This document shows positions 1-64,000 of a stretch of DNA of 64,000 nucleotides, in pieces. How positions within the stretch are numbered: the stretch's first letter is position 1; each line of letters starts with the position of its first letter. The DNA is from Pseudomonas sp. LD120 (GTDB taxonomy: Bacteria > Pseudomonadota > Gammaproteobacteria > Pseudomonadales > Pseudomonadaceae), in NCBI RefSeq assembly GCF_009861525.1, contig NZ_WVHL01000003.1, positions 1-64,000 on the forward strand, in the 5' to 3' direction. The notes under the pieces were generated by a model that was not told where the DNA came from, did not search any database, and saw only the letters and a program-made list of their open reading frames with translations. The translations under genes and the position numbers were made by a program.

Positions 1-306
1 GTGCTGCCGGTAAAACGTGGTATTCGCGTGGCCAAGAAGCACATCCTGCTCTACATCCTGGCATTCCTGGTGGCGACCCTGATGCTGACCTTCAGCGGTT
101 ACGCCGGCATGAGCTACCTGGCGGTAGCAGCGGCGATGGGCATGTACTGGCTGTACATGGCCTGGACCGGCTACAAGGCGGTGGATGACACCGTGTGGGC
201 GCGCAAGCTCTTTGTGTTCTCGATCTTCACCATCACCGCGCTGAGCGTGATGATGTCGGTGGATTTCAAGGCCCCGACCGAGCTGTTGCTGACCTACGCG
301 CACTAA
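1..306 (+). CDS. cyoE: Heme O synthase (protoheme IX farnesyltransferase), C-terminal part
   Basis: The window opens inside this gene, so only about the last 100 residues are visible. The product is the UbiA-family membrane prenyltransferase that adds a farnesyl group to heme b, giving heme O for the cytochrome bo oxidase. The visible part holds three hydrophobic segments (about residues 14-32, 38-55 and 69-87) joined by the short loop [10 protein letters not shown], the pattern of the CyoE C-terminus. The stop is TAA at 304-306, followed at once by a hairpin terminator, as expected for the last gene of a cyoABCDE operon. The upstream cyo genes lie outside the window. Confidence 0.85.
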
Positions 307-323
307 GCTGTCCAGGCCACAGA

Positions 324-359
324 AAAGCCCCGCCTTCGAGAGAAGCGCGGGGTTTTTTA
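324..359 (+). terminator. Rho-independent terminator after cyoE
   Basis: A GC-rich hairpin with CCCCGC (328-333) pairing to GCGGGG (347-352) is followed by a run of six T. It lies about 20 bases after the cyoE stop. A near-copy of the same hairpin loop (CTTCGAGAGAA) follows the cytochrome b561 gene. Confidence 0.85.
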
Positions 360-446
360 CATACGTGAACGAGTCACTCATCCTGGGTGACGATTCAGGT
401 TTACGCGGCCACGCTCTTCATCACCCCTGTCGCAAGGCTACCGGCG

Positions 447-719
447 TTAAGGCTCAGCTAAGTCCATGGCTTGTTGTTCTGCTACGTGCAACACGTCACA
501 TCCGTCCTGCAACAACAAGGTGGCCACACTGGAGAAACGCATCAGATCGAGGTCGTCGGCGTTGCGGCGGGTCATGCCGGAGACACTGTCCAGCAGGTCG
601 CGCGCAGCGCGGATGCGCAAGCCGGCGTAGATCAGCAGATCAAGCAAGGGCGCTTGAGGGTTGATAAAGGCGACAGGGTGGTCGGTGGTGCTGGAGGAGG
701 TGAAAGCTTGGTAATCCAT
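447..719 (-). CDS. Small DUF3077-like protein of unknown function
   Basis: A 90-residue soluble protein preceded by a plausible ribosome site (GGAGCG upstream of the ATG at 719). The central PLLDLLIYAGLRIRAARDLLDSVS, with an aromatic or charged helix and then a long amphipathic helix, resembles the short DUF3077-type proteins common in Pseudomonas genomes. No enzyme motif, signal peptide or membrane segment is visible. It lies on its own, pointing toward cyoE, and is probably monocistronic. Function is unknown; the family name rests on resemblance only. Confidence 0.55.
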   Translation of the reverse strand: MDYQAFTSSSTTDHPVAFINPQAPLLDLLIYAGLRIRAARDLLDSVSGMTRRNADDLDLMRFSSVATLLLQDGCDVLHVAEQQAMDLAEP

Positions 720-1112
720 AACGGTGACGCTCCATAACTTAGGTAGCTACCACCAATCGCGGCCAAACGAGGGAGGGTGGCAACTGTACGCGGGTTGGCC
801 GACCGGACCTAAGCATCCCGGCACACCCGAAGGTGTCCCACGCACAGTCGCCATAACACGAACGTGCGAGCGCAAAAAAGCGCTTGCCTTGTTATGGGTA
901 GCGCCTGTGCGCTTAGGATACTGACGGCCAAGTCAGGTCGCTGAATTGGCAGCGACGGGCGTCACTATATGGATGCCAGTTCGTCACCGCAAGAGCCGTG
1001 TTTTTCCGAGATGTAAAAGCAAGATGCCCGTAAGACTGAGTGCGATACCTTGTCTTGAGCCGCTTTTTCGCCGCGGGCATCGACTGTATTTTTCATCAAT
1101 GGGCGGGCTCCC
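720..1112. other. Intergenic region, no gene supported
   Basis: About 390 bases separate the small DUF3077-like gene from the PAAR gene end. Short frames here overlap each other and lack a ribosome site or family resemblance. It should hold the promoter of the 447-719 gene near 730-900 and the 3' end of the secretion operon transcript, but I see no convincing terminator or operator. Confidence 0.5.
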
Positions 1113-1382
1113 TCAGGCCTTCGCATACTGGGCTGTACAAGAGGACATGACGCTGCAGCCACAGGCCAGTGTCGCGGGTTCAAATGCCATCGGGCGGCCA
1201 TTATGGATCGCGCTGCCGTCACCACCGGACACCAGGGCATAAGTACCCAGGTGAGTCGGGCAAAGGGCTTTATCGCCGAGCAGGCATTGGGCAATGCCAT
1301 TCACCGGAAAGCCGCTGGCTTCAATCATGCTTCCCCCGCCTGAGTGATTGTCGCCCAAGCGGATTGCACCTCGTCCGGACAT
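1113..1382 (-). CDS. PAAR-domain protein, type VI secretion spike tip
   Basis: An 89-residue PAAR protein, the size of a single-domain spike tip. The fold signature is clear: an N-terminal GRGAIRLGD, a GxG-rich strand (NHSGGGSMIEASG), then a Cys/His set (C33, C41, H44, C74, C76), of which a subset probably binds zinc. PAAR proteins sharpen the VgrG trimer and can carry effectors. It is the last gene of the minus-strand secretion operon, 43 bases after the immunity gene, and has a strong AAGGAGG ribosome site before the ATG at 1382. The PAAR position at the distal end, away from vgrG, suggests that the toxin-immunity duplication occurred between adaptor-effector genes and this gene. Confidence 0.85.
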   Translation of the reverse strand: MSGRGAIRLGDNHSGGGSMIEASGFPVNGIAQCLLGDKALCPTHLGTYALVSGGDGSAIHNGRPMAFEPATLACGCSVMSSCTAQYAKA

Positions 1383-1425
1383 GTTTGCCTCCTTTTCATT
1401 GAAGGTGTTGTCGTGTACTCATCAC

Positions 1426-2340
1426 TCACAACCCCGCCGGCAAAACCTGCGGATCACGCTGACGCACAACGGCCAGAAACTGCTCCAGCAACTCGTCGCG
1501 CTCGGTGACGGCGCCCGGCAGGCAAGTGATCGCGGCGTAGGGTGTCTTCATCAAGGGGTGGTCGATTTCTTTGGGGTTAGGCAGGCCAAGTAGGTCACGC
1601 AGACGTAAGACAGCAAGGATTTCAGTGGGATGAACAGCCAGGAAAACCGAACCGAATTCAAACTTTCCGCTGTCATCCTCGCGCTCGGTCAAAGCGATAC
1701 GTTCCACGTGGGTATCGCAAGCCAGCAGTAGCGCAGGTAGCAGCACATCGGGATCGGGATTGCGCCAGTTGGCCACCAATTGCCCCCAGGCCAAGTCACG
1801 GGGCAAGGCGTGCTTCTCCAGATCGAGGGGTTGGCCCAGCCAGTCGCCGATAATGCTCAGGCCGAAGGCGGCGTAGCGCAGGGTGGTACCGAGGGGTAGG
1901 TCATGACCGTCACGAATGCCATAACCGCCCTCGATACCTGCGAACAATGTTTCATGATAGGGCTTTACCAGTTCGGGCTGCCCTGTAGCGATAGCCCCTA
2001 GCATCAGGTGAGTGGCACCATCCAGGTCTCCACTTGTTTCATCGTGAGTACCTTTGACATTTTTTATATCTATTGCTTTTGCATACACCATCCGTGCAAA
2101 AGCATGGGTCAGATGCTGGTTGGCCAAGCTCCATTGTTCTGTCTCTGCAATCAAAAGGCTTTTTTTTACTTTCTGCATCCCTAATGCAAAGAGTCCGAAG
2201 ATTCCATCAACGGCAGCTCCAATATCCCCCTGACCTTCTAGGTATTCCTCAAAGTCAGTCGTCGGAAAAGAGCGGCCTGATGCCCATTCCTTTGTTTTTC
2301 GAAGACTTTTTTCCAGTCTACTCATAGCGGTTTTTGCCAT
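1426..2340 (-). CDS. Immunity protein (Imm49-like), second copy beside the orphan toxin end
   Basis: A 304-residue soluble, helix-rich protein nearly identical in its last 200 residues to the product at 2898-3812, and diverged over about residues 35-100. It is likely to neutralise the nuclease domain encoded next to it. The resemblance to the Imm49 family (helical immunity proteins beside polymorphic toxins) is my recognition, not a search result. The frame is open to GTG codons at 2352, but the ATG at 2340 matches the start of the sister copy, so I use it. The stop codon of the orphan toxin fragment lies six bases upstream, so translation may be coupled. The diverged N-terminal third suggests a different cognate specificity or relaxed selection. 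Confidence 0.7.
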   Translation of the reverse strand: MAKTAMSRLEKSLRKTKEWASGRSFPTTDFEEYLEGQGDIGAAVDGIFGLFALGMQKVKKSLLIAETEQWSLANQHLTHAFARMVYAKAIDIKNVKGTHDETSGDLDGATHLMLGAIATGQPELVKPYHETLFAGIEGGYGIRDGHDLPLGTTLRYAAFGLSIIGDWLGQPLDLEKHALPRDLAWGQLVANWRNPDPDVLLPALLLACDTHVERIALTEREDDSGKFEFGSVFLAVHPTEILAVLRLRDLLGLPNPKEIDHPLMKTPYAAITCLPGAVTERDELLEQFLAVVRQRDPQVLPAGL

Positions 2341-2345
2341 TTTTT

Positions 2346-2865
2346 TCACCACGTATTGAGTTGAATCCCAGAGCCATCGCCAACTAATTTGCTTAAACTT
2401 CCCTGGGAGTCGAAGAATATTTGTGCGTGGAGGTATTCGATTTTTTTGTTGCGCTGCGTTCCCCTAATGGCTTTCATTTTTTGTCCACATTTGGATCAAC
2501 TTCGACCATTTTTTCGGGTGTCCATCCTCCTCTTTCTGATTCTATTTTATCTATCAGTTCCTTGAGCTTTTTCGCCCCACCTCCCTTCTGCGTCTTATTA
2601 AACCCCGGCGTCCTCACCCCGCCCAAAGTTGCCTTGGTTTCAATCACCAGCAGCGTGTCCTCGGTAAAGTTTAAGGTCTTGGTCGGCGCCGTGCCTTTGA
2701 CCCCATCAATAAAATGCCGCTCGGCATCGGTAGGTACGCGTACGGTGATCGAGGGCGGTGGCGGGACCCACACCAGCATGTCGAGTCCATGGCCACTCTT
2801 GTTGGACAGGCCGAAGCGGTTGGGGACCTTGGCGTTGTCGCTGTAGCCGAGAATGCGTTTGGGCT
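2346..2865 (-). pseudogene. Orphan effector C-terminal domain, frameshifted
   Basis: This block repeats the last ~170 codons of the effector at 3819-5738, from the PKRILGYSDN segment to the terminal QLNTW. It includes the nuclease motif residues (GLDMLVW and IETKAT), so it is a headless toxin domain with no delivery part. At the run of A that encodes VDKK it has six A where the full effector has seven. This shifts the frame to an immediate TGA. The tail then continues in another frame (KIEYLHAQIFFDSQG) to the TGA at 2346. A start-less frame runs into the block from the preceding immunity gene. The last variable helix before the frameshift differs from the full toxin (KKLKELIDKIESERG versus QKMKEMMKKIRLTREG). 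Confidence 0.85.
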
Positions 2866-2897
2866 GCCCCTTTCGATCAGGGCCGCGGCATTTGCAT

Positions 2898-3812
2898 TCA
2901 CAGCCCCACGGGCAAAACCTGCGGATCACGCTGACGTACAACGGCCAGAAACTGCTCCAGCAACTCGTCGCGCTCGGTGACGGCCCCCGGCAGGCAAGTG
3001 ATCGCGGCGTAAGGCGTCTTCATCAAGGGGTGGTCGATTTCTTTGGGGTTAGGCAGGCCAAGTAGGTCACGCAGACGCAAGACAGCGAGGATTTCGGTGG
3101 GATGAACAGCCAGGAAAACCGAACCGAATTCAAACTTTCCGCTGTCATCCTCACGCTCGGTCAGAGCGATGCGCTCCACATGGGTATCGCAAGCCAGCAT
3201 TAGCGCAGGTAGCAGCACTTCGGGATCGGGATTGCGCCAGTTGGCGACCAATTGTCCCCAGGCCAAGTCACGGGGCAACGCGTGCTTCTCAAGGTCGAGC
3301 GGTTGGCCCAGCCAGTCGCCGATAATGCTCTGGCCGAAGGCGGCGTAGCGCAGGGTGGAACTGAGGGGTAAGTCGTGACCATTGCGGATTCCATAACCTT
3401 CTTCAATGCCAGCAAACAACACCTCATGATAGGGTTTAACGAGTTCGGGGCGGCCCGTCGCAATAGCGCCTAGCATCAGATGAGTGGCACCATCTAGATC
3501 ACCAGCAGATTCACGATTAGTACCTTTCAATCTTTTTATATCGATTGTTTCAGCATACAACGTGCGTGCAAAACCATGGGCCATATGCTGGTTAGCTAGG
3601 CTCCATTGTCCTGTCTCGGCAGCTAACAGGCTTTGTTTTATTTTCTGCATTCCCAAGGCAAAGAGCCCGAAGATGCCATCAACGGCAGCTCCAATATCCC
3701 CCTGGCCTTTAAGGTATTCCTCAAAGTCAGTTGTCGGAAAAGAACGCCCTGATGCCCACTCCTTCGTTTTGCGCAGGCTCTTTTCCAGCCTGTTCATCGC
3801 GTTTTTTGTCAT
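2898..3812 (-). CDS. Immunity protein (Imm49-like) for the adjacent T6SS effector
   Basis: A 304-residue soluble protein with no signal peptide, placed directly behind the effector gene with 6 bases between the effector stop and its ATG. This is the usual order of a type VI effector and its immunity gene. It starts with a basic helix (MTKNAMNRLEKSLRKTKEW), then a long helical body with motifs GDLDGATHLMLGAI and SVFLAVHPTEILAVLRLRDLLG. The cytoplasmic location fits protection against a DNA- or RNA-cleaving toxin. The paralogue at 1426-2340 shares its C-terminal two-thirds almost exactly. The Imm49 assignment is by resemblance and moderately sure; the immunity role is an inference from position. 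Confidence 0.75.
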   Translation of the reverse strand: MTKNAMNRLEKSLRKTKEWASGRSFPTTDFEEYLKGQGDIGAAVDGIFGLFALGMQKIKQSLLAAETGQWSLANQHMAHGFARTLYAETIDIKRLKGTNRESAGDLDGATHLMLGAIATGRPELVKPYHEVLFAGIEEGYGIRNGHDLPLSSTLRYAAFGQSIIGDWLGQPLDLEKHALPRDLAWGQLVANWRNPDPEVLLPALMLACDTHVERIALTEREDDSGKFEFGSVFLAVHPTEILAVLRLRDLLGLPNPKEIDHPLMKTPYAAITCLPGAVTERDELLEQFLAVVRQRDPQVLPVGL

Positions 3813-3818
3813 TGTTTT

Positions 3819-5738
3819 TCACCACGTATTAAGTTGTATGCCTGAGCCATTATCAACGAGCCTGTTCAAGCCTCCCTGCGAGTCGAAAAATATTTGTGCA
3901 TGAAGGTACTCAATCTTTCCGTTGCGCTCTGCGTCCCTGATGGCTTTCATTTTTTTGTCCACATTTGGATCAACTTCGACCATTTTTTCGGGTGTCCATC
4001 CTTCTCGGGTTAACCGAATTTTCTTCATCATTTCCTTCATTTTTTGCGCCCCCCCTCCCTTCTGCGTCTTATTAAACCCCGGCGTCCTCACCCCGCCCAA
4101 AGTTGCCTTGGTTTCAATCACCAGCAGCGTGTCCTCGGTAAAGTTTAAGGTCTTGGTCGGCGCCGTGCCTTTGACCCCATCAATAAAATGCCGCTCGGCA
4201 TCGGTAGGTACGCGTACGGTGATCGAGGGCGGTGGCGGGACCCACACCAGCATGTCGAGTCCATGGCCACTCTTGTTAGACAGGCCAAAGCGGTTGGGAA
4301 CCTTGGCGTTGTCGCTGTAGCCGAGAATGCGTTTGGGCTCCACCTCCCATTTTTGGAGCAGCGTCGCGGCAAAGGCTTCCTCGCCGGCATCACCGACGAT
4401 CTTGCCGATTCTGCCCACCACCTTGAGGCTGCCGCAGTGCTGCACGATCAACATGGTGAGTCGGTTGCGCAAGGTGTTGGACATGACCGCGTAGTTGGCT
4501 TTGCCCATGGGGGAGCTGTAGCCAACCTGGCTGCTGTTGGTGTCCAGCGAAGGGCGATCGAACCACTCGCCGCTGCCGGTCTGATGATCTCTGTTCCTGG
4601 CGCTGTAGCCACCTTCGCGCTTGCTGCCGCGCAGTTCGATGGCCAGGGGCTCGGCAGAGGTGTGGCCGCCCAGGCGCTTGCGTTGCTCCTCGCTCAGGAC
4701 CTGGACATCGAGTGCGGCCGAGGCCGGAGCGTCGCGGCGTATCTTGCGCAAGATCCAACGCGCCCCGCCAAAGGCCGCGGGGGTCAACATGACCAGGTTG
4801 ATGAACATGAACACCTGGCGCCCGCGCTCTGCGCCGTCCTTGGGGTCGGCAAGCTGTCCCAGGCTGGCGAAGAGTTTTTCCCCAACGTCGATGTCTTCGC
4901 CGGTGATGAGCTTGGTGCTGCCGCTGCCGATGGCATTCAAGGCCAGCGCCGTGTCGATGGCGGCGATGGTGTAGCGAATGGCCTTGTAGCCTCCGAACAG
5001 GCCGCGTCCCACAATGCCCACCACCGGGATCAACGCCAGGACGCCAAAGACGATCTCGGTAACGGCGAAGACCTTCATCCAGGTCTTGTCGATGTCCTTG
5101 GCCCGTTGCAGGTGCCGGGCCAGATCCTCGGCCGCCTTGGCCAGGTCGTATTGACCGCTGATAGTCCAATTGAAACTGCGCAGCGCAGGGCGTTCGCCAT
5201 AGGCGCCGATGGTACGGTCGTCGGCGTAGCGGGCGCTGGTAAAGGTCCAGAAATAGATCCGCCGATCATGGAAGACGAAGTTGTCATTGCTGCAGGCAAT
5301 GTGTGGCGGTGTTGGTTGGATGCCGGCGACTTCCGCCCAGAAGCGCGGGGTGACGTAGTTTTCGGTGTCCATTTCGTCATCCAGGCAGACGAACTCGTAA
5401 CCCTTGGCTGCGACAAAGGCATAGAGCTCGGCCAGATAGGTCTCGCCACGGGTCGCGCCCAGGCTGTCGATGACCTGCAACAAGTAGGCATCCCGGAAGT
5501 TCTGAACCTTGTCGTTAATCCACGGGTTGCGGGTAAACCAGTCGCTGGTGGCCGCCTTCTCGTGGGACGGAATGCCCAACAGCAGGTCCGCGTCTCGGGG
5601 CCCCGCTGGGCCGTTGAGGGCGAATGGAACCCCCAGTTCGGTGCAGGCTGCGCACACGCCCCTGGGGCTTGGTGCCTGGTTATCCATCGCGTCCTGGGCG
5701 AGTTTTTCGTAGCTGGCGTTGACAGGGTTCTCAGCCAT
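3819..5738 (-). CDS. Type VI secretion effector with C-terminal PD-(D/E)xK nuclease-like domain
   Basis: A 639-residue protein encoded behind vgrG and a DUF4123 adaptor. The N-terminal ~210 residues form an unassigned delivery domain that includes a CxxC pair (C29, C32). Residues about 222-245 and 306-322 are hydrophobic and could insert in a membrane. The C-terminal ~190 residues show a restriction-enzyme-like arrangement: E453/E454 in a helix, D495 in GLDMLVW, then E542-T-K544 in VIETKAT. This is the pattern of Tox-REase nuclease toxins, as in P. aeruginosa TseT, which sits in a comparable gene order. The start ATG overlaps the end of the upstream gene by 8 bases. The C-terminal part is duplicated downstream. 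Nuclease activity is inferred from the motif. Confidence 0.78.
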   Translation of the reverse strand: MAENPVNASYEKLAQDAMDNQAPSPRGVCAACTELGVPFALNGPAGPRDADLLLGIPSHEKAATSDWFTRNPWINDKVQNFRDAYLLQVIDSLGATRGETYLAELYAFVAAKGYEFVCLDDEMDTENYVTPRFWAEVAGIQPTPPHIACSNDNFVFHDRRIYFWTFTSARYADDRTIGAYGERPALRSFNWTISGQYDLAKAAEDLARHLQRAKDIDKTWMKVFAVTEIVFGVLALIPVVGIVGRGLFGGYKAIRYTIAAIDTALALNAIGSGSTKLITGEDIDVGEKLFASLGQLADPKDGAERGRQVFMFINLVMLTPAAFGGARWILRKIRRDAPASAALDVQVLSEEQRKRLGGHTSAEPLAIELRGSKREGGYSARNRDHQTGSGEWFDRPSLDTNSSQVGYSSPMGKANYAVMSNTLRNRLTMLIVQHCGSLKVVGRIGKIVGDAGEEAFAATLLQKWEVEPKRILGYSDNAKVPNRFGLSNKSGHGLDMLVWVPPPPSITVRVPTDAERHFIDGVKGTAPTKTLNFTEDTLLVIETKATLGGVRTPGFNKTQKGGGAQKMKEMMKKIRLTREGWTPEKMVEVDPNVDKKMKAIRDAERNGKIEYLHAQIFFDSQGGLNRLVDNGSGIQLNTW

Positions 5739-6573
5739 GGTCGGCCTCCATCAGGATGTTCTGGTGTTGGCGCAGGAAGGTCGCCAAGGCATGGCTTCGG
5801 GCAGACAGATCGGTGACTTCGTCGAGTGCGCGATGCAGGGTTTTAAGCAGTGGATTGAGGTGGTAGAAGCGACCGAAGCTTGCGGCCAACAGCAGGTGAT
5901 GAGTCAACAGCAGCAGGCTGGTACGCGCCACGCCATGAAGATCATCGGTAGGCAGCGGCACGGGCAGGCCCATCTCCTGGTAGATCCGGTACTCGTAGGC
6001 GGTCAGCGCCTTGCGCTTGATAGGAGCCAATCCGAGAAATTCGCAGGCATCGGCTTCGTACAGCATGAACAGTTGCAGAACGTCTGCTGCCTTTAGCACG
6101 CCGCGCAAGGCCGCTAATCGCTGAAACGCCGACCAGATAGCGTCGTGACCGAGTTTTTCGCTGGGAATGGACAGGATGTCGAGGGTCACCTCATGCATCG
6201 AGCACTGCACGGACTCAAGCTGCCGACGCAGCTTGATCGCGGTATTGACCGCCATGTCCAGGCGCATGTCCTGTTCCATGCCTGAATCGTCGAGGATGAG
6301 AGCAACCTGTGCGTAGGCCGGATCACGTTCCCAGTGCAGCCCCAGCAGGACACTCAAGGTGATGTGGCTGCTGTACGACTTACCCTGATCGCAGCCAGCG
6401 GCTGTGGCATTGACGCCAGCCTGGTTGACCAGACCTTGCACACAGTCCGGCTGACTGGGGAGGCGGGGTATGACGGCTGCCAGGGTCTGGCACAAATAGC
6501 GCGTCAGCCTGCGGTTTGCCTGCTCGCGCTCAATGCGCTCCATCGCGCTTAAGTCCAGGGTGTTCAGGGCCAT
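5731..6573 (-). CDS. Unrecognised protein between the T6SS adaptor and effector
   Basis: A 280-residue soluble, leucine-rich, mostly helical protein that I do not recognise. It has no signal peptide, membrane segment or catalytic motif. Its ATG overlaps the stop of the DUF4123 gene (ATGA), and its own end overlaps the effector start by 8 bases, so the three are translationally coupled. By analogy with the P. aeruginosa tseT locus, where a co-adaptor gene sits between adaptor and effector, it could help load the effector onto VgrG. That is inference from gene order; no sequence similarity to co-TecT can be claimed by eye. Confidence 0.7.
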   Translation of the reverse strand: MALNTLDLSAMERIEREQANRRLTRYLCQTLAAVIPRLPSQPDCVQGLVNQAGVNATAAGCDQGKSYSSHITLSVLLGLHWERDPAYAQVALILDDSGMEQDMRLDMAVNTAIKLRRQLESVQCSMHEVTLDILSIPSEKLGHDAIWSAFQRLAALRGVLKAADVLQLFMLYEADACEFLGLAPIKRKALTAYEYRIYQEMGLPVPLPTDDLHGVARTSLLLLTHHLLLAASFGRFYHLNPLLKTLHRALDEVTDLSARSHALATFLRQHQNILMEADHG

Positions 6574-7151
6574 CAGCTACCCACCTTCGCCGTCACTTCA
6601 TGCCAAACCAGACAACCATCGAATATGGCTGCGCTGTCGTCTTGCTGTTCGAACAGGGGTTGCACCCACCGCGACAAGCCGCTGTGTGGCCCATGAAAAT
6701 ACAGTGCTTCAATGCCGCCCTCGGCAAACAGTCGTGCCAGGGGGGCTGGGGCGTGAGAGAGCGAGGCCACGTAGGTGTGCAGCGCGTCCGGATGGCCCAG
6801 GCGCAGGAAGAAGAAACGCCCCTGATCTTCGAATTTGCTGAAGCGTCGCAGGTGTTGCCACAACTCGGCGAAAGGTCGCCGGCTGAACAGCCAGGTCAAG
6901 GCCAGCCGATCATAGTGTTCGCCCAGCCAACGATCAAAATCGCTTCCCGGCTCGACCTGGCACAGGTGCGGCGCGTGTTGTTCCAGGCCGTTCATCGACT
7001 CCAAACGCCACAGTGAGCGGTGGGTGACACCATGGAACTCCATGCGTGCAAGCAGATGACGCTCGGCCGATGCCTCGACCAGAACGAAAGCCGATGGGGG
7101 ATTGGAACGTTTGAGCAGAGCGAGCTCATCAAGGTGTTGAAAGGCACTCAT
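6573..7151 (-). CDS. DUF4123-type T6SS effector adaptor (chaperone)
   Basis: A 192-residue soluble protein of the DUF4123 (Tap/Tec) adaptor type, which binds an effector and loads it on the matching VgrG or PAAR. Typical features are the early FVLVEAS strand, GxxxxSLWRLE, the acidic-aromatic DFDRWLGEHYD segment and the RPFAELWQHLRRF helix followed by GRFFFLRLGHPDAL. The ATG at 7151 overlaps the vgrG stop (ATGA); a longer frame upstream is less likely because the overlap start fixes the coupling. It lies directly between vgrG and the effector genes, as expected for the cognate adaptor. Confidence 0.85.
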   Translation of the reverse strand: MSAFQHLDELALLKRSNPPSAFVLVEASAERHLLARMEFHGVTHRSLWRLESMNGLEQHAPHLCQVEPGSDFDRWLGEHYDRLALTWLFSRRPFAELWQHLRRFSKFEDQGRFFFLRLGHPDALHTYVASLSHAPAPLARLFAEGGIEALYFHGPHSGLSRWVQPLFEQQDDSAAIFDGCLVWHEVTAKVGS

Positions 7152-9232
7152 GCTTTGTCCCCCCTGGCGAAGGGGCACTCTTCGATCAACGCAGAACCTT
7201 GGTTGATCGCAGCTTCAATGGCTTGGACCTGATCACCGCCAGGGGCAACGATGCTGACGTTGCCTTTGAGCCGGATGTTGGGCGCCTCAAGGGTTATCCC
7301 GCTGGCATCGAGTAGGATCTTGCCTGCCGGCCCACGAATCAGAATGCGCTCGGTGCCTTGCAGTTGATGCTCCTGGGTCAAGGTTCGCAACGCGGTCTTG
7401 GCTTCGATGGACTGCACGCCCTCGATCACGATTTTTTCGTTTTCACCGACCGTCACCCAATGGCTGGCGGTGATGTCTTCCTTGAGCGTGTTTCCGATCT
7501 TGCGGACTTCGTTGCGATCAATGGTGACGAACACATCCTGACGGATGTGCTCCTTGCGATTGCGGCTGACCGTATGGGTTTCGTCTTGACCAATGGAGGT
7601 GATGCGATCACGCACCACACCAATGGTCTGGTCATTGCCAATAGAGACTGTCTCGTCGTTATTGACATGGATGTTCTGGTCTTTTTGTGCGTGAACGTAG
7701 ATCTCCTCCTGTCCTTTGCGGTCTTCGATGCGCAACTCGTTATAGCCGCCTCCACCCGGACTGCTGTTGCTCTTGAACACGCTGCGGGTCTTGTTCGCCG
7801 GCAGCGGGTAGGGCACCGGTGTGTGCTGGTTCGGCACGCAGCCGGTGACCAGGGGCTGCTCAGGGTCGCCGCCGATAAAGCTCACCAGCACTTCCATGCC
7901 GATGCGCGGGATGATCACGTGGCCAAAACCTTCACCGGCCCAGCTGGTGGCCACCCGCACCCAGCAGCTGGAGAACTCGTTGCGCTCACCCTCGCGGTCC
8001 CAATGAAACTGAATCTTTATCCTTGAGTGTTCGTCACACCAGATTTCCTCCCCCGCAGGACCGGTCACCAGCGCGGTCTGGCTGCTCAGGCGGGGCTTGG
8101 GGGCCGGCTCTTGCGGCCGAAAGAAGGTGTCCCAGGGGATGGCGCTGAAGCGGTTGCGGTAACCCTGGGTAAAGCCGTCGTGGCGGTCGTCGCTGGTGAC
8201 CGACTCTTCCAGCACCTGCGGTTGTCGACCTTCGTGCTCGACGCTGACCAGCAACCACATCTGGTTGTATTCGCCGCGCGGGTGCTCGCTGAGGGTGACC
8301 AGATGGCCACAGCGAAAGGTCGACAGATCACTCTGCCCCTTGGCCAATTGGTAGTCGGCGCGGTGGCCTTCGAGGGCGATCTGGCTCAACTGCTTGCCCA
8401 CCGCGCCGGTGCTGTAGCGGCCGGGGTAGCGATAGTCTTCCAGCACCGGGGTGGCCTCGCTGCGCACAGCACTGTGCAAGGTGCTGGGCACCGGATCGAG
8501 TTTAGCGCCGCTGGAGGCGCTGCGCGGGTCGGGCTTTTTCAGGTTGTAGTCGCGGCGCACCACCTGGCTGGTGCGGGTGCTGAAACGCACCGCGAAATGG
8601 CTGACCACCGGGTCTTCGGCGGCCAGGCCGCTGCCTTGCTGATAGCGCGCGGTGGCGAGGATCGGGTAGTCGGTCTGGTTGTCGGAAAACACCAGCAGGT
8701 GCTGGTCGAGGCTGTGTTCGTGGTGCCAGTGAATGCCGTCTTCAAAGCACAGGCGTTGTAGAAACTGGAAGTCCGTCTCCCCGTATTGCACGCAATACAC
8801 CCTGGGCACTGAAGGCTTGGGAGCAATGTTGAAGCGGTATTGGTCGGCGAGGATGCCGTGTTCCTTGAGCACCTTGGCGATGATCTGCGGCACTGTCAGG
8901 TTCTGGTAGACCCGCTGGTTGTGGCGGTGCTGCAACTGGTACAGGTGAGGGCGCAGGATCAGGTGATAGCGGGTCATGCGCTTGCCGCTGTCGCCGACTT
9001 CGATATCGTCGATCAGCCCATGAATGCCTTCACCCTTGAGGCCGAACTGTAGGAACGCCGGCCGGTTGAGCAGGCTTTCCAGATCGACATTGGGGTTGTC
9101 CGAAACCAGCTCGACATGAATTGCATACAGCTCGCTGATGGCTTCGTGACCCTTGAAGGCCAGCACCTTGAAGTCGTGGCGAACGGCAAGGATGGACAGC
9201 ACGAAATGCGCAGTGTCGGCCGGCGCGAACAT
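7148..9232 (-). CDS. vgrG: VgrG spike protein of the type VI secretion system
   Basis: A 694-residue TssI/VgrG. The N-terminal ~380 residues are the gp27-like hub, starting with a β-rich FVLSILAVRHDFKVLAFKGHE. A gp5-like OB-fold follows (KIQFHWDREGERNEFSSCWVRV and GFGHVIIPRIGMEVLVSFIGGDPEQP, about 420-480). The region from about 510 to 640 is a repeat-rich β-helix (VSIGNDQT, TSIGQDETHTV). The short C-terminal tail has no extra catalytic domain, so it is a carrier rather than an evolved effector. It is the first gene of the operon with a 271-base upstream gap to the divergent cytochrome b561 gene. No structural tss genes are in the window, so this is an orphan vgrG island. Confidence 0.93.
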   Translation of the reverse strand: MFAPADTAHFVLSILAVRHDFKVLAFKGHEAISELYAIHVELVSDNPNVDLESLLNRPAFLQFGLKGEGIHGLIDDIEVGDSGKRMTRYHLILRPHLYQLQHRHNQRVYQNLTVPQIIAKVLKEHGILADQYRFNIAPKPSVPRVYCVQYGETDFQFLQRLCFEDGIHWHHEHSLDQHLLVFSDNQTDYPILATARYQQGSGLAAEDPVVSHFAVRFSTRTSQVVRRDYNLKKPDPRSASSGAKLDPVPSTLHSAVRSEATPVLEDYRYPGRYSTGAVGKQLSQIALEGHRADYQLAKGQSDLSTFRCGHLVTLSEHPRGEYNQMWLLVSVEHEGRQPQVLEESVTSDDRHDGFTQGYRNRFSAIPWDTFFRPQEPAPKPRLSSQTALVTGPAGEEIWCDEHSRIKIQFHWDREGERNEFSSCWVRVATSWAGEGFGHVIIPRIGMEVLVSFIGGDPEQPLVTGCVPNQHTPVPYPLPANKTRSVFKSNSSPGGGGYNELRIEDRKGQEEIYVHAQKDQNIHVNNDETVSIGNDQTIGVVRDRITSIGQDETHTVSRNRKEHIRQDVFVTIDRNEVRKIGNTLKEDITASHWVTVGENEKIVIEGVQSIEAKTALRTLTQEHQLQGTERILIRGPAGKILLDASGITLEAPNIRLKGNVSIVAPGGDQVQAIEAAINQGSALIEECPFARGDKA

Positions 9233-9503
9233 AGGCTCATCCTTAAGCGTGAGAGAGGCCAGGCCCGCGCCATACCTGGCCCGGGTGCGAAGTGGCGCTC
9301 AACCTAGCAAAGGGCGCGCAAACGCTAATATGGGACGAGTCTGGAAAGTCGCTTGAAGTTTCTGGCTTTAAGTTGGCGTTTTTAATGAGCCCCCGTGTGT
9401 GGAGTAATCACCCAAAGGATGTTGTCGTTACATCATTTAAAGTTTTTCGGCCCAGTACGATCCCCGGGCTGGGTAAAATTGCCGGTTCGTTGATTAAGCC
9501 TGA

Positions 9504-10067
9504 GTGGATGTCATGCAAAGCCGTATTGAAATGAACGACTCCAAGGCGCGTTACGGCGCGCTCAGTCGTGGGTTGCACTGGGCCATGGCGCTGGCCTTTG
9601 CCTGGATCTATTGCACGACCGCTGCCCATTACCTGCTGGAGGATTCGGCATTGGACAAGTTCCTCTGGCCGACCCACAAGCAAGTGGGGCTGCTATTGAT
9701 GGGGCTGTTGCTGGTGCGGCTGCTCTGGAGCCTGCTGAACCGCCATCGTCGGCCGCCGAGCCTGAACCTGGCCGCGCGTCTGGGGCATGGGTTGCTGTAT
9801 GCCGGCATGTTCGCCATCCCGTTTCTCGGCCTGCTGCGCCAGTACGGTTCCGGGCGAGCGTTTTCCGCCTTTGGGCTGCCGGTGATGAGCGGTTTCGAAG
9901 GGCCGAAGATCCAGTGGATGACCGACCTGGGCAACAGCTTCCACAGCCTGCTGGGCTGGACCTTGCTGGTACTGATCGTGGGCCATGTAGCGGCGGTGAT
10001 CCTGCATTGCGTCAAAGGCCAGGGGCATGTCCTGCGGCGCATGGCGGGTAGCACGACCTCGGCTTGA
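9504..10067 (+). CDS. Cytochrome b561 family protein
   Basis: A 187-residue integral membrane protein with four hydrophobic segments (about residues 28-48, 61-79, 95-113 and 148-168). Histidines placed for heme b binding are H25 (GLHW), H58 (PTHK), H92 (GHGL), H146 (SFHS) and H160 (GHV). The family carries electrons from the quinone pool to unknown acceptors. Earlier or later ATG codons (9504, 9513, 9531) are possible; I keep the first, but the core fold begins at the ALSRGLHW segment. It is monocistronic, divergent from vgrG and closed by a terminator. Confidence 0.85.
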   Translation: MDVMQSRIEMNDSKARYGALSRGLHWAMALAFAWIYCTTAAHYLLEDSALDKFLWPTHKQVGLLLMGLLLVRLLWSLLNRHRRPPSLNLAARLGHGLLYAGMFAIPFLGLLRQYGSGRAFSAFGLPVMSGFEGPKIQWMTDLGNSFHSLLGWTLLVLIVGHVAAVILHCVKGQGHVLRRMAGSTTSA

Positions 10068-10085
10068 TTGATCGTCCGAGCAGAG

Positions 10086-10120
10086 AAAACCCCGTCTTCG
10101 AGAGAAACGCGGGTTTTTAT
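10086..10120 (+). terminator. Rho-independent terminator after cytochrome b561
   Basis: An imperfect hairpin (AACCCCGT pairing with ACGCGGGTT around the loop CTTCGAGAGAA) followed by a T-rich run, about 20 bases after the stop. The loop matches that of the terminator after cyoE. Confidence 0.75.
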
Positions 10121-11105
10121 TCAGAGTCCGTCAATTGGCCTTAGGGATTCTCCGATCAAGTCAGCACAGGCCATCTGACCTGTGCTGAAATAGCCCTCCG
10201 TCCAACTGCCCTCTACAAGCCCGCCATCCCATGAGCCAGATGAGCTTTTCCGATTTCGAGTACGCCGGTAAGCGCAAGCAAACCCGTCGCGAGCGTTTCC
10301 TGGCCGAGATGGAACAGGTGGTGCCGTGAAGCGGGTTGGTGGCGTTGATCGAGCCGCATTACCCTAAGGCTGGCGGTGGCCGCAAGCCGTATCCACTGGA
10401 AACCATGCTGCGTATTCACCTGCTGCAGAACGGGTTCTCGTTGAGCGATCCAGCCATGGAAGAGGCGCTGTACGAGATCACTTCGATGCGCCAGTTTGCT
10501 CGTCTGACGCTCAGCGCTCCGATCCCCGAAGACACGACGATCATGAACTTCCGGCACCTGCTGGAGAAGCATCAGTTGGCGGCGGGCATTTTGGAAACCA
10601 TAAACAATTATCTGCGAGACAAGGGCCTGTCGTTGCGCCAGGGTACCATTGTCGACGCTACTATCATCCACGCACCCAGTTCGACCAAGAACAAGGAAGG
10701 CAAACGCGATCCTGAAATGCACCAGACGAAGAAAGGCAACCAGTACTTCTTCGGCATGAAAGCGCATATCGGAGCCGACGCAGAATCGGGCCTGGTACAT
10801 CATGTCCATGGCACAGCCGCCAACGTGGCTGACGTGACGGAAGTTGCCCATCTGTTGCACGGTGGCGAGAACGTTGTCTGTGCTGACGCCGGTTACACCG
10901 GCGTAGAGAAACGGCCTGAGCACGACGGTCGGCAAGTGATCTGGCAGATCGCTGCGCGACGCAGCACCTACAAGCATTTGAGCAAACGCAGTGCGCTGTA
11001 CAAGGCCAGGCGCAAGATCGAGAAGGCCAAAGCCCAGGTACGTGCGAAGGTCGAACATCCGTATGCGATCCATAAACCCCACCTGCCCAACAGTGGGTCA
11101 ACGGT

Positions 11106-12638
11106 TTACTGTGGCATTTCGGGCGAGCAGTTCCACGGCAGTAGCGCCTCGTAGTCCTTTACTGACGAGGCATGCGGCAGCCGCTCTAGTACGTGGCGTA
11201 GCCACGTATAAGGCTCTTGGCCGTTGACCTTGGCGGTCTCGACCAGGCTGTAGATCTTCGCGCTAGCACTGGCGCCATTGACGGTATCGCTGAACAACCA
11301 GGCCTTGCGCCCGATGACAAACGGCTTGATCGCTCTTTCGGCCGTGTTGTTGTCGATGGGCAAATAACCCGCTTCGACATAACGCTCCAGTCGGCTCCAG
11401 TTATTCGCCAGATAATGCACCGCCTTGCCTAATGCACTTTGCGGCGTCACCTGGGATTGGGTTTTATCCAACCAGACTTTCAGCTGCCCCAAGATCGGCA
11501 GGCTCTTTTCCTGGCGAACGATAAACCGCTGTTCATCATCGGCTTCCTTAAGTTCACGCTCGATCCCGTACAGCTTGTTGATCATCGTCAGTGCGATATC
11601 GGCCCGTCCGGTTTTACCCTTGGGCTGCACTTTTTGCGCGTCCACGAACTTGCGTCGTGCATGGGCCATGCACGCCAAGCGCTCCACACCCGATTGCAAC
11701 GCCAACGCGTTATAGCCGGCGTAGTCGTCGGTCATGACATAACCGCGATAACTTTCCAGCAGCCGTAACGGCACCTCCTGCGCACGACTGGACGTGTAGT
11801 CAAACAACACGACTTTACGATCTGGCGGGCCGCTGGCTTGCACCCACATCCAGGATTGGCTGGTCGGATCTCGATCCGGCTCTTTCAACACCTGGACACG
11901 GGTTTCATCGCAGTGGATGACCGGACTTTCCAGCAGGCGGTCACGCATCAAATTCAGCAGTGGCTGGAAGTGTTCGCTGCACTGGATAATCCAGCGAGCC
12001 AGCGTTTGCCGAGGGATCTCGATGCCGTGTCGGCTCAGCACACTTTCAAAGCGGTGCAGCGGCAGACCATCGACGTATTTAGTCGTTAGCAGCATGGCCA
12101 GTACGCTTGGACTGGCCATGCTCTTTTCGATCAATTGCGCGGGTTTGTCGGCAGTGACCGGTGCTGTTTCGCAGCCCCGGCAGCCGTAGACCTTGCGGAT
12201 ATGTTTGATGACGCGGATCTGCATCGGCACGATGTCCAGTTGCTCGCTGGTTTCTTTGCCGATGGCGTGTTTGCGGCAACCGCAGCCGCAAGTCAGTTCG
12301 TGTTCGGGTAGTTCGTGGATGACCTCGATCCGAGGCAGATCGGCTGATAGTGGTTTACGTTTACCTCGGCGTTTAGTCGGGGCAACGACTTCTTCGTCAG
12401 AGGTGTCGGAGACCGGAACCGCAAAGCTTTCGGGTTCATTAAAGAGCACGAGCTGCGGCGTCTGCGGATCGACGGTTTGCTCTGACTTACGCCCGAAAAA
12501 ACGTTCACGCCATAGTTTGATCTGCTCTTTCAGGTCAACAATCTGGTCTTTGTCCACCTGACGCTCACTGAGCATCTGCACAAGCATTTGCTTGAGCAGA
12601 ACCGGATCATCAGGGAGGTCGTCGGGCATGGAAATCAT
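11106..12638 (-). CDS. tnpC: IS66 transposase TnpC, copy 1
   Basis: A 510-residue IS66 transposase. It has an N-terminal leucine-zipper helix (about 20-45), a zinc-finger segment (CGCGC about 118-124 and CRGC about 152-155) and the DDE catalytic domain with [15 protein letters not shown] and the C-terminal [19 protein letters not shown] motif that holds the acidic residue. The ATG at 12638 is chosen over an earlier frame opening because it has [12 protein letters not shown], the family start. It follows tnpB by 18 bases. The frame is intact and may be active. Confidence 0.93.
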
Positions 12639-12656
12639 GGCCCGGATTATATCCAA

Positions 12657-13016
12657 CTATGCGACAAATCGCGGCGTCAAAACCTGATGCGGACGGTTGC
12701 GCCACAGGTCAAAACCGTCGAGCAACCAGTTCAGTTCCTGAGCCGTCAGCACAATGGCTTCATCGGTGACGTCAGGGGAGGTTTTGAAACGTTCGGATTC
12801 AAGGCGTTTGAGCCAAAGACAGAAGCCGTTGCGCTCCCAATACAACACTTTGATGCGGTTACGGGCTTTGTTGAGGAAGACAAAAAGTACCGGATCGAAC
12901 ACGGCGACTTTGATGTCCAGCTCTACCAGCGCGGTCAGACCGTCTATGGATTTTCGAAAGTCTACGGGCTTGGGGTAGAGGTAGACTTTTTCCACTTTTG
13001 CATCGGGTCGCATCAT
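12657..13016 (-). CDS. tnpB: IS66 accessory protein TnpB, copy 1
   Basis: A 119-residue TnpB (IS66 Orf2) with the hallmark [18 protein letters not shown] and [29 protein letters not shown]. It is needed for transposition together with TnpC, but its biochemical role is not settled. The start is one of two adjacent ATG codons at 13016/13013. A longer frame reads into the element end and is unlikely to be used. Confidence 0.9.
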
Positions 13017-13403
13017 GAGGTACTGGCTCCTGAAAGAGTTGAGGAGCACAGCTTCGAGCATCAGATTTCGACTTGGAATGTGGGCTTTATGGGGCGCATA
13101 CGAACATCCGTTTCGGGTGATCAAGCGTCAGTTCGGTTATGTGAAGACCCGCTTCCGTGGCCTGGCCAAGAATACGGCGCAATTGACCACACTGTTCGCG
13201 CTGTCGAATCTGTGGATGGTGCGCCGGCAATTATTGCCTGCTGCGGGAGAGGTGCGCCCGTGAGGGCAGAAAACCAAGGCTATGCCTTGGTTTTCCAATA
13301 ATCAGCGGCTGAAAATCGGGGTTTTCGGCATCTCCAAGCCGTCCATTTGCGGCTGGTGGGTAACTTGTTCGGAGAATCCTTAGGAAAAGCACCCCGCGTC
13401 TTA

Positions 13404-14285
13404 TTATTTTTCCTGACTGCTGTTCATGTATTTCTTGAACAGTGACCTAGTGCCATAGGCAGGCAAAATGTTGAAAAAAGCAAAGAAGACTTTGATCGCG
13501 ATCTGAAAAAAAATCATGTTCAGGATGTCGCTGTTCTTCATCAGTCCATAAAAAGCGATGTAGCAAAATAGAAAGCTATCGATGATCACCGCGAAGAAGG
13601 TGCTCAAGAAGATTCGAAAAAAAAGGAATCTGGAATTCGTCAGCTCTTTTATCTTGCACAGTAAATATGAGTTTATGTTTTCAGAAATAAGAAAAGAGAC
13701 AGAGGATGCTACCAGCACGGAAGAGACTTGAGTGATGACCTCGTTATAAGGGGTGTCGAGTTTCCAGCCTGGCACTCCAGGGAGGAAGGTAGAACCATAG
13801 AGCAAGATGAACACCATGGACGTGCTTGTGAAAGCAAGAAAGATAGCTCTCCTTGCCAGTCGGAGTCCAAAGTTTTCATTCAGTAAGTCAACGATCAAAA
13901 AAGTCAGAGAGTAAAGGAATGTACCAGGAGTGATAATGATGCCCAGCGATTCCAGATAAATAGGTTTTGTCGCAGCAATACTGGTGAAAATATAAAATGT
14001 GACGAGCAGTAAGTTAAGAGTTATGTAAATCATCCATGAGTTTTCATGGCGATCATTAAGGTCGTAGGCAGTGAGGGTGTCTCCTTGGGAATATAGCTTT
14101 TTATATAGGTTTTTAATTTCTACTTTGTTCAGGTTGTCCATTATTTCACTGTTCAGAACCTCTCTTATTTTTATTCTGATGACCTTGCCTGTAGCGATAA
14201 TCATAATCACAGCAAGTTTTTTATTGTTCTCAAAGCCTAAGAGTTTATATTTGCTGTTTTCAATCTCAGCTTCATGGGCCGTCAT
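13404..14285 (-). CDS. YhhQ/VUT-type queuosine-precursor transporter with an extra N-terminal domain
   Basis: A 293-residue membrane protein. From about residue 83 on it shows the VUT (YhhQ) pattern: six hydrophobic segments, with PGTFLYSLTFLIVDLLNENFG and the adjacent LARRAIFLAF motif typical of the family that imports the 7-deazaguanine precursors preQ0 or preQ1. Ordinary YhhQ proteins are about 220 residues. Here an additional soluble N-terminal segment of ~80 residues (KLAVIMIIATGKVIRIKIRE and LYKKLYSQGDTLTAYDLNDR) precedes the first helix. The ATG at 14285 overlaps the regulator's end by 14 bases. Base composition is lower in GC than the surroundings. Substrate is inferred from the family. 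Confidence 0.82.
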   Translation of the reverse strand: MTAHEAEIENSKYKLLGFENNKKLAVIMIIATGKVIRIKIREVLNSEIMDNLNKVEIKNLYKKLYSQGDTLTAYDLNDRHENSWMIYITLNLLLVTFYIFTSIAATKPIYLESLGIIITPGTFLYSLTFLIVDLLNENFGLRLARRAIFLAFTSTSMVFILLYGSTFLPGVPGWKLDTPYNEVITQVSSVLVASSVSFLISENINSYLLCKIKELTNSRFLFFRIFLSTFFAVIIDSFLFCYIAFYGLMKNSDILNMIFFQIAIKVFFAFFNILPAYGTRSLFKKYMNSSQEK

Positions 14286-14874
14286 TGAATCGCTCCTCAA
14301 TGATGTCGCCCACTACATGCAGATGATCTGAGTCGGAACATGCGTTGCTTAAGATAAGAAATTTTCCTGTTTGGTTGTCGTAAACCAGTTTTTCTTTATC
14401 GTCAGTTGATGAGCCTTTTTGTACGATCAATAGATCGCCAGGCTCATTTATACCGCTGATTTCATTTTCCAGTAGTACGGCTATTAAGTTGTAGGAAGTG
14501 CCGAAGTAGTAAGTCAATGGATGAAGTGTGGCTAGTTCTCCAATTCGTTTGTCCATGTTGGCCAGCAGCAGGCTCTCCTTGATGATCGGAACGGCCGCTG
14601 GGTTCATGTTCCCTTGAGGCGAGATGCTGCTTTCGATGATTTCCTTTTCTTCAAAGTCGATAGTTTCTATTTCTTCGTAGGAGACACCGAAGAAGTCAGA
14701 AATTTTTCGAATGGTGGACTGCTGTACGTTGGTAACCTTGCCTTCCAGAATGTTGTATATGGTCGTTCTGGTCAGGCCGCTGGCGTTGCACAATGACAGC
14801 TGTGTCTCACCACGACTTTTTATCAGGTATTTAATGTTGCTCTTTAAATGCTCTGTTCTTTCTCTTTTGTGCAT
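14272..14874 (-). CDS. XRE-family regulator with C-terminal sensor or oligomerisation domain
   Basis: A 200-residue phage-repressor-like protein. A helix-turn-helix of the Cro/C1 type lies at about residues 20-68 (GETQLSLCNASGLTRTTIYN, then LEGKVTNVQQSTIRKISDFFG). The C-terminal half (about 110-195) resembles the S24/LexA-type C-domain in its ISGINEPGDLLIVQKG strand. I see no Ser-Lys dyad placed as in self-cleaving repressors, so it may be non-cleaving. It overlaps the downstream VUT transporter by 14 bases, so they form one transcription unit. A palindrome 50 bases upstream is a likely own operator. Confidence 0.8.
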   Translation of the reverse strand: MHKRERTEHLKSNIKYLIKSRGETQLSLCNASGLTRTTIYNILEGKVTNVQQSTIRKISDFFGVSYEEIETIDFEEKEIIESSISPQGNMNPAAVPIIKESLLLANMDKRIGELATLHPLTYYFGTSYNLIAVLLENEISGINEPGDLLIVQKGSSTDDKEKLVYDNQTGKFLILSNACSDSDHLHVVGDIIEERFNDGP

Positions 14875-15414
14875 CAGATGCTCACCACTTCCGTTTGGTC
14901 GTAGCCCATTGAGTCTTTCATAGAGACTGAGTCCTACTCAGCATTCATCTGTTCGATGTAGAGGCGGGCTCAGCCAGATCAATGTGGCACAAGTGTGTCC
15001 GGGTCTTTCTTTATCAGTACCACCTCGCTGCTACTCCTTTAGCCAGGTTGCATCCATCCAGGGATATTTCGTGGTCGCTATTCTGAGCGAGCAAGCCGTT
15101 GCAGGTGGAGCCAGCCCAGAGGCACCTTAGGTTAGAAGTGTTGCATGCGCCGGCCATGACAATACAGTCCCAGAAGCTTGGCGTCATGGTCCTCGATGGT
15201 AAGCGTGTGCAGCAAGCGCAAAGCTGACGCTGTCCTTTCATGACAAAAAAGCATCATTTAATTTGTAAAATGTTTAATTTTTTGATTAATTCCCTTGTGC
15301 CTTATAGAGTCTGACCCGGGGCTAGGATCAGCCCGATGCACACAAGCGAACGTGAAATTTAGGAAGCGTGCAGTCGTTCGTGGCACGCGACACTCAAGGA
15401 AGGGGCACAGAATA
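14875..15414. other. Divergent intergenic region between XRE and the SHMT-like gene
   Basis: A 540-base gap between divergent genes. It holds the palindrome at 14927-14941 and an AT-rich stretch around 15250-15295 that could contain the promoter of the SHMT-like gene. A GGAAGGGG ribosome site precedes the ATG at 15415. Short frames on the minus strand at 15014-15241 lack any recognisable protein signature. Confidence 0.5.
14927..14941. promoter_or_regulatory. Palindrome upstream of the XRE regulator, candidate operator
   Basis: A perfect inverted repeat CTGAGT-CCT-ACTCAG lies 53 bases upstream of the regulator start. Size and position suit the binding site of a dimeric XRE protein. Regulation is inferred; no second copy was found by eye in the divergent gap. 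Confidence 0.5.
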
Positions 15415-16770
15415 ATGGCAGTTGATACTGAACAACTCAGAAACCAGGCCGACCTGCTGCGGCGTGGCTTGGCCGACCTGCGAAATGAAGACGCCGAGCT
15501 GGCAAGCATCCTCGATGCAGAAGTCGCGCGTCAACATCGCACACTGTCCCTGGCTTCATCTTCCTGCGCGGCCGGCCCTCGCAGTTTGGCAGCATCAGCT
15601 TCGGCGCTGGTCAACGTCACGGTGCAGGGCATTCCTGGCCGGCGTCATTATAGTGGGTGCGAGAACGTCGATCTGGTCGAATCCCTGGCGATCCGGCGGG
15701 CCCGGGAGCTGTTCGCTGCGCAGTACGCTGGCGTGCAATCGCATTCGGCCTCGAACGCCAATTACCAAGTGCTGACGGCGCTGGCGGAACCAGGGGATAC
15801 GATTCTGGGCATGGCCCTCGAACAGGGTGGGCACCTTGCACATGGCCGAGTGGAAGCCTTCACGGAGGCCAACTACAAGGCTGTTCGCTACGGCACCACA
15901 TCCCAGGGGGAGATCGATTACGCAGAAGTGCGCCAACTGGCGATGGCCCATCGTCCGCGGATCATCATTTGCGGGGCGACGGCCCATTCTCGGGTCGTGG
16001 ACTTTCAGCGCTTTCGTGCCATTGCCGATGAGGCCGGGGCCATCGTGCTTGCCGATATTTCCCATATCGCCGGGCTGGTGGCCACCGGGCGCCACCCGAG
16101 CCCGATCGACGCGGCGCACGTGACCATCACCTGCACCCACAGGCAGCTCGCCGGCCCGCGTGGAGGTCTGATTCTTTCCGGCCGTGATGCAGACACCAAA
16201 GTGCCTGGACTGAGGTCGAGTTTTCGCCGGGTTCTCGAACAAGCGGTTTCCCCCGGCATGCAAGGCGCGCCTGCCGTCAACATGATCGCCGCCAAGGCGG
16301 CCGCCCTGGGGCATGCCATGTCTCCCCAGTTCGATGCCTACATGGGGCGGGTTCGCGACGCGGCGGATGAAATGGCCAGCGCGTTCATGGCCCGGGACTA
16401 CGAGGTCGTGGGCGGGGGCACGGAGAACCATTCGATTCTGTTGCGGTTGCGGGGGGGCATCACCGGGGCCATCGCCGAGTCGGCGCTGGAAACCTGCGGC
16501 ATCATCGTCAACAAACTGCGCGCTCGGGGGGAAACCCGCTCGTCGTTTGTCGGCAATGGGCTGTGCATCGGCAGCGGCTCCGTCGCTCAGCGCGGCATCG
16601 ATCCCCAAGGCTGTCGCCAGGTCGTCGATCTGGTGTGCCGGATACTGGACAAAGTGACGCCCCTTGGCGAGCAGAGGTATCAGCTGGATTCCGTGCTGCA
16701 GGAGCAGTTCCGTCTGGAGGTGGAGGCTTTGTGCTTGAGGTATCCCATTGCGGATTACCGGGATAGCTGA
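15415..16770 (+). CDS. Serine hydroxymethyltransferase-like protein lacking key catalytic residues
   Basis: A 451-residue protein plainly related to GlyA. Preserved landmarks are GGHLAHG (139-144, PLP stacking histidine), LADISHIAGLV (D214 and H217) and the loop GPRGGLIL. But the PLP Schiff-base lysine of the THKTLRGPRGG motif is arginine here (H242-R243-Q-L-A-G-P-R-G-G). The catalytic SENY glutamate is missing (ASSSC, 47-51). The arginine of the canonical SGLRIG motif is replaced (NGLCIGSG, C384). It also has extra residues at both ends. A true SHMT activity therefore looks impossible or much altered; it may have a non-PLP or regulatory role. It stands alone, divergent from the XRE/VUT pair, and ends in a terminator. 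Confidence 0.85.
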   Translation: MAVDTEQLRNQADLLRRGLADLRNEDAELASILDAEVARQHRTLSLASSSCAAGPRSLAASASALVNVTVQGIPGRRHYSGCENVDLVESLAIRRARELFAAQYAGVQSHSASNANYQVLTALAEPGDTILGMALEQGGHLAHGRVEAFTEANYKAVRYGTTSQGEIDYAEVRQLAMAHRPRIIICGATAHSRVVDFQRFRAIADEAGAIVLADISHIAGLVATGRHPSPIDAAHVTITCTHRQLAGPRGGLILSGRDADTKVPGLRSSFRRVLEQAVSPGMQGAPAVNMIAAKAAALGHAMSPQFDAYMGRVRDAADEMASAFMARDYEVVGGGTENHSILLRLRGGITGAIAESALETCGIIVNKLRARGETRSSFVGNGLCIGSGSVAQRGIDPQGCRQVVDLVCRILDKVTPLGEQRYQLDSVLQEQFRLEVEALCLRYPIADYRDS

Positions 16771-16782
16771 GGAGCAGGCCAG

Positions 16783-16816
16783 GCCCCGACTTTGCTGTGA
16801 AGTACGGGGCTTTTTC
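16783..16816 (+). terminator. Rho-independent terminator after the SHMT-like gene
   Basis: GCCCCGAC and GTACGGGGC form a hairpin with one bulge, followed by a T-rich run, starting about 12 bases after the stop. Confidence 0.8.
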
Positions 16817-16831
16817 TTGGCGGCTGGGGGA

Positions 16832-16860
16832 GGCTTCGCGAGCAAGCTCGCTCCTACAGG
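16832..16860. repeat. REP-like element
   Basis: A short palindromic GCGAGCAAGCTCGC core with the flanking CTCCTACA typical of Pseudomonas REP sequences, placed between convergent genes. A second copy of the same core lies at 63861-63886. Confidence 0.75.
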
Positions 16861-16866
16861 GTCGGG

Positions 16867-17568
16867 TTACAGCTGTTGTTGCGCGCTGTAGCCTTCGAAT
16901 GCAGTCTGTTGCTGGATCGCGGTGATGATGTTCTTGCGGGTCGCTTGTTGCTCGTTGCCGTTCTTGTCGAGGAACATTTCGCTTTCCAGTTCCGCCGCAT
17001 CGCCTTCGCCGACAAAGCTGAAACCGAGGAATTCGAAGGCTTCGCGGTCGACGTTGGCCTTGGAGCGCGGGCGCATCGGCAGGGTGACGCTGATGCCGTC
17101 CTTGCTGATGGCGAACACTTCCATTTCCTTCTTCGGCCGTGCCTTGCTCTTGCCGCCGCTGGGGTTGCTGATGGCCTGGTGCGTCTGGTTCAGCACTTTC
17201 AGGGCCAGGCCGTAGACCAGCTCCTGGAAGTCGGGGTCGTCCTTGTAGCTGGAGAGAATCCGGCTGATGGGGAATTTCTTGCTCAGGTCTTCCAGGGCGG
17301 CCAGGTCGGCGGCCTCGGCATCTTTGAGTTGCTTGAGCTGGCCCATGAGTTCATAGGCGGTGTCGTCGTCAAAGCGGTCGTGGGCCTGGCGAATCGCAGC
17401 ACGCAGTTCGCGAATCTGGTCACTTTCTTTCGAGCTGTGGAAGGCGTCGAGCACCATCTCGCTGATGGTCTTGGCCTGGGACACGTGCTGGGAAAGATGA
17501 ATGGCGTTTTCGTATTCGGCCTTGTTGGACAGGGCGATCACGGATTCTTCGGTGTTGGAATCAGGCAT
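16867..17568 (-). CDS. Unrecognised soluble acidic protein
   Basis: A 233-residue protein I do not recognise. The N-terminal half (residues 20-120) is highly helical and charged, with possible coiled-coil segments (IRELRAAIRQAHDRFDDD). A short linker rich in S, G and K (about 138-148) leads to a β-containing C-terminal half. No signal peptide, membrane segment or known motif is visible. It is monocistronic, with a good spacing to its neighbours. It looks like a conserved Pseudomonas cytoplasmic protein; no function can be suggested. Confidence 0.75.
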   Translation of the reverse strand: MPDSNTEESVIALSNKAEYENAIHLSQHVSQAKTISEMVLDAFHSSKESDQIRELRAAIRQAHDRFDDDTAYELMGQLKQLKDAEAADLAALEDLSKKFPISRILSSYKDDPDFQELVYGLALKVLNQTHQAISNPSGGKSKARPKKEMEVFAISKDGISVTLPMRPRSKANVDREAFEFLGFSFVGEGDAAELESEMFLDKNGNEQQATRKNIITAIQQQTAFEGYSAQQQL

Positions 17569-17757
17569 TGAACATCCACTACTTGGTTTAACAGGTTTGA
17601 GGCGCGAAAGGCCCAGGGGGCTTTTCGGGGGCGCCTAATCTATTGGAGCCGGACACTATTGTCACGGACCAAGCGACCCACCCGGCAGGACCGTCTCTAC
17701 AGAGCGGTTTGCGTAGCGAAGATTCCCCGGTGCCCGGAGGGCATGGCCGCGCGGCTT

Positions 17758-18255
17758 TCAGGCGTTGAGCCGCAGTTGCCGGAAGTTGCGGTACAGCTTG
17801 AGTGCTCGCCCGCAGAACAGACCAACGGTAAAGCCTGCTGCGGCGCCACTGATAGCGAGCATCTGTACGCTGGCGGCCTGCTCGGGGTGCACGGCGGTTT
17901 GGTAGCCGATCCAGTATTTCACCGCGAAGAACAGCAGCGAGATGGCGAGGATCTTCAAGGTGCCGGGCACCAGGATCGCCTCGCCGCCGGACTCCAGTAG
18001 CACGCTGGCGCTGGAGAACAACAGCAGCGCCAGCAGGCTGCCGAGTGTCGCGCCGCCGGCCCAGGCGCTTAGCGCCAGCAATGGGTGATCGCCAAGGTTC
18101 ACCGACCACAGCGACCAGACCAGCAGGATCACCGGTGTCAGCAGCAGCGAACGGCGGCTCTCGCGAGTGGTGGCCAGGGCGCGCAGGCCGTAGTAGCCGA
18201 TCAGGGCGAAGACCGCATACACCCACATGGGGGTGCCTTGAAGGATATCGAGCAT
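17758..18255 (-). CDS. Small integral membrane protein (DUF6622-like)
   Basis: A 165-residue protein with about five hydrophobic segments (near residues 8-24, 32-50, 60-80, 98-118 and 130-150). The start MLDILQGTPMWVYAVFALIGYYGLRALA, quoted here in part, and the TRESRRSLLLTPVILLVWSL segment resemble DUF6622-type small membrane proteins of unknown function. The ATG at 18255 follows AAGGACG; the open frame runs further upstream but has no better start. It lies 127 bases after the COG0523 GTPase and may be cotranscribed with it. Confidence 0.7.
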   Translation of the reverse strand: MLDILQGTPMWVYAVFALIGYYGLRALATTRESRRSLLLTPVILLVWSLWSVNLGDHPLLALSAWAGGATLGSLLALLLFSSASVLLESGGEAILVPGTLKILAISLLFFAVKYWIGYQTAVHPEQAASVQMLAISGAAAGFTVGLFCGRALKLYRNFRQLRLNA

Positions 18256-18382
18256 CTGTAGCGTCCTTGCTTCAGCGGAAAATGAGCGATCCATGGTGCG
18301 CTTTGTATCCGCCGACGTGAAGCCTTCGCCCTCGGCACAGCGCACCGCAGTCGTTTGCGGCTGAACACTTGCTGCTTGAGGC

Positions 18383-19309
18383 TCAGTGCACCTGCGTATC
18401 GCTGACCCCGGCCTCCAGTTCTTGACGCAGATCGCTGCCCCGGCGGGCGATGAACACCAACTGCGCGGCATGCTCGGTGGGCTGCCCTGTGGCCAGAGTG
18501 AACTGGCTGCGGTTGCCCACATGCTGCAACCAATAGGGTTGCTCATTGCCTTCCAGGCGCACCAGGCCCTTGAGGCGCAGCAGGTCGGCAGGCAGGTGCG
18601 CCAGCCAGTCGCGCAGCGCCTTGGGCTGCAGCGGTCGCGCGCTTTTCCACACCCAGCTTTCGAACAACTCGTCGTGGGCCTGGGGCAGGGCCTTGAACAA
18701 CAGTTCGGTGGAACGCACCGGCGGCGTCAGCAGCAGCTCAGGCGGCAGTTCGGCTTGCACCGTGTCGAACACAGGCACGCGACCGCCAAGGCTGGCGCGG
18801 ATGCTCTGCAACTGCTCGGCGCTCACCAGGTCGGCCTTGTTCAGCAACACCCAGTCGGCGCAGGCCACCTGGGCTCGGGACAGCCGGGCCATTTCCCCTT
18901 CCAGGTTCTGGTAGCCGCTGGCGTCCACCAGGGTGATCACGGCGTCCAGGTGCAGGCGGTTGCGCAGTTGCGGGTAGCCGATGGTCTGCACGATGCGCTG
19001 CGGGTCGGAGACACCGCTGCACTCGATGACAATCCGCTCCAGGGCCGGGCGCAGCTTGGACAGGCTCACCAGTTGCGCCAGCAGGTCCTCCTGCACGGTG
19101 CAGCAGATGCAGCCATTCTGCAGGCTGTACACCGCGTCGGTGACCTCGGCGATGATCGCCGCATCGATGTTCAGCTCACCGAAATCGTTGACGATCACCG
19201 CCAGCCGGCCGTTGTCGGTGCCTTGCACCAGGCGGTTGAGCAGGGTGGTCTTGCCGGCGCCGAGAAAGCCCGCCACCACGGTCACCGGAATGCTCGGGGT
19301 GCTGTTCAT
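18383..19309 (-). CDS. COG0523 (CobW-like) GTPase, putative metallochaperone
   Basis: A 308-residue G3E GTPase. It has the P-loop GFLGAGKTT (about 14-22), the metal-binding GCICC motif (about 67-71), the NKAD base-recognition motif, and a C-terminal CobW_C domain. COG0523 proteins deliver zinc or cobalt to client enzymes using GTP. The start overlaps the stop of the amidohydrolase gene by one base (TAATG), so the two are translationally coupled. That suggests the metal-dependent amidohydrolase is a client, which is an inference. No Zur box was recognised upstream, because the pair's promoter lies beyond 21054. Confidence 0.87.
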   Translation of the reverse strand: MNSTPSIPVTVVAGFLGAGKTTLLNRLVQGTDNGRLAVIVNDFGELNIDAAIIAEVTDAVYSLQNGCICCTVQEDLLAQLVSLSKLRPALERIVIECSGVSDPQRIVQTIGYPQLRNRLHLDAVITLVDASGYQNLEGEMARLSRAQVACADWVLLNKADLVSAEQLQSIRASLGGRVPVFDTVQAELPPELLLTPPVRSTELLFKALPQAHDELFESWVWKSARPLQPKALRDWLAHLPADLLRLKGLVRLEGNEQPYWLQHVGNRSQFTLATGQPTEHAAQLVFIARRGSDLRQELEAGVSDTQVH

Positions 19310-21054
19310 TATTCCTTGCCCTCGATCACCGGCGGCAGGCCTTCCCAGACCGCCTGCAACGGGGTGTCGCTGAAGGTGCCCTGGCGGTCGTAGACCAGTT
19401 GCCCTTCGACGAAGGTCAGTTGCACCTGGGTGTGATGGATGTAGTTGCGTGCGTCCTGGGCGAACAGGTCGCGGTCGAGGACGATCAGGTCCGCCGACTT
19501 GCCCGCCTGCAGGCTGCCGGTCAGGTGTTCCAGGCCCATGGCATGGGCGCCGTTGAGGGTCGCTACTTGCAGGGCCTGTTCCAGGCTGATGGGGTCGCCG
19601 AAGGTGTCAGGTTCCTGGTTCCACGGGTTCTGCCGGGTGACCATGGTTTCCAGGGCCAGCCACGGGTCGATGGACGCCACTGGCCAGTCGGTGCCGAACA
19701 CCGCGATGCCGCCAGCCGCTAGCACGCCCTTGAAGTCATAGATGCGCTTGAGGCGCTCCTGGCCGTAACCGGAACGCGCACCGCTGGCGAACGGGGTCGG
19801 GTACCAGGCCGCCGGGGAGAACTCGGCGATCACGTCCAGGCTCTGGAAGCGCTTGAGGTTGCCCGGGTGCAGCAAGGTGCTGTGGGCGCATTGGTGACGG
19901 ATGCCGCTGTGGCCGTTGCGCCGCCGGGCTTCGGCCACGGCGTCGAGGAATACGTCGGAGGCGCCGTCGCCGGTGCAGTGGGCGATCACCCGCAGGCCGC
20001 GTTTGTCCATGTCCACCACCATGTCGGTGATGTGTTCGGGGGTCAGGTTGAGCTTGCCGCGCCAGCTCGACTCCTCCGGCCAGGGCGTCAGCAGGTAGGA
20101 CGATTTGGGCTCCACGGTGCCGTCGAAGTGGAACTTCACCGCGTTGGCGTTCAGGCGGGCGCTGCGATAGAAATGCCGCTCGCCACTGAGCAGCTCCCAG
20201 CGTCGACGCACCGGGAAGATATCGTCCTGCCAACTGATGGCGGCTTCCACCCGCAGGGTCAGCTCGCCGGCGTCGTCCAGTTCCTTGAGGGCCTGCAAAC
20301 GGTTCTCGCAGACGTGCACGTACTTGGTGGCGGTGACCCCGCGAGAGGTCTGGAAGTGCACGCCATCGCGGTAGGCGCGACGCAGTACCGAGACCGGCGT
20401 CGGCGGCATGGCCGCGTGGATCAGGGCGTAGGCGCCGTCGATCAGCAGGCCGTTGGGTTCGCCGGTCAGTTCGTCGCGCTCCAGGTAACCGTTGCGCGGA
20501 TCGCTGGTGTGACGGTCGATACCGGCCAGTTCCAGGGCCTTGGAGTTGACCATCATGGTGCCCCACATACGATCCAGCAGGGCCACCGGACGGTCGGGCA
20601 TGACGCTGTCGAGCCACTCGCGGCCCGGCGTCAGGCCGGCTTCACGGAAGGTGTAGCGCACCCAGTACTGGCCATAGATCCAGCCGTCGCCGGGGTGGCT
20701 GTCGGCGTAGGCATGAATCGCCGCCGCCAGTTGCTCGGGAGTCGGGTCTTCGATGCCCACGTCCAGGTCGTCGGCGTAGCGCGGGGCCAGGGCCAGGTCC
20801 GGGTGGGTGTGCATGTCGTGCAGGCCGGGCATGCAGAAGGCCCCGTCCAGATTGTGTTGACGGGTGTTGGGCCCGATCAGCGACGCCAGGGAGGCGAGGC
20901 TGCCCACCGCGATCAGCGTGCCCTGGCGAATGGCCACTGCATCGGCCCAGGGCTGGGCCGGGTCGAGGGTGTACATCCGGCCGTTGTACAGCACCAGTTC
21001 GGCGTATTGATCAACGGCGCTGTGGGTGGAGTTGAATTGGTCGGAAGCGGTCAC
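19309..21054 (-). CDS. YtcJ-type metal-dependent amidohydrolase
   Basis: A 581-residue member of amidohydrolase family 3. It has an N-terminal β-sandwich (LVLYNGRMYTLDPAQPWADA), the metal motif DMHTHPD after PGLH (about 79-85), later metal histidines in HCTGDGASD and QCAHST, and the aspartate motif FGTDWPVASIDP. A C-terminal β segment completes the fold (GKSADLIVLDRDLF). Substrates of YtcJ-type enzymes are amides or N-formyl compounds; the one here is unknown. No signal peptide is present, so it acts in the cytoplasm. It precedes a COG0523 GTPase and follows the aruH gene on the same strand, separated by a REPIN. Confidence 0.87.
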   Translation of the reverse strand: MTASDQFNSTHSAVDQYAELVLYNGRMYTLDPAQPWADAVAIRQGTLIAVGSLASLASLIGPNTRQHNLDGAFCMPGLHDMHTHPDLALAPRYADDLDVGIEDPTPEQLAAAIHAYADSHPGDGWIYGQYWVRYTFREAGLTPGREWLDSVMPDRPVALLDRMWGTMMVNSKALELAGIDRHTSDPRNGYLERDELTGEPNGLLIDGAYALIHAAMPPTPVSVLRRAYRDGVHFQTSRGVTATKYVHVCENRLQALKELDDAGELTLRVEAAISWQDDIFPVRRRWELLSGERHFYRSARLNANAVKFHFDGTVEPKSSYLLTPWPEESSWRGKLNLTPEHITDMVVDMDKRGLRVIAHCTGDGASDVFLDAVAEARRRNGHSGIRHQCAHSTLLHPGNLKRFQSLDVIAEFSPAAWYPTPFASGARSGYGQERLKRIYDFKGVLAAGGIAVFGTDWPVASIDPWLALETMVTRQNPWNQEPDTFGDPISLEQALQVATLNGAHAMGLEHLTGSLQAGKSADLIVLDRDLFAQDARNYIHHTQVQLTFVEGQLVYDRQGTFSDTPLQAVWEGLPPVIEGKE

Positions 21055-21145
21055 GGGGTCAACCTCTCAAAGCAGGGGGCCCTTTAAAGCTGGGCAGAAA
21101 AATGGGCGACAAGCTCAGTTGCAAAGGTGTTGTTATGGGCATTGC

Positions 21146-21278
21146 TGTGGCGAGGGAACGGGCTCCCGCCGGGTGGCGTAGCCACCCCAACGGCCGCGAC
21201 CGCGATGGCACAGTTGAATCGCAGACCGGGCCTTTACGACCGTTTTGCAGTCGAGCGGGAGCAAGCTCCCTTGCCACA
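21146..21278. repeat. REPIN: inverted pair of REP sequences
   Basis: Two REP units in inverted orientation: TGGCGAGGGAACGGGCTCCC on the left and GCGGGAGCAAGCTCCCTTGC on the right. They are separated by about 80 bases, between the aminotransferase stop and the amidohydrolase start. This is the common P. fluorescens REP doublet. A near-copy lies at 28618-28751. Confidence 0.8.
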
Positions 21279-21291
21279 ACCGGGCTCTTAT

Positions 21292-22473
21292 TCAGTGTTG
21301 TGCACCCAGGGTTTCGACAAAGCCGGCGATGCGCTGGCAGGCGTCCTTGAGCACGTCGTCGGCGACGGTGAAGGAGATCCGCACGAAGCCCTCGGCACTG
21401 GCGCCGAATGCTTGGGCGTCGAGCACCGAAACCCCGGTGGCGCGGAACAGTTGCCAGGCGAAATCCATGCTCGACAACCCGGTGCGGCGCACGTCCACCA
21501 GCATGAACATCCCGGCCTCGGGCTCGCGGCAATCGAGCAACTGAACCGATTTGAGGCCGGCCACTACCAAATCGCGGCGCCGGCGATAGACCTCGCGGGC
21601 GCTGCCGATCACTTCTTCATCCAGCTCCAGGGCCTTGAGCGCGGCTTCCTGGATAAACCCGGGCAGGCCGTAGAGCATGCACAGCAGCAGGTTGTCCAGG
21701 TGCCCGACCAGGGCCGGCGGAGCGATCACCCAGCCCACGCGCCAGCCGGTCATGGCGTGGGTTTTCGACAGGCTGTTGAGGATCACGGTGCGTTCGGCCA
21801 TGCCCGGCAGTGAGGCGATGCTCAGGTGCTCGCGGTCGTAGGTCAGTTGCCCGTAGACCTCGTCGGAGATCACCCACAGGTCATGCTTGCGCGCCACTTC
21901 GGCCACGGCCTCCAGTTCTTCGCGGCTATAGACGTTGCCGGTGGGGTTGCACGGGGTGGCCAGGGCGATGCCCCGGGTCTTGTCGGTCAGCGCCGCCTCC
22001 AGGGCCGCAGCGCTCAGGCGGAAACCGTTGGCCGCCGGTTGCTGGACGCAGGCGATCTTGGCGCCCGAGGCGTGGATGCAGGCCTCGTAGGTCAGGTACA
22101 TGGGTTCCGGCACCAGCACTTCGTCGCCACTGCTGAACAGGCACAGCGAAGTGGCGAACAGGCCGTTCTGCGCACCGGCCACCAGGGCCACGTTGTCGGC
22201 GCTCACATCAATGCCCAGCAGGCGCCGCTGTTTGGCGGCGATGGCCTCGCGCAGTGCCGGGCGGCCGAGGACGTGGGTGTAATGGGTGTCGCCCTGCTCC
22301 AGAGCGGCGCTGGCAGCGGCGCTGATGCGTGCATCGGTGGCGAAGTCCGGATCACCGACGCTGAGGACGATCACATCCTCGCCGCGACCCCGGGCCTCGA
22401 TGGCTGCGTAGTGAATATCCCAGGCGCTGACGGATTCGCCGCTGATGCGCTGAACGAAAGGTGAGTAACGCAT
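21292..22473 (-). CDS. aruH: Arginine:pyruvate transaminase (AruH-like)
   Basis: A 393-residue class I/II PLP aminotransferase. It begins MRYSPFVQRISGESVSAWDI, close to P. aeruginosa AruH, and has the PLP lysine in SLSKTHAMTGWRVGW (NSLSK), the NPTG motif (TPCNPTGNVYS) and the carboxylate-binding arginine near the C-terminus (FVRISF). AruH converts L-arginine plus pyruvate to 2-ketoarginine plus alanine; AruI then decarboxylates it. The presence of an AruI-like gene at 26885 supports the assignment. The ATG at 22473 has a GAGGAG ribosome site. It lies 43 bases after a permease gene, in one operon with the ABC transporter. Confidence 0.83.
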   Translation of the reverse strand: MRYSPFVQRISGESVSAWDIHYAAIEARGRGEDVIVLSVGDPDFATDARISAAASAALEQGDTHYTHVLGRPALREAIAAKQRRLLGIDVSADNVALVAGAQNGLFATSLCLFSSGDEVLVPEPMYLTYEACIHASGAKIACVQQPAANGFRLSAAALEAALTDKTRGIALATPCNPTGNVYSREELEAVAEVARKHDLWVISDEVYGQLTYDREHLSIASLPGMAERTVILNSLSKTHAMTGWRVGWVIAPPALVGHLDNLLLCMLYGLPGFIQEAALKALELDEEVIGSAREVYRRRRDLVVAGLKSVQLLDCREPEAGMFMLVDVRRTGLSSMDFAWQLFRATGVSVLDAQAFGASAEGFVRISFTVADDVLKDACQRIAGFVETLGAQH

Positions 22474-22516
22474 GCTGTTCTCCTCACGGGCCTCGTTGCC
22501 CGCGCAATGAATGGGT

Positions 22517-23221
22517 TCAGGCCTGACGCTGCGGCCGCTGGTTTTGCGAAGCGCTGCCCAGACGTGCGCACAGGTGTTCGATGACAAAGGCCAGGACGAT
22601 GTAGATCAGCGCCACCGCCAGCAGTGGCTCATAGACCTTCAGGGTCTGGGCGCGCACCAGGTTGGCGGCGCCGAGCAAATCCGTGACCGCCACGGTGGAC
22701 GCCAAGGCGGTGGCCTTGAGCAGCAGCACGCATTCCCCCACCAGGGTTGGGCGCACCAGCTCCAGGGCCCGGGGCAGCCAGACCCGGCGCAGGGTCAGCC
22801 AGTAGCCCATGCCATAGGCACGGGCGGCTTCCAGTTCACCCCGGGGCACGGCGCGCAAGCCGCCACGCAGCACTTCACCGACATAGGCACCGACACTCAG
22901 GGTCAGGGCCAGTGCCACGTACCAGAAGCCTTCGCGCAGGTAGGGCCAGAGAAAGCTGCCGCGGATCGGCGGGTAGGCCGCGAACAGGCTGCCGACCCCG
23001 TAATAGAGGATGTAGATCTGCACCAGCAGCGGCGTGCCACGGAACACGCTGATGTAGAACTGCATGGGTGCACGCAGCAACGGATTGCGCGACACCCGGC
23101 CCAGGCCCACCACCACCGCCAGGGCAAAGCCGCAGACTCCGCTCAGCAGCAGGAGCTTGAGGGTAATGCCCAGGCCGCGCAGCAGTTCGGCGGAAAAACT
23201 GTTGATCCAGGAAAAGTCCAT
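22517..23221 (-). CDS. Amino-acid ABC transporter permease (HisM type)
   Basis: A 234-residue HisM/GlnP-type permease with five or six transmembrane helices. The EAA-loop signature is present as GELEAARAYGMGYWLTLRRVWLPRAL. It pairs with the permease at 23231, 9 bases upstream, to form the heterodimeric membrane channel typical of histidine/arginine/ornithine transporters. The substrate is probably arginine or another basic or guanidino compound because of the aruH and aruI neighbours; this is inference. Confidence 0.88.
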   Translation of the reverse strand: MDFSWINSFSAELLRGLGITLKLLLLSGVCGFALAVVVGLGRVSRNPLLRAPMQFYISVFRGTPLLVQIYILYYGVGSLFAAYPPIRGSFLWPYLREGFWYVALALTLSVGAYVGEVLRGGLRAVPRGELEAARAYGMGYWLTLRRVWLPRALELVRPTLVGECVLLLKATALASTVAVTDLLGAANLVRAQTLKVYEPLLAVALIYIVLAFVIEHLCARLGSASQNQRPQRQA

Positions 23222-23230
23222 CCGAGTCTC

Positions 23231-23944
23231 CTAGTGCTGGGGCAGCCAGCGGTTGGTGCGACGTTCGAGCACACGGAACAGGCTGCCGGACACCAGGGTG
23301 ATGACGAAGTAGAACGCCGCGACGGCCAGGTAGAACACCAGGTAATGCTTGGTGGAACCAGCCGCCTGTTTGCCTACCGAAAGCAATTCGCTGTAGCCGA
23401 CGATGCTGATCAGCGCGCTGTCCTTGACCAGCACCAGCCACAGGTTCGACAGCCCGGCCATGGCGTAGGGCAGCATGCTCGGCAGCAGGATGCGCCGCAC
23501 CAGCAGCCAGCGCTCGATGCCGTAGGCCCGCGCCGCTTCGATCTGGCCGTTGGGAATGGCCTGGATCGCGCCACGGATGATCTCCGCCGAATAAGCCCCC
23601 TGGACGATGCCCAGCACCAGCACGGCGGCGATGAAACCGTTGACCGTGACGCTCGACTGCCCCATCGCCGCCATGGCCATGTTCAGCAGGTCGGTGCCGG
23701 CGTAGTACAGCAGCAGGATCAGCAGTAGCTCGGGCATGGCCCGGTACAGGGTGGTGTAGACGTTGGCCAGTTTCACCAGCCAGCGCGGGCCCTTGAGCTT
23801 GATCATCGCTACCAACAGGCCGATGCCCAGGCCGAGGACGAAGGCCCCGGCGGAAATCTGCAGGGACACCAGCGCGCCCTGAGCCAGAGCGCCGAGCCAG
23901 CCGTCGGCGACGAACAGTTGGGAAAGGTCGGACAGAGAAATCAT
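23231..23944 (-). CDS. Amino-acid ABC transporter permease (HisQ type)
   Basis: A 237-residue permease with the same fold as its neighbour and the EAA loop GQIEAARAYGIERWLLVRRILLPSML. The ATG at 23944 (MISLSDLSQLF) fits the family; a longer frame begins in GC-rich spacer. It is separated from the downstream permease by 9 bases and follows the binding-protein gene by 51 bases. Confidence 0.88.
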   Translation of the reverse strand: MISLSDLSQLFVADGWLGALAQGALVSLQISAGAFVLGLGIGLLVAMIKLKGPRWLVKLANVYTTLYRAMPELLLILLLYYAGTDLLNMAMAAMGQSSVTVNGFIAAVLVLGIVQGAYSAEIIRGAIQAIPNGQIEAARAYGIERWLLVRRILLPSMLPYAMAGLSNLWLVLVKDSALISIVGYSELLSVGKQAAGSTKHYLVFYLAVAAFYFVITLVSGSLFRVLERRTNRWLPQH

Positions 23945-23995
23945 GACGTATCCAGTCAACGCCGGTGGCCCGCGCAAGCGGGCCAGCCGGACGGC

Positions 23996-24769
23996 TTAGT
24001 GGGCAGAAATGTCGACGCTGAAGTAGCGGCTGCGGATCTTGTCGTAGGTGCCGTCGGCCTTGAGCGAGGCCAGGGCGGTGTTGATCCGCTGCTGCAGAGC
24101 ACTGTCGCCCTTGCGCATGGCCACGCCGATGCCGGAACCGAACAGCGGGTCTTTGGGCGCCAGGCCCTTATCCGCCAGGCCGGCCCCGGCGGCGGTCTTG
24201 AGGATCGGCTCGACGGTCAAGGCGTCTGCCAGCATCACGTCGATCCGCCCGCTCTGCAGGTCGGCGATCATGTCGTCCTGGGTGGTGTAGTAGCGCAGGG
24301 TCGAGGTCTTGCCATAGTAGGTCTTGGCGAAGGTGGCGTTGGAGGTCGAGCCCTGCACACCGATCAGCTTGCCCTTGAGGCCTTCGGGGGTGGTCGTAAG
24401 CGCCAGGCTCTGGTCGGCGACCCACATGGCCGGGGTTTGATAGTAGGGCTCGGAAAAGTCGATGACCTTCTGCCGCTCTTCGGTGATGCTCAAGGAGTTG
24501 AGGATGGCATCGATCTGGCTCGATTGCAGGGCCGGGATCAAGCCGTCCCAGGCCACTTCCTTGAGTGGGCACTGGGCCTGCATGCGTTCGCACAGGGCCT
24601 TGATCAGCTCCGGTTCGAAGCCACTCCAGTCACCGTTGCCGCTTTTCATCGAGAACGGCGGGTAGGGTTCCAGGGCGATGCCGAAGACGATCTTGTCGGC
24701 GGCCACCGCGTGGCTGGCCAGTGCACTGAACAGGCAACCGGTGGCCAGGACCTTGAGCATATTTTTCAT
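23996..24769 (-). CDS. Periplasmic amino-acid binding protein of the ABC transporter
   Basis: A 257-residue family 3 solute-binding protein. It has a signal peptide ending near AVAADK (residues 1-23). The opening of the mature part, IVFGIALEPYPPFSMKSGNG, is the common strand-loop of this family, and DIDGILNSLSITEERQKVIDF-type residues are present (IDAILNSLSITEERQKVIDF). The family includes HisJ and ArgT, which bind basic amino acids. Specificity cannot be read from the sequence, but the operon context points to arginine or a derivative. Confidence 0.88.
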   Translation of the reverse strand: MKNMLKVLATGCLFSALASHAVAADKIVFGIALEPYPPFSMKSGNGDWSGFEPELIKALCERMQAQCPLKEVAWDGLIPALQSSQIDAILNSLSITEERQKVIDFSEPYYQTPAMWVADQSLALTTTPEGLKGKLIGVQGSTSNATFAKTYYGKTSTLRYYTTQDDMIADLQSGRIDVMLADALTVEPILKTAAGAGLADKGLAPKDPLFGSGIGVAMRKGDSALQQRINTALASLKADGTYDKIRSRYFSVDISAH

Positions 24770-24819
24770 GGCTTTACCCTTTTATCGAAGTTGTTGTTTT
24801 CAAGGATTGAAGCGGAACG

Positions 24820-25614
24820 TCAGACTCTGTTTTCCTGGGCCATGACGAATTGCCGGCAGCGTTCGCTGACCGGGTTAAGGAACACTTGCTGCGGCGGGCC
24901 TTCCTCTTCCACCCGCCCCTGGTGGAGGAACATCACCTTGCTCGACACATCTCGGGCGAAGGCCATTTCGTGGGTCACCAGGATCATGGTGCGGCCTTCC
25001 TCGGCAATGCCCTGGATCACTTTGAGCACTTCGCCCACCAGTTCCGGGTCCAGGGCCGAAGTCGGTTCGTCCATCAACAGCACCTGGGGGCGCATGGCCA
25101 GGGCCCGGGCGATGGCCACCCGCTGCTGCTGGCCACCGGACAGAAAGGACGGGAAGGTGTCACGTTTGTTGGCCAGGCCGACTTTTTCCAGCAGGTGCTC
25201 GGCGTGGGCGATGGCATCCTTGCGGTCTTCACCGAGGACATACACCGGCGCCTCGATGACGTTTTCCAGCACGCTGCGATGGGGCCACAGGTTGAAGCTC
25301 TGGAACACCATGCTCAGTTGCGTGCGCAGTCGGGCCACCTGGGCTGGGTCGGCGACTTGAGGGTTGCCGGCGCGATCGGTCTTGATGCGCACCTCTTCGC
25401 CATTGATGCGCAAGCTGCCGCTGCAGGGAATTTCCAACAGGTTGATGCAGCGCAGCAGGGTGCTTTTGCCCGAGCCGCTGGAGCCGATCAACGACACCAC
25501 TTCACCTTCATTGGCGCGCAGGGCGATGCCCCTGAGCACGTGGTGATCGGCATAGCTCTTGTGCAGATCATCGATCGCCACCACGGGATTGACGGAGTTG
25601 GGCTGCGCTTGCAA
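24820..25614 (-). CDS. Amino-acid ABC transporter ATP-binding protein
   Basis: A 264-residue HisP/GlnQ-type ATPase. It shows Walker A GSSGSGKST (about 44-52), the Q-loop in FQSFNLWPH, the ABC signature LSGGQQQR, Walker B VLLMDEPTSALD and the switch histidine in THEM. It is the first gene of the minus-strand transporter operon and lies 51 bases before the binding protein. The 226-base gap to the divergent LysR gene should hold the operon promoter and probably the LysR binding site. Confidence 0.92.
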   Translation of the reverse strand: MQAQPNSVNPVVAIDDLHKSYADHHVLRGIALRANEGEVVSLIGSSGSGKSTLLRCINLLEIPCSGSLRINGEEVRIKTDRAGNPQVADPAQVARLRTQLSMVFQSFNLWPHRSVLENVIEAPVYVLGEDRKDAIAHAEHLLEKVGLANKRDTFPSFLSGGQQQRVAIARALAMRPQVLLMDEPTSALDPELVGEVLKVIQGIAEEGRTMILVTHEMAFARDVSSKVMFLHQGRVEEEGPPQQVFLNPVSERCRQFVMAQENRV

Positions 25615-25840
25615 GGGTCGACCCTCTTGTTATTGTGCGATGGCCGGGCAGCGCCCGACACAGGGTAGGGCTGGAGAATTAGCCATCGATGGCCTGGGGT
25701 CAATCGAGGTTTTTTAGCTCGATCCGGTAATTTTTTTCAGCAGTCGGGGGTTTTTTCAGCGACGGGTCAGGCTATTGCCGGATCGCGTTTACGGCTATGG
25801 TGCGGGCACTCGTTTTTTTGCAGTCGAGGCATGAATCGGT

Positions 25841-26761
25841 ATGCGTTATCCCTCCATGACCGCCCTGCGCGCGCTGGACGCGGTGGCCCGCCTGGGCAGT
25901 GTCGCCGAAGCCGCCAATGAGCTGAACCTGACCGCCAGCGCCATCAGCCACCAGATCAAGAGCCTGGAGCAGACCCTGGGTTTTGCCCTCACCGAGCGCC
26001 AGGGCCGCAGCATTCGTATCACCTACCAGGGCGAGCGCTACGCTCGGGACATCCACCTGCTGCTGGCCAATATCCTTGAGGCCGGGCAGCGCTCCGACGG
26101 CCAGCAGGTCAGTGGCCGGCTGTGCATCAGCAGCCCGCCGGGGTTCGCCACCTACTGGCTGTGCACCCATATCGCCGAGTTCCAGGCGTTGTATCCCCAG
26201 GTCGAACTGCAATTGGTGTCGCCCCGCACTCCGGGCGATACCAGCGACAGCAGCGTCGATCTGTTTGTCGCCTACGGCATGGGCGACTGGCCCAACCAGC
26301 ATGTGCAGAAGATCGTGTCCCTGCGTTATTTCCCGGTGTGCAGCCCGAGTCTGGTGAATGCCATGGGCGGTTTGAAAACCCTCGACAGTCTGGACCATGC
26401 GTTGCTCCTGCACATGATCGACTACTCCGACTGGCGGGTCTGGCTGGCGGCCGCCGGGGCGCCGAATGTCGATGTCCGCCGGGGCATCATCTTCGCCGAC
26501 GCGCACTTCGTGCAGTCGGCCTGCATCGCCGGCCAAGGCATCGCCATGGGCGACAACCTGATCAGTGGCGAGGCGTTGGCCCGTGGGCAACTGGTGCAGC
26601 CCTTCGGCAGCGAGATCGAATCCAACCGCGGCTACTACCTGGTGGCCGATCTGCACAAAGCCGAGCGCCCGGTGGTGCTGGCTTTCAGCGAATGGGTCAA
26701 ATCCCAGTTACAGGGCATCACCCGCTTGCACCCGGAGCCGCGCCGCAACGGCAAAGCGTGA
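25841..26761 (+). CDS. LysR-family regulator (GcvA-like), probable regulator of the aru/transport cluster
   Basis: A 306-residue LysR protein. The N-terminal winged helix-turn-helix (about 4-63) reads AVARLGSVAEAANELNLTAS, then AISHQIKSLEQTLGFALTER, as in the GcvA branch. The C-terminal part (about 90-300) is the co-inducer domain. It sits between the divergent ABC transporter operon and the codirectional aruI-like gene. LysR proteins normally control a divergent neighbour, so it probably responds to arginine or 2-ketoarginine and controls both directions. The effector is inferred. P. aeruginosa instead uses the AruRS two-component system, so the control here would differ. Confidence 0.85.
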   Translation: MRYPSMTALRALDAVARLGSVAEAANELNLTASAISHQIKSLEQTLGFALTERQGRSIRITYQGERYARDIHLLLANILEAGQRSDGQQVSGRLCISSPPGFATYWLCTHIAEFQALYPQVELQLVSPRTPGDTSDSSVDLFVAYGMGDWPNQHVQKIVSLRYFPVCSPSLVNAMGGLKTLDSLDHALLLHMIDYSDWRVWLAAAGAPNVDVRRGIIFADAHFVQSACIAGQGIAMGDNLISGEALARGQLVQPFGSEIESNRGYYLVADLHKAERPVVLAFSEWVKSQLQGITRLHPEPRRNGKA

Positions 26762-26884
26762 ATTTTATTGAGCAATCGCCGCGATTTTTTTCGATTGTTG
26801 CGCCTCGGGTGCAACGACTAATGTCCCTCGACATCAGCCGGGCGCAGGGTGTCGCCCGCACATAAGAACAAGAGGAAGTAGTCG

Positions 26885-28492
26885 ATGACCACCTGTGCCC
26901 AGTCCCTGGTTCGTTTGCTGGAAGGTTATGGCGTGGACACGGTGTTCGGGATTCCCGGCGTGCACACTGTCGAGCTGTATCGCGGCCTGCATGGCAGCCG
27001 CCTGCGTCACGTCAGCCCGCGGCATGAACAGGGCGCCGGGTTCATGGCCGACGGCTACGCCCGGGCCAGTGGCAAGCCCGGGGTGTGCTTCATCATCACC
27101 GGTCCGGGGATGACCAACATCCTCACCGCCATGGGCCAGGCCTACGCCGATTCGGTGCCGATGCTGGTGATCTCCACGGTCAACCGTCGCGAGCACCTGC
27201 GCCTGGGCCACGGCCACCTGCACGAGCTGCCGGACCAGCGGGCGATAGTGGCCGGGGTCTGCGCCTTCAGTCATACCTTGCAAGCGCCGGCGGAACTGCC
27301 GGAACTCCTGGCCCGGGCCTTTGCCATCTTCAAGTGCGCGCGGCCACGGCCGGTGCACATCGAGATTCCCCTGGACGTGCTGGACATGCCCGCCACCGAC
27401 CTCAACCTGATGCCCCGCAGCCTGCCCGGCGCGCCGGCGCCGGCCGGGGCTTCGGTCGAGGCGGCCGCGAGCTTGCTCAATGCCGCCCACCGCCCGCTGA
27501 TTCTCTCCGGTGGCGGCGCTCGGGGTTGCGCCGAAGTCCTGCGTCAACTGGCCGAGCGCCTGCAAGCGCCGGTGGCCCTGACCACCAACGCCCGCGGCTT
27601 GCTGCCTTGTGGTCACCCGTTGCTGCTCGACGGCGTGCAGTCGTCGGCCCATGGCCGGGCGCTGATCGACGAAGCCGACGTGGTGCTGGCCGTGGGCACG
27701 GAGCTGGGGGAAACCGACTACGACTTCTTCGGCTTGGGTCCGCTGCGTTTCAAGGGCTCGTTGATCCGCCTGGACATCGACCCGATGCAGGTCATGGGCG
27801 TGCAACGGGCCCATGTCGGCCTGGTGGGCGATGCGCTGCAAGGCTTGCAAGCCTTGCTGGGCAAAGTGGTACAACCGAGTGCTCGCGGACCTTGGGCCGT
27901 GGACAGCGTGCAGCGGGTCAACCAGGCCGAACGTACGGGCTGGACGCCCAAGCAACAAGGCCTGCAAGGCTTGCTCGACCTGCTGCGCGACACCCTGGGC
28001 AGCCCGATCCTGGTGGGCGATTCGACCCAGCCGGTGTACCAGGGCGCCAGCGGCTACCAGGCCCCGACCCCGGCCAGCTGGTTCAACGCCGGCAGTGGCT
28101 ACGGCACCCTGGGCTACGGCCTGCCGGCAGCCATGGGCGCCAAGCTGGCACGGCCGGAGCGTCCGGTGGTGGCGCTGGTGGGGGACGGCGGCCTGCAGTT
28201 CACCAGCGGCGAGTTGATCGCCGCCAAGGAAGCGCAGATCGGCGTGATCCTGCTGGTGTGGAACAACCAGTGCTACGGCGAGATCCGCGACTACATGCAG
28301 GCCCGGGACATTGCGCCGCTGGGGGTGGACATCCTCACCCCGGACTTCCAGGCCATGGCCCAGAGCTTCCATGTGCCGCACCACAGCGCCGACACCCCGG
28401 CGCAGTTGCAGGAACTGCTGCAGAGCCTCAGGGATATCCGCCAGCCGGTGATGATCGAAGTCGACGCCGGCGCCTATCTGGCCCTGGACTGA
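26885..28492 (+). CDS. aruI: 2-ketoarginine (5-guanidino-2-oxopentanoate) decarboxylase, AruI-like
   Basis: A 535-residue thiamine-diphosphate enzyme. The N-terminal domain has the catalytic glutamate in RHEQGAGFMADGYAR (about E49), and the C-terminal domain has the TPP/Mg motif GDGGLQFTSGEL through NNQCYGEI (GDG-X26-N). It resembles AruI more than acetolactate synthase (the LPDQRAIVAGVCAF and DFFGLGPLRF segments). It converts 2-ketoarginine to 4-guanidinobutyraldehyde, the second step of the arginine transaminase pathway. The ATG at 26885 follows GAGGAAG. It lies 123 bases after the LysR gene. The next enzyme (dehydrogenase KauB) and guanidinobutyrase are not in the window. Confidence 0.83.
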   Translation: MTTCAQSLVRLLEGYGVDTVFGIPGVHTVELYRGLHGSRLRHVSPRHEQGAGFMADGYARASGKPGVCFIITGPGMTNILTAMGQAYADSVPMLVISTVNRREHLRLGHGHLHELPDQRAIVAGVCAFSHTLQAPAELPELLARAFAIFKCARPRPVHIEIPLDVLDMPATDLNLMPRSLPGAPAPAGASVEAAASLLNAAHRPLILSGGGARGCAEVLRQLAERLQAPVALTTNARGLLPCGHPLLLDGVQSSAHGRALIDEADVVLAVGTELGETDYDFFGLGPLRFKGSLIRLDIDPMQVMGVQRAHVGLVGDALQGLQALLGKVVQPSARGPWAVDSVQRVNQAERTGWTPKQQGLQGLLDLLRDTLGSPILVGDSTQPVYQGASGYQAPTPASWFNAGSGYGTLGYGLPAAMGAKLARPERPVVALVGDGGLQFTSGELIAAKEAQIGVILLVWNNQCYGEIRDYMQARDIAPLGVDILTPDFQAMAQSFHVPHHSADTPAQLQELLQSLRDIRQPVMIEVDAGAYLALD

Positions 28493-28617
28493 TCTGCAGG
28501 CCGCTTAACGCACAGGCCACCCGAGAGGAGTCATTCTGTTCACTTAAGCGGCCGAACGAAGCCTATTGCAGGCGGGTGTCTTGTGGTCGTGACAAGGCCT
28601 GTGGTGACAAGGCCTAT

Positions 28618-28751
28618 TGTGGTGAGGGAGCCTGCTCCCGTCCGGTCGCGTAGCGGTCGTAAAAACTGGCGGCACGGTTTATCAGGCTCACCGGGTGAAC
28701 GCTATTGGGGGGGCTGCGCACCCCAGCGGGAGCAAGCTCCCTCGCCACGGG
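28618..28751. repeat. REPIN between aruI and the HIT gene
   Basis: An inverted REP pair (GGTGAGGGAGCCTGCTCCC on the left, GCGGGAGCAAGCTCCCTCGC on the right) within the 460-base gap 28493-28952. The same repeat type lies at 21146-21278. Apart from it and the terminator at 28811-28851, no gene is supported in this gap. Confidence 0.8.
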
Positions 28752-28810
28752 GTAATGTTGCACTTGAGCGGCCGATCGGAGGCCTGCTTGGGGCGGCAAC
28801 TGAACCCAAG

Positions 28811-28851
28811 AAAAACGGCGTCTGCTCATCTTGAGCAGGCGCCGTTTTTTG
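28811..28851 (+). terminator. Strong rho-independent terminator
   Basis: A long hairpin, AACGGCGTCTGCTCA pairing with TGAGCAGGCGCCGTT around TCT, is followed by six T. It closes transcription in the gap after aruI. Confidence 0.9.
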
Positions 28852-28952
28852 TTAAGTGAGCAGCATTACCCGAGAGAAGTGCCTTCAAGGGACAAGCTGA
28901 GCTACATTGACCTCGCCAACCGGGACGCACCTTGTCACTTGAGGATTCAGGG

Positions 28953-29429
28953 ATGAACTGCATTTTCTGCCAGATTGTCGCCGGCACCCTGCCGGCGGCC
29001 GTGGTTTACCGCGATGAACACTGCATGGCCTTCATGGACGTGCACCCACTGGGGGCGGGTCATGTCCTGCTGATTCCCCAGCCCCACGTGGAAAAGCTCG
29101 ATCAATTGCCCGGCTTCGTCCGTCAGCACCTGTATCAGGTGTTCGATGGATTACTGGCCGCGCAGCGGCGTGCCGGCTACGGCGTCGAAGGGACCCACCT
29201 TTTGGTCAATGATGGTCGGGCCAGCAACCAGCACATCCCCCATGCCCATCTGCACCTGATCCCGCGCAAGCGTGGCGATGCCCTGGGGTTTGCCGGGCGC
29301 TTGCTGCTGCATTTCACCGGGGTTTTTGGGCGCCGCGCGAAACTGGAAGTCCTGCAGCAGCAGGCTGCCAGCATCGCCGAACAGGTGCGCGTGCCTTGGG
29401 TCAGTGAAACGCCGGTGGGTGGCCGCTGA
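28953..29429 (+). CDS. HIT-family (histidine triad) protein
   Basis: A 158-residue HIT-superfamily hydrolase. The start MNCIFCQIVAGTLPA has the CxxC zinc site of the Hint/HinT branch, and the triad is HIPHAHLHLIP (about 97-107). These proteins cleave nucleoside phosphoramidates or adenylylated compounds. The extension after the triad (RKRGDALGFAGRLL onward) is longer than in HinT. The ATG at 28953 is the one that starts MNCIFC. The downstream GNAT gene begins two bases after its stop, so the two are one unit. A remnant of a homologous gene is at 44627-44676. Confidence 0.87.
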   Translation: MNCIFCQIVAGTLPAAVVYRDEHCMAFMDVHPLGAGHVLLIPQPHVEKLDQLPGFVRQHLYQVFDGLLAAQRRAGYGVEGTHLLVNDGRASNQHIPHAHLHLIPRKRGDALGFAGRLLLHFTGVFGRRAKLEVLQQQAASIAEQVRVPWVSETPVGGR

Positions 29430-29430
29430 T

Positions 29431-30234
29431 ATGGATCGCCGCCGCGCCCTGGCGCTTGAATACGCGGAGCACCAATACCTGCGGGCCCGGGTCCAGGGTG
29501 TGGTGAGTTTGCCGGGAAACCCTTATCAGGCGCAGCTCTATGGTGATCAGGATTGCGGAGCCTTTGTCGTGGGCGGCAATCCCAGTCCGATGATGAACCG
29601 GGTGCACGGCGACAGTGCGCAACAAGCCCACAATCTTGCCGATCTGCTACAGACCTGCGTGGCTTACGCCCCGGCGATCGCCTTGATCGCCGAGTCAGCC
29701 AAGGTGGCGCCCACTCTGGAGCTGGAGGGGCAGCAACTGCAGCGCCTCAGGGGCTGGACCCACGGACAGCTGTTCGCCTCGGTGGACGAACTGGTGGCGC
29801 CGCCTTCGGCGCTGGATATCGAGCCGGTGTTCGCCTCGACCCTGGAAAGCTTCTGTGCTCTGCACCGCGAAGGCTTCAATACCCCTGCGGCCGCCCGGCC
29901 AGTCAACCAGGCAGCCTTCGGCGGCTTGCTCAACGACGGACGTGGGCATCTGTACCTGCTGCGGGACCAGGGCGTTGCGGTGGCCGGTGCGGCGCTATTC
30001 GTCGCCGACAATGGCGTGGCCTACCTGGGCACCGCCTTTACCACCAAGGTCGCCCGGGGCCAGGGCTATCACCGGGCCCTGATCGCCCATCGCTTGCAGC
30101 AGGCCGTCGCCCTCGGCGCCCAGAGTGTGGCGGCCACCGCCCTGGTGAACTCGCAAAGCCGGCGCAACCTGGAGCACTACGGCTTGCGCCTGTCCCACCT
30201 GCAAACCCTGTATCGGGCCGAGTCACAGGGCTAG
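29431..30234 (+). CDS. GNAT-type acetyltransferase, copy A
   Basis: A 267-residue protein with a GNAT C-terminal domain: GVAVAGAALFVADNGVAYLGTAFT, then the acetyl-CoA motif ARGQGYHRALIAHRLQQAV (the R/Q-x-x-G-x-G/A part), and the N-terminal half forms a second unassigned α/β domain. The substrate is unknown. It begins 1 base after the HIT stop and overlaps the DUF4087 gene end by 4 bases on the opposite strand. A second copy with a 5' deletion exists at 44573-45244. Confidence 0.82.
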   Translation: MDRRRALALEYAEHQYLRARVQGVVSLPGNPYQAQLYGDQDCGAFVVGGNPSPMMNRVHGDSAQQAHNLADLLQTCVAYAPAIALIAESAKVAPTLELEGQQLQRLRGWTHGQLFASVDELVAPPSALDIEPVFASTLESFCALHREGFNTPAAARPVNQAAFGGLLNDGRGHLYLLRDQGVAVAGAALFVADNGVAYLGTAFTTKVARGQGYHRALIAHRLQQAVALGAQSVAATALVNSQSRRNLEHYGLRLSHLQTLYRAESQG

Positions 30235-31094
30235 CGCTGTGGCGTTGTCGGCGCCGGGTCGAAGCGGATCGAGTACAGAATCGCCCTCAGGGTGGCGAAG
30301 TCCTGGAAGAAACCCACGCTATCAGCCACCACCTGACGCTGGCCGCTGTCGAGCACCGCCATCAGGCAGGTGCCGCCAGCGGCGTGGAAGCCAGTTTGCT
30401 CATCGCTGACGCCGCAGGTTTGATAAGCCAGCAGGCCTTGCCAGCCGGGGCCACTCAGTTTCTGTACCGGGCTGGGCGCGTCCTTTCCGGCGCTGCGCAT
30501 CCACACGCCGTTTTCCTGATAGAAAAACAAACCTTCGGCGGCCTGTTCCAGGCTGCCCTGCTGCAGGCACAGGTGCAGGGTGTATTCCTCCTGGGGGCGT
30601 TTTTTCGGGTGGTCCAGGGTGAGGCAGTTCTGCGCCTGGCCAAGCTTCCAGCCTTTGGGGTATTGCAGGCTGAAGCCCTGACCCTTGAAGCGTGGTGAAT
30701 CCTTGGGCAATACCGGAACTCCGGCTTCCTCGCGCAAGGGTTCGTACAGGCTGGGATCGTTGCGACAGGCAGACAGCGGGCGGGCCTTGGCCTTGTGCAA
30801 TTGGTCGAGGCGATGGGTCTGTGGATCAGCACTGGCGCTGACGCAGGCACAGCCGTAGCCGTAATGATTGTTGGTCCGTACCCATTGCTGATCGTTGAAG
30901 GTGGGCCAGTCGCCCTCGGCCTGATAACCGCCCTGGCTGGCAATTTCCCAGACGCCGTCGCGGTCGGTCAGGGTGGCGTTGGCCGGCGTCGGGTTCTTGA
31001 ACCAGCCGCATCGGCGTTCGATCTTAGCCGTCGCGGCGCTGGCGGGTAAGGCAATCAGTGTCAGGAGTGTGCAGATCAGGGCGCATTGCAGCAT
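30231..31094 (-). CDS. Secreted DUF4087-domain protein, copy A
   Basis: A 287-residue exported protein. A signal peptide is clear (hydrophobic residues 2-18, ALPASAA cleavage region). The mature N-terminus (ERRCGWFKNPTPANATLTDR, then DGVWEIASQGGYQAEG) matches the DUF4087 family. The C-terminal half, from about residue 140, has four or more cysteines (C157, C175 and the later TCGVSD, GTCLMAV), suggesting disulphides in the periplasm. The function is unknown. It is convergent with the GNAT gene and divergent from the lipoprotein gene. A disrupted copy is at 45241-48152. Confidence 0.78.
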   Translation of the reverse strand: MLQCALICTLLTLIALPASAATAKIERRCGWFKNPTPANATLTDRDGVWEIASQGGYQAEGDWPTFNDQQWVRTNNHYGYGCACVSASADPQTHRLDQLHKAKARPLSACRNDPSLYEPLREEAGVPVLPKDSPRFKGQGFSLQYPKGWKLGQAQNCLTLDHPKKRPQEEYTLHLCLQQGSLEQAAEGLFFYQENGVWMRSAGKDAPSPVQKLSGPGWQGLLAYQTCGVSDEQTGFHAAGGTCLMAVLDSGQRQVVADSVGFFQDFATLRAILYSIRFDPAPTTPQR

Positions 31095-31184
31095 GGAGCA
31101 TCCTTGTTCGGTGAGTGATGGAGGCGAAACTCAAGTACTCTCGCCCCTGGCTTTTCAGCCATTCATGGAGATCAGGAAGATTTT

Positions 31185-31823
31185 ATGCAAAGGACGCTGT
31201 GTGCAGTGATGAGCCTGTCGCTTATTGCTTCGTCCATGGGGGGCTGTGCCTCGCATGCCAAACCCCGGGTCGCGGGCCCACAGGTTTATGGCTATACCCT
31301 CAATCAACGGCTCTCCACCGACGCGTTCAAGGCACTGTCCGATACCGGTAGGGAGACGATGAGCGGACTCTCGATCTATGAGCTGAAAGACCCTGAAGGT
31401 GTCAGGCTCAAGTTGTATCTGGAACGCACCCTGTGGGTGGATAGAGTCGAGAAGGTCAGTACTCCGTTCGACGTCGAAAGTGATTGCGAGAATGCCTTGA
31501 AAGATGAAACTGCGCGGTTGCAGTCGACGATTGCCGAGTTCAATTCCCGTCAAGCCCGTTCGGGCGGTGCGCCTCGTCAGGTTGGAGATATCTACGCCAG
31601 TCAGTCAACGACCCCATGCACGCGTAAAGGCGGCAGAGATGCGGATGCCCAGAGCTACCGCTATGAGCTCTCTGCCAGCCTGAGCACCGAAACCGCGCCG
31701 GTCAAACACGGACTGTCGGAAAAGGTTGAAAACGCCTACATGGGGATGTGGATGGGCGTCTTCACCATCGTTCTCCTACCTTTTGCGTTGATCGGTGCGG
31801 CAGTGGACGCCGTGACTGATTGA
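31185..31823 (+). CDS. Lipoprotein of unknown function, copy A
   Basis: A 212-residue predicted lipoprotein. The signal peptide ends in the lipobox SSMGGC (cysteine about residue 21). The body has a central region with two cysteines (about C106 and C145), and a hydrophobic C-terminal segment (GVFTIVLLPFALIGAAVDAV) that could be a transmembrane anchor. It resembles no family I can name. The gene at 48243-48881 encodes an identical protein. Confidence 0.75.
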   Translation: MQRTLCAVMSLSLIASSMGGCASHAKPRVAGPQVYGYTLNQRLSTDAFKALSDTGRETMSGLSIYELKDPEGVRLKLYLERTLWVDRVEKVSTPFDVESDCENALKDETARLQSTIAEFNSRQARSGGAPRQVGDIYASQSTTPCTRKGGRDADAQSYRYELSASLSTETAPVKHGLSEKVENAYMGMWMGVFTIVLLPFALIGAAVDAVTD

Positions 31824-31830
31824 TCGCCGT

Positions 31831-32460
31831 TCAATAGCGCCACTTGCGCACCAGGTCCTCGCTGAAGCGCTGGCTGATCAGCGCTTCGGCGCTGTCATCG
31901 TCGTCATGCACCTCTGCCAGGCACAGCAGCATCAGCGCATCCAGGTACTCCTCGGGGGCGTCGAAGAAGCGCGTCAGCGCTGTGCCGGTGTCGTGATCGA
32001 AGTAGTAGACCGCGCCGCTTTCCCGATGGAAACAGAACATATTGCCGTTGCCCAGGTAGTCGCCAAAGGCAACCAGCTGGTGCGCCAGTGCCAGGTCCAG
32101 ATCGCTCTCGGGGATATCGACAATGCCAGGGTAGGCCTCCAGCAGAGGCTGGATCGGGGTATGGCCGGGGCCTACGCTGCAAAGGATCTCCGCCAGTGAC
32201 AAGACCCCCAACTGCCGATGATAGTTGCGCAGAGAGGGCGGCAAGGCACAGCCCAGGCGCTGCTCCAGGGCCAGCAGGGCCTCCTCGCTGACGGGGGTTA
32301 ATTCCGGCTCGTTGACGTGGCCTTCCCACAGCGCAGCGTAGGCGCCGATGACCGCGAGGTACCAGCTCAGCCGCGCGGCTTGATCAGGCAGGTCCGGCCA
32401 GGCCAGGGGCGGGCAGCCGGCAGGGGGCCGGTCGGCCATAGCGTTATGCTGTTCTGACAT
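31831..32460 (-). CDS. SMI1/KNR4 (SUKH)-like protein, copy A
   Basis: A 209-residue soluble acidic protein. The central part, LTPVSEEALLALEQRLGCAL, PPSLRNYHRQLGVLSLAEIL and GDYLGNGNMFCFHRESGAVYYFDHDT, is the typical SMI1/KNR4 (SUKH) pattern. SUKH proteins are often immunity proteins of polymorphic toxins, but no toxin gene lies beside this one. An IS66 copy is inserted 17 bases upstream of the ATG, just beyond the ribosome site AAGGACT. The native promoter is therefore displaced; expression would depend on the element. Confidence 0.8.
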   Translation of the reverse strand: MSEQHNAMADRPPAGCPPLAWPDLPDQAARLSWYLAVIGAYAALWEGHVNEPELTPVSEEALLALEQRLGCALPPSLRNYHRQLGVLSLAEILCSVGPGHTPIQPLLEAYPGIVDIPESDLDLALAHQLVAFGDYLGNGNMFCFHRESGAVYYFDHDTGTALTRFFDAPEEYLDALMLLCLAEVHDDDDSAEALISQRFSEDLVRKWRY

Positions 32461-32522
32461 GAGGAGTCCTTAGATGAGTATGCGATCCATAAACCCCACC
32501 TGCCCAGTGGTGGAGCAACGGT

Positions 32523-34067
32523 CTACCGTGGCATCTGCGGCGAGCAGTTCCACGGCAGTAGCGCCTCGTAGTCCTTTACTGACGAGGCATGCGGCAGCCG
32601 CTCTAGTACGTGGCGTAGCCACGTATAAGGCTCTTGGCCGTTGACCTTGGCGGTCTCGACCAGGCTGTAGATCTTCGCGCTGGCAGTGGCGCCGTTGACG
32701 GTATCGCTGAACAGCCAGGCCTTGCGCCCGATGACAAACGGCTTGATCGCTCTTTCGGCCGCGTTGTTGTCGATGGGCAAATAACCCGCTTCGACATAAC
32801 GCTCCAGTCGGCTCCAGTTATTCGCCAGATAATGCACCGCCTTGCCTAATGCACTTTGCGGCGTCACCTGGGATTGGGTTTTATCCAACCAGACTTTCAG
32901 CTGCCCCAAGATCGGCAGGCTCTTTTCCTGGCGAGCGATAAACCGCTGTTCATCATCGGCTTCCTTAAGTTCATGCTCGATCCCGTACAGCTTGTTGATC
33001 ATCGTCAGCGCGATATCGGCCCGTCCGGTTTTACCCTTGGGCTGCACTTTTTGCGCGTCCACGAACTTGCGTCGTGTATGGGCCATGCACGCCAAGCGCT
33101 CCACACCCGATTGCAATGCCAACGCGTTATAGCCGGCGTAGTCGTCGGTCATGACATAACCGCGATAACTTTCCAGCAGCCGTAACGGCACCTCCTGCGC
33201 ACGACTGGACGTGTAGTCAAACAACACGACTTTACGATCGGGTGGGCCGCTGGCTTGTACCCACATCCAGGATTGGCTGGTCGGGTCTCGATCCGGTTCT
33301 TTCAACACCTGGACACGGGTTTCATCGCAGTGGATGACCGGACTTTCCAGCAGCCGGTCACGCATCAAATTGATCAGCGGCTGAAAGTGTTCGCTGCACT
33401 GGATGATCCAGCGCGCCAGCGTTTGCCGAGGGATCTCGATGCCGTGTCGGCTCAGCACACTTTCAAAACGGTGCAGCGGCAGACCATCGACGTATTTAGT
33501 CGTTAGCAGCATGGCCAATACGCTTGGACTGGCCATGCTCTTTTCGATCAATTGCGCCGGTTTGTCGGCGGTGACCGGTGCACGTTCACAACCACGGCAA
33601 CCGTAGATCTTGCGGATATGTTTGATGACGCGGATCTGCATCGGCACGATATCCAGCTGCTCGCTGGTTTCTTCGCTGATCACATGCTTGCGGCAACCGC
33701 AGGCACAGGTCAGTTCGTGTTCGGGTAGTTCGTGGATGACTTCGATACGCGGCAGATCGGCCGACAACGGCTTGCGTTTGCCACGGCATGCGGTCGGCTC
33801 AACAACTTCTTCATCGGCGTCACCGACTGAAGGCATCGGCTCGCTTTCAGGCTCATTGAACAAGGCCAGTTGTGGCGTATTGGGCTCAACGGTTTGCTCG
33901 GACTTACGCCCGAACAGACGGTCGCGCAACAGCTTGATCTGTTCTTTCAGGTCGACGATGTGGGTCTGATAAGCCTGGGCCGATTCCTCTTGGCGACTGA
34001 GTGCCTCAAGCAGCAGTTGCTTGAGCAAAACAGGATCATCAGGAAGGTCATCGGGCAGAGAAATCAT
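32523..34067 (-). CDS. tnpC: IS66 transposase TnpC, copy 2
   Basis: A 514-residue TnpC, intact. It diverges from the other copies in the N-terminal helix and linker ([18 protein letters not shown] instead of [13 protein letters not shown]) and matches them almost exactly in the catalytic domain. That pattern suggests recombination between IS66 variants. It keeps the cysteine zinc site and the C-terminal [16 protein letters not shown] motif. Confidence 0.93.
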
Positions 34068-34085
34068 GGCCCGGATTATACCGGG

Positions 34086-34445
34086 TCACGCCACGTAGCG
34101 CGGGGTCAAAACTTGATGAGGGCGGTTGCGCCAGAGGTCGAAACCGTCGAGCAGCCAGTTCAGTTCCTGGACGCTCAACACAATGGCCTCGTCGGTTACA
34201 TCGGGCGATGTTTTAAAACGCTCGGATTCGAGGCGCTTGAGCCAAAGGCAAAAGCCGTTGCGCTCCCAATACAAAATCTTCACCCGGTTGCGGGACTTGT
34301 TGAGGAAGACGAAAAGCACTGGGTCGAATACCGCCACTTTTATATCCAACTCGACCAGCGCGGCCAGACCGTCGATGGATTTTCGGAAGTCGACAGGCTT
34401 GGGGTAGAGATAGACTTTTTCGACTTTGGCGTCGGGTCGCATCAT
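34086..34445 (-). CDS. tnpB: IS66 accessory protein TnpB, copy 2
   Basis: A 119-residue TnpB with the [20 protein letters not shown] and FVFLNKSRNRVKILYWERNG signatures, 18 bases before tnpC. The start is the paired ATG at 34445/34442. Confidence 0.9.
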   Translation of the reverse strand: MMRPDAKVEKVYLYPKPVDFRKSIDGLAALVELDIKVAVFDPVLFVFLNKSRNRVKILYWERNGFCLWLKRLESERFKTSPDVTDEAIVLSVQELNWLLDGFDLWRNRPHQVLTPRYVA

Positions 34446-34651
34446 GGTGGGGCTGGCTCCAGAAAGAGATCGGGAGCACAGCATTAGGGATCAGCTTGGC
34501 ACTTTGAATGTGGGGTTGATGGAGCGCTTACTTAGATGAGAAGGAGGCAGGGGAGATGATGTGCTACGGCACCGGCATTTCAGGATGATGCTTGAGGGGC
34601 TGGTTTGTATGCGATCCATAAACCCCACCTACCCAGTGGTTGAGCAACGAT

Positions 34652-36184
34652 CTACCGTGGCATCTGCGGCGAGCAGTTCCACGGCAGTAGCGCCTCGTAG
34701 TCCTTTACTGACGAGGCATGCGGCAGCCGCTCTAGTACGTGGCGTAGCCACGTATAAGGCTCTTGGCCGTTGACCTTGGCGGTCTCGACCAGGCTGTAGA
34801 TCTTCGCGCTAGCACTGGCGCCATTGACGGTATCGCTGAACAACCAGGCCTTGCGCCCGATGACAAACGGCTTGATCGCTCTTTCGGCCGTGTTGTTGTC
34901 GATGGGCAAATAACCCGCTTCGACATAACGCTCCAGTCGGCTCCAGTTATTCGCCAGATAATGCACCGCCTTGCCTAATGCACTTTGCGGCGTCACCTGG
35001 GATTGGGTTTTATCCAACCAGACTTTCAGCTGCCCCAAGATCGGCAGGCTCTTTTCCTGGCGAACGATAAACCGCTGTTCATCATCGGCTTCCTTAAGTT
35101 CACGCTCGATCCCGTACAGCTTGTTGATCATCGTCAGCGCGATATCGGCCCGTCCGGTTTTACCCTTGGGCTGCACTTTTTGCGCGTCCACGAACTTGCG
35201 TCGTGCATGGGCCATGCACGCCAAGCGCTCCACACCCGATTGCAACGCCAACGCGTTATAGCCGGCGTAGTCGTCGGTCATGACATAACCGCGATAACTT
35301 TCCAGCAGCCGCAGTGGCTCTTCCTGCGCACGACTGGACGTGTAGTCAAACAACACGACTTTACGATCTGGCGGGCCGCTGGCTTGCACCCACATCCAGG
35401 ATTGGCTGGTCGGATCTCGATCCGGCTCTTTCAACACCTGGACACGGGTTTCATCGCAGTGGATGACCGGACTTTCCAGCAGCCGGTCACGCATCAAATT
35501 CAGGAGTGGCTGAAAGTGTTCGCTGCACTGGATCACCCAGCGAGCCAGAGTTTGCCGAGGGATCTCGACACCGTGGCGAGCGAGGACTTTTTCGAAGCGG
35601 TGCAGCGGCAGACCATCGACGTACTTGGTGGTCAGCAGCATCGCCAACACACTCGGACTGGCCATGCTCTTTTCGATCAGTTGCGTAGGTTTGTCAGCCG
35701 TGACCGGGGCTGCTTCGCAGCCCCGGCAGCCGTAGACTTTGCGGATATGTTTGATCACGCGGATCTGCATCGGCACGATCTCTAGCTGTTCGCTGGTTTC
35801 TTCGCCGATGGCGTGTTTGCGGCAACCGCAGCCGCAAGTCAGTTCGTGTTCGGGTAGTTCGTGGATGACCTCGATCCGAGGCAGATCGGCTGATAGTGGT
35901 TTACGTTTACCTCGGCGTTTAGTCGGGGCAACGACTTCTTCGTCAGAGGTGTCGGAGACCGGAACCGCAAAGCTTTCGGGTTCATTAAAGAGCACGAGCT
36001 GCGGCGTCTGCGGATCGACGGTTTGCTCTAACTTACGCCCGAAAAAACGTTCACGCCATAGTTTGATCTGCTCTTTCAGGTCAACAATCTGGTCTTTGTC
36101 CACCTGACGCTCACTGAGCATCTGCACAAGCATTTGCTTGAGCAGAACCGGATCATCAGGGAGGTCGTCGGGCATGGAAATCAT
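34652..36184 (-). CDS. tnpC: IS66 transposase TnpC, copy 3
   Basis: A 510-residue intact TnpC. It shares with copy 5 the residues [12 protein letters not shown] and [11 protein letters not shown] that are not in copy 1. The start is the ATG giving [11 protein letters not shown]. Confidence 0.93.
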
Positions 36185-36202
36185 GGCCCGGATTATATCC
36201 AA

Positions 36203-36562
36203 CTATGCGACAAATCGCGGCGTCAAAACCTGATGTGGCCGGTTGCGCCACAGATCAAAACCGTCGAGTAACCAGTTCAGTTCCTGAGCCGTCAGGACAA
36301 TGGCTTCATTCGTGTCGTCAGGGGAGGTTTTGAACCGTTCGGCTTCCAGACGTTTGAGCCACAGACAGAAACCGTTGCGCTCCCAATACAACACTTTGAT
36401 GCGGTTACGGGCTTTGTTGAGGAAGACAAAAAGTACCGGATCGAACACGGCGACTTTGATATCCAGCTCGACCAGCGCGGTCAGACCGTCTATGGATTTT
36501 CGAAAGTCTACGGGCTTGGGGTAGAGGTAGACTTTTTCCACTTTTGCATCGGGTCGCATCAT
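36203..36562 (-). CDS. tnpB: IS66 accessory protein TnpB, copy 3
   Basis: A 119-residue TnpB, with the family motifs [14 protein letters not shown] and [17 protein letters not shown], 18 bases before tnpC. Its [18 protein letters not shown] segment matches copy 5 rather than copy 1. Confidence 0.9.
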
Positions 36563-36648
36563 GAGGTACTGGCTCCAAAAAAGAAATCGGGAGCGCAGCA
36601 TCGGGCATCAGTTGAGTGCTTTGAATGTGTGGTTTGTGGAGCGCTTAC

Positions 36649-36941
36649 ACAACAACGCGGCCGAAAGAGCGATCAAGCCGTTTATCATCGGGCGCAAGGC
36701 CTGGTTGTTCAGCGATACCGTCAATGGCGCCAGTGCCAGCGCGAAGATCTACAGCCTGGTCGAGGCCGCCAAGGTCAACGGCCAAGAGCCCTATACGTGG
36801 CTGCGCCATGTACTAGAGCGGCTGCCGCATGCCTCGTCAGTAAAGGACTACGAGGCGCTACTGCCGTGGAACTGCTCGCCGCAGATGCCACGATAGACCG
36901 TTGCTCCACCACTGGGTAGGTGGGGTTTATGGATCGCATAC
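36649..36941 (+). mobile_element. IS66 remnant, copy 4 (tnpC 3' end and terminal repeat)
   Basis: A 293-base fragment in the opposite orientation to copy 3. It encodes the last ~82 residues of TnpC ([20 protein letters not shown] to SPQMPR, stop at 36894-36896) and ends in the terminal repeat at 36920-36941. Copy 3 lies directly against it, so it probably landed inside this element, after which the remainder was deleted. Confidence 0.9.
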
Positions 36942-37076
36942 AGTGAAACGCCAACCGTTTTACGTTGAGTCGTGCTGGATCGACGGTTGCACGTAGTAGG
37001 GGTATCTCCAGAAGTTCGATTGCGCCAGCGGCAATCTTTATTAAATATCTACCTCACTTTGAAATAAATGTGGTTT

Positions 37077-37098
37077 GTAGCGTCATTTAAGACGCTAC
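37077..37098 (-). terminator. Hairpin at the end of the polysaccharide operon
   Basis: A perfect 8-base inverted repeat, GTAGCGTC and GACGCTAC with a 6-base loop, starts a few bases after the stop of the last glycosyltransferase gene. The T run is weak on the minus strand, so it may be a hairpin that stabilises or ends the transcript. Confidence 0.5.
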
Positions 37099-37101
37099 GA
37101 A

Positions 37102-38355
37102 TTACTTTCCATCCTTGCTTCTCAGGCGCGCATGACGGAATAACTTCTCAAGGCGATCGAACAATTTATCTTTTGAGAAGTTTTCAAAGTAGAAACTTTT
37201 ACCTGAGGCGCCCATCGTTTGATGTTGAGCTGGAGATAGCGCTGCCATGGAGCGCACAATACTTGCCAATCCATCGGAGTCACCAGAGTTGCAGGTCATG
37301 CCTGCCCCGGCATCTTTAATTACTCGTGCCGCTTCACCTTCAATCATCGCTAGAATTGGCTTTCCAGAGGCTAGATAGGCTTGCACTTTGCCTGGAATGG
37401 TTTTTTCAAAAACCTCATTGGTTTTCAGGGACACTAATAAAGCATCTGCTGCTGCGAATAGCGGAGGCATTTTCTCCAGGGGATGACGTCCCAAGAGAAA
37501 AACATTGTCCAACCCACGCGCAGCAACTTGTTCATGCAACCAATTACTGGCGCGCCCGTCTCCAACGATGATCCACCGTAAGGGAAACTCAGACTTCAGT
37601 GTCTCTACTGCTCGTAATATCGTTGGAAAATCTTGCGCATCGCCTAGATTGCCAGCGAATACTATAGTGAAAGTCGAGTCGTCACGCTCGAGGATATCCG
37701 AAGGGGTCGCTACATCAGCAGAAAAGTCATCTTCGGCCCAGCTGGGAAAGTAAACGACTCTTTCTGGAGCTATATACTTGGTGCAGTAGTTTTTTATGTT
37801 TTCCTCAAAGGATTTTGACTGTAAGAGTAAGTAGTCTGTGCGGTTATAGATCCACGAGACCAACTTTCCAACGAGGCCAATGATTTTTCGGTTTTTTATA
37901 ATTCCAACCGCACCAAGAGTTTCCGGCCACAGGTCAAGGACCCAAAGAAAAACAGGAGACTTTTTGAGGCGACCTATAACCAGCGCCGGTATAGCGGCCA
38001 TGATTGGAGATACTGCGTAGACAAAAATTGCATCAAAGTGCTTTTCGCGAAGTTTGTAAGCACCTATGGTTGATGCACTGGAGAAGAAAGAAAGGTAATT
38101 AAGCGCCAAGGTTATACTTCGTCGGCCACGTGCAAGCATTGGAACTCTATATATCTCAGCTCCAAAATAACTGGAATAGAAATCTGGGTTTTTCCGATAT
38201 TCTGGAAATGCCTGGCCTTCGGGGTAGTTTGGCTGTCCAGTTAGAATAGTTACTTCATGGCCCTTTGCAATAAAACCCTCAACCATATTGTTGATACGCA
38301 TATTTTCTGGCCAGAAGTATTGACTGACAACCAGGATTTTTAATGGTTTATCCAT
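37102..38355 (-). CDS. Glycosyltransferase family 4 (WbjE/WbuB-like)
   Basis: A 417-residue GT4 enzyme. The N-terminal Rossmann-like start is KILVVSQYFWPENMRINNMV, then the GQPNYPEG motif. The C-terminal domain has FAGNLGDAQDF, VGDGR and the EX7E-type region around FEKTIPGKVQAYLASGKPIL. The best resemblance is to WbuB/WbjE enzymes thought to add L-FucNAc to lipid-linked O-antigen precursors. It is the last gene of the minus-strand operon, 15 bases after the FnlC-like gene, which supports this role. The acceptor sugar is unknown. Confidence 0.82.
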   Translation of the reverse strand: MDKPLKILVVSQYFWPENMRINNMVEGFIAKGHEVTILTGQPNYPEGQAFPEYRKNPDFYSSYFGAEIYRVPMLARGRRSITLALNYLSFFSSASTIGAYKLREKHFDAIFVYAVSPIMAAIPALVIGRLKKSPVFLWVLDLWPETLGAVGIIKNRKIIGLVGKLVSWIYNRTDYLLLQSKSFEENIKNYCTKYIAPERVVYFPSWAEDDFSADVATPSDILERDDSTFTIVFAGNLGDAQDFPTILRAVETLKSEFPLRWIIVGDGRASNWLHEQVAARGLDNVFLLGRHPLEKMPPLFAAADALLVSLKTNEVFEKTIPGKVQAYLASGKPILAMIEGEAARVIKDAGAGMTCNSGDSDGLASIVRSMAALSPAQHQTMGASGKSFYFENFSKDKLFDRLEKLFRHARLRSKDGK

Positions 38356-38370
38356 GCGTTTAGCGTCCGC

Positions 38371-39501
38371 TCAGTATTTCTTCCACACAGTACGCATTAC
38401 GTAATCACGATAGCTGTGGATAACTCTAACTACTTTCTCTGCTACGTTGGGCATGCTGTAGTCAGATACCAGGCGTAAGCTGCGTTCATTACCGGATAAT
38501 TGGGCTTCTAGAATTTGTATACCTTGCATAATGCGATCAAGTTCTAGTCCAACCATCATTGCAGTCGCCTCTTCCATTCCCTCGGGACGTTCATGAGCCT
38601 CCCGAATGTTCAGCGCGGGAAAGTTAAGAATGGAAGACTCTTCATTGATAGTTCCGCTGTCGGACAACACTACTTTGGCAGTGAGTTGCAATTTGTTGTA
38701 GTCTTTGAAACCAAGTGGTTTGAGGAGCTTGATATTTTGATGGAAAGTTACCCCCATCGCATCTATACGCTTCTGCGTACGGGGATGAGTTGAAACAATA
38801 ACTGGAAGATCATAATCTGATGCTATGGCGTTTAAACTTGAAACCAGTTTCGAGAAGTTTACATCTGAATCAATGTTCTCTTCACGATGGGCACTTACGA
38901 CAAAGAACTTTCCTGGCTCCAAGCCAAGGCGGGTCAAAACATCGGATTTTTCAATGCCTTCGCGATAATGGTTTAAAACTTCGAACATTGGACTGCCGGT
39001 TTTAATTATCATGTCCGCAGGCAGACCTTCGCGTAACAGGTAGTCTCGTGCGATATCGCTGTAAGTGAGATTGATGTCGGCAGTATGGTCCACAATACGG
39101 CGATTGATCTCCTCTGGGACACGCATATCAAAGCATCGGTTACCGGCTTCCATATGGAATGTCGGTATTTTACGTCGCTTGGCTGGTATAACTGCCATGC
39201 AGCTATTAGTGTCACCTAATACTAGAAGTGCTTCTGGTTTCTGTTCGGATAGAACACGATCTACTGCAATAATAACGTTGCCAATAGTTTCTGCTCCACT
39301 GGCTCCGGCAGCGTTGAGGAAAATATCAGGTTTGCGGATTCCGAGATCTTGGAAAAAAATCTCATTCAGCTCATAGTCATAGTTCTGGCCTGTATGAACC
39401 AAGGTATGTTCGCAATATTCGTCAAGTTTTGCGATTACTCGTGACAAGCGAATAATTTCAGGACGGGTGCCAACTACAGTTAAAACCTTTAATTTATTCA
39501 T
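38371..39501 (-). CDS. fnlC: UDP-L-FucNAc 2-epimerase (FnlC/WbjD-like)
   Basis: A 376-residue nonhydrolysing UDP-HexNAc 2-epimerase. It has GTRPEIIRLSRVIAKL at the start, HTGQNYD, GDTNSCMAVIPAKRRKIP, EAGNRCFDMRVPEEINRRI and a SHREENID segment typical of WecB-type enzymes. Position after the fnlA and fnlB genes indicates the last step, UDP-L-PneNAc to UDP-L-FucNAc. It overlaps the previous gene by 8 bases. Confidence 0.85.
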   Translation of the reverse strand: MNKLKVLTVVGTRPEIIRLSRVIAKLDEYCEHTLVHTGQNYDYELNEIFFQDLGIRKPDIFLNAAGASGAETIGNVIIAVDRVLSEQKPEALLVLGDTNSCMAVIPAKRRKIPTFHMEAGNRCFDMRVPEEINRRIVDHTADINLTYSDIARDYLLREGLPADMIIKTGSPMFEVLNHYREGIEKSDVLTRLGLEPGKFFVVSAHREENIDSDVNFSKLVSSLNAIASDYDLPVIVSTHPRTQKRIDAMGVTFHQNIKLLKPLGFKDYNKLQLTAKVVLSDSGTINEESSILNFPALNIREAHERPEGMEEATAMMVGLELDRIMQGIQILEAQLSGNERSLRLVSDYSMPNVAEKVVRVIHSYRDYVMRTVWKKY

Positions 39502-40624
39502 TGGTGTTCTCTTGCGTATTTACCAGCTTCGCATATGTATCTGGGTGAGCACGGTCGAAAATTTCATTGGCCCATAGCATTACTATCATGTCGTCGTCGC
39601 CAATATTAGTTATGTCGTGTGTCCAGCCCGGTACGGTTTCGACTATCTTCGGGTGCTCGCCGGTAGTAAGCACTTCATAGAACTCATTTGAGACGACATG
39701 CCTGAAGCGGAAGCAGGCGTTGCCTTTAATGACCAGGAATTTTTCAGTTTTACTATGGTGATAATGCCCACCACGGGTAATCCCTGGACCTGCAGTAAAA
39801 AATGAAAATTGACCGCTGTCTGGAGTTTTCAACATTTCTACAAATACACCACGCGAGTCGCCATATACTGGAACCGCGTAGGTGAACTCTTCAGGAGGCA
39901 GATAACTCAGGTATGTAGAGTAGAGGGCTCGTATCAGACCTGTGCCGACAGGCTCCGTGATTAGTGTCTGCCTACTTTCACGGAATTTAACCAGCTGCTG
40001 AGCCAGTTCTCCTATCGTGAGTGAATAAAGAGGTTTCACTTCCGGGAAGGGAGAAATGCTTGAATTTCCGTCCATGATGGAAACAAAACAACGTATTACA
40101 TCGTCAATATAAACTAGATTGATCCGAGCTTCAGGATCGTTTATTTGAATGTCCAGGTTTCTGGCAATGTTGTGGCAAAAAGTAGCTACTACGGAGTTGT
40201 AGTTGGGTCTTGCCCACTTTCCAAAGACATTGGGCAGGCGAAATATATAAACAGGTGAACGATTTTTATTGAAAAGCTCAAGTAGAGCCTGCTCGGCAGA
40301 TAACTTGCTATGCCCGTAGGGGTTATCCAGCTCGGCTTGTGTTGAAGAAGCATACAGTACCGGAATCACTTTCTTGCTGTTTTCAACTGCTTTGCAGAGT
40401 GATTCGGTAAGCTCAAAGTTTCCGGTGAAAAACTCTGAAGAGTCCACTGGCCGATTTACACCGGCCAGATGAAAAATAAAGTCCGCCTCACCGATGAGCT
40501 TATCCAAGTTCTCTGGTGGGTCATTTTTTGTGAACTGCAGAACTTCGATATCTTTACGTTCAAGCAGATGCACCACAAGATTCTGGCCAATAAAACCGTT
40601 AGCCCCTGTAATTAGAACTTTCAT
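39494..40624 (-). CDS. fnlB: UDP-2-acetamido-2,6-dideoxy-hexulose reductase (FnlB/WbjC/CapF-like)
   Basis: A 376-residue bifunctional CapF-type enzyme. Residues 1-~240 are a short-chain dehydrogenase domain with TGANGFIGQNL and YGHSKLSAEQ (catalytic YxxxK), and the C-terminal ~130 residues are a cupin (FFTAGPGITRGGHYHHSKTE with metal histidines; FRFRHVVSNE). The reaction is 3-epimerisation and reduction of the keto sugar made by FnlA. The ATG at 40624 (MKVLITGANGF) follows GAGGAA; a frame open to 40654 overlaps fnlA but has no better site. Confidence 0.88.
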   Translation of the reverse strand: MKVLITGANGFIGQNLVVHLLERKDIEVLQFTKNDPPENLDKLIGEADFIFHLAGVNRPVDSSEFFTGNFELTESLCKAVENSKKVIPVLYASSTQAELDNPYGHSKLSAEQALLELFNKNRSPVYIFRLPNVFGKWARPNYNSVVATFCHNIARNLDIQINDPEARINLVYIDDVIRCFVSIMDGNSSISPFPEVKPLYSLTIGELAQQLVKFRESRQTLITEPVGTGLIRALYSTYLSYLPPEEFTYAVPVYGDSRGVFVEMLKTPDSGQFSFFTAGPGITRGGHYHHSKTEKFLVIKGNACFRFRHVVSNEFYEVLTTGEHPKIVETVPGWTHDITNIGDDDMIVMLWANEIFDRAHPDTYAKLVNTQENTNE

Positions 40625-40628
40625 CCCA

Positions 40629-41663
40629 TTATTCCTCGGGCGTGACATTTTCACCGCGCAGCATCGCGCGCATGAAATCTAGCTTCTGCAACAGTCTTTG
40701 CATTCCCATAATATCTAAACGTTCGGTATTGTGCGAGTTATAGTCTTCAGTTCGTGAGATTTTTGTTTCACCTTGTTCGACATATTTTGCATAATTGAGA
40801 TCACGCAAGTCAGGGGGTATACGGAAGTAATCACCCATATCTTCGGCACAAGCCATTTCTTCTCTACTAAGTAACGCTTCGTACAGTTTTTCTCCATGCC
40901 TGGTTCCTATAACTTGGATAGGGTGCTCCGGCTTCCCCATTAACTCAGTGAGGGCTCGAGCTAAAATTTCTACTGTAGCGGCGGGAGCTTTTTGTACAAA
41001 CAAGTCCCCGTTATTGCCATTTTTGAAGGCGTAAAGAACTAGATCCACTGCGTCAGCAAGTGTCATCATGAAGCGCGTCATATTAGGGTCTGTCAAAGTT
41101 AGGGCTTTACCAGTATTTATCTGATCGATAAAAAGTGGTATGACGGAACCTCTCGATGCCATTACATTCCCGTAGCGCGTGCCGCAGATTACGGTTTTAA
41201 GATCATCTAGGTTGCGAGACTTAGCAACCATGACCTTTTCCATCATTGCTTTGGAAATACCCATAGCGTTGATGGGGTATACTGCCTTGTCTGTACTCAA
41301 GCAAACTACGCGTTTGATTTCATTCTGTATTGCTGCTTCAAGTACGTTCTCTGTCCCTAAAACATTTGTCTTGACTGCTTCCATAGGGTGGAACTCGCAA
41401 GATGGAACCTGTTTTAAGGCGGCTGCATGAAAGATATAATCTACGCCACGAGTAGCGTTAATTACACTTTGATAATCTCGCACATCTCCAAGATAAAATT
41501 TTAGCTTGGTGTTCGAATAGTACTTACGCATATCATCTTGTTTCTTCTCATCGCGACTGAATATACGGATTTCAGAAATATCGGTATTCAAAAAGCGCTT
41601 AAGAACTGCGTTGCCAAAAGATCCAGTGCCACCAGTGATAAGTAACTTCTTGTCTTTAAACAT
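40629..41663 (-). CDS. fnlA: UDP-GlcNAc 4,6-dehydratase/5-epimerase (FnlA/WbjB/CapE-like)
   Basis: A 344-residue extended SDR. It has the NAD motif TGGTGSFGNAVLKRF, LSTDKAVYPINAMGISKAMM in the active-site region, where the usual tyrosine is not conserved, as in the CapE/FlaA1 group, and CGTRYGNVMASRGSVIPLF. The enzyme converts UDP-D-GlcNAc to UDP-2-acetamido-2,6-dideoxy-L-arabino-hexulose, the first step toward L-FucNAc. The start overlaps the upstream glycosyltransferase stop by 8 bases. Confidence 0.88.
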   Translation of the reverse strand: MFKDKKLLITGGTGSFGNAVLKRFLNTDISEIRIFSRDEKKQDDMRKYYSNTKLKFYLGDVRDYQSVINATRGVDYIFHAAALKQVPSCEFHPMEAVKTNVLGTENVLEAAIQNEIKRVVCLSTDKAVYPINAMGISKAMMEKVMVAKSRNLDDLKTVICGTRYGNVMASRGSVIPLFIDQINTGKALTLTDPNMTRFMMTLADAVDLVLYAFKNGNNGDLFVQKAPAATVEILARALTELMGKPEHPIQVIGTRHGEKLYEALLSREEMACAEDMGDYFRIPPDLRDLNYAKYVEQGETKISRTEDYNSHNTERLDIMGMQRLLQKLDFMRAMLRGENVTPEE

Positions 41664-42867
41664 TTTTTGTCTCGCTAATGGATTTTAGTAGTTTTTCAAC
41701 TTGCAATTTTGGTAGTTTATTTTCAATGATGAATTTTTTTGCAGATATTCCTGTCTTAAAAAGTTCTTTTTCTGAAAGCAGAGAAAGCTCTATTAGTTTG
41801 TTTTTTAATCCGTCGGGGCCTGGTGGTATAAGGTAACAATATTGGTGGTATTCATCCGGGATCCCGTCAAGCCAATACATTAGTACAGGTACGCCAGAGG
41901 ACATATATTCAATTATTTTAGAGGGGAAGGAATATTTTGTATACTCTGACTCATTATCTCTAGGGTTGATTAAAAGTGTCGCGTTTTTTTGGAGGGTTAA
42001 TACTTTTTCTCGATCAAGTTGCCCCAGATACTTTATGTTTGCTCCGTTGGAAATGGCATTTTCAATATAGTCTCTATCGTCGCCGTCACCGCAAATGTAA
42101 AGTTTGTAGTCTTTGAGGTCGGATGCTATATAAGAATTAATCAGTTGTCTTATTCCGTAACGCTGATCAAGAGTGCCGCTATATAAAAAGTACTTCTTTC
42201 GCTCTGTTATGTCTGCGGTAGAGATGTACTGAGGGTCTGCAATTCCTTCTATTAATACCTTGTTTAGTTTGTTGGGGAATTTGTTGGTCATATGTTTTGT
42301 AATAACTACGACGCTGTCGAATTTTGAAGCTGTTATGTATGATATACGAGAAAGCAAGCTGAATACAAATTTGCTTACTCCTTTTCTAGCTGCCATGTAT
42401 TCTGGGAGGTCTGGAGCTATTATGCATAAGTGCATGTCTTTTTTAAATAGTTTTACAAAGTAGCAGCCAAGTAAAAAAGGTAGGTGCATAGAGTAGCAGA
42501 GTAATATTGTTTTGCTGTTGTTGAGTTCCTTTGTTTCTGAAAGTATTAACTTGGCAGACAGAAAAAGTCTGTGGAGATTTTTCAGAAATATGAGGTTTAA
42601 GAATGGCGTGTTTTTAATTGTGACTCGGCCTAGGTATTCGGTCTTGTTGGCTGGTAGGAAGAAGATGTTTTTATATCTTTTGGGGTAAGCTCCTATAAAG
42701 GGTAGGTTTATAACTGATATTGAGTCTACTTCTTTGTTTTTAGATAGTCCTTCGATATAGTTTTTTTGTAGCGTGTCAGCAGCGAACTGCATTCCTCCTT
42801 TCGAATTAAGAAGAATGTCTGATTTGTTGCCTTTGCTGAAAATTCCACCCAGAAAAATAATATTCAT
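41656..42867 (-). CDS. Glycosyltransferase family 4, AT-rich
   Basis: A 403-residue GT4-type protein of much lower GC than the surrounding genome. The C-terminal half shows YSGTLDQRYGIRQLINSY, ICGDGDDRDYI, and the INPRDNESEYTKYSFPSKII motif with its E-x7-E-like arrangement (SKIIEYMSSGVPVL). The N-terminal half has hydrophobic segments (TILLCYSMHLPFLLGCYF) that may touch the membrane. The donor and acceptor are unknown. CAGGAAAG precedes the ATG at 42867. It follows the flippase by 107 bases. Confidence 0.8.
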   Translation of the reverse strand: MNIIFLGGIFSKGNKSDILLNSKGGMQFAADTLQKNYIEGLSKNKEVDSISVINLPFIGAYPKRYKNIFFLPANKTEYLGRVTIKNTPFLNLIFLKNLHRLFLSAKLILSETKELNNSKTILLCYSMHLPFLLGCYFVKLFKKDMHLCIIAPDLPEYMAARKGVSKFVFSLLSRISYITASKFDSVVVITKHMTNKFPNKLNKVLIEGIADPQYISTADITERKKYFLYSGTLDQRYGIRQLINSYIASDLKDYKLYICGDGDDRDYIENAISNGANIKYLGQLDREKVLTLQKNATLLINPRDNESEYTKYSFPSKIIEYMSSGVPVLMYWLDGIPDEYHQYCYLIPPGPDGLKNKLIELSLLSEKELFKTGISAKKFIIENKLPKLQVEKLLKSISETKNV

Positions 42868-42974
42868 ATGCTTTCCTGTCAGATAGGTTGTGTATTTGTA
42901 TTCATTTGAATGGGATGGCGGTTTTTTAAGTGGTTTGTGGTGTCTCTCGATTTTAAAGAGAGTTTCAAAAAATA

Positions 42975-44225
42975 CTAATGGTTATTTATTTTTCTTGTTA
43001 AGTAAATGCAGTAAAGTATTTCTAAGGCTGCTGAGCTCACCAAGGCAAAAACAACAGAGAAAATACTCCAGCTTAATAGTAGGTAGATGATGCATAATAG
43101 AAAGAATGAAAATAATGAGATGACTTGGTTTTTTAGGACGAAATCATATTTTTTGTGTGGGACGAAAATAAAGTAAATATAGCTGCTAACTATTGGGTAA
43201 GTGATTACGTTAAGGCTTAGTAGGATTGAAAGGTAGTAGGAGTCTCTCATGTTGTGTGTGGAAACTAAGTCAACAATCAAGTCACCAAACAAGGCAATAG
43301 ATATAATGCATAGTAAACCGACAAAGGTCTCGGCTTTTATTATCATCTTTATTGTGTTGTGATTGATGTTTTTAACTAGTGCAGGGAAAATTGCGGAGTT
43401 TATATTAGAAACAACCAAGCTTGGAACTGAGAATATTTTGTTGGCTAAGTCATAAATGGCGACTTCTCGCATGCCAAACATAGAGCCTATGATGATCTCA
43501 ATGCTTCTCTGTTTGAATGTACTTACTGCTCCAGACCAAAAGAAAGGTTGTACCTCATGTAAGATGAGTTTTATATCTGAAATAGAGGGTGGGGTGAGTT
43601 TTATGCGAATAAGACGGCTTGCTAGAAAAAAGGCAGTAACAGATGAAAGTATGTTTGAGGAGATTACAAAAAAAGCGTACCACTCAATGTCTGTTTTGTC
43701 TTTTACAAAAAGATAAATAGCAGGTAGTGATAGGGCCTTGAAGAAAAGTTGTGTTATTGTAAGTGCCTTCATTTTTTGTATTCCGTGAAAGTACCATGTA
43801 GGTAGGAATACACATGACATAATGTTGGCGAAACACAGGGAAAATATTTTCCAGTTGGAGTTTAAACTGGGTAAGCAAAAAACTATTATACAAAATAGCA
43901 GGGTGGAAATAAGTGCTAAAAATATCTTGGATGCGGTAATTAAGGATAGTAGTGAAGAGTGTAGTTGTTTGTTGTTTGGTTCTGTTGATATAAGTTTTGC
44001 TGTGTGTATGTCAAAGCCAAAGTTTATGAAGACCGCAAAGTATGCTGCAATACTTGAGGCGAAAATGAAAAGGCCGAAGCTTTCTGCTCCGACTTGATTT
44101 ATAACAAAAGGGTAAATTAAAAGATAAAAAAATGAATTGATAATTTGCAAGCTTGTCATGTGGAAGTAATTGCTTGCCACATTCTTGTTTCTTAAGTAAA
44201 GTTTTTTAATGTCTGAGATTTTCAA
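42975..44225 (-). CDS. wzx: Polysaccharide flippase (Wzx-like), TTG start
   Basis: A 416-residue membrane protein of the MOP/Wzx type, with 10-12 hydrophobic segments over its full length. Typical segments are LLIYPFVINQVGAESFGLF and FFWSGAVSTFKQRSIEIIIG. It moves lipid-linked O-units across the inner membrane. The most upstream in-frame codon with a sensible fold start is TTG at 44225 (MKISDIKKLYLRNKN), which overlaps the stop of the small upstream frame (TTGA). The next in-frame ATG is 22 codons in. It is very AT-rich, so horizontally acquired. Confidence 0.8.
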   Translation of the reverse strand: MKISDIKKLYLRNKNVASNYFHMTSLQIINSFFYLLIYPFVINQVGAESFGLFIFASSIAAYFAVFINFGFDIHTAKLISTEPNNKQLHSSLLSLITASKIFLALISTLLFCIIVFCLPSLNSNWKIFSLCFANIMSCVFLPTWYFHGIQKMKALTITQLFFKALSLPAIYLFVKDKTDIEWYAFFVISSNILSSVTAFFLASRLIRIKLTPPSISDIKLILHEVQPFFWSGAVSTFKQRSIEIIIGSMFGMREVAIYDLANKIFSVPSLVVSNINSAIFPALVKNINHNTIKMIIKAETFVGLLCIISIALFGDLIVDLVSTHNMRDSYYLSILLSLNVITYPIVSSYIYFIFVPHKKYDFVLKNQVISLFSFFLLCIIYLLLSWSIFSVVFALVSSAALEILYCIYLTRKINNH

Positions 44226-44407
44226 AGAGGTGTCTCACAATAAATATGGCGTTTTAATGTTTTGGTTGTTAAATGTCGATGGTGAAGTAATTTTTTTATT
44301 AAGGCTCTATTTGGTGCTTTGAAGTCATAACTGTCTATAAAAATTATCTGGTTCTCTGGTGGTGATTTAGTTTTGAAATTTCTGTTGTCGGACATTGAGG
44401 CTCCCAA
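44222..44407 (-). CDS. Small frame at the 5' end of the polysaccharide operon, possible truncated gene
   Basis: A 61-residue frame with two ATG options (44407 or 44395). Its TGA overlaps the flippase TTG, which suggests it was translated upstream of it. The sequence (FIDSYDFKAPNRALIKKLLH) is not recognised. It probably is the tail of a larger upstream gene lost at the island edge; it may equally be spurious. Confidence 0.35.
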   Translation of the reverse strand: MGASMSDNRNFKTKSPPENQIIFIDSYDFKAPNRALIKKLLHHRHLTTKTLKRHIYCETPL

Positions 44408-44626
44408 GGTCTTTGGTCAGGATACACCCCCAAAAATCTGCTGGTTCTTTGAGCAATACGCTAGCCTTTGAGCATTTTCCTAAAACTGCGTGATAGTAAC
44501 GACCTATATGCGTATCTTGTAGCTCTTTTCGTTTAATTCGGTGGATTAGCACGTTCACTGGGGGGGGGCAGTGTGCTGTGCTCAGCGGATGGGATAGGGG
44601 GGAATTTTATGAACACTACTTCATTT
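44408..44626. other. Island junction sequence
   Basis: About 220 bases between the small frame and the start of homology to the HIT gene. It includes a run of nine G at 44560-44568. Frames here are short, and I see no promoter or JUMPstart-like element. It marks the right edge of the island. Confidence 0.5.
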
Positions 44627-45244
44627 AGCGTCCGTACCTGGATAAGGTGTTCGACGATCTGGCGGCAGCCCAACGGCGCCCCGGCGATCGCCTTGATCGC
44701 CGAGTCAGCCAAGGTGGCGAGCGCTCTGGAGCTTGAAGGGCAGTCGTTGCAGCGTCTCAAGGGCTGGACCTACGGGCAGTTGTTCGCCTCGCTGGACAAG
44801 TGTGTTGCGCCCTCTTCGGCGCTGGATATCGAACCGGTGACGGCCTCTACCCTGGAAGACTTCTGCGCGCTGCATGGCGAAAGCTTCAATACCCCTGCGG
44901 CCGCCCGGCCAGTCAACCAGGCAGCCTTCGGCGGCTTGCTCAACGACGGACGTGGGCATCTGTACCTGCTGCGGGACCAGGGCGTTGCGGTGGCCGGTGC
45001 GGCGCTATTCGTCGCCGACAATGGCGTGGCCTACCTGGGCACCGCCTTTACCACCAAGGCCGCCCGGGGCCAGGGCTATCACCGGGCCCTGATCGCCCAT
45101 CGCTTGCAGCAGGCCGTCGCCCTCGGCGCCCAGAGTGTGGCGGCCACCGCCCTGGTGAACTCGCAAAGCCGGCGCAACCTGGAGCACTACGGCTTGCGCC
45201 TGTCCCACCTGCAAACCCTGTATCGGGCCGAGTCACAGGGCTAG
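44573..45244 (+). pseudogene. GNAT acetyltransferase, copy B, 5'-truncated
   Basis: The frame from about 44677 encodes residues ~80-267 of the GNAT protein at 29431-30234. The first part is diverged, and the last ~115 residues are identical except for one substitution (TKAARGQG versus TKVARGQG). An upstream in-frame ATG at 44609 gives a chimeric 211-residue product, but the N-terminal domain is missing, so I call it a pseudogene. Confidence 0.85.
44627..44676 (+). pseudogene. HIT gene remnant fused to GNAT
   Basis: About 50 bases that in one frame encode RPYLDKVFDDLAAAQRR, matching RQHLYQVFDGLLAAQRR in the middle of the HIT protein at 28953-29429. Homology to the GNAT gene starts directly afterwards, at codon ~80 of GNAT. 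A deletion therefore removed the rest of HIT and the start of GNAT. Confidence 0.85.
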
Positions 45245-45540
45245 CGCTGTGGCGTTGTCGGCGCCGGGTCGAAGCGGATCGAGTACAGAATCGCCCTCAG
45301 GGTGGCGAAGTCCTGGAAGAAACCCACGCTATCAGCCACCACCTGACGCTGGCCGCTGTCGAGCACCGCCATCAGGCAGGTGCCGCCATAGGCGTGAAAG
45401 CCGGTGTCCCCATCGCTGATGCCGCAGGTCTGATAGGCCAGCAGGCCTTTCCAGCGTAAGCGCCCCATAAAGCCCACATTCCAAGTCGAAATCTGATGCT
45501 CGAAGCTGTGCTCCTCAACTCTTTCAGGAGCCAGTACCTC

Positions 45541-45900
45541 ATGATGCGACCCGATGCAAAAGTGGAAAAAGTCTACCTCTACCCCAAGCCCGTAGACTTT
45601 CGAAAATCCATAGACGGTCTGACCGCGCTGGTCGAGCTGGATATCAAAGTCGCCGTGTTCGATCCGGTACTTTTTGTCTTCCTCAACAAAGCCCGTAACC
45701 GCATCAAAGTGTTGTATTGGGAGCGCAACGGTTTCTGTCTGTGGCTCAAACGTCTGGAAGCCGAACGGTTCAAAACCTCCCCTGACGACACGAATGAAGC
45801 CATTGTCCTGACGGCTCAGGAACTGAACTGGTTACTCGACGGTTTTGATCTGTGGCGCAACCGGCCACATCAGGTTTTGACGCCGCGATTTGTCGCATAG
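45541..45900 (+). CDS. tnpB: IS66 accessory protein TnpB, copy 5
   Basis: A 119-residue TnpB identical in the visible protein to copy 3. It has the paired ATG start, the [10 protein letters not shown] motif and an 18-base gap to tnpC. Confidence 0.92.
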   Translation: MMRPDAKVEKVYLYPKPVDFRKSIDGLTALVELDIKVAVFDPVLFVFLNKARNRIKVLYWERNGFCLWLKRLEAERFKTSPDDTNEAIVLTAQELNWLLDGFDLWRNRPHQVLTPRFVA

Positions 45901-45918
45901 TTGGATATAATCCGGGCC

Positions 45919-47451
45919 ATGATTTCCATGCCCGACGACCTCCCTGATGATCCGGTTCTGCTCAAGCAAATGCTTGTGCAGATGCTCAGTGAGCGTCAGG
46001 TGGACAAAGACCAGATTGTTGACCTGAAAGAGCAGATCAAACTATGGCGTGAACGTTTTTTCGGGCGTAAGTTAGAGCAAACCGTCGATCCGCAGACGCC
46101 GCAGCTCGTGCTCTTTAATGAACCCGAAAGCTTTGCGGTTCCGGTCTCCGACACCTCTGACGAAGAAGTCGTTGCCCCGACTAAACGCCGAGGTAAACGT
46201 AAACCACTATCAGCCGATCTGCCTCGGATCGAGGTCATCCACGAACTACCCGAACACGAACTGACTTGCGGCTGCGGTTGCCGCAAACACGCCATCGGCG
46301 AAGAAACCAGCGAACAGCTAGAGATCGTGCCGATGCAGATCCGCGTGATCAAACATATCCGCAAAGTCTACGGCTGCCGGGGCTGCGAAGCAGCCCCGGT
46401 CACGGCTGACAAACCTACGCAACTGATCGAAAAGAGCATGGCCAGTCCGAGTGTGTTGGCGATGCTGCTGACCACCAAGTACGTCGATGGTCTGCCGCTG
46501 CACCGCTTCGAAAAAGTCCTCGCTCGCCACGGTGTCGAGATCCCTCGGCAAACTCTGGCTCGCTGGGTGATCCAGTGCAGCGAACACTTTCAGCCACTCC
46601 TGAATTTGATGCGTGACCGGCTGCTGGAAAGTCCGGTCATCCACTGCGATGAAACCCGTGTCCAGGTGTTGAAAGAGCCGGATCGAGATCCGACCAGCCA
46701 ATCCTGGATGTGGGTGCAAGCCAGCGGCCCGCCAGATCGTAAAGTCGTGTTGTTTGACTACACGTCCAGTCGTGCGCAGGAAGAGCCACTGCGGCTGCTG
46801 GAAAGTTATCGCGGTTATGTCATGACCGACGACTACGCCGGCTATAACGCGTTGGCGTTGCAATCGGGTGTGGAGCGCTTGGCGTGCATGGCCCATGCAC
46901 GACGCAAGTTCGTGGACGCGCAAAAAGTGCAGCCCAAGGGTAAAACCGGACGGGCCGATATCGCGCTGACGATGATCAACAAGCTGTACGGGATCGAGCG
47001 TGAACTTAAGGAAGCCGATGATGAACAGCGGTTTATCGTTCGCCAGGAAAAGAGCCTGCCGATCTTGGGGCAGCTGAAAGTCTGGTTGGATAAAACCCAA
47101 TCCCAGGTGACGCCGCAAAGTGCATTAGGCAAGGCGGTGCATTATCTGGCGAATAACTGGAGCCGACTGGAGCGTTATGTCGAAGCGGGTTATTTGCCCA
47201 TCGACAACAACACGGCCGAAAGAGCGATCAAGCCGTTTGTCATCGGGCGCAAGGCCTGGTTGTTCAGCGATACCGTCAATGGCGCCAGTGCTAGCGCGAA
47301 GATCTACAGCCTGGTCGAGACCGCCAAGGTCAACGGCCAAGAGCCTTATACGTGGCTACGCCACGTACTAGAGCGGCTGCCGCATGCCTCGTCAGTAAAG
47401 GACTACGAGGCGCTACTGCCGTGGAACTGCTCGCCCGAAATGCCACGGTAG
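45919..47451 (+). CDS. tnpC: IS66 transposase TnpC, copy 5
   Basis: A 510-residue TnpC, the same as copy 3 except at the C-terminal end (SPEMPR versus SPQMPR). The zinc site and DDE motifs ([26 protein letters not shown]) are present, so it may be active. Confidence 0.94.
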
Positions 47452-48242
47452 ATCGTTGCTCAACCACTGGGTAGGTGGGGTTTATGGATCGCATACTTTC
47501 CAGCCGGGGCCTGAAATCTCTTGCACCGGGCTGGGCGCGTCCTTTCCGGCGCTGCGCATCCACACGCCGTTTTCCTGATAGAAAAACAAACCTTCGGCGG
47601 CCTGTTCCAGGCTGCCCTGCTGCGGGCACAGGTGGAGGGTGTACTCCTCGTTTGGGCGTTTTTCGGGTGGTCCAGGGTGAGGCAGTTCTGCGCCTGGCCG
47701 AGCTTCCAACCTTTGGGGTATTGCAGGCTGAAGCCCTGGGCCTTGAAGCGTGGTGAATCCTTGGGCAATACCGGAACTCCGGCTTCCTCGCGCAAGGGTT
47801 CGTACAGGCTGGGATCGTCGCGACAGGCAGACAGCGGGCGGGCCTTGGCCTTGTGCAACTGGTCGAGGCGATGAGTCTGTGGATCAGCGTTGGCGCTGAC
47901 ACAAGCACAGCCGTAGCCGTAATGATTGTTGGTCCGTACCCATTGCTGATCGTTGAAGGTGGGCCAGTCGCCCTCGGCCTGATAGCCGCCCTGAGTGGCG
48001 ATGTCCCAGACGCCGTCGTGGTCGGTGAGGGTGGCATTGGCCGGGGTCGGGTTCTTGAACCAGCCGCATCGGCGTTCGACCTTGGCCGGAGCGGCGCTGG
48101 CGGGTAAGGCAATCAGTGTCAGGAGTGTGCAGATCAGGGCGCATTGCAGCATGGAGCATCCTTGTTCGGTGAGTGATGGAGGCGAAACTCAAGTACTCTC
48201 GCCCCTGGCTTTTCAGCCATTCATGGAGATCAGGAAGATTTT

Positions 48243-48881
48243 ATGCAAAGGACGCTGTGTGCAGTGATGAGCCTGTCGCTTATTGCTTCGTCCATGGGGG
48301 GCTGTGCCTCGCATGCCAAACCCCGGGTCGCGGGCCCACAGGTTTATGGCTATACCCTCAATCAACGGCTCTCCACCGACGCGTTCAAGGCACTGTCCGA
48401 TACCGGTAGGGAGACGATGAGCGGACTCTCGATCTATGAGCTGAAAGACCCTGAAGGTGTCAGGCTCAAGTTGTATCTGGAACGCACCCTGTGGGTGGAT
48501 AGAGTCGAGAAGGTCAGTACTCCGTTCGACGTCGAAAGTGATTGCGAGAATGCCTTGAAAGATGAAACTGCGCGGTTGCAGTCGACGATTGCCGAGTTCA
48601 ATTCCCGTCAAGCCCGTTCGGGCGGTGCGCCTCGTCAGGTTGGAGATATCTACGCCAGTCAGTCAACGACCCCATGCACGCGTAAAGGCGGCAGAGATGC
48701 GGATGCCCAGAGCTACCGCTATGAGCTCTCTGCCAGCCTGAGCACCGAAACCGCGCCGGTCAAACACGGACTGTCGGAAAAGGTTGAAAACGCCTACATG
48801 GGGATGTGGATGGGCGTCTTCACCATCGTTCTCCTACCTTTTGCGTTGATCGGTGCGGCAGTGGACGCCGTGACTGATTGA
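48243..48881 (+). CDS. Lipoprotein of unknown function, copy B
   Basis: A 212-residue product identical to the one at 31185-31823, including the lipobox SSMGGC and the hydrophobic C-terminus. The flanking DNA is also the same for some way on both sides. Identity here, next to diverged stretches in the neighbours, indicates recent recombination between the copies. Confidence 0.78.
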   Translation: MQRTLCAVMSLSLIASSMGGCASHAKPRVAGPQVYGYTLNQRLSTDAFKALSDTGRETMSGLSIYELKDPEGVRLKLYLERTLWVDRVEKVSTPFDVESDCENALKDETARLQSTIAEFNSRQARSGGAPRQVGDIYASQSTTPCTRKGGRDADAQSYRYELSASLSTETAPVKHGLSEKVENAYMGMWMGVFTIVLLPFALIGAAVDAVTD

Positions 48882-48888
48882 TCGCCGT

Positions 48889-49515
48889 TCAATAGCGCCA
48901 CTTGCGCACCAGGTCCTCGCCGAAGCGCTGGCTGATCAGCGCTTCGGCGCTGTCATCGTCGTCATGCACCTCTGCCAGGCACAGCAGCATCAGCGCATCC
49001 AGGTACTCCTCGGGGGCGTCGAAGAAGCGCGTCAGCGCTGTGCCGGTGTCGTGATCGAAGTAGTAGACCGCGCCGCTTTCCCGATGGAAACAGAACATAT
49101 TGCCGTTGCCCAGATAGTCACCGAAGGCGACCAACTGCCGGGCCAGGGGCAGTTCCAGGTCGGTGTCGGGGATATCGACTATGCCCGGATAGGCCTCAAG
49201 CAATGGTTGGATCGGCGTGTGGCCAGGGCCGACGCTGCACAGGATTTCCGCCAGTGACAAGACCCCCAACTGCCGATGATAGTTGCGCAGAGAGGGCGGC
49301 AAGGCACAGCCCAGGCGCTGCTCCAGGGCCAGCAGGGCCTCCTCGCTGACGGGGGTTAATTCCGGCTCGTTGACGTGGCCTTCCCACAGCGCAGCGTAGG
49401 CGCCGATGACCGCGAGGTACCAGCTCAGCCGCGCGGCTTGATCAGGCAGGTCCGGCCAGGCCAGGGGCGGGCAGCCGGCAGGGGGCCATTGCTCGGAGGT
49501 GGTTTGATCGGTCAT
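48889..49515 (-). CDS. SMI1/KNR4 (SUKH)-like protein, copy B
   Basis: A 208-residue SUKH-type protein. Its N-terminus (MTDQTTSEQW) differs from copy A, as do about 50 residues in the middle at the DNA level (PDTDLELPLARQL here against PESDLDLALAHQL). The rest is identical. It has an AAGGACG ribosome site before the ATG at 49515, so, unlike copy A, its native 5' region is intact. It is divergent from the amidohydrolase at 49668. Confidence 0.8.
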   Translation of the reverse strand: MTDQTTSEQWPPAGCPPLAWPDLPDQAARLSWYLAVIGAYAALWEGHVNEPELTPVSEEALLALEQRLGCALPPSLRNYHRQLGVLSLAEILCSVGPGHTPIQPLLEAYPGIVDIPDTDLELPLARQLVAFGDYLGNGNMFCFHRESGAVYYFDHDTGTALTRFFDAPEEYLDALMLLCLAEVHDDDDSAEALISQRFGEDLVRKWRY

Positions 49516-49667
49516 GGAGCGTCCTTGCGAGGGTGTCGGGAAGGGGAAAGCTTTATCCATGGCTTGAACACATGGGTCAAGCCTGATGAGCGCTGCGGAC
49601 ATTGTTGGCGGCAAGGTCCGGATTTAGCCTGTGGTTTCGATCTTGAATACATAGGGGGGACCGCCCA

Positions 49668-50498
49668 ATGACCTTGAAACGGGGCGCCATCGATGCCTGG
49701 GCGCAGCCGGCCAACGGCCGTGCCCGGGCGCTGTTGCCGGAAGTGGCGCGGTTGTTTGAGAAGTCCGGGTCCGCGCATTTGCTCGACCAGGCCCTGAGCA
49801 TGGAACACACCGTGGAACTGATGGATCAGGCTGGGGTGGAGAAACTCATGCTTTCGGCCTGGTGCCGGCCCGAGGGCTGGGTGTTCAGCAACGATGAGAT
49901 TGCGGCTTATACCCGGGCCTTTCCCGAACGTTTCGTCGGCGTGGCCACGGTGGACCTGAGCCGGCCCGTGGCGGCGGTGGCCGAGCTGGAGCGAGCCGTC
50001 AAGGAGCTGGGCTGCAAGGCTCTGCGCATCGTGCCCTGGTTATGGAAACTGCCGCCCAATCACCGCTGGTATTACCCGCTGTATGTGAAGTGCATCGAAT
50101 TGGGCATTCCCTTCTGTACCCAAGTCGGTCATACGGGGCCGCTGATGCCCTCGGAAACCGGGCGGCCCGTGCCGTACCTGGACGAGGTGGCCCTGGATTT
50201 TCCCGAACTGGTGATCGTTGGCGGGCATATCGGGCATCCCTGGACCGACGAGATGATCGGCCTGGCCTGGAAACACGACAACATCCACATTGATACCTCC
50301 GCCTACCTGCCGGCCTATTACCCCCCGCAGTTGCTGCACTTCATGCGCACTTATGGCCAGGACAAGGTGTTGTTCGGCAGCAACTTCCCCCAGCTGTCGC
50401 TGAAAAAATGCCTGGAACAGGTGCGAGCCCTGGAACTTCCGCCGGCCATTGTGGACAAATTCCTCCAGGGCAATGCCCGTCGGGTATTCGGTTTGTAA
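49668..50498 (+). CDS. Amidohydrolase-2 family protein (COG2159)
   Basis: A 276-residue TIM-barrel protein of the ACMSD-like amidohydrolase family. Visible motifs are MEHTVELMDQAGVEKLMLSA, CKALRIVPWLWKLPPNHRWYYP, the metal/active-site histidines in GHIGHPW, and the C-terminal LFGSNFPQ (where related enzymes have GSDxP; the aspartate is asparagine here). The usual N-terminal HxH metal pair is absent: the start reads GAIDAWAQ. So it may bind metal differently or not hydrolyse. The substrate is unknown. It is divergent from SUKH copy B. Confidence 0.78.
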   Translation: MTLKRGAIDAWAQPANGRARALLPEVARLFEKSGSAHLLDQALSMEHTVELMDQAGVEKLMLSAWCRPEGWVFSNDEIAAYTRAFPERFVGVATVDLSRPVAAVAELERAVKELGCKALRIVPWLWKLPPNHRWYYPLYVKCIELGIPFCTQVGHTGPLMPSETGRPVPYLDEVALDFPELVIVGGHIGHPWTDEMIGLAWKHDNIHIDTSAYLPAYYPPQLLHFMRTYGQDKVLFGSNFPQLSLKKCLEQVRALELPPAIVDKFLQGNARRVFGL

Positions 50499-50644
50499 GC
50501 GTCGGCAACAGGCGCTCACCAGCCTGGCCCAGGCGCCTGAACGCCGTTGCCAGATTGCGCTTGCCGCGCGGCAACGGTTTTTTTGGTCGGAGGTTTCTTG
50601 CTATCGTGGCCTCCCTCTTTCACGGACGAATATCGAGACAGCCC

Positions 50645-51085
50645 ATGGCTAACTCCACCCCGTCACGCCTCGGCAAGATCCTCCAGGGTCTGCTGTTTGT
50701 TCTGATCGGCATCGGCCTGTTGGCCATTGCTGTCAATTTCACCCTCGATCGTCGCGAATTCATCGCCAGTGCCCAGACCGCCGACGGTATCGTCAGTGAC
50801 CTGAACGCCGGTGGCTCGCACCCCGAGATCGCCTTTACCACCGGCAGCGGTGAGAAAATTTCCTACCCCCAGGGCGGCTTTATCTTCGGCTACCAGAAGG
50901 ATCAGCCGGTGCGGGTCTATTACCAGCCCGAACGGCCGGCCAACAGCGCGGTCATCGATGACCCCGCGGCACTCTGGGGCACTCCCGGTGTGCTGGGCCT
51001 GATCGGTTTGGTATTCACCCTGGCCGGCCTGGTGGGTGTCATCAGCCAGCGCGGACGAGCCACCCAAAAAGCAAAAGGACTTTGA
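50645..51085 (+). CDS. DUF3592-type membrane protein
   Basis: A 146-residue protein with one hydrophobic helix near the start (residues 13-32) and one near the end (114-135), and a small extracytoplasmic β domain between them (ASAQTADGIVSDLN, VRVYYQPERPANSAVIDDPA). This is the DUF3592 pattern. The function is unknown. It ends five bases before the next gene, with which it probably forms an operon. Confidence 0.75.
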   Translation: MANSTPSRLGKILQGLLFVLIGIGLLAIAVNFTLDRREFIASAQTADGIVSDLNAGGSHPEIAFTTGSGEKISYPQGGFIFGYQKDQPVRVYYQPERPANSAVIDDPAALWGTPGVLGLIGLVFTLAGLVGVISQRGRATQKAKGL

Positions 51086-51089
51086 CCCC

Positions 51090-51674
51090 ATGAACCTCAG
51101 CATTCCGATACCGGTCAACGAAAGTAAATGGCTGTACCAGACCGCCAGCAGCGGCGGCCTGACCATCGCCCTCGTGGCCGGCGGTGGTGGATCGATCACC
51201 CTGCGTTCGCCTCAGGGCAAGGACGTCAGCTATCGCTACGGCGGTCTGGGGGTGGGCGCCGGCTTTGGTGGGCGCCTGCCGCGTTTCGGCAAGGTCAATA
51301 TCCAGGTCAAGGGCAAGAGCGTCAGTGGTGCCGGTGCGGCGGAGGCTTTTCCCAGCACCGGCAAGGTCTTTGTCAGCGATGCCCTTCGCAGCCGGGACCT
51401 GACCGAGGACGACATTACCGGGCCTTGCTTCTATACCGAAGTCGGTGGCGGACTGGTGGTGGGCGGTTCGGCCACGGCTCTGCTGTTCGGCCTGGACCCC
51501 AAGCTACTGGCCCTGGCCGTCGTTTTGGGAAGCAACCCGGGGACCATGATGGCTTCGATCAAGGTCAACGAGCAGTTGCTGCGTTCGGCCAAGGGCGCCG
51601 TGGTCATGGCGGGCATGAACGTCGGACCACAGGCCGGTGGCGGCATTGCCACCTACATGGGCTACCTGTTCTAG
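51090..51674 (+). CDS. Unrecognised glycine-rich protein
   Basis: A 194-residue protein I do not recognise. It is rich in glycine and short β segments (GGLTIALVAGGGGSITLRSP, YRYGGLGVGAGFGGRLP, VGGGLVVGGSATALLFG). There is no signal peptide. It follows the DUF3592 gene at once. The composition suggests a β-sheet protein or membrane-associated protein, but no function can be given. Confidence 0.7.
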   Translation: MNLSIPIPVNESKWLYQTASSGGLTIALVAGGGGSITLRSPQGKDVSYRYGGLGVGAGFGGRLPRFGKVNIQVKGKSVSGAGAAEAFPSTGKVFVSDALRSRDLTEDDITGPCFYTEVGGGLVVGGSATALLFGLDPKLLALAVVLGSNPGTMMASIKVNEQLLRSAKGAVVMAGMNVGPQAGGGIATYMGYLF

Positions 51675-51698
51675 CCTCGCCCTGAGGCGCGCCGGGAA

Positions 51699-52946
51699 TC
51701 ATAGGCGCGCCAGACACTCCTGGAGAATATCCAGGCCCTCCTCGAAAATTTCAGGCTCAGTGGTCAGCGGCGCCAGCAGGCGAATGATGTGCCGCGCCTT
51801 GCCGCTGGGCATCAGCAGCAGCCCGGCCTCCCGGGCGTTGCCGAGCAGGGCGCTCAACTGTTCCGGCGCCGGCTCGCCCTGGGCATTGACCAACTCGATG
51901 CCGCGCATCGCGCCGACGCCGGTCAAGCGTCCCAGATACGGGTTCGGCCAATCGGCTTTCCAGCCCTCATAACGTTGCACGATGGCCTGTTCCTGGTGTT
52001 CGCCCCAGGCTTGCAGGCGCTCGTCGGTCATTTCCTCCAGGGTGGCGAGGGCGGCCGCGCAGGCGATCGGGTTGCCTGAGTAAGTACCGCCCAGGCCGCC
52101 CTTGGGCAGCACGTCCAGCAACTCCCTGCGACCTACCACCGCGCCCAGCGGAAGCCCACCGCCAATGCTCTTGCCCAGCAGGATCAGGTCCGGCTCGATA
52201 CCCAGCCGTGAGAAGGCGAAACGCTGCCCGGTGCGGCCGAAGCCGGACTGGATTTCATCGGCGATCAGCAGAATTCCGTGTTCGTCACAGAAGCTGCGTA
52301 ACGCCCGGGCGAAGGTGGCGTCCAGGGCCAGGAAGCCGCCTTCGCCCTGCACCGGTTCGAGGATGAAACAGGCCACTTCCTCGACATCGATTTCCACACT
52401 GAACAGGCGCTGCATGGCCTTCAGCGCTTCGTCGCAGGTGACGCCGTTGTCGGCGCTGGGGTAGGGCAGGTGATACACCGGCCCGGGTAGTACTCCGACC
52501 TTCTGCTTGTAGGGCGCTACCTTGCCGTTGAGGTTGAGGGTGGCCAGGGTGCGCCCGTGGAATCCGCCGTCGAAGGCGATGACCGCACTGCGCCCAGTGG
52601 CTGCGCGGACGATCTTCAGGGCATTTTCCGCGGCCTCGGCGCCGCTGTTGGTAAGCATGCCGCTGACCGGGTAACGCACCGGGATAAAGTCCGCCAGGCG
52701 CTGCATGAAGTCGATGTAGGGCTCGTGCTGCGCGGCGTTGAAGGCGTAGTGGGTGAGCCGGGTGGCCTGTTGCTGGATGGCCGCGACGATGCGCGGATGG
52801 CAATGCCCCAGGTTGAGCACGCCGATACCGCCGACGAAGTCGATGTAGCGCTTGCCATCGCTGTCCCAGACCTCGGCGTTGCGCCCGTGACTGAGGCGGA
52901 TCGGATGGACGGTGGAAAGCGAACGGCTGATGTTCTCGTGGCTCAT
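51699..52946 (-). CDS. Class-III aminotransferase (4-aminobutyrate aminotransferase-like)
   Basis: A 415-residue fold-type I PLP enzyme of the GABA/ornithine aminotransferase group. It has YIDFVGGIGVLNLGHCHP, the TNSGAEAAENALKI motif, the GFHGRT segment, the DEIQSGFGRTG metal-like loop and the PLP lysine in LLGKSIGGGLPL. The substrate is probably an ω-amino acid such as 4-aminobutyrate or 5-aminovalerate. The true gabT cannot be separated from paralogues by eye. It is monocistronic and convergent with the gene at 51090. Confidence 0.85.
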   Translation of the reverse strand: MSHENISRSLSTVHPIRLSHGRNAEVWDSDGKRYIDFVGGIGVLNLGHCHPRIVAAIQQQATRLTHYAFNAAQHEPYIDFMQRLADFIPVRYPVSGMLTNSGAEAAENALKIVRAATGRSAVIAFDGGFHGRTLATLNLNGKVAPYKQKVGVLPGPVYHLPYPSADNGVTCDEALKAMQRLFSVEIDVEEVACFILEPVQGEGGFLALDATFARALRSFCDEHGILLIADEIQSGFGRTGQRFAFSRLGIEPDLILLGKSIGGGLPLGAVVGRRELLDVLPKGGLGGTYSGNPIACAAALATLEEMTDERLQAWGEHQEQAIVQRYEGWKADWPNPYLGRLTGVGAMRGIELVNAQGEPAPEQLSALLGNAREAGLLLMPSGKARHIIRLLAPLTTEPEIFEEGLDILQECLARL

Positions 52947-53066
52947 GGATGCGGGCTCTGGGTGCCGGAAACGAGCCGTTATCTAAGCCTTTGGCGAGGG
53001 CTCGGGACAAACGAAATAAAGTCGTCGGATCAGTATGAAAATTCCCGATGTGGCGAAAGTACTGTG

Positions 53067-53648
53067 TCAACGATCCTGGTTTTTGCGGCGGTTGCGCAGG
53101 TGAAGGGTCCGCGCGACAACAGCGACCAGTACCACCACAGCAACAACGATGGGCAGGTGATAGGGTTTCAGGTCCCCGAGGAAATGCTGCAGGGCTTCAC
53201 CGGCCCAATAACCGGCGCCGACGAACAGCGAGGCCCACACTGCCGCACCCACCACGTTGAGTAGTGCAAAGCGCCAGGGAGCCAGGCCGCTGGCACCGAT
53301 CACCAAGGGGCCGACCAGGCGCATGCCATAGAGAAAGCGCACAGCGAACACCGAAGTCGAAGGGTAGCCCTGGATCGTCCCCTGGACCCGTTCGATGGCC
53401 GCCTGATGACGCTTGAGCCTGGGCAACAGGCGTGCCCCTGAGCAACGGCCGGTCCAGAACAGCAACTGATCGCCGAGGATGCCGCCGAGGGTGGCCCAGC
53501 CGATCACTTGCGGCCAGTGCAGGCTGCCCTGGTGCGCCGCCATGCCGCCGAGGATCAGCACGGTTTCACCTTCCAGCAGGCAGCCGATGAAGATCACCCA
53601 GTAGCCGTAGGCGGCGATCAGTGCGTTGAGGTCGAGGTGTTCGAGCAT
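53067..53648 (-). CDS. DedA-family membrane protein
   Basis: A 193-residue DedA/SNARE-associated protein. It shows the family start LIAAYGYWVIFIGCLLEGETVLILGG, GGILGDQLLFWTGR and the membrane-embedded RFLYGMRLVGPLVIGASG, where the conserved arginines lie. The family supports lipid carrier recycling or the proton gradient. It is monocistronic. Confidence 0.88.
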   Translation of the reverse strand: MLEHLDLNALIAAYGYWVIFIGCLLEGETVLILGGMAAHQGSLHWPQVIGWATLGGILGDQLLFWTGRCSGARLLPRLKRHQAAIERVQGTIQGYPSTSVFAVRFLYGMRLVGPLVIGASGLAPWRFALLNVVGAAVWASLFVGAGYWAGEALQHFLGDLKPYHLPIVVAVVVLVAVVARTLHLRNRRKNQDR

Positions 53649-53756
53649 GGAGATCCCTGTTCAATGTGTGAAGTCCGCCATGACTTCGAGTCGTGATCTT
53701 GGCTTTGAGTGCCTTTTTTCTGATGTGCCGGCTGGCATTTACAGTTCAAGTAGTCG

Positions 53757-53779
53757 GGGATATACCTTGGACATATCCC
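53757..53779. promoter_or_regulatory. Palindrome upstream of vapBC, candidate operator
   Basis: An inverted repeat GGGATAT-N9-ATATCCC lies about 50 bases upstream of the antitoxin start. VapBC complexes normally repress their own promoter at such repeats. This is inferred from position and symmetry. Confidence 0.6.
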
Positions 53780-53829
53780 TTTGTGTCGTTAGACTCAGGG
53801 TACCTTTGGCCCATTCGACAGGTGATCCT

Positions 53830-54063
53830 ATGGAAACCGGTTCAGTGTTCAAAAGTAATCGCAGCCAGGCCATTCGTATGCCTAAAGCTGTGGCGCTGCC
53901 GGATGATGTCACACGGGTAGACATCGTCGCGATTGGTCGCACCCGTATCATTACCCCGGCGGGGGAGTCCTGGGACAGTTGGTTCGACGAGGACGACCGT
54001 GTAAGCGCTGACTTCATGAGTGAACGGGACCAGCCAGCCGAGCAAGTGCGTGAGGAGTTCTGA
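53830..54063 (+). CDS. vapB: VapB-type antitoxin
   Basis: A 77-residue protein with an AbrB-like N-terminal swapped-hairpin domain (SVFKSNRSQAIRMPKAVALP, then VTRVDIVAIGRTRIITP). The acidic C-terminus (SWDSWFDEDDRVSADF) is likely to wrap VapC. The ATG at 53830 (METGSVF) is preferred because it begins the domain. It overlaps vapC by one base (TGATG). Confidence 0.87.
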   Translation: METGSVFKSNRSQAIRMPKAVALPDDVTRVDIVAIGRTRIITPAGESWDSWFDEDDRVSADFMSERDQPAEQVREEF

Positions 54064-54461
54064 TGCTCAAGTACATGCTGGATACCAATATCTGCATCTT
54101 TACCATCAAGAACAAACCTGAACAGGTTCGCGACGCGTTCAGGCGTCATCAGGGGCGTTTGTGCATCAGCACCATCACCTTGATGGAGCTGATTTACGGT
54201 GCGGAAAAATCTGCCATCCCCGAGAGGAATCTCAGCCGCGTCGAGAGTTTTGTGGCGCGGTTGCAGGTGCTTGATTATGACGATGTCGCCGCCATCCATA
54301 GCGGCCAGTTGCATGCTGAGCTGGCCCGACAGGGCAAGCAGATAGGTCCTTACGATCAATTGATAGCTGGACACGCTCGATCTTTGGGGTTGACGCTGAT
54401 TACCAACAACCTTCGGGAATTTGAACGTGTTCCTGGTTTGCGGGTTGAGGACTGGGTCTAG
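54063..54461 (+). CDS. vapC: VapC-type PIN-domain ribonuclease toxin
   Basis: A 132-residue PIN protein. The four acidic residues are recognisable: D7 in MLDTNIC, E42 in TLMELIYG, D98 in GPYDQLIAGHAR and the later segment LITNNLREFERVPGLRVEDW. VapC toxins cut tRNA or rRNA, and the neighbouring VapB holds the enzyme in check. It follows the antitoxin with a one-base overlap. Confidence 0.9.
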   Translation: MLKYMLDTNICIFTIKNKPEQVRDAFRRHQGRLCISTITLMELIYGAEKSAIPERNLSRVESFVARLQVLDYDDVAAIHSGQLHAELARQGKQIGPYDQLIAGHARSLGLTLITNNLREFERVPGLRVEDWV

Positions 54462-54483
54462 TCGACATTGACTGAATGGCCGG

Positions 54484-54993
54484 TCACGCAGCCTGCCCCA
54501 GTACCTTCACCCAGAACATCCCCGCGCCATACAGCCCCAGCCCGAACACCGAATGCGCAATCAGGCTGCGCAGCCGGGCCACATTCGGTTTGGGCATCTT
54601 GCTCGCCGCGACGCCTGCGCCCATGCCCGGCTGCATCAGGAAAAAGGGGGCGGCTACCGTCGCCACGCCCATGATCAGCGCGGGTGCCAGGGTCGGTTGC
54701 CTTGCCCAGTCCAGGCCGCAGATCAATAGCAGCAGAACGGCAAAGATCACGCCGATCAGGTAATGGGCCACCCAGCCCAAGGCCCGTTCCCCAGAGATGG
54801 CAGCGGCCTGGGCGATGCTCTGGTGCACAAATTGCCCTCGAGAAAAGTGGCCGATCCAGCGTCCGACCATGGCCCAGTTAGGCCCAGGAATATTCAATAC
54901 TCTGGCCAGAAACAACGTCCACAGGTCGAGGATCAGGGTCGCACCGATACCGATCAGCAGCGCCGACAGAATTACCGCCATGACTTCATGCAT
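54484..54993 (-). CDS. DUF2938 membrane protein
   Basis: A 169-residue protein with four hydrophobic segments (about 4-26, 68-92, 100-118 and 144-162). The pattern VMAVILSALLIGIGATLILDLW and WVAHYLIGVIFAVLLLLI matches DUF2938. The function is unknown, but the gene shares the divergent promoter with an ArsR-rhodanese regulator, so it may be under its control. The ATG at 54993 follows GGAG. Confidence 0.82.
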   Translation of the reverse strand: MHEVMAVILSALLIGIGATLILDLWTLFLARVLNIPGPNWAMVGRWIGHFSRGQFVHQSIAQAAAISGERALGWVAHYLIGVIFAVLLLLICGLDWARQPTLAPALIMGVATVAAPFFLMQPGMGAGVAASKMPKPNVARLRSLIAHSVFGLGLYGAGMFWVKVLGQAA

Positions 54994-55052
54994 AAAGACT
55001 CCTTGAAGCACGATGCGCTGGGGTTCAGCCTGTGCTTTGATGTGTTAGGGTT

Positions 55053-55076
55053 TCATTCAATTAAGTGATTGAATGA
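55053..55076. promoter_or_regulatory. Palindromic ArsR-type operator between divergent genes
   Basis: The inverted repeat TCATTCAAT-N6-ATTGAATGA lies between the two divergent starts, 25 bases before the ArsR-rhodanese gene and about 60 bases from DUF2938. The AT-rich arms and spacing suit an ArsR/SmtB dimer. Binding is inferred. Confidence 0.7.
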
Positions 55077-55100
55077 TCGATAAAGCAGTAGGAGCTGTCA

Positions 55101-55766
55101 ATGAGCGATTCGATTTCCCCCCAGCAGCCCCTGGCCGAGATGGCTGAGCTGGCGCGCATTCTCGGCCACCATCACCGGCTGATTCTGTTGCAGCACATCG
55201 CTCGCGGCGAGCTGCCGGTGGAGCGTCTGGTGGAAGCCTCGGGCCTGTCGGTGGCCAACACCTCCCAGCACTTGCAGCAGTTGCGGCGTGGCGGTTTGGT
55301 GCAGACCCGGCGTGATGGCAAGCGGGTGCTCTACAGCCTCAGCCAGGGGCCGCTGGCCAGTCTGCTGGGCGCCTTGCGTCAGTACGTCGATTACAACCAT
55401 GGGCAGATTCGCCAACTGCTGGCCGACAGTGAGCAGCAGCCAATGCGACTGGAGGGCATATCCCGTGAGGAATTGCGTCAACGCTTGCAGGAGGGCGCCA
55501 TGACCCTGCTGGACGTGCGTTCGCCGGAGGAGTTCGCTCAAGGGCATTTGCCCGGGGCAATCAACATCCCGCTCGATGAACTGGAACAGCGTCTGGCCGA
55601 ATTGACCGCTGATCAGGAGCTGGTGGCATATTGCCGTGGCCCCTACTGCGTGCTGTCACACAATGCCGCGGCCCTGCTGCGGGCCAAGGGCTTCAAGGTG
55701 CGGCGTCTGGACCAGGGGTTCACCGATTGGCAAGCGGCGGGATGGGGGGTGGAAACCTGCGAGTAA
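55101..55766 (+). CDS. ArsR-family regulator fused to a rhodanese domain
   Basis: A 221-residue fusion. Residues ~10-90 form an ArsR winged helix (ARILGHHHRLILLQHIARGE, LPVERLVEASGLSVANTSQH). Residues ~120-215 are a rhodanese domain with the catalytic loop CRGPYC at about 177-182 (cysteine first in the loop, typical of sulfurtransferases). Such fusions may sense persulfide or metal(loid) through the active cysteine. The canonical ArsR CVC metal motif is not visible in the helix-turn-helix. It starts 107 bases from the divergent DUF2938 gene. Confidence 0.88.
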   Translation: MSDSISPQQPLAEMAELARILGHHHRLILLQHIARGELPVERLVEASGLSVANTSQHLQQLRRGGLVQTRRDGKRVLYSLSQGPLASLLGALRQYVDYNHGQIRQLLADSEQQPMRLEGISREELRQRLQEGAMTLLDVRSPEEFAQGHLPGAINIPLDELEQRLAELTADQELVAYCRGPYCVLSHNAAALLRAKGFKVRRLDQGFTDWQAAGWGVETCE

Positions 55767-55980
55767 AAGCGCCACCTGGGCCGGCATAGAGGACATTGCC
55801 TAGGGCGCCATGATCCATATCAACAGGGTTCTCAGAAAAATCCGCTACAAGGGCAACAGGCTTGGACCCACAAGGTACCGAGCCCCGGGCCCGCACCCTG
55901 AGGGCCGGGATCACTAATAAGAACCTTTGTGGATATCGGCCGAGGGGACCACCCCAGGCGGATTTTAAAGGAATAACCTG

Positions 55981-58029
55981 ATGGCTTTCTCTTTGTCGCG
56001 CCTGTCCCTGCTGGGCGCCGCGTTGCTCTGCGTACCTCTTTTGCATGCCAGCGAGCCGACCCCGGCAGCGGCGCTTTCCACTCCCGACTCCGAGTTGATC
56101 CAGCGCGGCCAGTATGTGGCCCAGCTGGGCGATTGCATTGCCTGCCACACCGCCAAGGGCGGCGCCACCATGGCCGGTGGTCTGGAGCTGAAGACGCCCA
56201 TGGGTACTCTCTACTCCAGCAACATCACCCCGGATAAAGGCACTGGCATCGGCAGTTACAGCTTTGAGCAATTCGACCGTGCCATGCGCGAAGGCATCAC
56301 CCCAGACGGCAGCCATCTGTACCCGGCCATGCCGTATCCGTCCTACGCCAAAATGACTGAAGAGGACATGCGCGCGCTCTACGCCTACCTGATGCACGGC
56401 GTGGAGCCGGTGGCCCAGGGCAACCTGGACGCCGACATGGGCTTCCCCTTCAACCAGCGCTGGGGCTTGTGGTTCTGGAACCTGGCCTTCGTCGACAAGC
56501 AGCCGTTCAAGCCCGATCCGGCCAAGGACGCCCAGCTCAATCGCGGTGCCTATCTGGTCCAGGGGCTGGGCCACTGCGGCGCCTGCCATACCCCGCGGGG
56601 CATTGCCTTCCAGGAGAAGGCCATGAGCGACACCGAGTCCGGCGGCCAGCACTACCTGGCCGGCGAGACGGTGGAAGCGTGGCGCGCCCTGAGCCTGCGC
56701 AACCTGTGGACCGTGGAAGACACGGTGCAACTGCTCAAGACCGGGCAGAACCGCTTCGCCACGGTGTCTGGCAACATGGCCGAGGTCATCCACCACAGCA
56801 CCCAACACTTCACCGACGCCGACCTGACCGCCATCGCCGCCTACCTCAAGTCGCTGCCCCCAGGCCAAGATGACCTGCCGATGCCTTCGGTGGCCCAGAC
56901 CCCGGCGGCACCGCCGAGCAACCTGTTCACCTCCCGCGGCGGCCTGGGCTACGCGCAGTTCTGCTCCGACTGCCACCGCCAGGACGGCGCCGGTGTGCCG
57001 CAAATGTTTCCGTCTCTGGCCGGTAACCCCAGTGTCGCCTCGGCCAATCCGACCTCCTTGCTGCACATCACCCTGACCGGCTGGCAGACCGCGCAGACCG
57101 CGGCGCATCCACGGGTCTACACCATGCCCGGCTTCGCCCAACTGGCGGATGGCGAAATCGCCGAGATCCTCAGCTTTGTCCGCAGCAGTTGGGGCAACAA
57201 CGGCTCGGCCATCAGCGCCGAGCAGGTGAAAAAAATGCGTGCACAATTGAGCCCGCAAGTGGACAGCACGCTGTTCGAAACCCCGCGTCTGGCCAACCTG
57301 CTGGCGGCGCCGAATGCCGAGCAAGTAGTGCGCGGCATGCGCTTGCACCTGGAAACCAAGGCCCTGCTGCCAGACAACGTCGGCAACTCGCTGAGCTGCA
57401 CCAGTTGCCACCTCAACGCCGGCACCGTGGCCGACGGTTCACCCTTTGTCGGCGTCTCGGCCTTCTTCCCCAGCTATGCGCCACGGGCCGGCAAGCGCAT
57501 CACCCTGGAAGAACGCATCAACGGCTGCTTCCGCCGCTCCATGCACGGCAAGCCGCTGCCGGTGAACGGTGCCGACATGCAAGCCATGGTGGCCTACTTC
57601 GAGTGGATGAAAATGAACACTCGCCCCGAAGACAAGGTAGCCGGACGCGGCGTGGGCAAGATCGACCCGGCCCTCAAGCCCAACGCCGACAACGGCAAGC
57701 AGGTCTATGCCAAGCAATGCGCGGTGTGCCACGGGGCGGATGGCGAAGGCCTGAAACGGGCCGACGGCAGCCTGATCTTCCCGCCGCTGTGGGGCGATCA
57801 GTCTTTCAACATCGGCGCCGGCATGTCCCGTACCTACACCGCCGCGGCCTTCGTCAAACGCAACATGCCGATTGGCTTCCACGAGAAATTCCCCCTGGGC
57901 CAGGGCGGCCTGTCGGACCAGGAGGCGTTGGACGTGGCCGAGTACTTCTCCCACCAACCGCGTCCGGACTTCCCGGACAAGGTCAAGGACTGGCCCAACG
58001 GTGGCCGCCCGGTGGACGCTCGTTACTGA
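55981..58029 (+). CDS. Five-heme cytochrome c: triheme dehydrogenase-type subunit fused to a TsdA-like domain
   Basis: A 682-residue exported protein. The signal peptide ends near LLHASE. Five CxxCH sites are visible: C52IACH, C199GACH, C328SDCH, C473TSCH and C580AVCH. The first ~435 residues match the triheme cytochrome c subunit of membrane alcohol or gluconate dehydrogenases. The last ~250 residues match thiosulfate dehydrogenase TsdA: CTSCHLNAGT, RITLEERINGCFRRSM with C516 as the likely heme ligand, and CAVCHGADGEG. The protein probably passes electrons within the periplasm to the respiratory chain. The substrate is open; no dehydrogenase flavoprotein is beside it. A GGAATAACCTG region precedes the ATG. 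Confidence 0.86.
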   Translation: MAFSLSRLSLLGAALLCVPLLHASEPTPAAALSTPDSELIQRGQYVAQLGDCIACHTAKGGATMAGGLELKTPMGTLYSSNITPDKGTGIGSYSFEQFDRAMREGITPDGSHLYPAMPYPSYAKMTEEDMRALYAYLMHGVEPVAQGNLDADMGFPFNQRWGLWFWNLAFVDKQPFKPDPAKDAQLNRGAYLVQGLGHCGACHTPRGIAFQEKAMSDTESGGQHYLAGETVEAWRALSLRNLWTVEDTVQLLKTGQNRFATVSGNMAEVIHHSTQHFTDADLTAIAAYLKSLPPGQDDLPMPSVAQTPAAPPSNLFTSRGGLGYAQFCSDCHRQDGAGVPQMFPSLAGNPSVASANPTSLLHITLTGWQTAQTAAHPRVYTMPGFAQLADGEIAEILSFVRSSWGNNGSAISAEQVKKMRAQLSPQVDSTLFETPRLANLLAAPNAEQVVRGMRLHLETKALLPDNVGNSLSCTSCHLNAGTVADGSPFVGVSAFFPSYAPRAGKRITLEERINGCFRRSMHGKPLPVNGADMQAMVAYFEWMKMNTRPEDKVAGRGVGKIDPALKPNADNGKQVYAKQCAVCHGADGEGLKRADGSLIFPPLWGDQSFNIGAGMSRTYTAAAFVKRNMPIGFHEKFPLGQGGLSDQEALDVAEYFSHQPRPDFPDKVKDWPNGGRPVDARY

Positions 58030-58054
58030 TTGCCAAAAGTGCCTGCAAGGTTGA

Positions 58055-58459
58055 TCAGGCCTCGGCTTTCTTGGCCTGCTCAATCGCTGTCTTGATATGC
58101 GGCACGGCGTAATGTGTATACCAATGCTGCATGCCGCTGATGGCCTGCTTTGCCGGTGCAGTATCTGCGGCACCAATCAGCTCAGCGCAGGCTTGAGCCA
58201 TGGCCACCAGTGCTCGCGCTGATTCGGGTACATAAGGTACTGATGCGCCTTGATCGTGACGTTCCTGGATGATCCGATATCGCAGGTTCTCTGGCAGGGT
58301 CCAGGCGCTGATTAGAAATTCATGCACCGAATAGTCTTGCTCTTCGATCTGTACCTTGGCTGAGCGATATTCCTCACGGTAGCCGGCAGCTTCAATCTGC
58401 TCGCAGCTGTCGATCACCGTGTTCATCATGTCGCGGATCTGTTGCCAGTCGGTGTTCAT
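58055..58459 (-). CDS. Unrecognised small protein
   Basis: A 134-residue soluble protein, mostly helical (MNTVIDSCEQIEAAGYRE, ARALVAMAQACAELIGAADT). The ATG at 58459 follows AAGGAAG; the open frame extends further upstream but there it overlaps the divergent lipoprotein gene. No motif is recognised. Confidence 0.7.
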   Translation of the reverse strand: MNTDWQQIRDMMNTVIDSCEQIEAAGYREEYRSAKVQIEEQDYSVHEFLISAWTLPENLRYRIIQERHDQGASVPYVPESARALVAMAQACAELIGAADTAPAKQAISGMQHWYTHYAVPHIKTAIEQAKKAEA

Positions 58460-58579
58460 AATTCTTCCTTGTGGGGGGGTAAAAGAACCGGAGAAAAACC
58501 TGCCGACGCTCCGTGGCGCCGAGGTAAGATTGCCATCCTTTGCCTCAGCCTTCGCTGGCGGTCCCATCAAGGATGAATC

Positions 58580-59149
58580 ATGCGGCTGCATTCGATCCTG
58601 TTGCTGAGCCTGTCCCTGGGGCTTGGTGGCTGTACCTTTGTCTCCACCCTCAAGGCCACCACCGTGAGTTACCGGGTGCCGGCCGATGCCGGTGACACCG
58701 CGCTGATCCGCATCGTTGCCCAGGGGCTGGTGCGTGGCGTCCCCTACAGCGATTGCATCGACTGGCGCAAACCGAGCTCCGGGCTGATGGTTCGCCCCCA
58801 TCGTGGCATCGCCCATCCCAACTTCCGCAACCTGGGCATTCCCATGACCGCCGCCACCGACCGCATGCGCCGTCAGGAAGGCTTTGGCGCCAACGAGCTG
58901 AAGATCCCGGCCAAGCGTCCGTTCGCCTTCATGTTCTACAACACCGAGCCCGGGATGGATAAGGACTACCGCTTTGTCTGCGAACAAAGCGTGACCTTCG
59001 TGCCTGAGGCCGGTGCGACCTATCAGATGGTCTTTCTCCAGGACCAGATGTGCACAGCGATGCTGCGCAAGATCGACGATCAGGGCGAGGTACTGTCGGA
59101 GCGGGTGGCGCTGCGGCCTACCGATTACTGCAGCGCCGATGCGCGTTAG
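58580..59149 (+). CDS. Lipoprotein of unknown function
   Basis: A 189-residue predicted lipoprotein with lipobox LGGC (cysteine 18). The body has further cysteines (about C58, C136, C156 and C184) that could form disulphides. No family is recognised. It is divergent from the gene at 58055 and convergent with the one at 59159. Confidence 0.72.
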   Translation: MRLHSILLLSLSLGLGGCTFVSTLKATTVSYRVPADAGDTALIRIVAQGLVRGVPYSDCIDWRKPSSGLMVRPHRGIAHPNFRNLGIPMTAATDRMRRQEGFGANELKIPAKRPFAFMFYNTEPGMDKDYRFVCEQSVTFVPEAGATYQMVFLQDQMCTAMLRKIDDQGEVLSERVALRPTDYCSADAR

Positions 59150-59158
59150 GGCGCGAAC

Positions 59159-59521
59159 CTAGGGCGCATAGTGTTTGCATATTTCCGCCCAGATATAGGC
59201 CCCGCGAAAGCGGATCCAACGGATCAACAAGCGCACGCGAAACGCCTGCCAGCGGCTGCGGCGCCTTAGCGCCAGGCTTGCCTCGATCTCCTCCAGCAAG
59301 GGCTCGCGAGCAAAGCCCATCCAGATTTCCGGGATCACTGCCATCAGGTTGATGTAGCACACCGGCGCCACCTCTTCGTAGAGAATGCGCTCCACCTCGG
59401 CCCGGTCAAAGGCCTGGGTTTCGCGGGCGATGTAGGCGTAGTCCACCTCGTTATCCACAAAGGCGTCCGACAGTACGTAGCGAATGTCGGCCAGCTGTTC
59501 CGGGGTGATTGCTGATGACAC
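59159..59521 (-). CDS. DUF7079-like protein
   Basis: A 120-residue soluble protein starting at GTG 59521, which has the ribosome site AGGAAGGAG; a longer frame begins at an upstream ATG without one. The segment LADIRYVLSDAFVDNEVDYA and VERILYEEVAPVCYINL resembles DUF7079. The function is unknown. Confidence 0.65.
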   Translation of the reverse strand: MSSAITPEQLADIRYVLSDAFVDNEVDYAYIARETQAFDRAEVERILYEEVAPVCYINLMAVIPEIWMGFAREPLLEEIEASLALRRRSRWQAFRVRLLIRWIRFRGAYIWAEICKHYAP

Positions 59522-59596
59522 GGAGCGCTCCTTCCTGGGGCTTTGGCAATCGATCTGAGGCAATCTGCGCGCCGGATGAGGCGCGCTGCGACGGGC

Positions 59597-60064
59597 TCAC
59601 CAGCGACGATAGGGGTGGCCGAAGGGAACCCCGTTCAAGGTGTGAGTGCAGCAAGGGCAATTGGGGCTCATGGTGGCTGCGCTCAGCTGGGGATTGACCT
59701 TCTGCAGCAGGCCCTGGGTATCGACGTACAGACCGCTGAAATAGGCGCAGCCGCTGAGCCCCACGTAATCCTGTTGTTCGTGCTCATGCAGGGCCACCAA
59801 CCAGAAAATCGGTTCCTCCCGATCCAGCCGGCCTTTCGCTTCGCTGAACACCTCATCCCACGGCTGGCCGACCCGGCTGAGCAGAAAACGAAACAATGGC
59901 GTGTAATCCAGCCCCAGGCGCTTGTCGGAGTGCATGCTGCCGCGTTGCTGTTCCCTGGCCAGAAGGGCCTTGCTGTGACGCTGTTTGGCGTAGGACGGTG
60001 AGTTCTTGTGCCCCACGCCCCGGGTCCGGGTGTTGACCTTGCGATACAACGGTTGTTTTTCCAT
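59597..60064 (-). CDS. Unrecognised small protein with C-terminal CxC motif
   Basis: A 155-residue protein, basic at the N-terminus (YRKVNTRTRGVGHKNSPSYA). The central part (FRFLLSRVGQPWDEVFSEAK) and the ending with CPCCTHTLNG, a possible zinc knuckle, are distinctive but not assigned to a family. It follows the phosphatase gene on the same strand by 37 bases. Confidence 0.65.
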   Translation of the reverse strand: MEKQPLYRKVNTRTRGVGHKNSPSYAKQRHSKALLAREQQRGSMHSDKRLGLDYTPLFRFLLSRVGQPWDEVFSEAKGRLDREEPIFWLVALHEHEQQDYVGLSGCAYFSGLYVDTQGLLQKVNPQLSAATMSPNCPCCTHTLNGVPFGHPYRRW

Positions 60065-60101
60065 CGGGCGGGTCCTTCCTGGTGGCCGGCGACAGCAGAT
60101 T

Positions 60102-62030
60102 CTATCTCGGCGCGATCATCCGGGTCGGCGCCGCGCGATTGGCATTGTGCTGGAGGATGGTCACCGGCTGGCCCTGCTGATTGAAAAACACCTGGCCGAT
60201 CCCCGACGAATTCCACAGCCGCTCGCCGGCTTCGGCATGCTCGGGCACGTGGGGTATCACCTTCATCCGCCGGCGCTTGGTGAACCAGTTCAACGGCGAG
60301 CGCGGCGAGTAGAGCCAGCGGTTGAGGCGGTCGAACCATTCCAGCAGGGCGGCAGGGAATTCGTTCTTGATGCCGCTGCTGGTGATCTGCCAGATGCGCG
60401 GGCCGCCCTGGCGATGACGGATCAGCACTTCGTAGACGAAGGAATAGTGCACATCGCCGGAGAGAATCACGTAGCTGCCCGGGGTTCGCGAGTGGCGGAA
60501 GATGTTCAGGATCACCTGGGCCGAACCGCGATGGGCCATCCAGTTTTCCGCGTCCACCAGCAGCGGGTAACCGCACCAGCTGAAGACCTTCTGCACCGTC
60601 TCGATCAGCTTGACGCCGAAGATCGGTGCTGGTGAAACGATGATCGCCGAGGGGTGATCCAGCAGTTCATGTTGCAGTTCGCTCAGGGCTTCCCAGTCCA
60701 GCAGGCCTGAGGGCTGACCCAGGTTGGACTCGCTGCGCCAGCGCCGGGTGCGGGTGTCCAGCACCACCAGGGCCGGGGTGCTGGGCAATACGTATTGCCA
60801 CTGCTGGAAACCCAGCAACTGGTCGATCAGGTCGTTTTGGGCCTGACATTCCAGCATGCGTTCCGGAGTTTGTGCCGTGGTGCTCAAGGCGCGGGTGTGG
60901 TCCAGCAGTTGGGTGAAGGCGTCCGGGTTGTTACCCCAGCCCTGGCACAGCATGTAAGCCAGCAGCGCGTTGCCGATGATGCGTTTGGAGAAGGGGTGAC
61001 CGTAGGCGGTTTCTTCCCACTGGGCGCTGAGGTTCCAGTCGTCGGTGATGTCGTGGTCGTCGAAGATCATCAGGCACGACAGGTGGGCGAAGACCCGCGC
61101 GGCCCCCTTCAGGCCCTGGATAAAATCGTCGATGCGCTGCTGCTCCCGGGTGTAGCGCGTTTGCTGTTCCGGCGTCAGTTGCGGCGGCTGTGGCGCGATC
61201 AGGGTCCAGGGCAGCGGTGACCACACCAGCAGGTACATGGCCAGCACCTCAGCGAACGTCACCAGATGGTTGTCGGCGTTGCTGCTGGTAAAGATCGGCT
61301 TTTTCACCCCGCCGAAAAACCGCTCGCGCAGGGTTTCATTGCTCTTCAGCGCCGGGAGCAATTCGGCCCGTTGGTAGTAGCTGGCGCCATGGTGGTACAG
61401 CGCCTGGCTGTCGGCCACCACCGCGCCCTCCAACTCTTCATCGAACAGCCCGAGGCGCTCGATCAGGGCGTGAACTGCCCGCAACATGGGCCCGGCCACA
61501 TCGTCGGCATACACCTGATCGCCGCTCATCATCAACAAGGCCGGGCGCTGTGCGGGCTCGGGCTGTTGCGCCAGCAGGCGGTCGACGCAGAGCAGGCCAT
61601 CAGTGGACGGGTGATGGGGCTTGCGGCAGGAGCCGTGGAGCAGGTTGTCGATGCGGCTGTGGAGCACGAACTCCGCAGTCCTGGCATCGCCATACAGCAG
61701 GTGCGGCGCCCAGTCGGCAATGGATCGGGCGCCGTCCTCGGCGTCGTTGATCAAGAGGTCATAGGCAATCGTCACGTCCTGGGGCAGGGCGGCGTCCAGG
61801 GGCACATCGATCAGATGGATAAAGGCCTGGCGCCCGACGGGGATGACCTGGCATTGCTGCTGATCGAGGGGCCGTTCCAGGGCCGGGCCGCCCGTGGGTT
61901 GCAAGCGCAGGGTCAGCGGCAACGCCCTTGAACCCACCAGCCACAGCACCAGCCGCGTTGGCTCCAGGCGGCGCAGCAGCGGGCCAGCGAGAACGGGGGG
62001 CAGGGCTGGGGCGGGCTTAGTCAGTGGCAT
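60102..62030 (-). CDS. PhoD-like alkaline phosphatase family protein
   Basis: A 642-residue metallophosphatase-type protein. The catalytic signature is visible as SGDQVYADD, FDDHDITDDWN and, toward the C-terminus, LSGDVHYSFVYE, which would coordinate two metals. There is no signal peptide, unlike secreted PhoD, so a cytoplasmic location is probable. The ATG at 62030 (MPLTKPAPALPPVLA) is used; a TTG nine codons earlier has no ribosome site. The role is unknown. Confidence 0.8.
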   Translation of the reverse strand: MPLTKPAPALPPVLAGPLLRRLEPTRLVLWLVGSRALPLTLRLQPTGGPALERPLDQQQCQVIPVGRQAFIHLIDVPLDAALPQDVTIAYDLLINDAEDGARSIADWAPHLLYGDARTAEFVLHSRIDNLLHGSCRKPHHPSTDGLLCVDRLLAQQPEPAQRPALLMMSGDQVYADDVAGPMLRAVHALIERLGLFDEELEGAVVADSQALYHHGASYYQRAELLPALKSNETLRERFFGGVKKPIFTSSNADNHLVTFAEVLAMYLLVWSPLPWTLIAPQPPQLTPEQQTRYTREQQRIDDFIQGLKGAARVFAHLSCLMIFDDHDITDDWNLSAQWEETAYGHPFSKRIIGNALLAYMLCQGWGNNPDAFTQLLDHTRALSTTAQTPERMLECQAQNDLIDQLLGFQQWQYVLPSTPALVVLDTRTRRWRSESNLGQPSGLLDWEALSELQHELLDHPSAIIVSPAPIFGVKLIETVQKVFSWCGYPLLVDAENWMAHRGSAQVILNIFRHSRTPGSYVILSGDVHYSFVYEVLIRHRQGGPRIWQITSSGIKNEFPAALLEWFDRLNRWLYSPRSPLNWFTKRRRMKVIPHVPEHAEAGERLWNSSGIGQVFFNQQGQPVTILQHNANRAAPTRMIAPR

Positions 62031-62133
62031 CTGCAGCGGGGTCTCTAGCGGTAGCAAAGGGGGCGCAATGGTAGCGCAGCCGATGTCGAAGAAACGTCGG
62101 CTGCGGGGGCGGCAGCAAGGCTTTTGTATCCGA

Positions 62134-62740
62134 TTATTTATGGGCGCTGGCCAGCATCACACCGAATCCGAGAAAGGTTATCCCCGACAGTTTGCCGACG
62201 ATCCTGGCCCCCCTGCCACTGGACAGCCAGCCCCGGGCGCCGTTGGCCATCAGCGCGTAACCGCTGTGCAGCGCAATCACCAACAGGCTGTAGGACGCCA
62301 CCAGCACAAAGAACTGGCTGTAGTCATCGCCTTGCGGCTGGATGAACTGCGGGAACACCGAGAAAGAAAAAACCGGCCTTGGGGTTGAGCAACTGGATCG
62401 ACAGGGCCTCGACAAAGCGCCGTCCGGGGCGGCTTTTAGTGTCCTTGAGTGGCGGAATGAAACTCTGCGTGCGCCACATCTTTACCCCCAGATACAGCAA
62501 GTACAGGGCGCCGATGTACTTGAGCAGGGTAAAGGCGGTGGTTGAGGCCGCCAGGACCAGACCCAGGCTGCTGGCGGAAATCCCCGCCACCACAAAGGCG
62601 CCCAGGGCGATACCGAAAATACCCGGCAGTGCCCCGCTCCAGCCGTGGCGCAGGGCGTTGGACAGGGTCAGCACCACCCCGGGGCCGGGGCTGAGAATGG
62701 TCAAGGTGGCCAGCAGTAAAAACAGTCCATAACTTGCCAT
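62134..62740 (-). pseudogene. LysE-family exporter, one-base frameshift
   Basis: A RhtB/LysE-type transporter start is clear: MASYGLFLLLATLTILSPGP, LTLSNALRHG and the membrane segments to LLNPKAGFF. The rest (FSVFPQFIQPQ and the last two helices) lies in another frame. The shift is in the T-rich segment near 62364-62372, where one extra base appears. The two parts together give a full-length ~200-residue family member. It could be a real pseudogene or a sequence error. Confidence 0.85.
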
Positions 62741-62865
62741 GCAACACTCCAGAAATGAGCCATTGAAGGGGCGCAGCCTGCTCCGCGGTTGGCGGCCTGA
62801 CAAACGCTTTAATTGCACGGCTGATGTGCCTAAATCAGATCCATGCACAGGCTCTACAAAGTCTG

Positions 62866-63795
62866 TCAGGCGCCGCTGGCCCGAGCGGGCACCTGGGTCC
62901 GATTAGTCATCGCGTCCTGCTGAATCTGCGCCAGCATCCACTCGATAAACACCTGGGCTTCGGGGGCGGCATCGGCGGCGAGCGCGTAGTAATAGCGGGT
63001 CAGTGGCTGGTGCAGTTCCGGCAACGGGCAGACCAGCCGGCCGCTGTTCAGATCCTTGGCCAGCAACGAGGCCGGGCACAGCGCCAGCCCCAGGCCGTCG
63101 ACACAGGCCTGGAGCACGAAGTGCAGATGGTCGAAATGCAAGGTCGGTGGCTGGCGCAGTGGCTTCAGACTGCAGTGTTCCAGCCATTTTTGCCAGTCGT
63201 TGGCGCGGGTACGACTGACCAGCAGGGTATGGCGTCCCAGATCCTTGGGGCTGTTCAGCGCTGCGCTTTGCAACAGCGAGGGCGCGGCCACCACCAGGAT
63301 TTCATCCTCCAGCAAGCGCTGAGGCTGCAGCGATGGCGCCCAGCCCGAACGCCCGCGACGAATCACCAGATCGAAGGTTTCCTTGGCCGGGTCGGGGAGT
63401 AGGGTGCTGGTCACCACTTCCGGCTGGATCTGCGGGTACAGCGCCATGAACTGCGGCAAGCGCGGAATCAGCCAGCGCACCGCGAAGGACGGCCGCACAT
63501 TGACCGTCACCTTGCGCAAGGCCGCGCCGCGGCGCAGTGAAACCGCGGCCGCGGCGATCTGGGTCAGGGCCACGCTGACCTGTTCATAGAAGGCTTGCCC
63601 GGCCGGGGTCAGCACCGACTGGCGAATGCGCCGCTCGAACAGCAACACGCCCAGGTGCTCTTCCAGCCGTTTGATATGGCGGCTTACCGCGCTGTGGCTC
63701 ACGTGCAGTTCTTCAGCAGCGCGGCTGAAACTCTCGTGGCGAGCGGCGGCGGCAAAGGCGCGGACGGCGTTCAAGGGGGGAAGGTCAGTGATCAT
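62866..63795 (-). CDS. LysR-family regulator
   Basis: A 309-residue LysR protein of the GcvA branch. The helix-turn-helix is at about 15-60 (RHESFSRAAEELHVSHSAVS, RHIKRLEEHLGVLLFERR). The co-inducer domain follows, with VNVRPSFAVRWLIPRLPQFM. It precedes the broken LysE gene on the same strand, separated by 125 bases; a regulatory link is possible but unproven. Confidence 0.87.
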   Translation of the reverse strand: MITDLPPLNAVRAFAAAARHESFSRAAEELHVSHSAVSRHIKRLEEHLGVLLFERRIRQSVLTPAGQAFYEQVSVALTQIAAAAVSLRRGAALRKVTVNVRPSFAVRWLIPRLPQFMALYPQIQPEVVTSTLLPDPAKETFDLVIRRGRSGWAPSLQPQRLLEDEILVVAAPSLLQSAALNSPKDLGRHTLLVSRTRANDWQKWLEHCSLKPLRQPPTLHFDHLHFVLQACVDGLGLALCPASLLAKDLNSGRLVCPLPELHQPLTRYYYALAADAAPEAQVFIEWMLAQIQQDAMTNRTQVPARASGA

Positions 63796-63860
63796 GTGTC
63801 TAATTTAGTCACCTATACGGCGTAATAAAAGCGTTTGTCAGTGCCACATCGTTAACGTCC

Positions 63861-63886
63861 ATCGCGAGCAAGCTCGCTCCAACATG
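63861..63886. repeat. REP-like element
   Basis: The same GCGAGCAAGCTCGC core as at 16832-16860, in the short gap after the LysR gene start and before the edge gene. Confidence 0.7.
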
Positions 63887-63888
63887 AG

Positions 63889-64000
63889 TCACTGACATTC
63901 AGCATGGTCGGAGATAGTGAGGGCCAGAGCCTTGGCAAAGGCACCAGGCAGTTCCCCAATAGAATCCACGAAACATCTCGCGCCAAAGCCTGGATTGAAC
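63889..64000 (-). CDS. C-terminal end of an unknown protein, cut by the window edge
   Basis: The last 36 codons of a minus-strand frame that enters from beyond 64000 and stops at TGA 63889-63891. The sequence (FVDSIGELPGAFAKALALTI) looks protein-like and of normal composition, but no family is recognisable from so little. Confidence 0.4.
   Translation of the reverse strand, partial: FNPGFGARCFVDSIGELPGAFAKALALTISDHAECQ

Follow-up and report, generated by a model that had tools for sequence, protein, structure and literature searches.

The window analysed here is the 64,000-base stretch at positions 1 to 64,000 (forward strand) of contig NZ_WVHL01000003.1 of Pseudomonas sp. LD120 (GCF_009861525.1). 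Read from left to right, it contains a four-gene block (block A), IS66 copies 1 and 2, an IS66 stump, an O-antigen-type gene cluster and a second version of the block (block B), which is itself divided by a third IS66 element. The features are listed below with coordinates, strand and basis of assignment.

28932..29429, +, HIT-domain gene, conserved left neighbour (PF01230)
29428..30234, +, GNAT acetyltransferase, copy A (PF00583)
30231..31094, -, DUF4087 gene, copy A, intact (PF13316)
31185..31823, +, putative lipoprotein gene, copy A (same sequence as copy B)
31831..32460, -, SUKH-1 gene, copy A (PF09346)
32430..32477, no strand, upstream edge of SUKH beside A, P. protegens type, resuming at 34540-34606 beyond IS66 copy 1 (short matches)
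32478..34531, -, IS66 copy 1, complete, flanked by an 8-bp target duplication (an identical copy exists elsewhere in the genome)
34607..36648, -, IS66 copy 2, complete, without target duplication (end comparison)
36649..36941, +, inverted IS66 end piece directly next to copy 2 (sequence comparison)
37102..38355, -, glycosyltransferase, wbuB-like (PF13692; 63% to its positional counterpart in G418)
38371..39501, -, UDP-GlcNAc 2-epimerase-type gene, wbjD/fnlC-like (PF02350; TIGR00236 above cut-off)
39494..40654, -, UDP-2-acetamido-2,6-dideoxy-hexulose reductase, wbjC-like (NF047837, 677.6 bits, cut-off 500)
40629..41663, -, UDP-GlcNAc 4,6-dehydratase/5-epimerase, fnlA/wbjB-like (TIGR04130, 672.6 bits, below the cut-off of 730)
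41656..42867, -, glycosyltransferase family 1 (PF00534)
42975..44225, -, O-unit flippase, wzx-like (PF01943)
44629..44676, +, short HIT-like remnant joined to the middle of GNAT copy B (weak matches)
44677..45244, +, GNAT copy B, 5'-truncated, start missing (repeat alignment)
45241..48152, -, DUF4087 copy B, disrupted by IS66 copy 3 and a frameshift (sequence comparison)
45456..47496, +, IS66 copy 3, complete, 8-bp target duplication, inside copy B (end comparison)
48243..48881, +, putative lipoprotein gene, copy B (identical to copy A)
48889..49515, -, SUKH-1 gene, copy B, differing from A at the 5' end and in the middle (PF09346)
49488..49667, no strand, intact island-free SUKH-amidohydrolase intergenic junction (93.9% to Pseudomonas sp. 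Au-Pse12)
49668..50498, +, amidohydrolase, conserved right neighbour (PF04909; 97% amino acid identity to FD6)

Block A (29667-32429) and block B (44677-45455 plus 47496-49487) stand in direct orientation and align in two pieces, 29667-30445 with 44677-45455 at 94.2% identity and 30437-32429 with 47496-49487 at 96.5%, which bears out the four-gene direct repeat around the island that a preliminary description of this DNA had reported. Both copies lie on a single contig of 1,709,349 bases and are the sole matches of the block in the genome (three pieces). Their 115 differences over 2763 bases leave identical runs of 830, 328, 241, 192 and 177 bases that alternate with diverged stretches at the GNAT start (29710-29872), in parts of DUF4087 and in the middle of SUKH (32056-32188); when 115 differences were placed uniformly 20,000 times, the longest identical run was at most 309 bases, as against the 830 observed. 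The alternation of identical and diverged tracts seen at the outset was thus confirmed, the lipoprotein gene being the same letter for letter in the two copies. This gene was called a putative lipoprotein gene by eye from its predicted N-terminus, and searches of copy A against Pfam and NCBIfam returned no family match. The SUKH family includes immunity proteins. The IS66 element inside copy B, the loss of the GNAT B start and the difference at the SUKH 5' end were absent from the preliminary description. The inverted IS66 fragment at 36649..36941 is likely the scar of an IS-adjacent rearrangement.

The O-antigen-type island

The cluster has a GC content of 41% versus 62-65% in its flanks, a composition that looks foreign and is in line with the earlier view of an imported polysaccharide island. 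Names such as wbuB, wbjB-D, wbjD/fnlC, wbpV, wbpL and wbpM, like rpsA, ihfB and comEA, are labels that we presume to fit on the strength of domain matches or gene order. Among the matches listed for the island DNA in 298 genomes of the genus (own included), all non-self ones fall within 37138-41676 (the wbuB-wbjB part), and the longer of them have identities of roughly 64-74%. The flippase matched two genomes besides its own among 398 (E <= 1e-40), at 51-56%, and its next best homologues, one of them named P. protegens, reach 70-72%.

With respect to a Wzx/Wzy system, a flippase, nucleotide-sugar enzymes and glycosyltransferases are present, and neither an ORF nor a remnant of the polymerase Wzy was found in the island, so that we file it as O-antigen-type and not as a complete Wzy cluster. 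The OSA-type locus of G418 and G390 has the same order (flippase ... glycosyltransferase, fnlA-, wbjC-, wbjD- and wbuB-like genes), but it carries a polymerase-like gene of the EpsG family (the one in G418 has an EpsG domain) and one more gene where the island has a 107-base gap, and the wbpV/wbpL/wbpM-like genes of LD120 lie elsewhere in the genome, in a separate, reduced OSA locus. Judged from its gene content, the island would make and flip a unit containing L-FucNAc, with the initiating transferase and the dehydratase supplied from that separate locus. We also considered that the island might represent relocated OSA genes of the strain itself. The strain's OSA locus (G000:C3:645-651 kb) is indeed devoid of the island's genes, but the same compact layout occurs in FD6, G061, Fl4BN1 and MC042 (the locus being about 6 to 10 kb longer in 14B2, PH1b and G398), so that this idea is not needed.

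Allele types at the two copies and in relatives

GNAT copy A is 97-100% identical to P. protegens FD6 over 29428-30207 (binned identities), and in a tree of 29667-29890 it joins FD6 (support 97/93), copy B being closest to G061 (90%). For SUKH copy A, the identity to P. protegens is likewise 97-100% at 32071-32190; none of the forks in the SUKH-middle tree is strongly supported. The upstream edge of copy A is of P. protegens type (31 bases, 90% identical to FD6 and 87% to G061) and the junction of copy B is of Au-Pse12 type (94%), all 180 bases of 49488-49667 aligning at 93.9% to Au-Pse12, where the site is island-free. The P. protegens-type edge is also present in island-free 14B2 (72% over 69 columns for 34532-34606), and hence marks a P. 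protegens-type allele but is not proof of an occupied one. As read from the sequence, two alleles thus follow one another in the window: A borders the island through a P. protegens-type edge, and B is joined to the amidohydrolase by the island-free junction.

Neither allele is pure. Both copies are mosaics whose affinities differ at the GNAT start, the SUKH middle and the upstream edge. DUF4087 of copy B is closer to FD6 than that of copy A, and the shared SUKH start is nearest to P. protegens at 32191-32310 and to Au-Pse12 at 32371-32429; because these affinities conflict, a clean donor cannot be singled out. A direction is apparent for the GNAT tract alone, which is A-type in both copies. 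One-way conversion from B to A was dropped as a candidate, since in finer bins the GNAT tract was A-type and the SUKH-start tract undirected. The preliminary description had expected related genomes to tell which copy is native; the comparison gave each copy one conserved flank, the left one for A and the right one for B, with both copies mosaic.

Two of 11 relatives, Pseudomonas protegens FD6 and G061, have different O-antigen-type clusters between SUKH and amidohydrolase, in each case a single block followed by the cluster beyond a similar SUKH edge. The remaining nine (14B2, Au-Pse12, Fl4BN1, P. piscis MC042, PH1b, 14D6, MAFF 302030, MF4836 and G398) have no cluster at this site. A SUKH scan of 115 genomes, own included, gave strong matches in the own genome and G061 alone. 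HIT adjoins GNAT in eight of nine named Pseudomonas loci (among the matches listed, none in L098). Island-free G398 carries decayed tandem pieces of the block in the order DUF4087, lipoprotein type a, 111 bases of the SUKH 3' end, 96 bases of the DUF4087 3' end, lipoprotein type b and a complete SUKH.

Candidate origins of the stacked alleles

We favour, at about even confidence, the reading that one-sided, single-crossover-like recombination placed part of an island-bearing allele next to the resident island-free allele without replacing the latter. The incoming fragment, consisting of block and island, would have paired with the resident block at one side, and its other end would have been joined without extended homology, giving rise to a copy B that lacks its 5' part; a circle formed first and then integrated by a single crossover would yield the same product. 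Tracts would later have been exchanged between copies A and B, there would have been three or more IS66 insertions, and a rearrangement next to an IS66 probably trimmed the left edge of the island. One-sided addition is preferred to ordinary two-sided entry because extended homology was not found at the right edge and because the whole island-free junction was kept beside copy B. At that edge, 44226-44628 had no match among 15 loci from 10 related genomes or in the full FD6 and G061 loci, and 44540-44680 matched one genome besides its own among 398, within the HIT gene of that genome. Such an addition would leave the homologous arm repeated in direct orientation on both sides of the new DNA, as is seen here. 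Against it stands the HIT-like remnant, whose best matches, G061 (75% over 48 bases, E 1.8e-4, small set) and G398 (80% over 41 bases, E 4e-6, small set; 82% over 44 in a genus search), at 75-82% lie below what either parent would lead one to expect; moreover, the related genomes compared included none that combines this island with a single block, and a circle was not seen either. Of the earlier proposal of entry by homologous recombination at the block followed by gene conversion, the later exchange is supported, as are two allele types of the block; for the entry itself, one-sided addition is the better description than an ordinary two-sided event.

A possible, though rather unlikely, alternative is that the duplication came first: an old tandem block duplication in the group, the copies of which diverged, with relatives keeping either one and the island entering between them later. 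The decayed tandem in island-free G398 speaks for it, as do the type b lipoprotein next to the right SUKH there (85% amino acid identity to that of the window) and the recurrence of copy A's edge in 14B2. Yet the cluster lies on the same SUKH side, beyond a similar edge, as in the one-block loci of FD6 and G061, the upstream edges match different relatives (P. protegens for A, Au-Pse12 for B), and the repeat unit of the window includes GNAT and possibly HIT, whereas that of G398 lacks GNAT. Still less probable is an FD6-like two-sided replacement after which block B was inserted between island and amidohydrolase from an island-free strain; FD6 and G061 do display the intermediate of block, cluster and amidohydrolase, albeit with other clusters, but two events are required where a single addition directly explains the intact junction beside B. 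We consider it quite improbable that the assembly is in error or that two strains were mixed in the culture: one assembly does contain two alleles of one locus, but the contig measures 1.71 Mb, contamination is 1.09%, the IS copies have clean target duplications, and outside A and B no second intact locus is left. Least of all do we credit an IS66 composite transposon that carried the island in and duplicated the block, which we rejected on the target duplications: inverted full copies do flank the cluster (34607-36648 and 45456-47496) and nine of 21 IS66 matches listed for the genome are full length, but copies 1 and 3 lie inside block or edge sequence with target duplications of their own, and are hence separate insertions, copy 2 has none, and no single target duplication encloses an IS pair; we know of no case in which IS transposition duplicated 2.8 kb of host DNA.

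Returning to one-sided addition, a crossover within the 830-base identical tract is predicted to delete 17,058 bases, island included, and to leave an island-free locus. It may be speculated, with considerable doubt about the whole chain, that the SUKH block acts as a pair of portable homology arms that bring O-antigen islands in by additive single crossover, stack them beside the island-free allele and loop them out via tracts that conversion keeps identical, such that the surface would switch reversibly and heritably under phage or tailocin attack, G398 representing an exit scar.

Relation to known systems

O-antigen types pass between strains, but in our judgement the intermediate steps are rarely caught. 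Here, a probable island-bearing allele and an island-free one lie side by side on one chromosome with exchange tracts visible, and stability of the stacked state, rate of island loss and change in phage or tailocin sensitivity become testable. A literature search for O-antigen clusters with gene conversion and direct repeats in Pseudomonas found no paper, and another combining O-antigen with single crossover, tandem or merodiploid yielded, from the listing, nothing evidently related. The O-antigen is a documented phage and tailocin receptor in P. protegens (PMC9213528; PMC10715155, as far as the available text goes).

The O-PS clusters of P. protegens are comparable, in particular OBC3 of CHA0. 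In the accessible part of PMC10715155 this is a low-GC O-antigen cluster that occupies a conserved variable site, contains insertion sequences and appears to have been acquired horizontally. Its neighbours are aer_2 and a CPBP protease gene, whereas the immediate neighbours of our island are SUKH and GNAT/amidohydrolase, so that it does not belong to OBC3, and the same part of that paper describes no flanking block duplication.

In mechanism, the proposed addition resembles the Campbell-type integrants and products of homology-facilitated illegitimate recombination in PMC3240628, to the extent of the text available, with one homologous side, one side apparently joined without extended homology, and a duplicated arm of which one copy is truncated. 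In that E. coli study, the PCR product that marks an arm duplication was obtained from 56 of 60 clones, 14 of them sequence-confirmed, which the authors read as single crossovers of a trimmed circle. The present case differs in being natural, in its size of 15 kb and in joining diverged alleles with later exchange between the copies, the event itself being deduced from sequence. For stacked orphan immunity genes of Vibrio T6SS loci, one-sided addition has likewise been proposed (PMC5361080, in the part at hand); there, the added module is not made of polysaccharide genes as in the window, whose block lacks a recognised effector, but in both cases a resident allele would have been left behind by an added module.

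The direct repeat and its mosaic

Self-comparison of the window bore out the preliminary description of a four-gene block lying in direct orientation on both sides of the island (29667-30445 / 44677-45455 and 30437-32429 / 47496-49487), with copy B divided by a complete IS66 element. A search of all 6 genome contigs (6.67 Mb) found the block at no other place.

Layout of the locus, left to right
Copy A: HIT, GNAT, DUF4087, putative lipoprotein gene, SUKH-1
After copy A: IS66 copy 1, IS66 copy 2, then an inverted IS66 end fragment
Island, minus strand, six genes: glycosyltransferase, 2-epimerase, reductase, fnlA-like dehydratase, glycosyltransferase, flippase
Copy B: truncated GNAT, DUF4087 with IS66 copy 3, lipoprotein gene, SUKH; then amidohydrolase

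GC content is 41% at 36942-44560; the flanks have 65% and 62%. Copy B has an intact lipoprotein gene and an intact SUKH, a GNAT that is missing its start, and a disrupted DUF4087. The alternation of identical with diverged stretches, likewise described earlier, also stands: the copies differ at 115 of 2763 positions in a piece-by-piece alignment and share three long identical runs.

Identical runs between copies A and B (copy A coordinates)
31033-31862: 830 bases
30051-30378: 328 bases
32189-32429: 241 bases

Since the longest identical run in 20,000 uniform placements of the differences did not exceed 309 bases, versus 830 in the real alignment, the mosaic is not chance.

IS66 copies 1 and 3 carry 8-bp target duplications; none was found at copy 2, which adjoins an IS66 stump that an IS66-adjacent rearrangement probably left behind. 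A second genome copy, 1.3 Mb away, matches copy 1 without a difference over 2054 bases, and 9 of the 21 genome matches listed are full-length. Elsewhere in the genome, a truncated IS66 directly adjoins a complete one identical to window 32478-34531 (G000:C3 1367584-1370551, contig coordinates). The window itself has one more complete IS66 at 11061-13101, likewise flanked by an 8-bp target duplication. At window 1426-5738, two adjoining genes on the minus strand (308 and 304 aa) form a separate tandem repeat (88% over 1.45 kb) beside a gene of 639 aa; no Pfam family was found for the three at E 1e-3, and by eye they resemble an effector-like gene accompanied by a duplicated partner.

Relatives and the affinities of the two copies

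A pattern scan with a SUKH alignment across the genome_contigs collection, in which each of 84,980 species is represented by one genome, yielded 26 loci, nine of them in Pseudomonas, the nearest being P. protegens 14B2 and FD6; these nine and the related genomes G061 and G398 made up the 11 relatives compared. The order HIT, GNAT, (DUF4087), (lipoprotein), SUKH, (amidohydrolase), DUF3592 recurs, with gaps, in the nine Pseudomonas loci, each with one SUKH (18.7-20.6 kb stretches), and two intact SUKH genes occurred in none of the 11 relatives within the stretches examined. Between SUKH and amidohydrolase, FD6 and G061 carry different O-antigen-type clusters, roughly 21 kb and 16 kb long, with common ends and a swapped centre (domains checked in ten of their proteins). 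No such cluster lies there in the other nine, in some of which the amidohydrolase is lost or decayed. In 14B2, the amidohydrolase was found beside SUKH as a 3' end only (L090 9212-9435), perhaps the trace of a cluster since lost.

Copies A and B read as two alleles set in tandem. Upstream of SUKH A, the edge up to IS66 copy 1 is 90% identical to FD6 and 87% to G061 in a short match of 31 bases, and beyond IS66 copy 1 it is 72% identical to 14B2 in a similarly short match of 69 columns. Because the matches are short and 14B2 is island-free, the edge is taken to mark a P. protegens-type allele, one that is occupied in two of these three genomes (FD6 and G061). The intergenic stretch from SUKH B to the amidohydrolase (180 bases) is 93.9% identical along its whole length to the island-free Pseudomonas sp. 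Au-Pse12. GNAT A is 97-100% identical to FD6 over 29428-30207; against FD6, the 492 bases before GNAT (HIT) hold 31 mismatches, and the 797 bases adjoining those hold 16. GNAT B starts out nearest G061 (90%) and is A-like from about 29873 on. SUKH A is 97-100% identical to P. protegens over 32071-32190, where SUKH B had no close match among the sequences compared (at most 83%), and the common SUKH start is nearest P. protegens at 32191-32310 (88-93%) and nearest Au-Pse12 at 32371-32429 (92% vs 78-83% for the three P. protegens-type genomes). FD6, 14B2 and G061 yielded no counterpart of the lipoprotein gene, which is identical in the two copies. Such mixed affinities, together with the identical lipoprotein gene, argue that tracts have been exchanged between the copies, with a direction visible in the GNAT tract only, which is A-type in both. 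The affinities of DUF4087, in which B is nearer FD6 than A is, do not fit a clean two-parent picture.

At the island's right edge, 44226-44628 had no match in 15 loci of 10 related genomes, nor in the full FD6 and G061 loci. A HIT-like stretch at 44629-44676 (75-82% to the HIT of G061 and G398 over 41-48 bases) is fused to mid-GNAT and more diverged than expected; if real, it would hint that copy B once extended into HIT.

Apart from the repeat, a small VapB/VapC-like gene pair (by eye) at window 53827-54461 also occurs beside a DedA gene in Au-Pse12 (99% and 92% aa).

Origin of the arrangement

The account we prefer, and to which we give an even chance, is a one-sided addition, in which one side of an island-bearing allele would have recombined with the resident block and the other would have been joined without extended homology; alternatively, the allele may have been circularised with a trimmed end and have integrated by a single crossover. 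Sequence exchange between copies A and B and IS66 activity would have followed. We hold this account no higher, and its rivals slightly up, because the copy A edge is also present in island-free 14B2 and a direction can be read clearly from a single exchange tract only. The main rival, a tandem duplication of the block older than the island, seems rather unlikely to us; it finds real support in G398, which has decayed tandem DUF4087-lipoprotein-SUKH pieces, among them lipoprotein genes of two types, and lacks a polysaccharide island there (L136 11300-14100). Precedents for one-sided addition are arm duplications in E. coli, where the PCR product was obtained from 56 of 60 clones and sequencing confirmed 14 (PMC3240628), and stacked immunity genes in Vibrio, for which the same logic has been put forward (PMC5361080). 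A loop-out of 17,058 bases, the spacing of the identical tracts, would be predicted.

The island and known O-antigen loci

The OSA loci of the related genomes G418 and G390 run flippase, one more gene, polymerase-like gene (EpsG family in G418), glycosyltransferase, fnlA-, wbjC-, wbjD- and wbuB-like genes, epimerase. The window island has the same gene order but lacks the two post-flippase genes. The genome's own OSA locus retains wbpV-, wbpL- and wbpM-like genes; it is equally compact in FD6, G061, Fl4BN1 and MC042, and about 6 to 10 kb longer in 14B2, PH1b and G398. We infer that a short O-unit without polymerisation would come from the island, and its initiation from the OSA locus. At L088 (G000:C3:645000-662000) 1726-13003, the compact OSA locus has a group of insertion sequences directly behind it, comprising IS66 copies and ORFs that by eye resemble IS3- and IS110-type transposases.

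O-antigen clusters of P. protegens are described as variable, low in GC and containing insertion sequences (PMC10715155), and the O-antigen as a receptor used by a phage and by a tailocin (PMC10715155; PMC9213528). OBC3 of strain CHA0 is reported at a conserved site (PMC10715155), which differs from the SUKH-amidohydrolase site occupied in the window.
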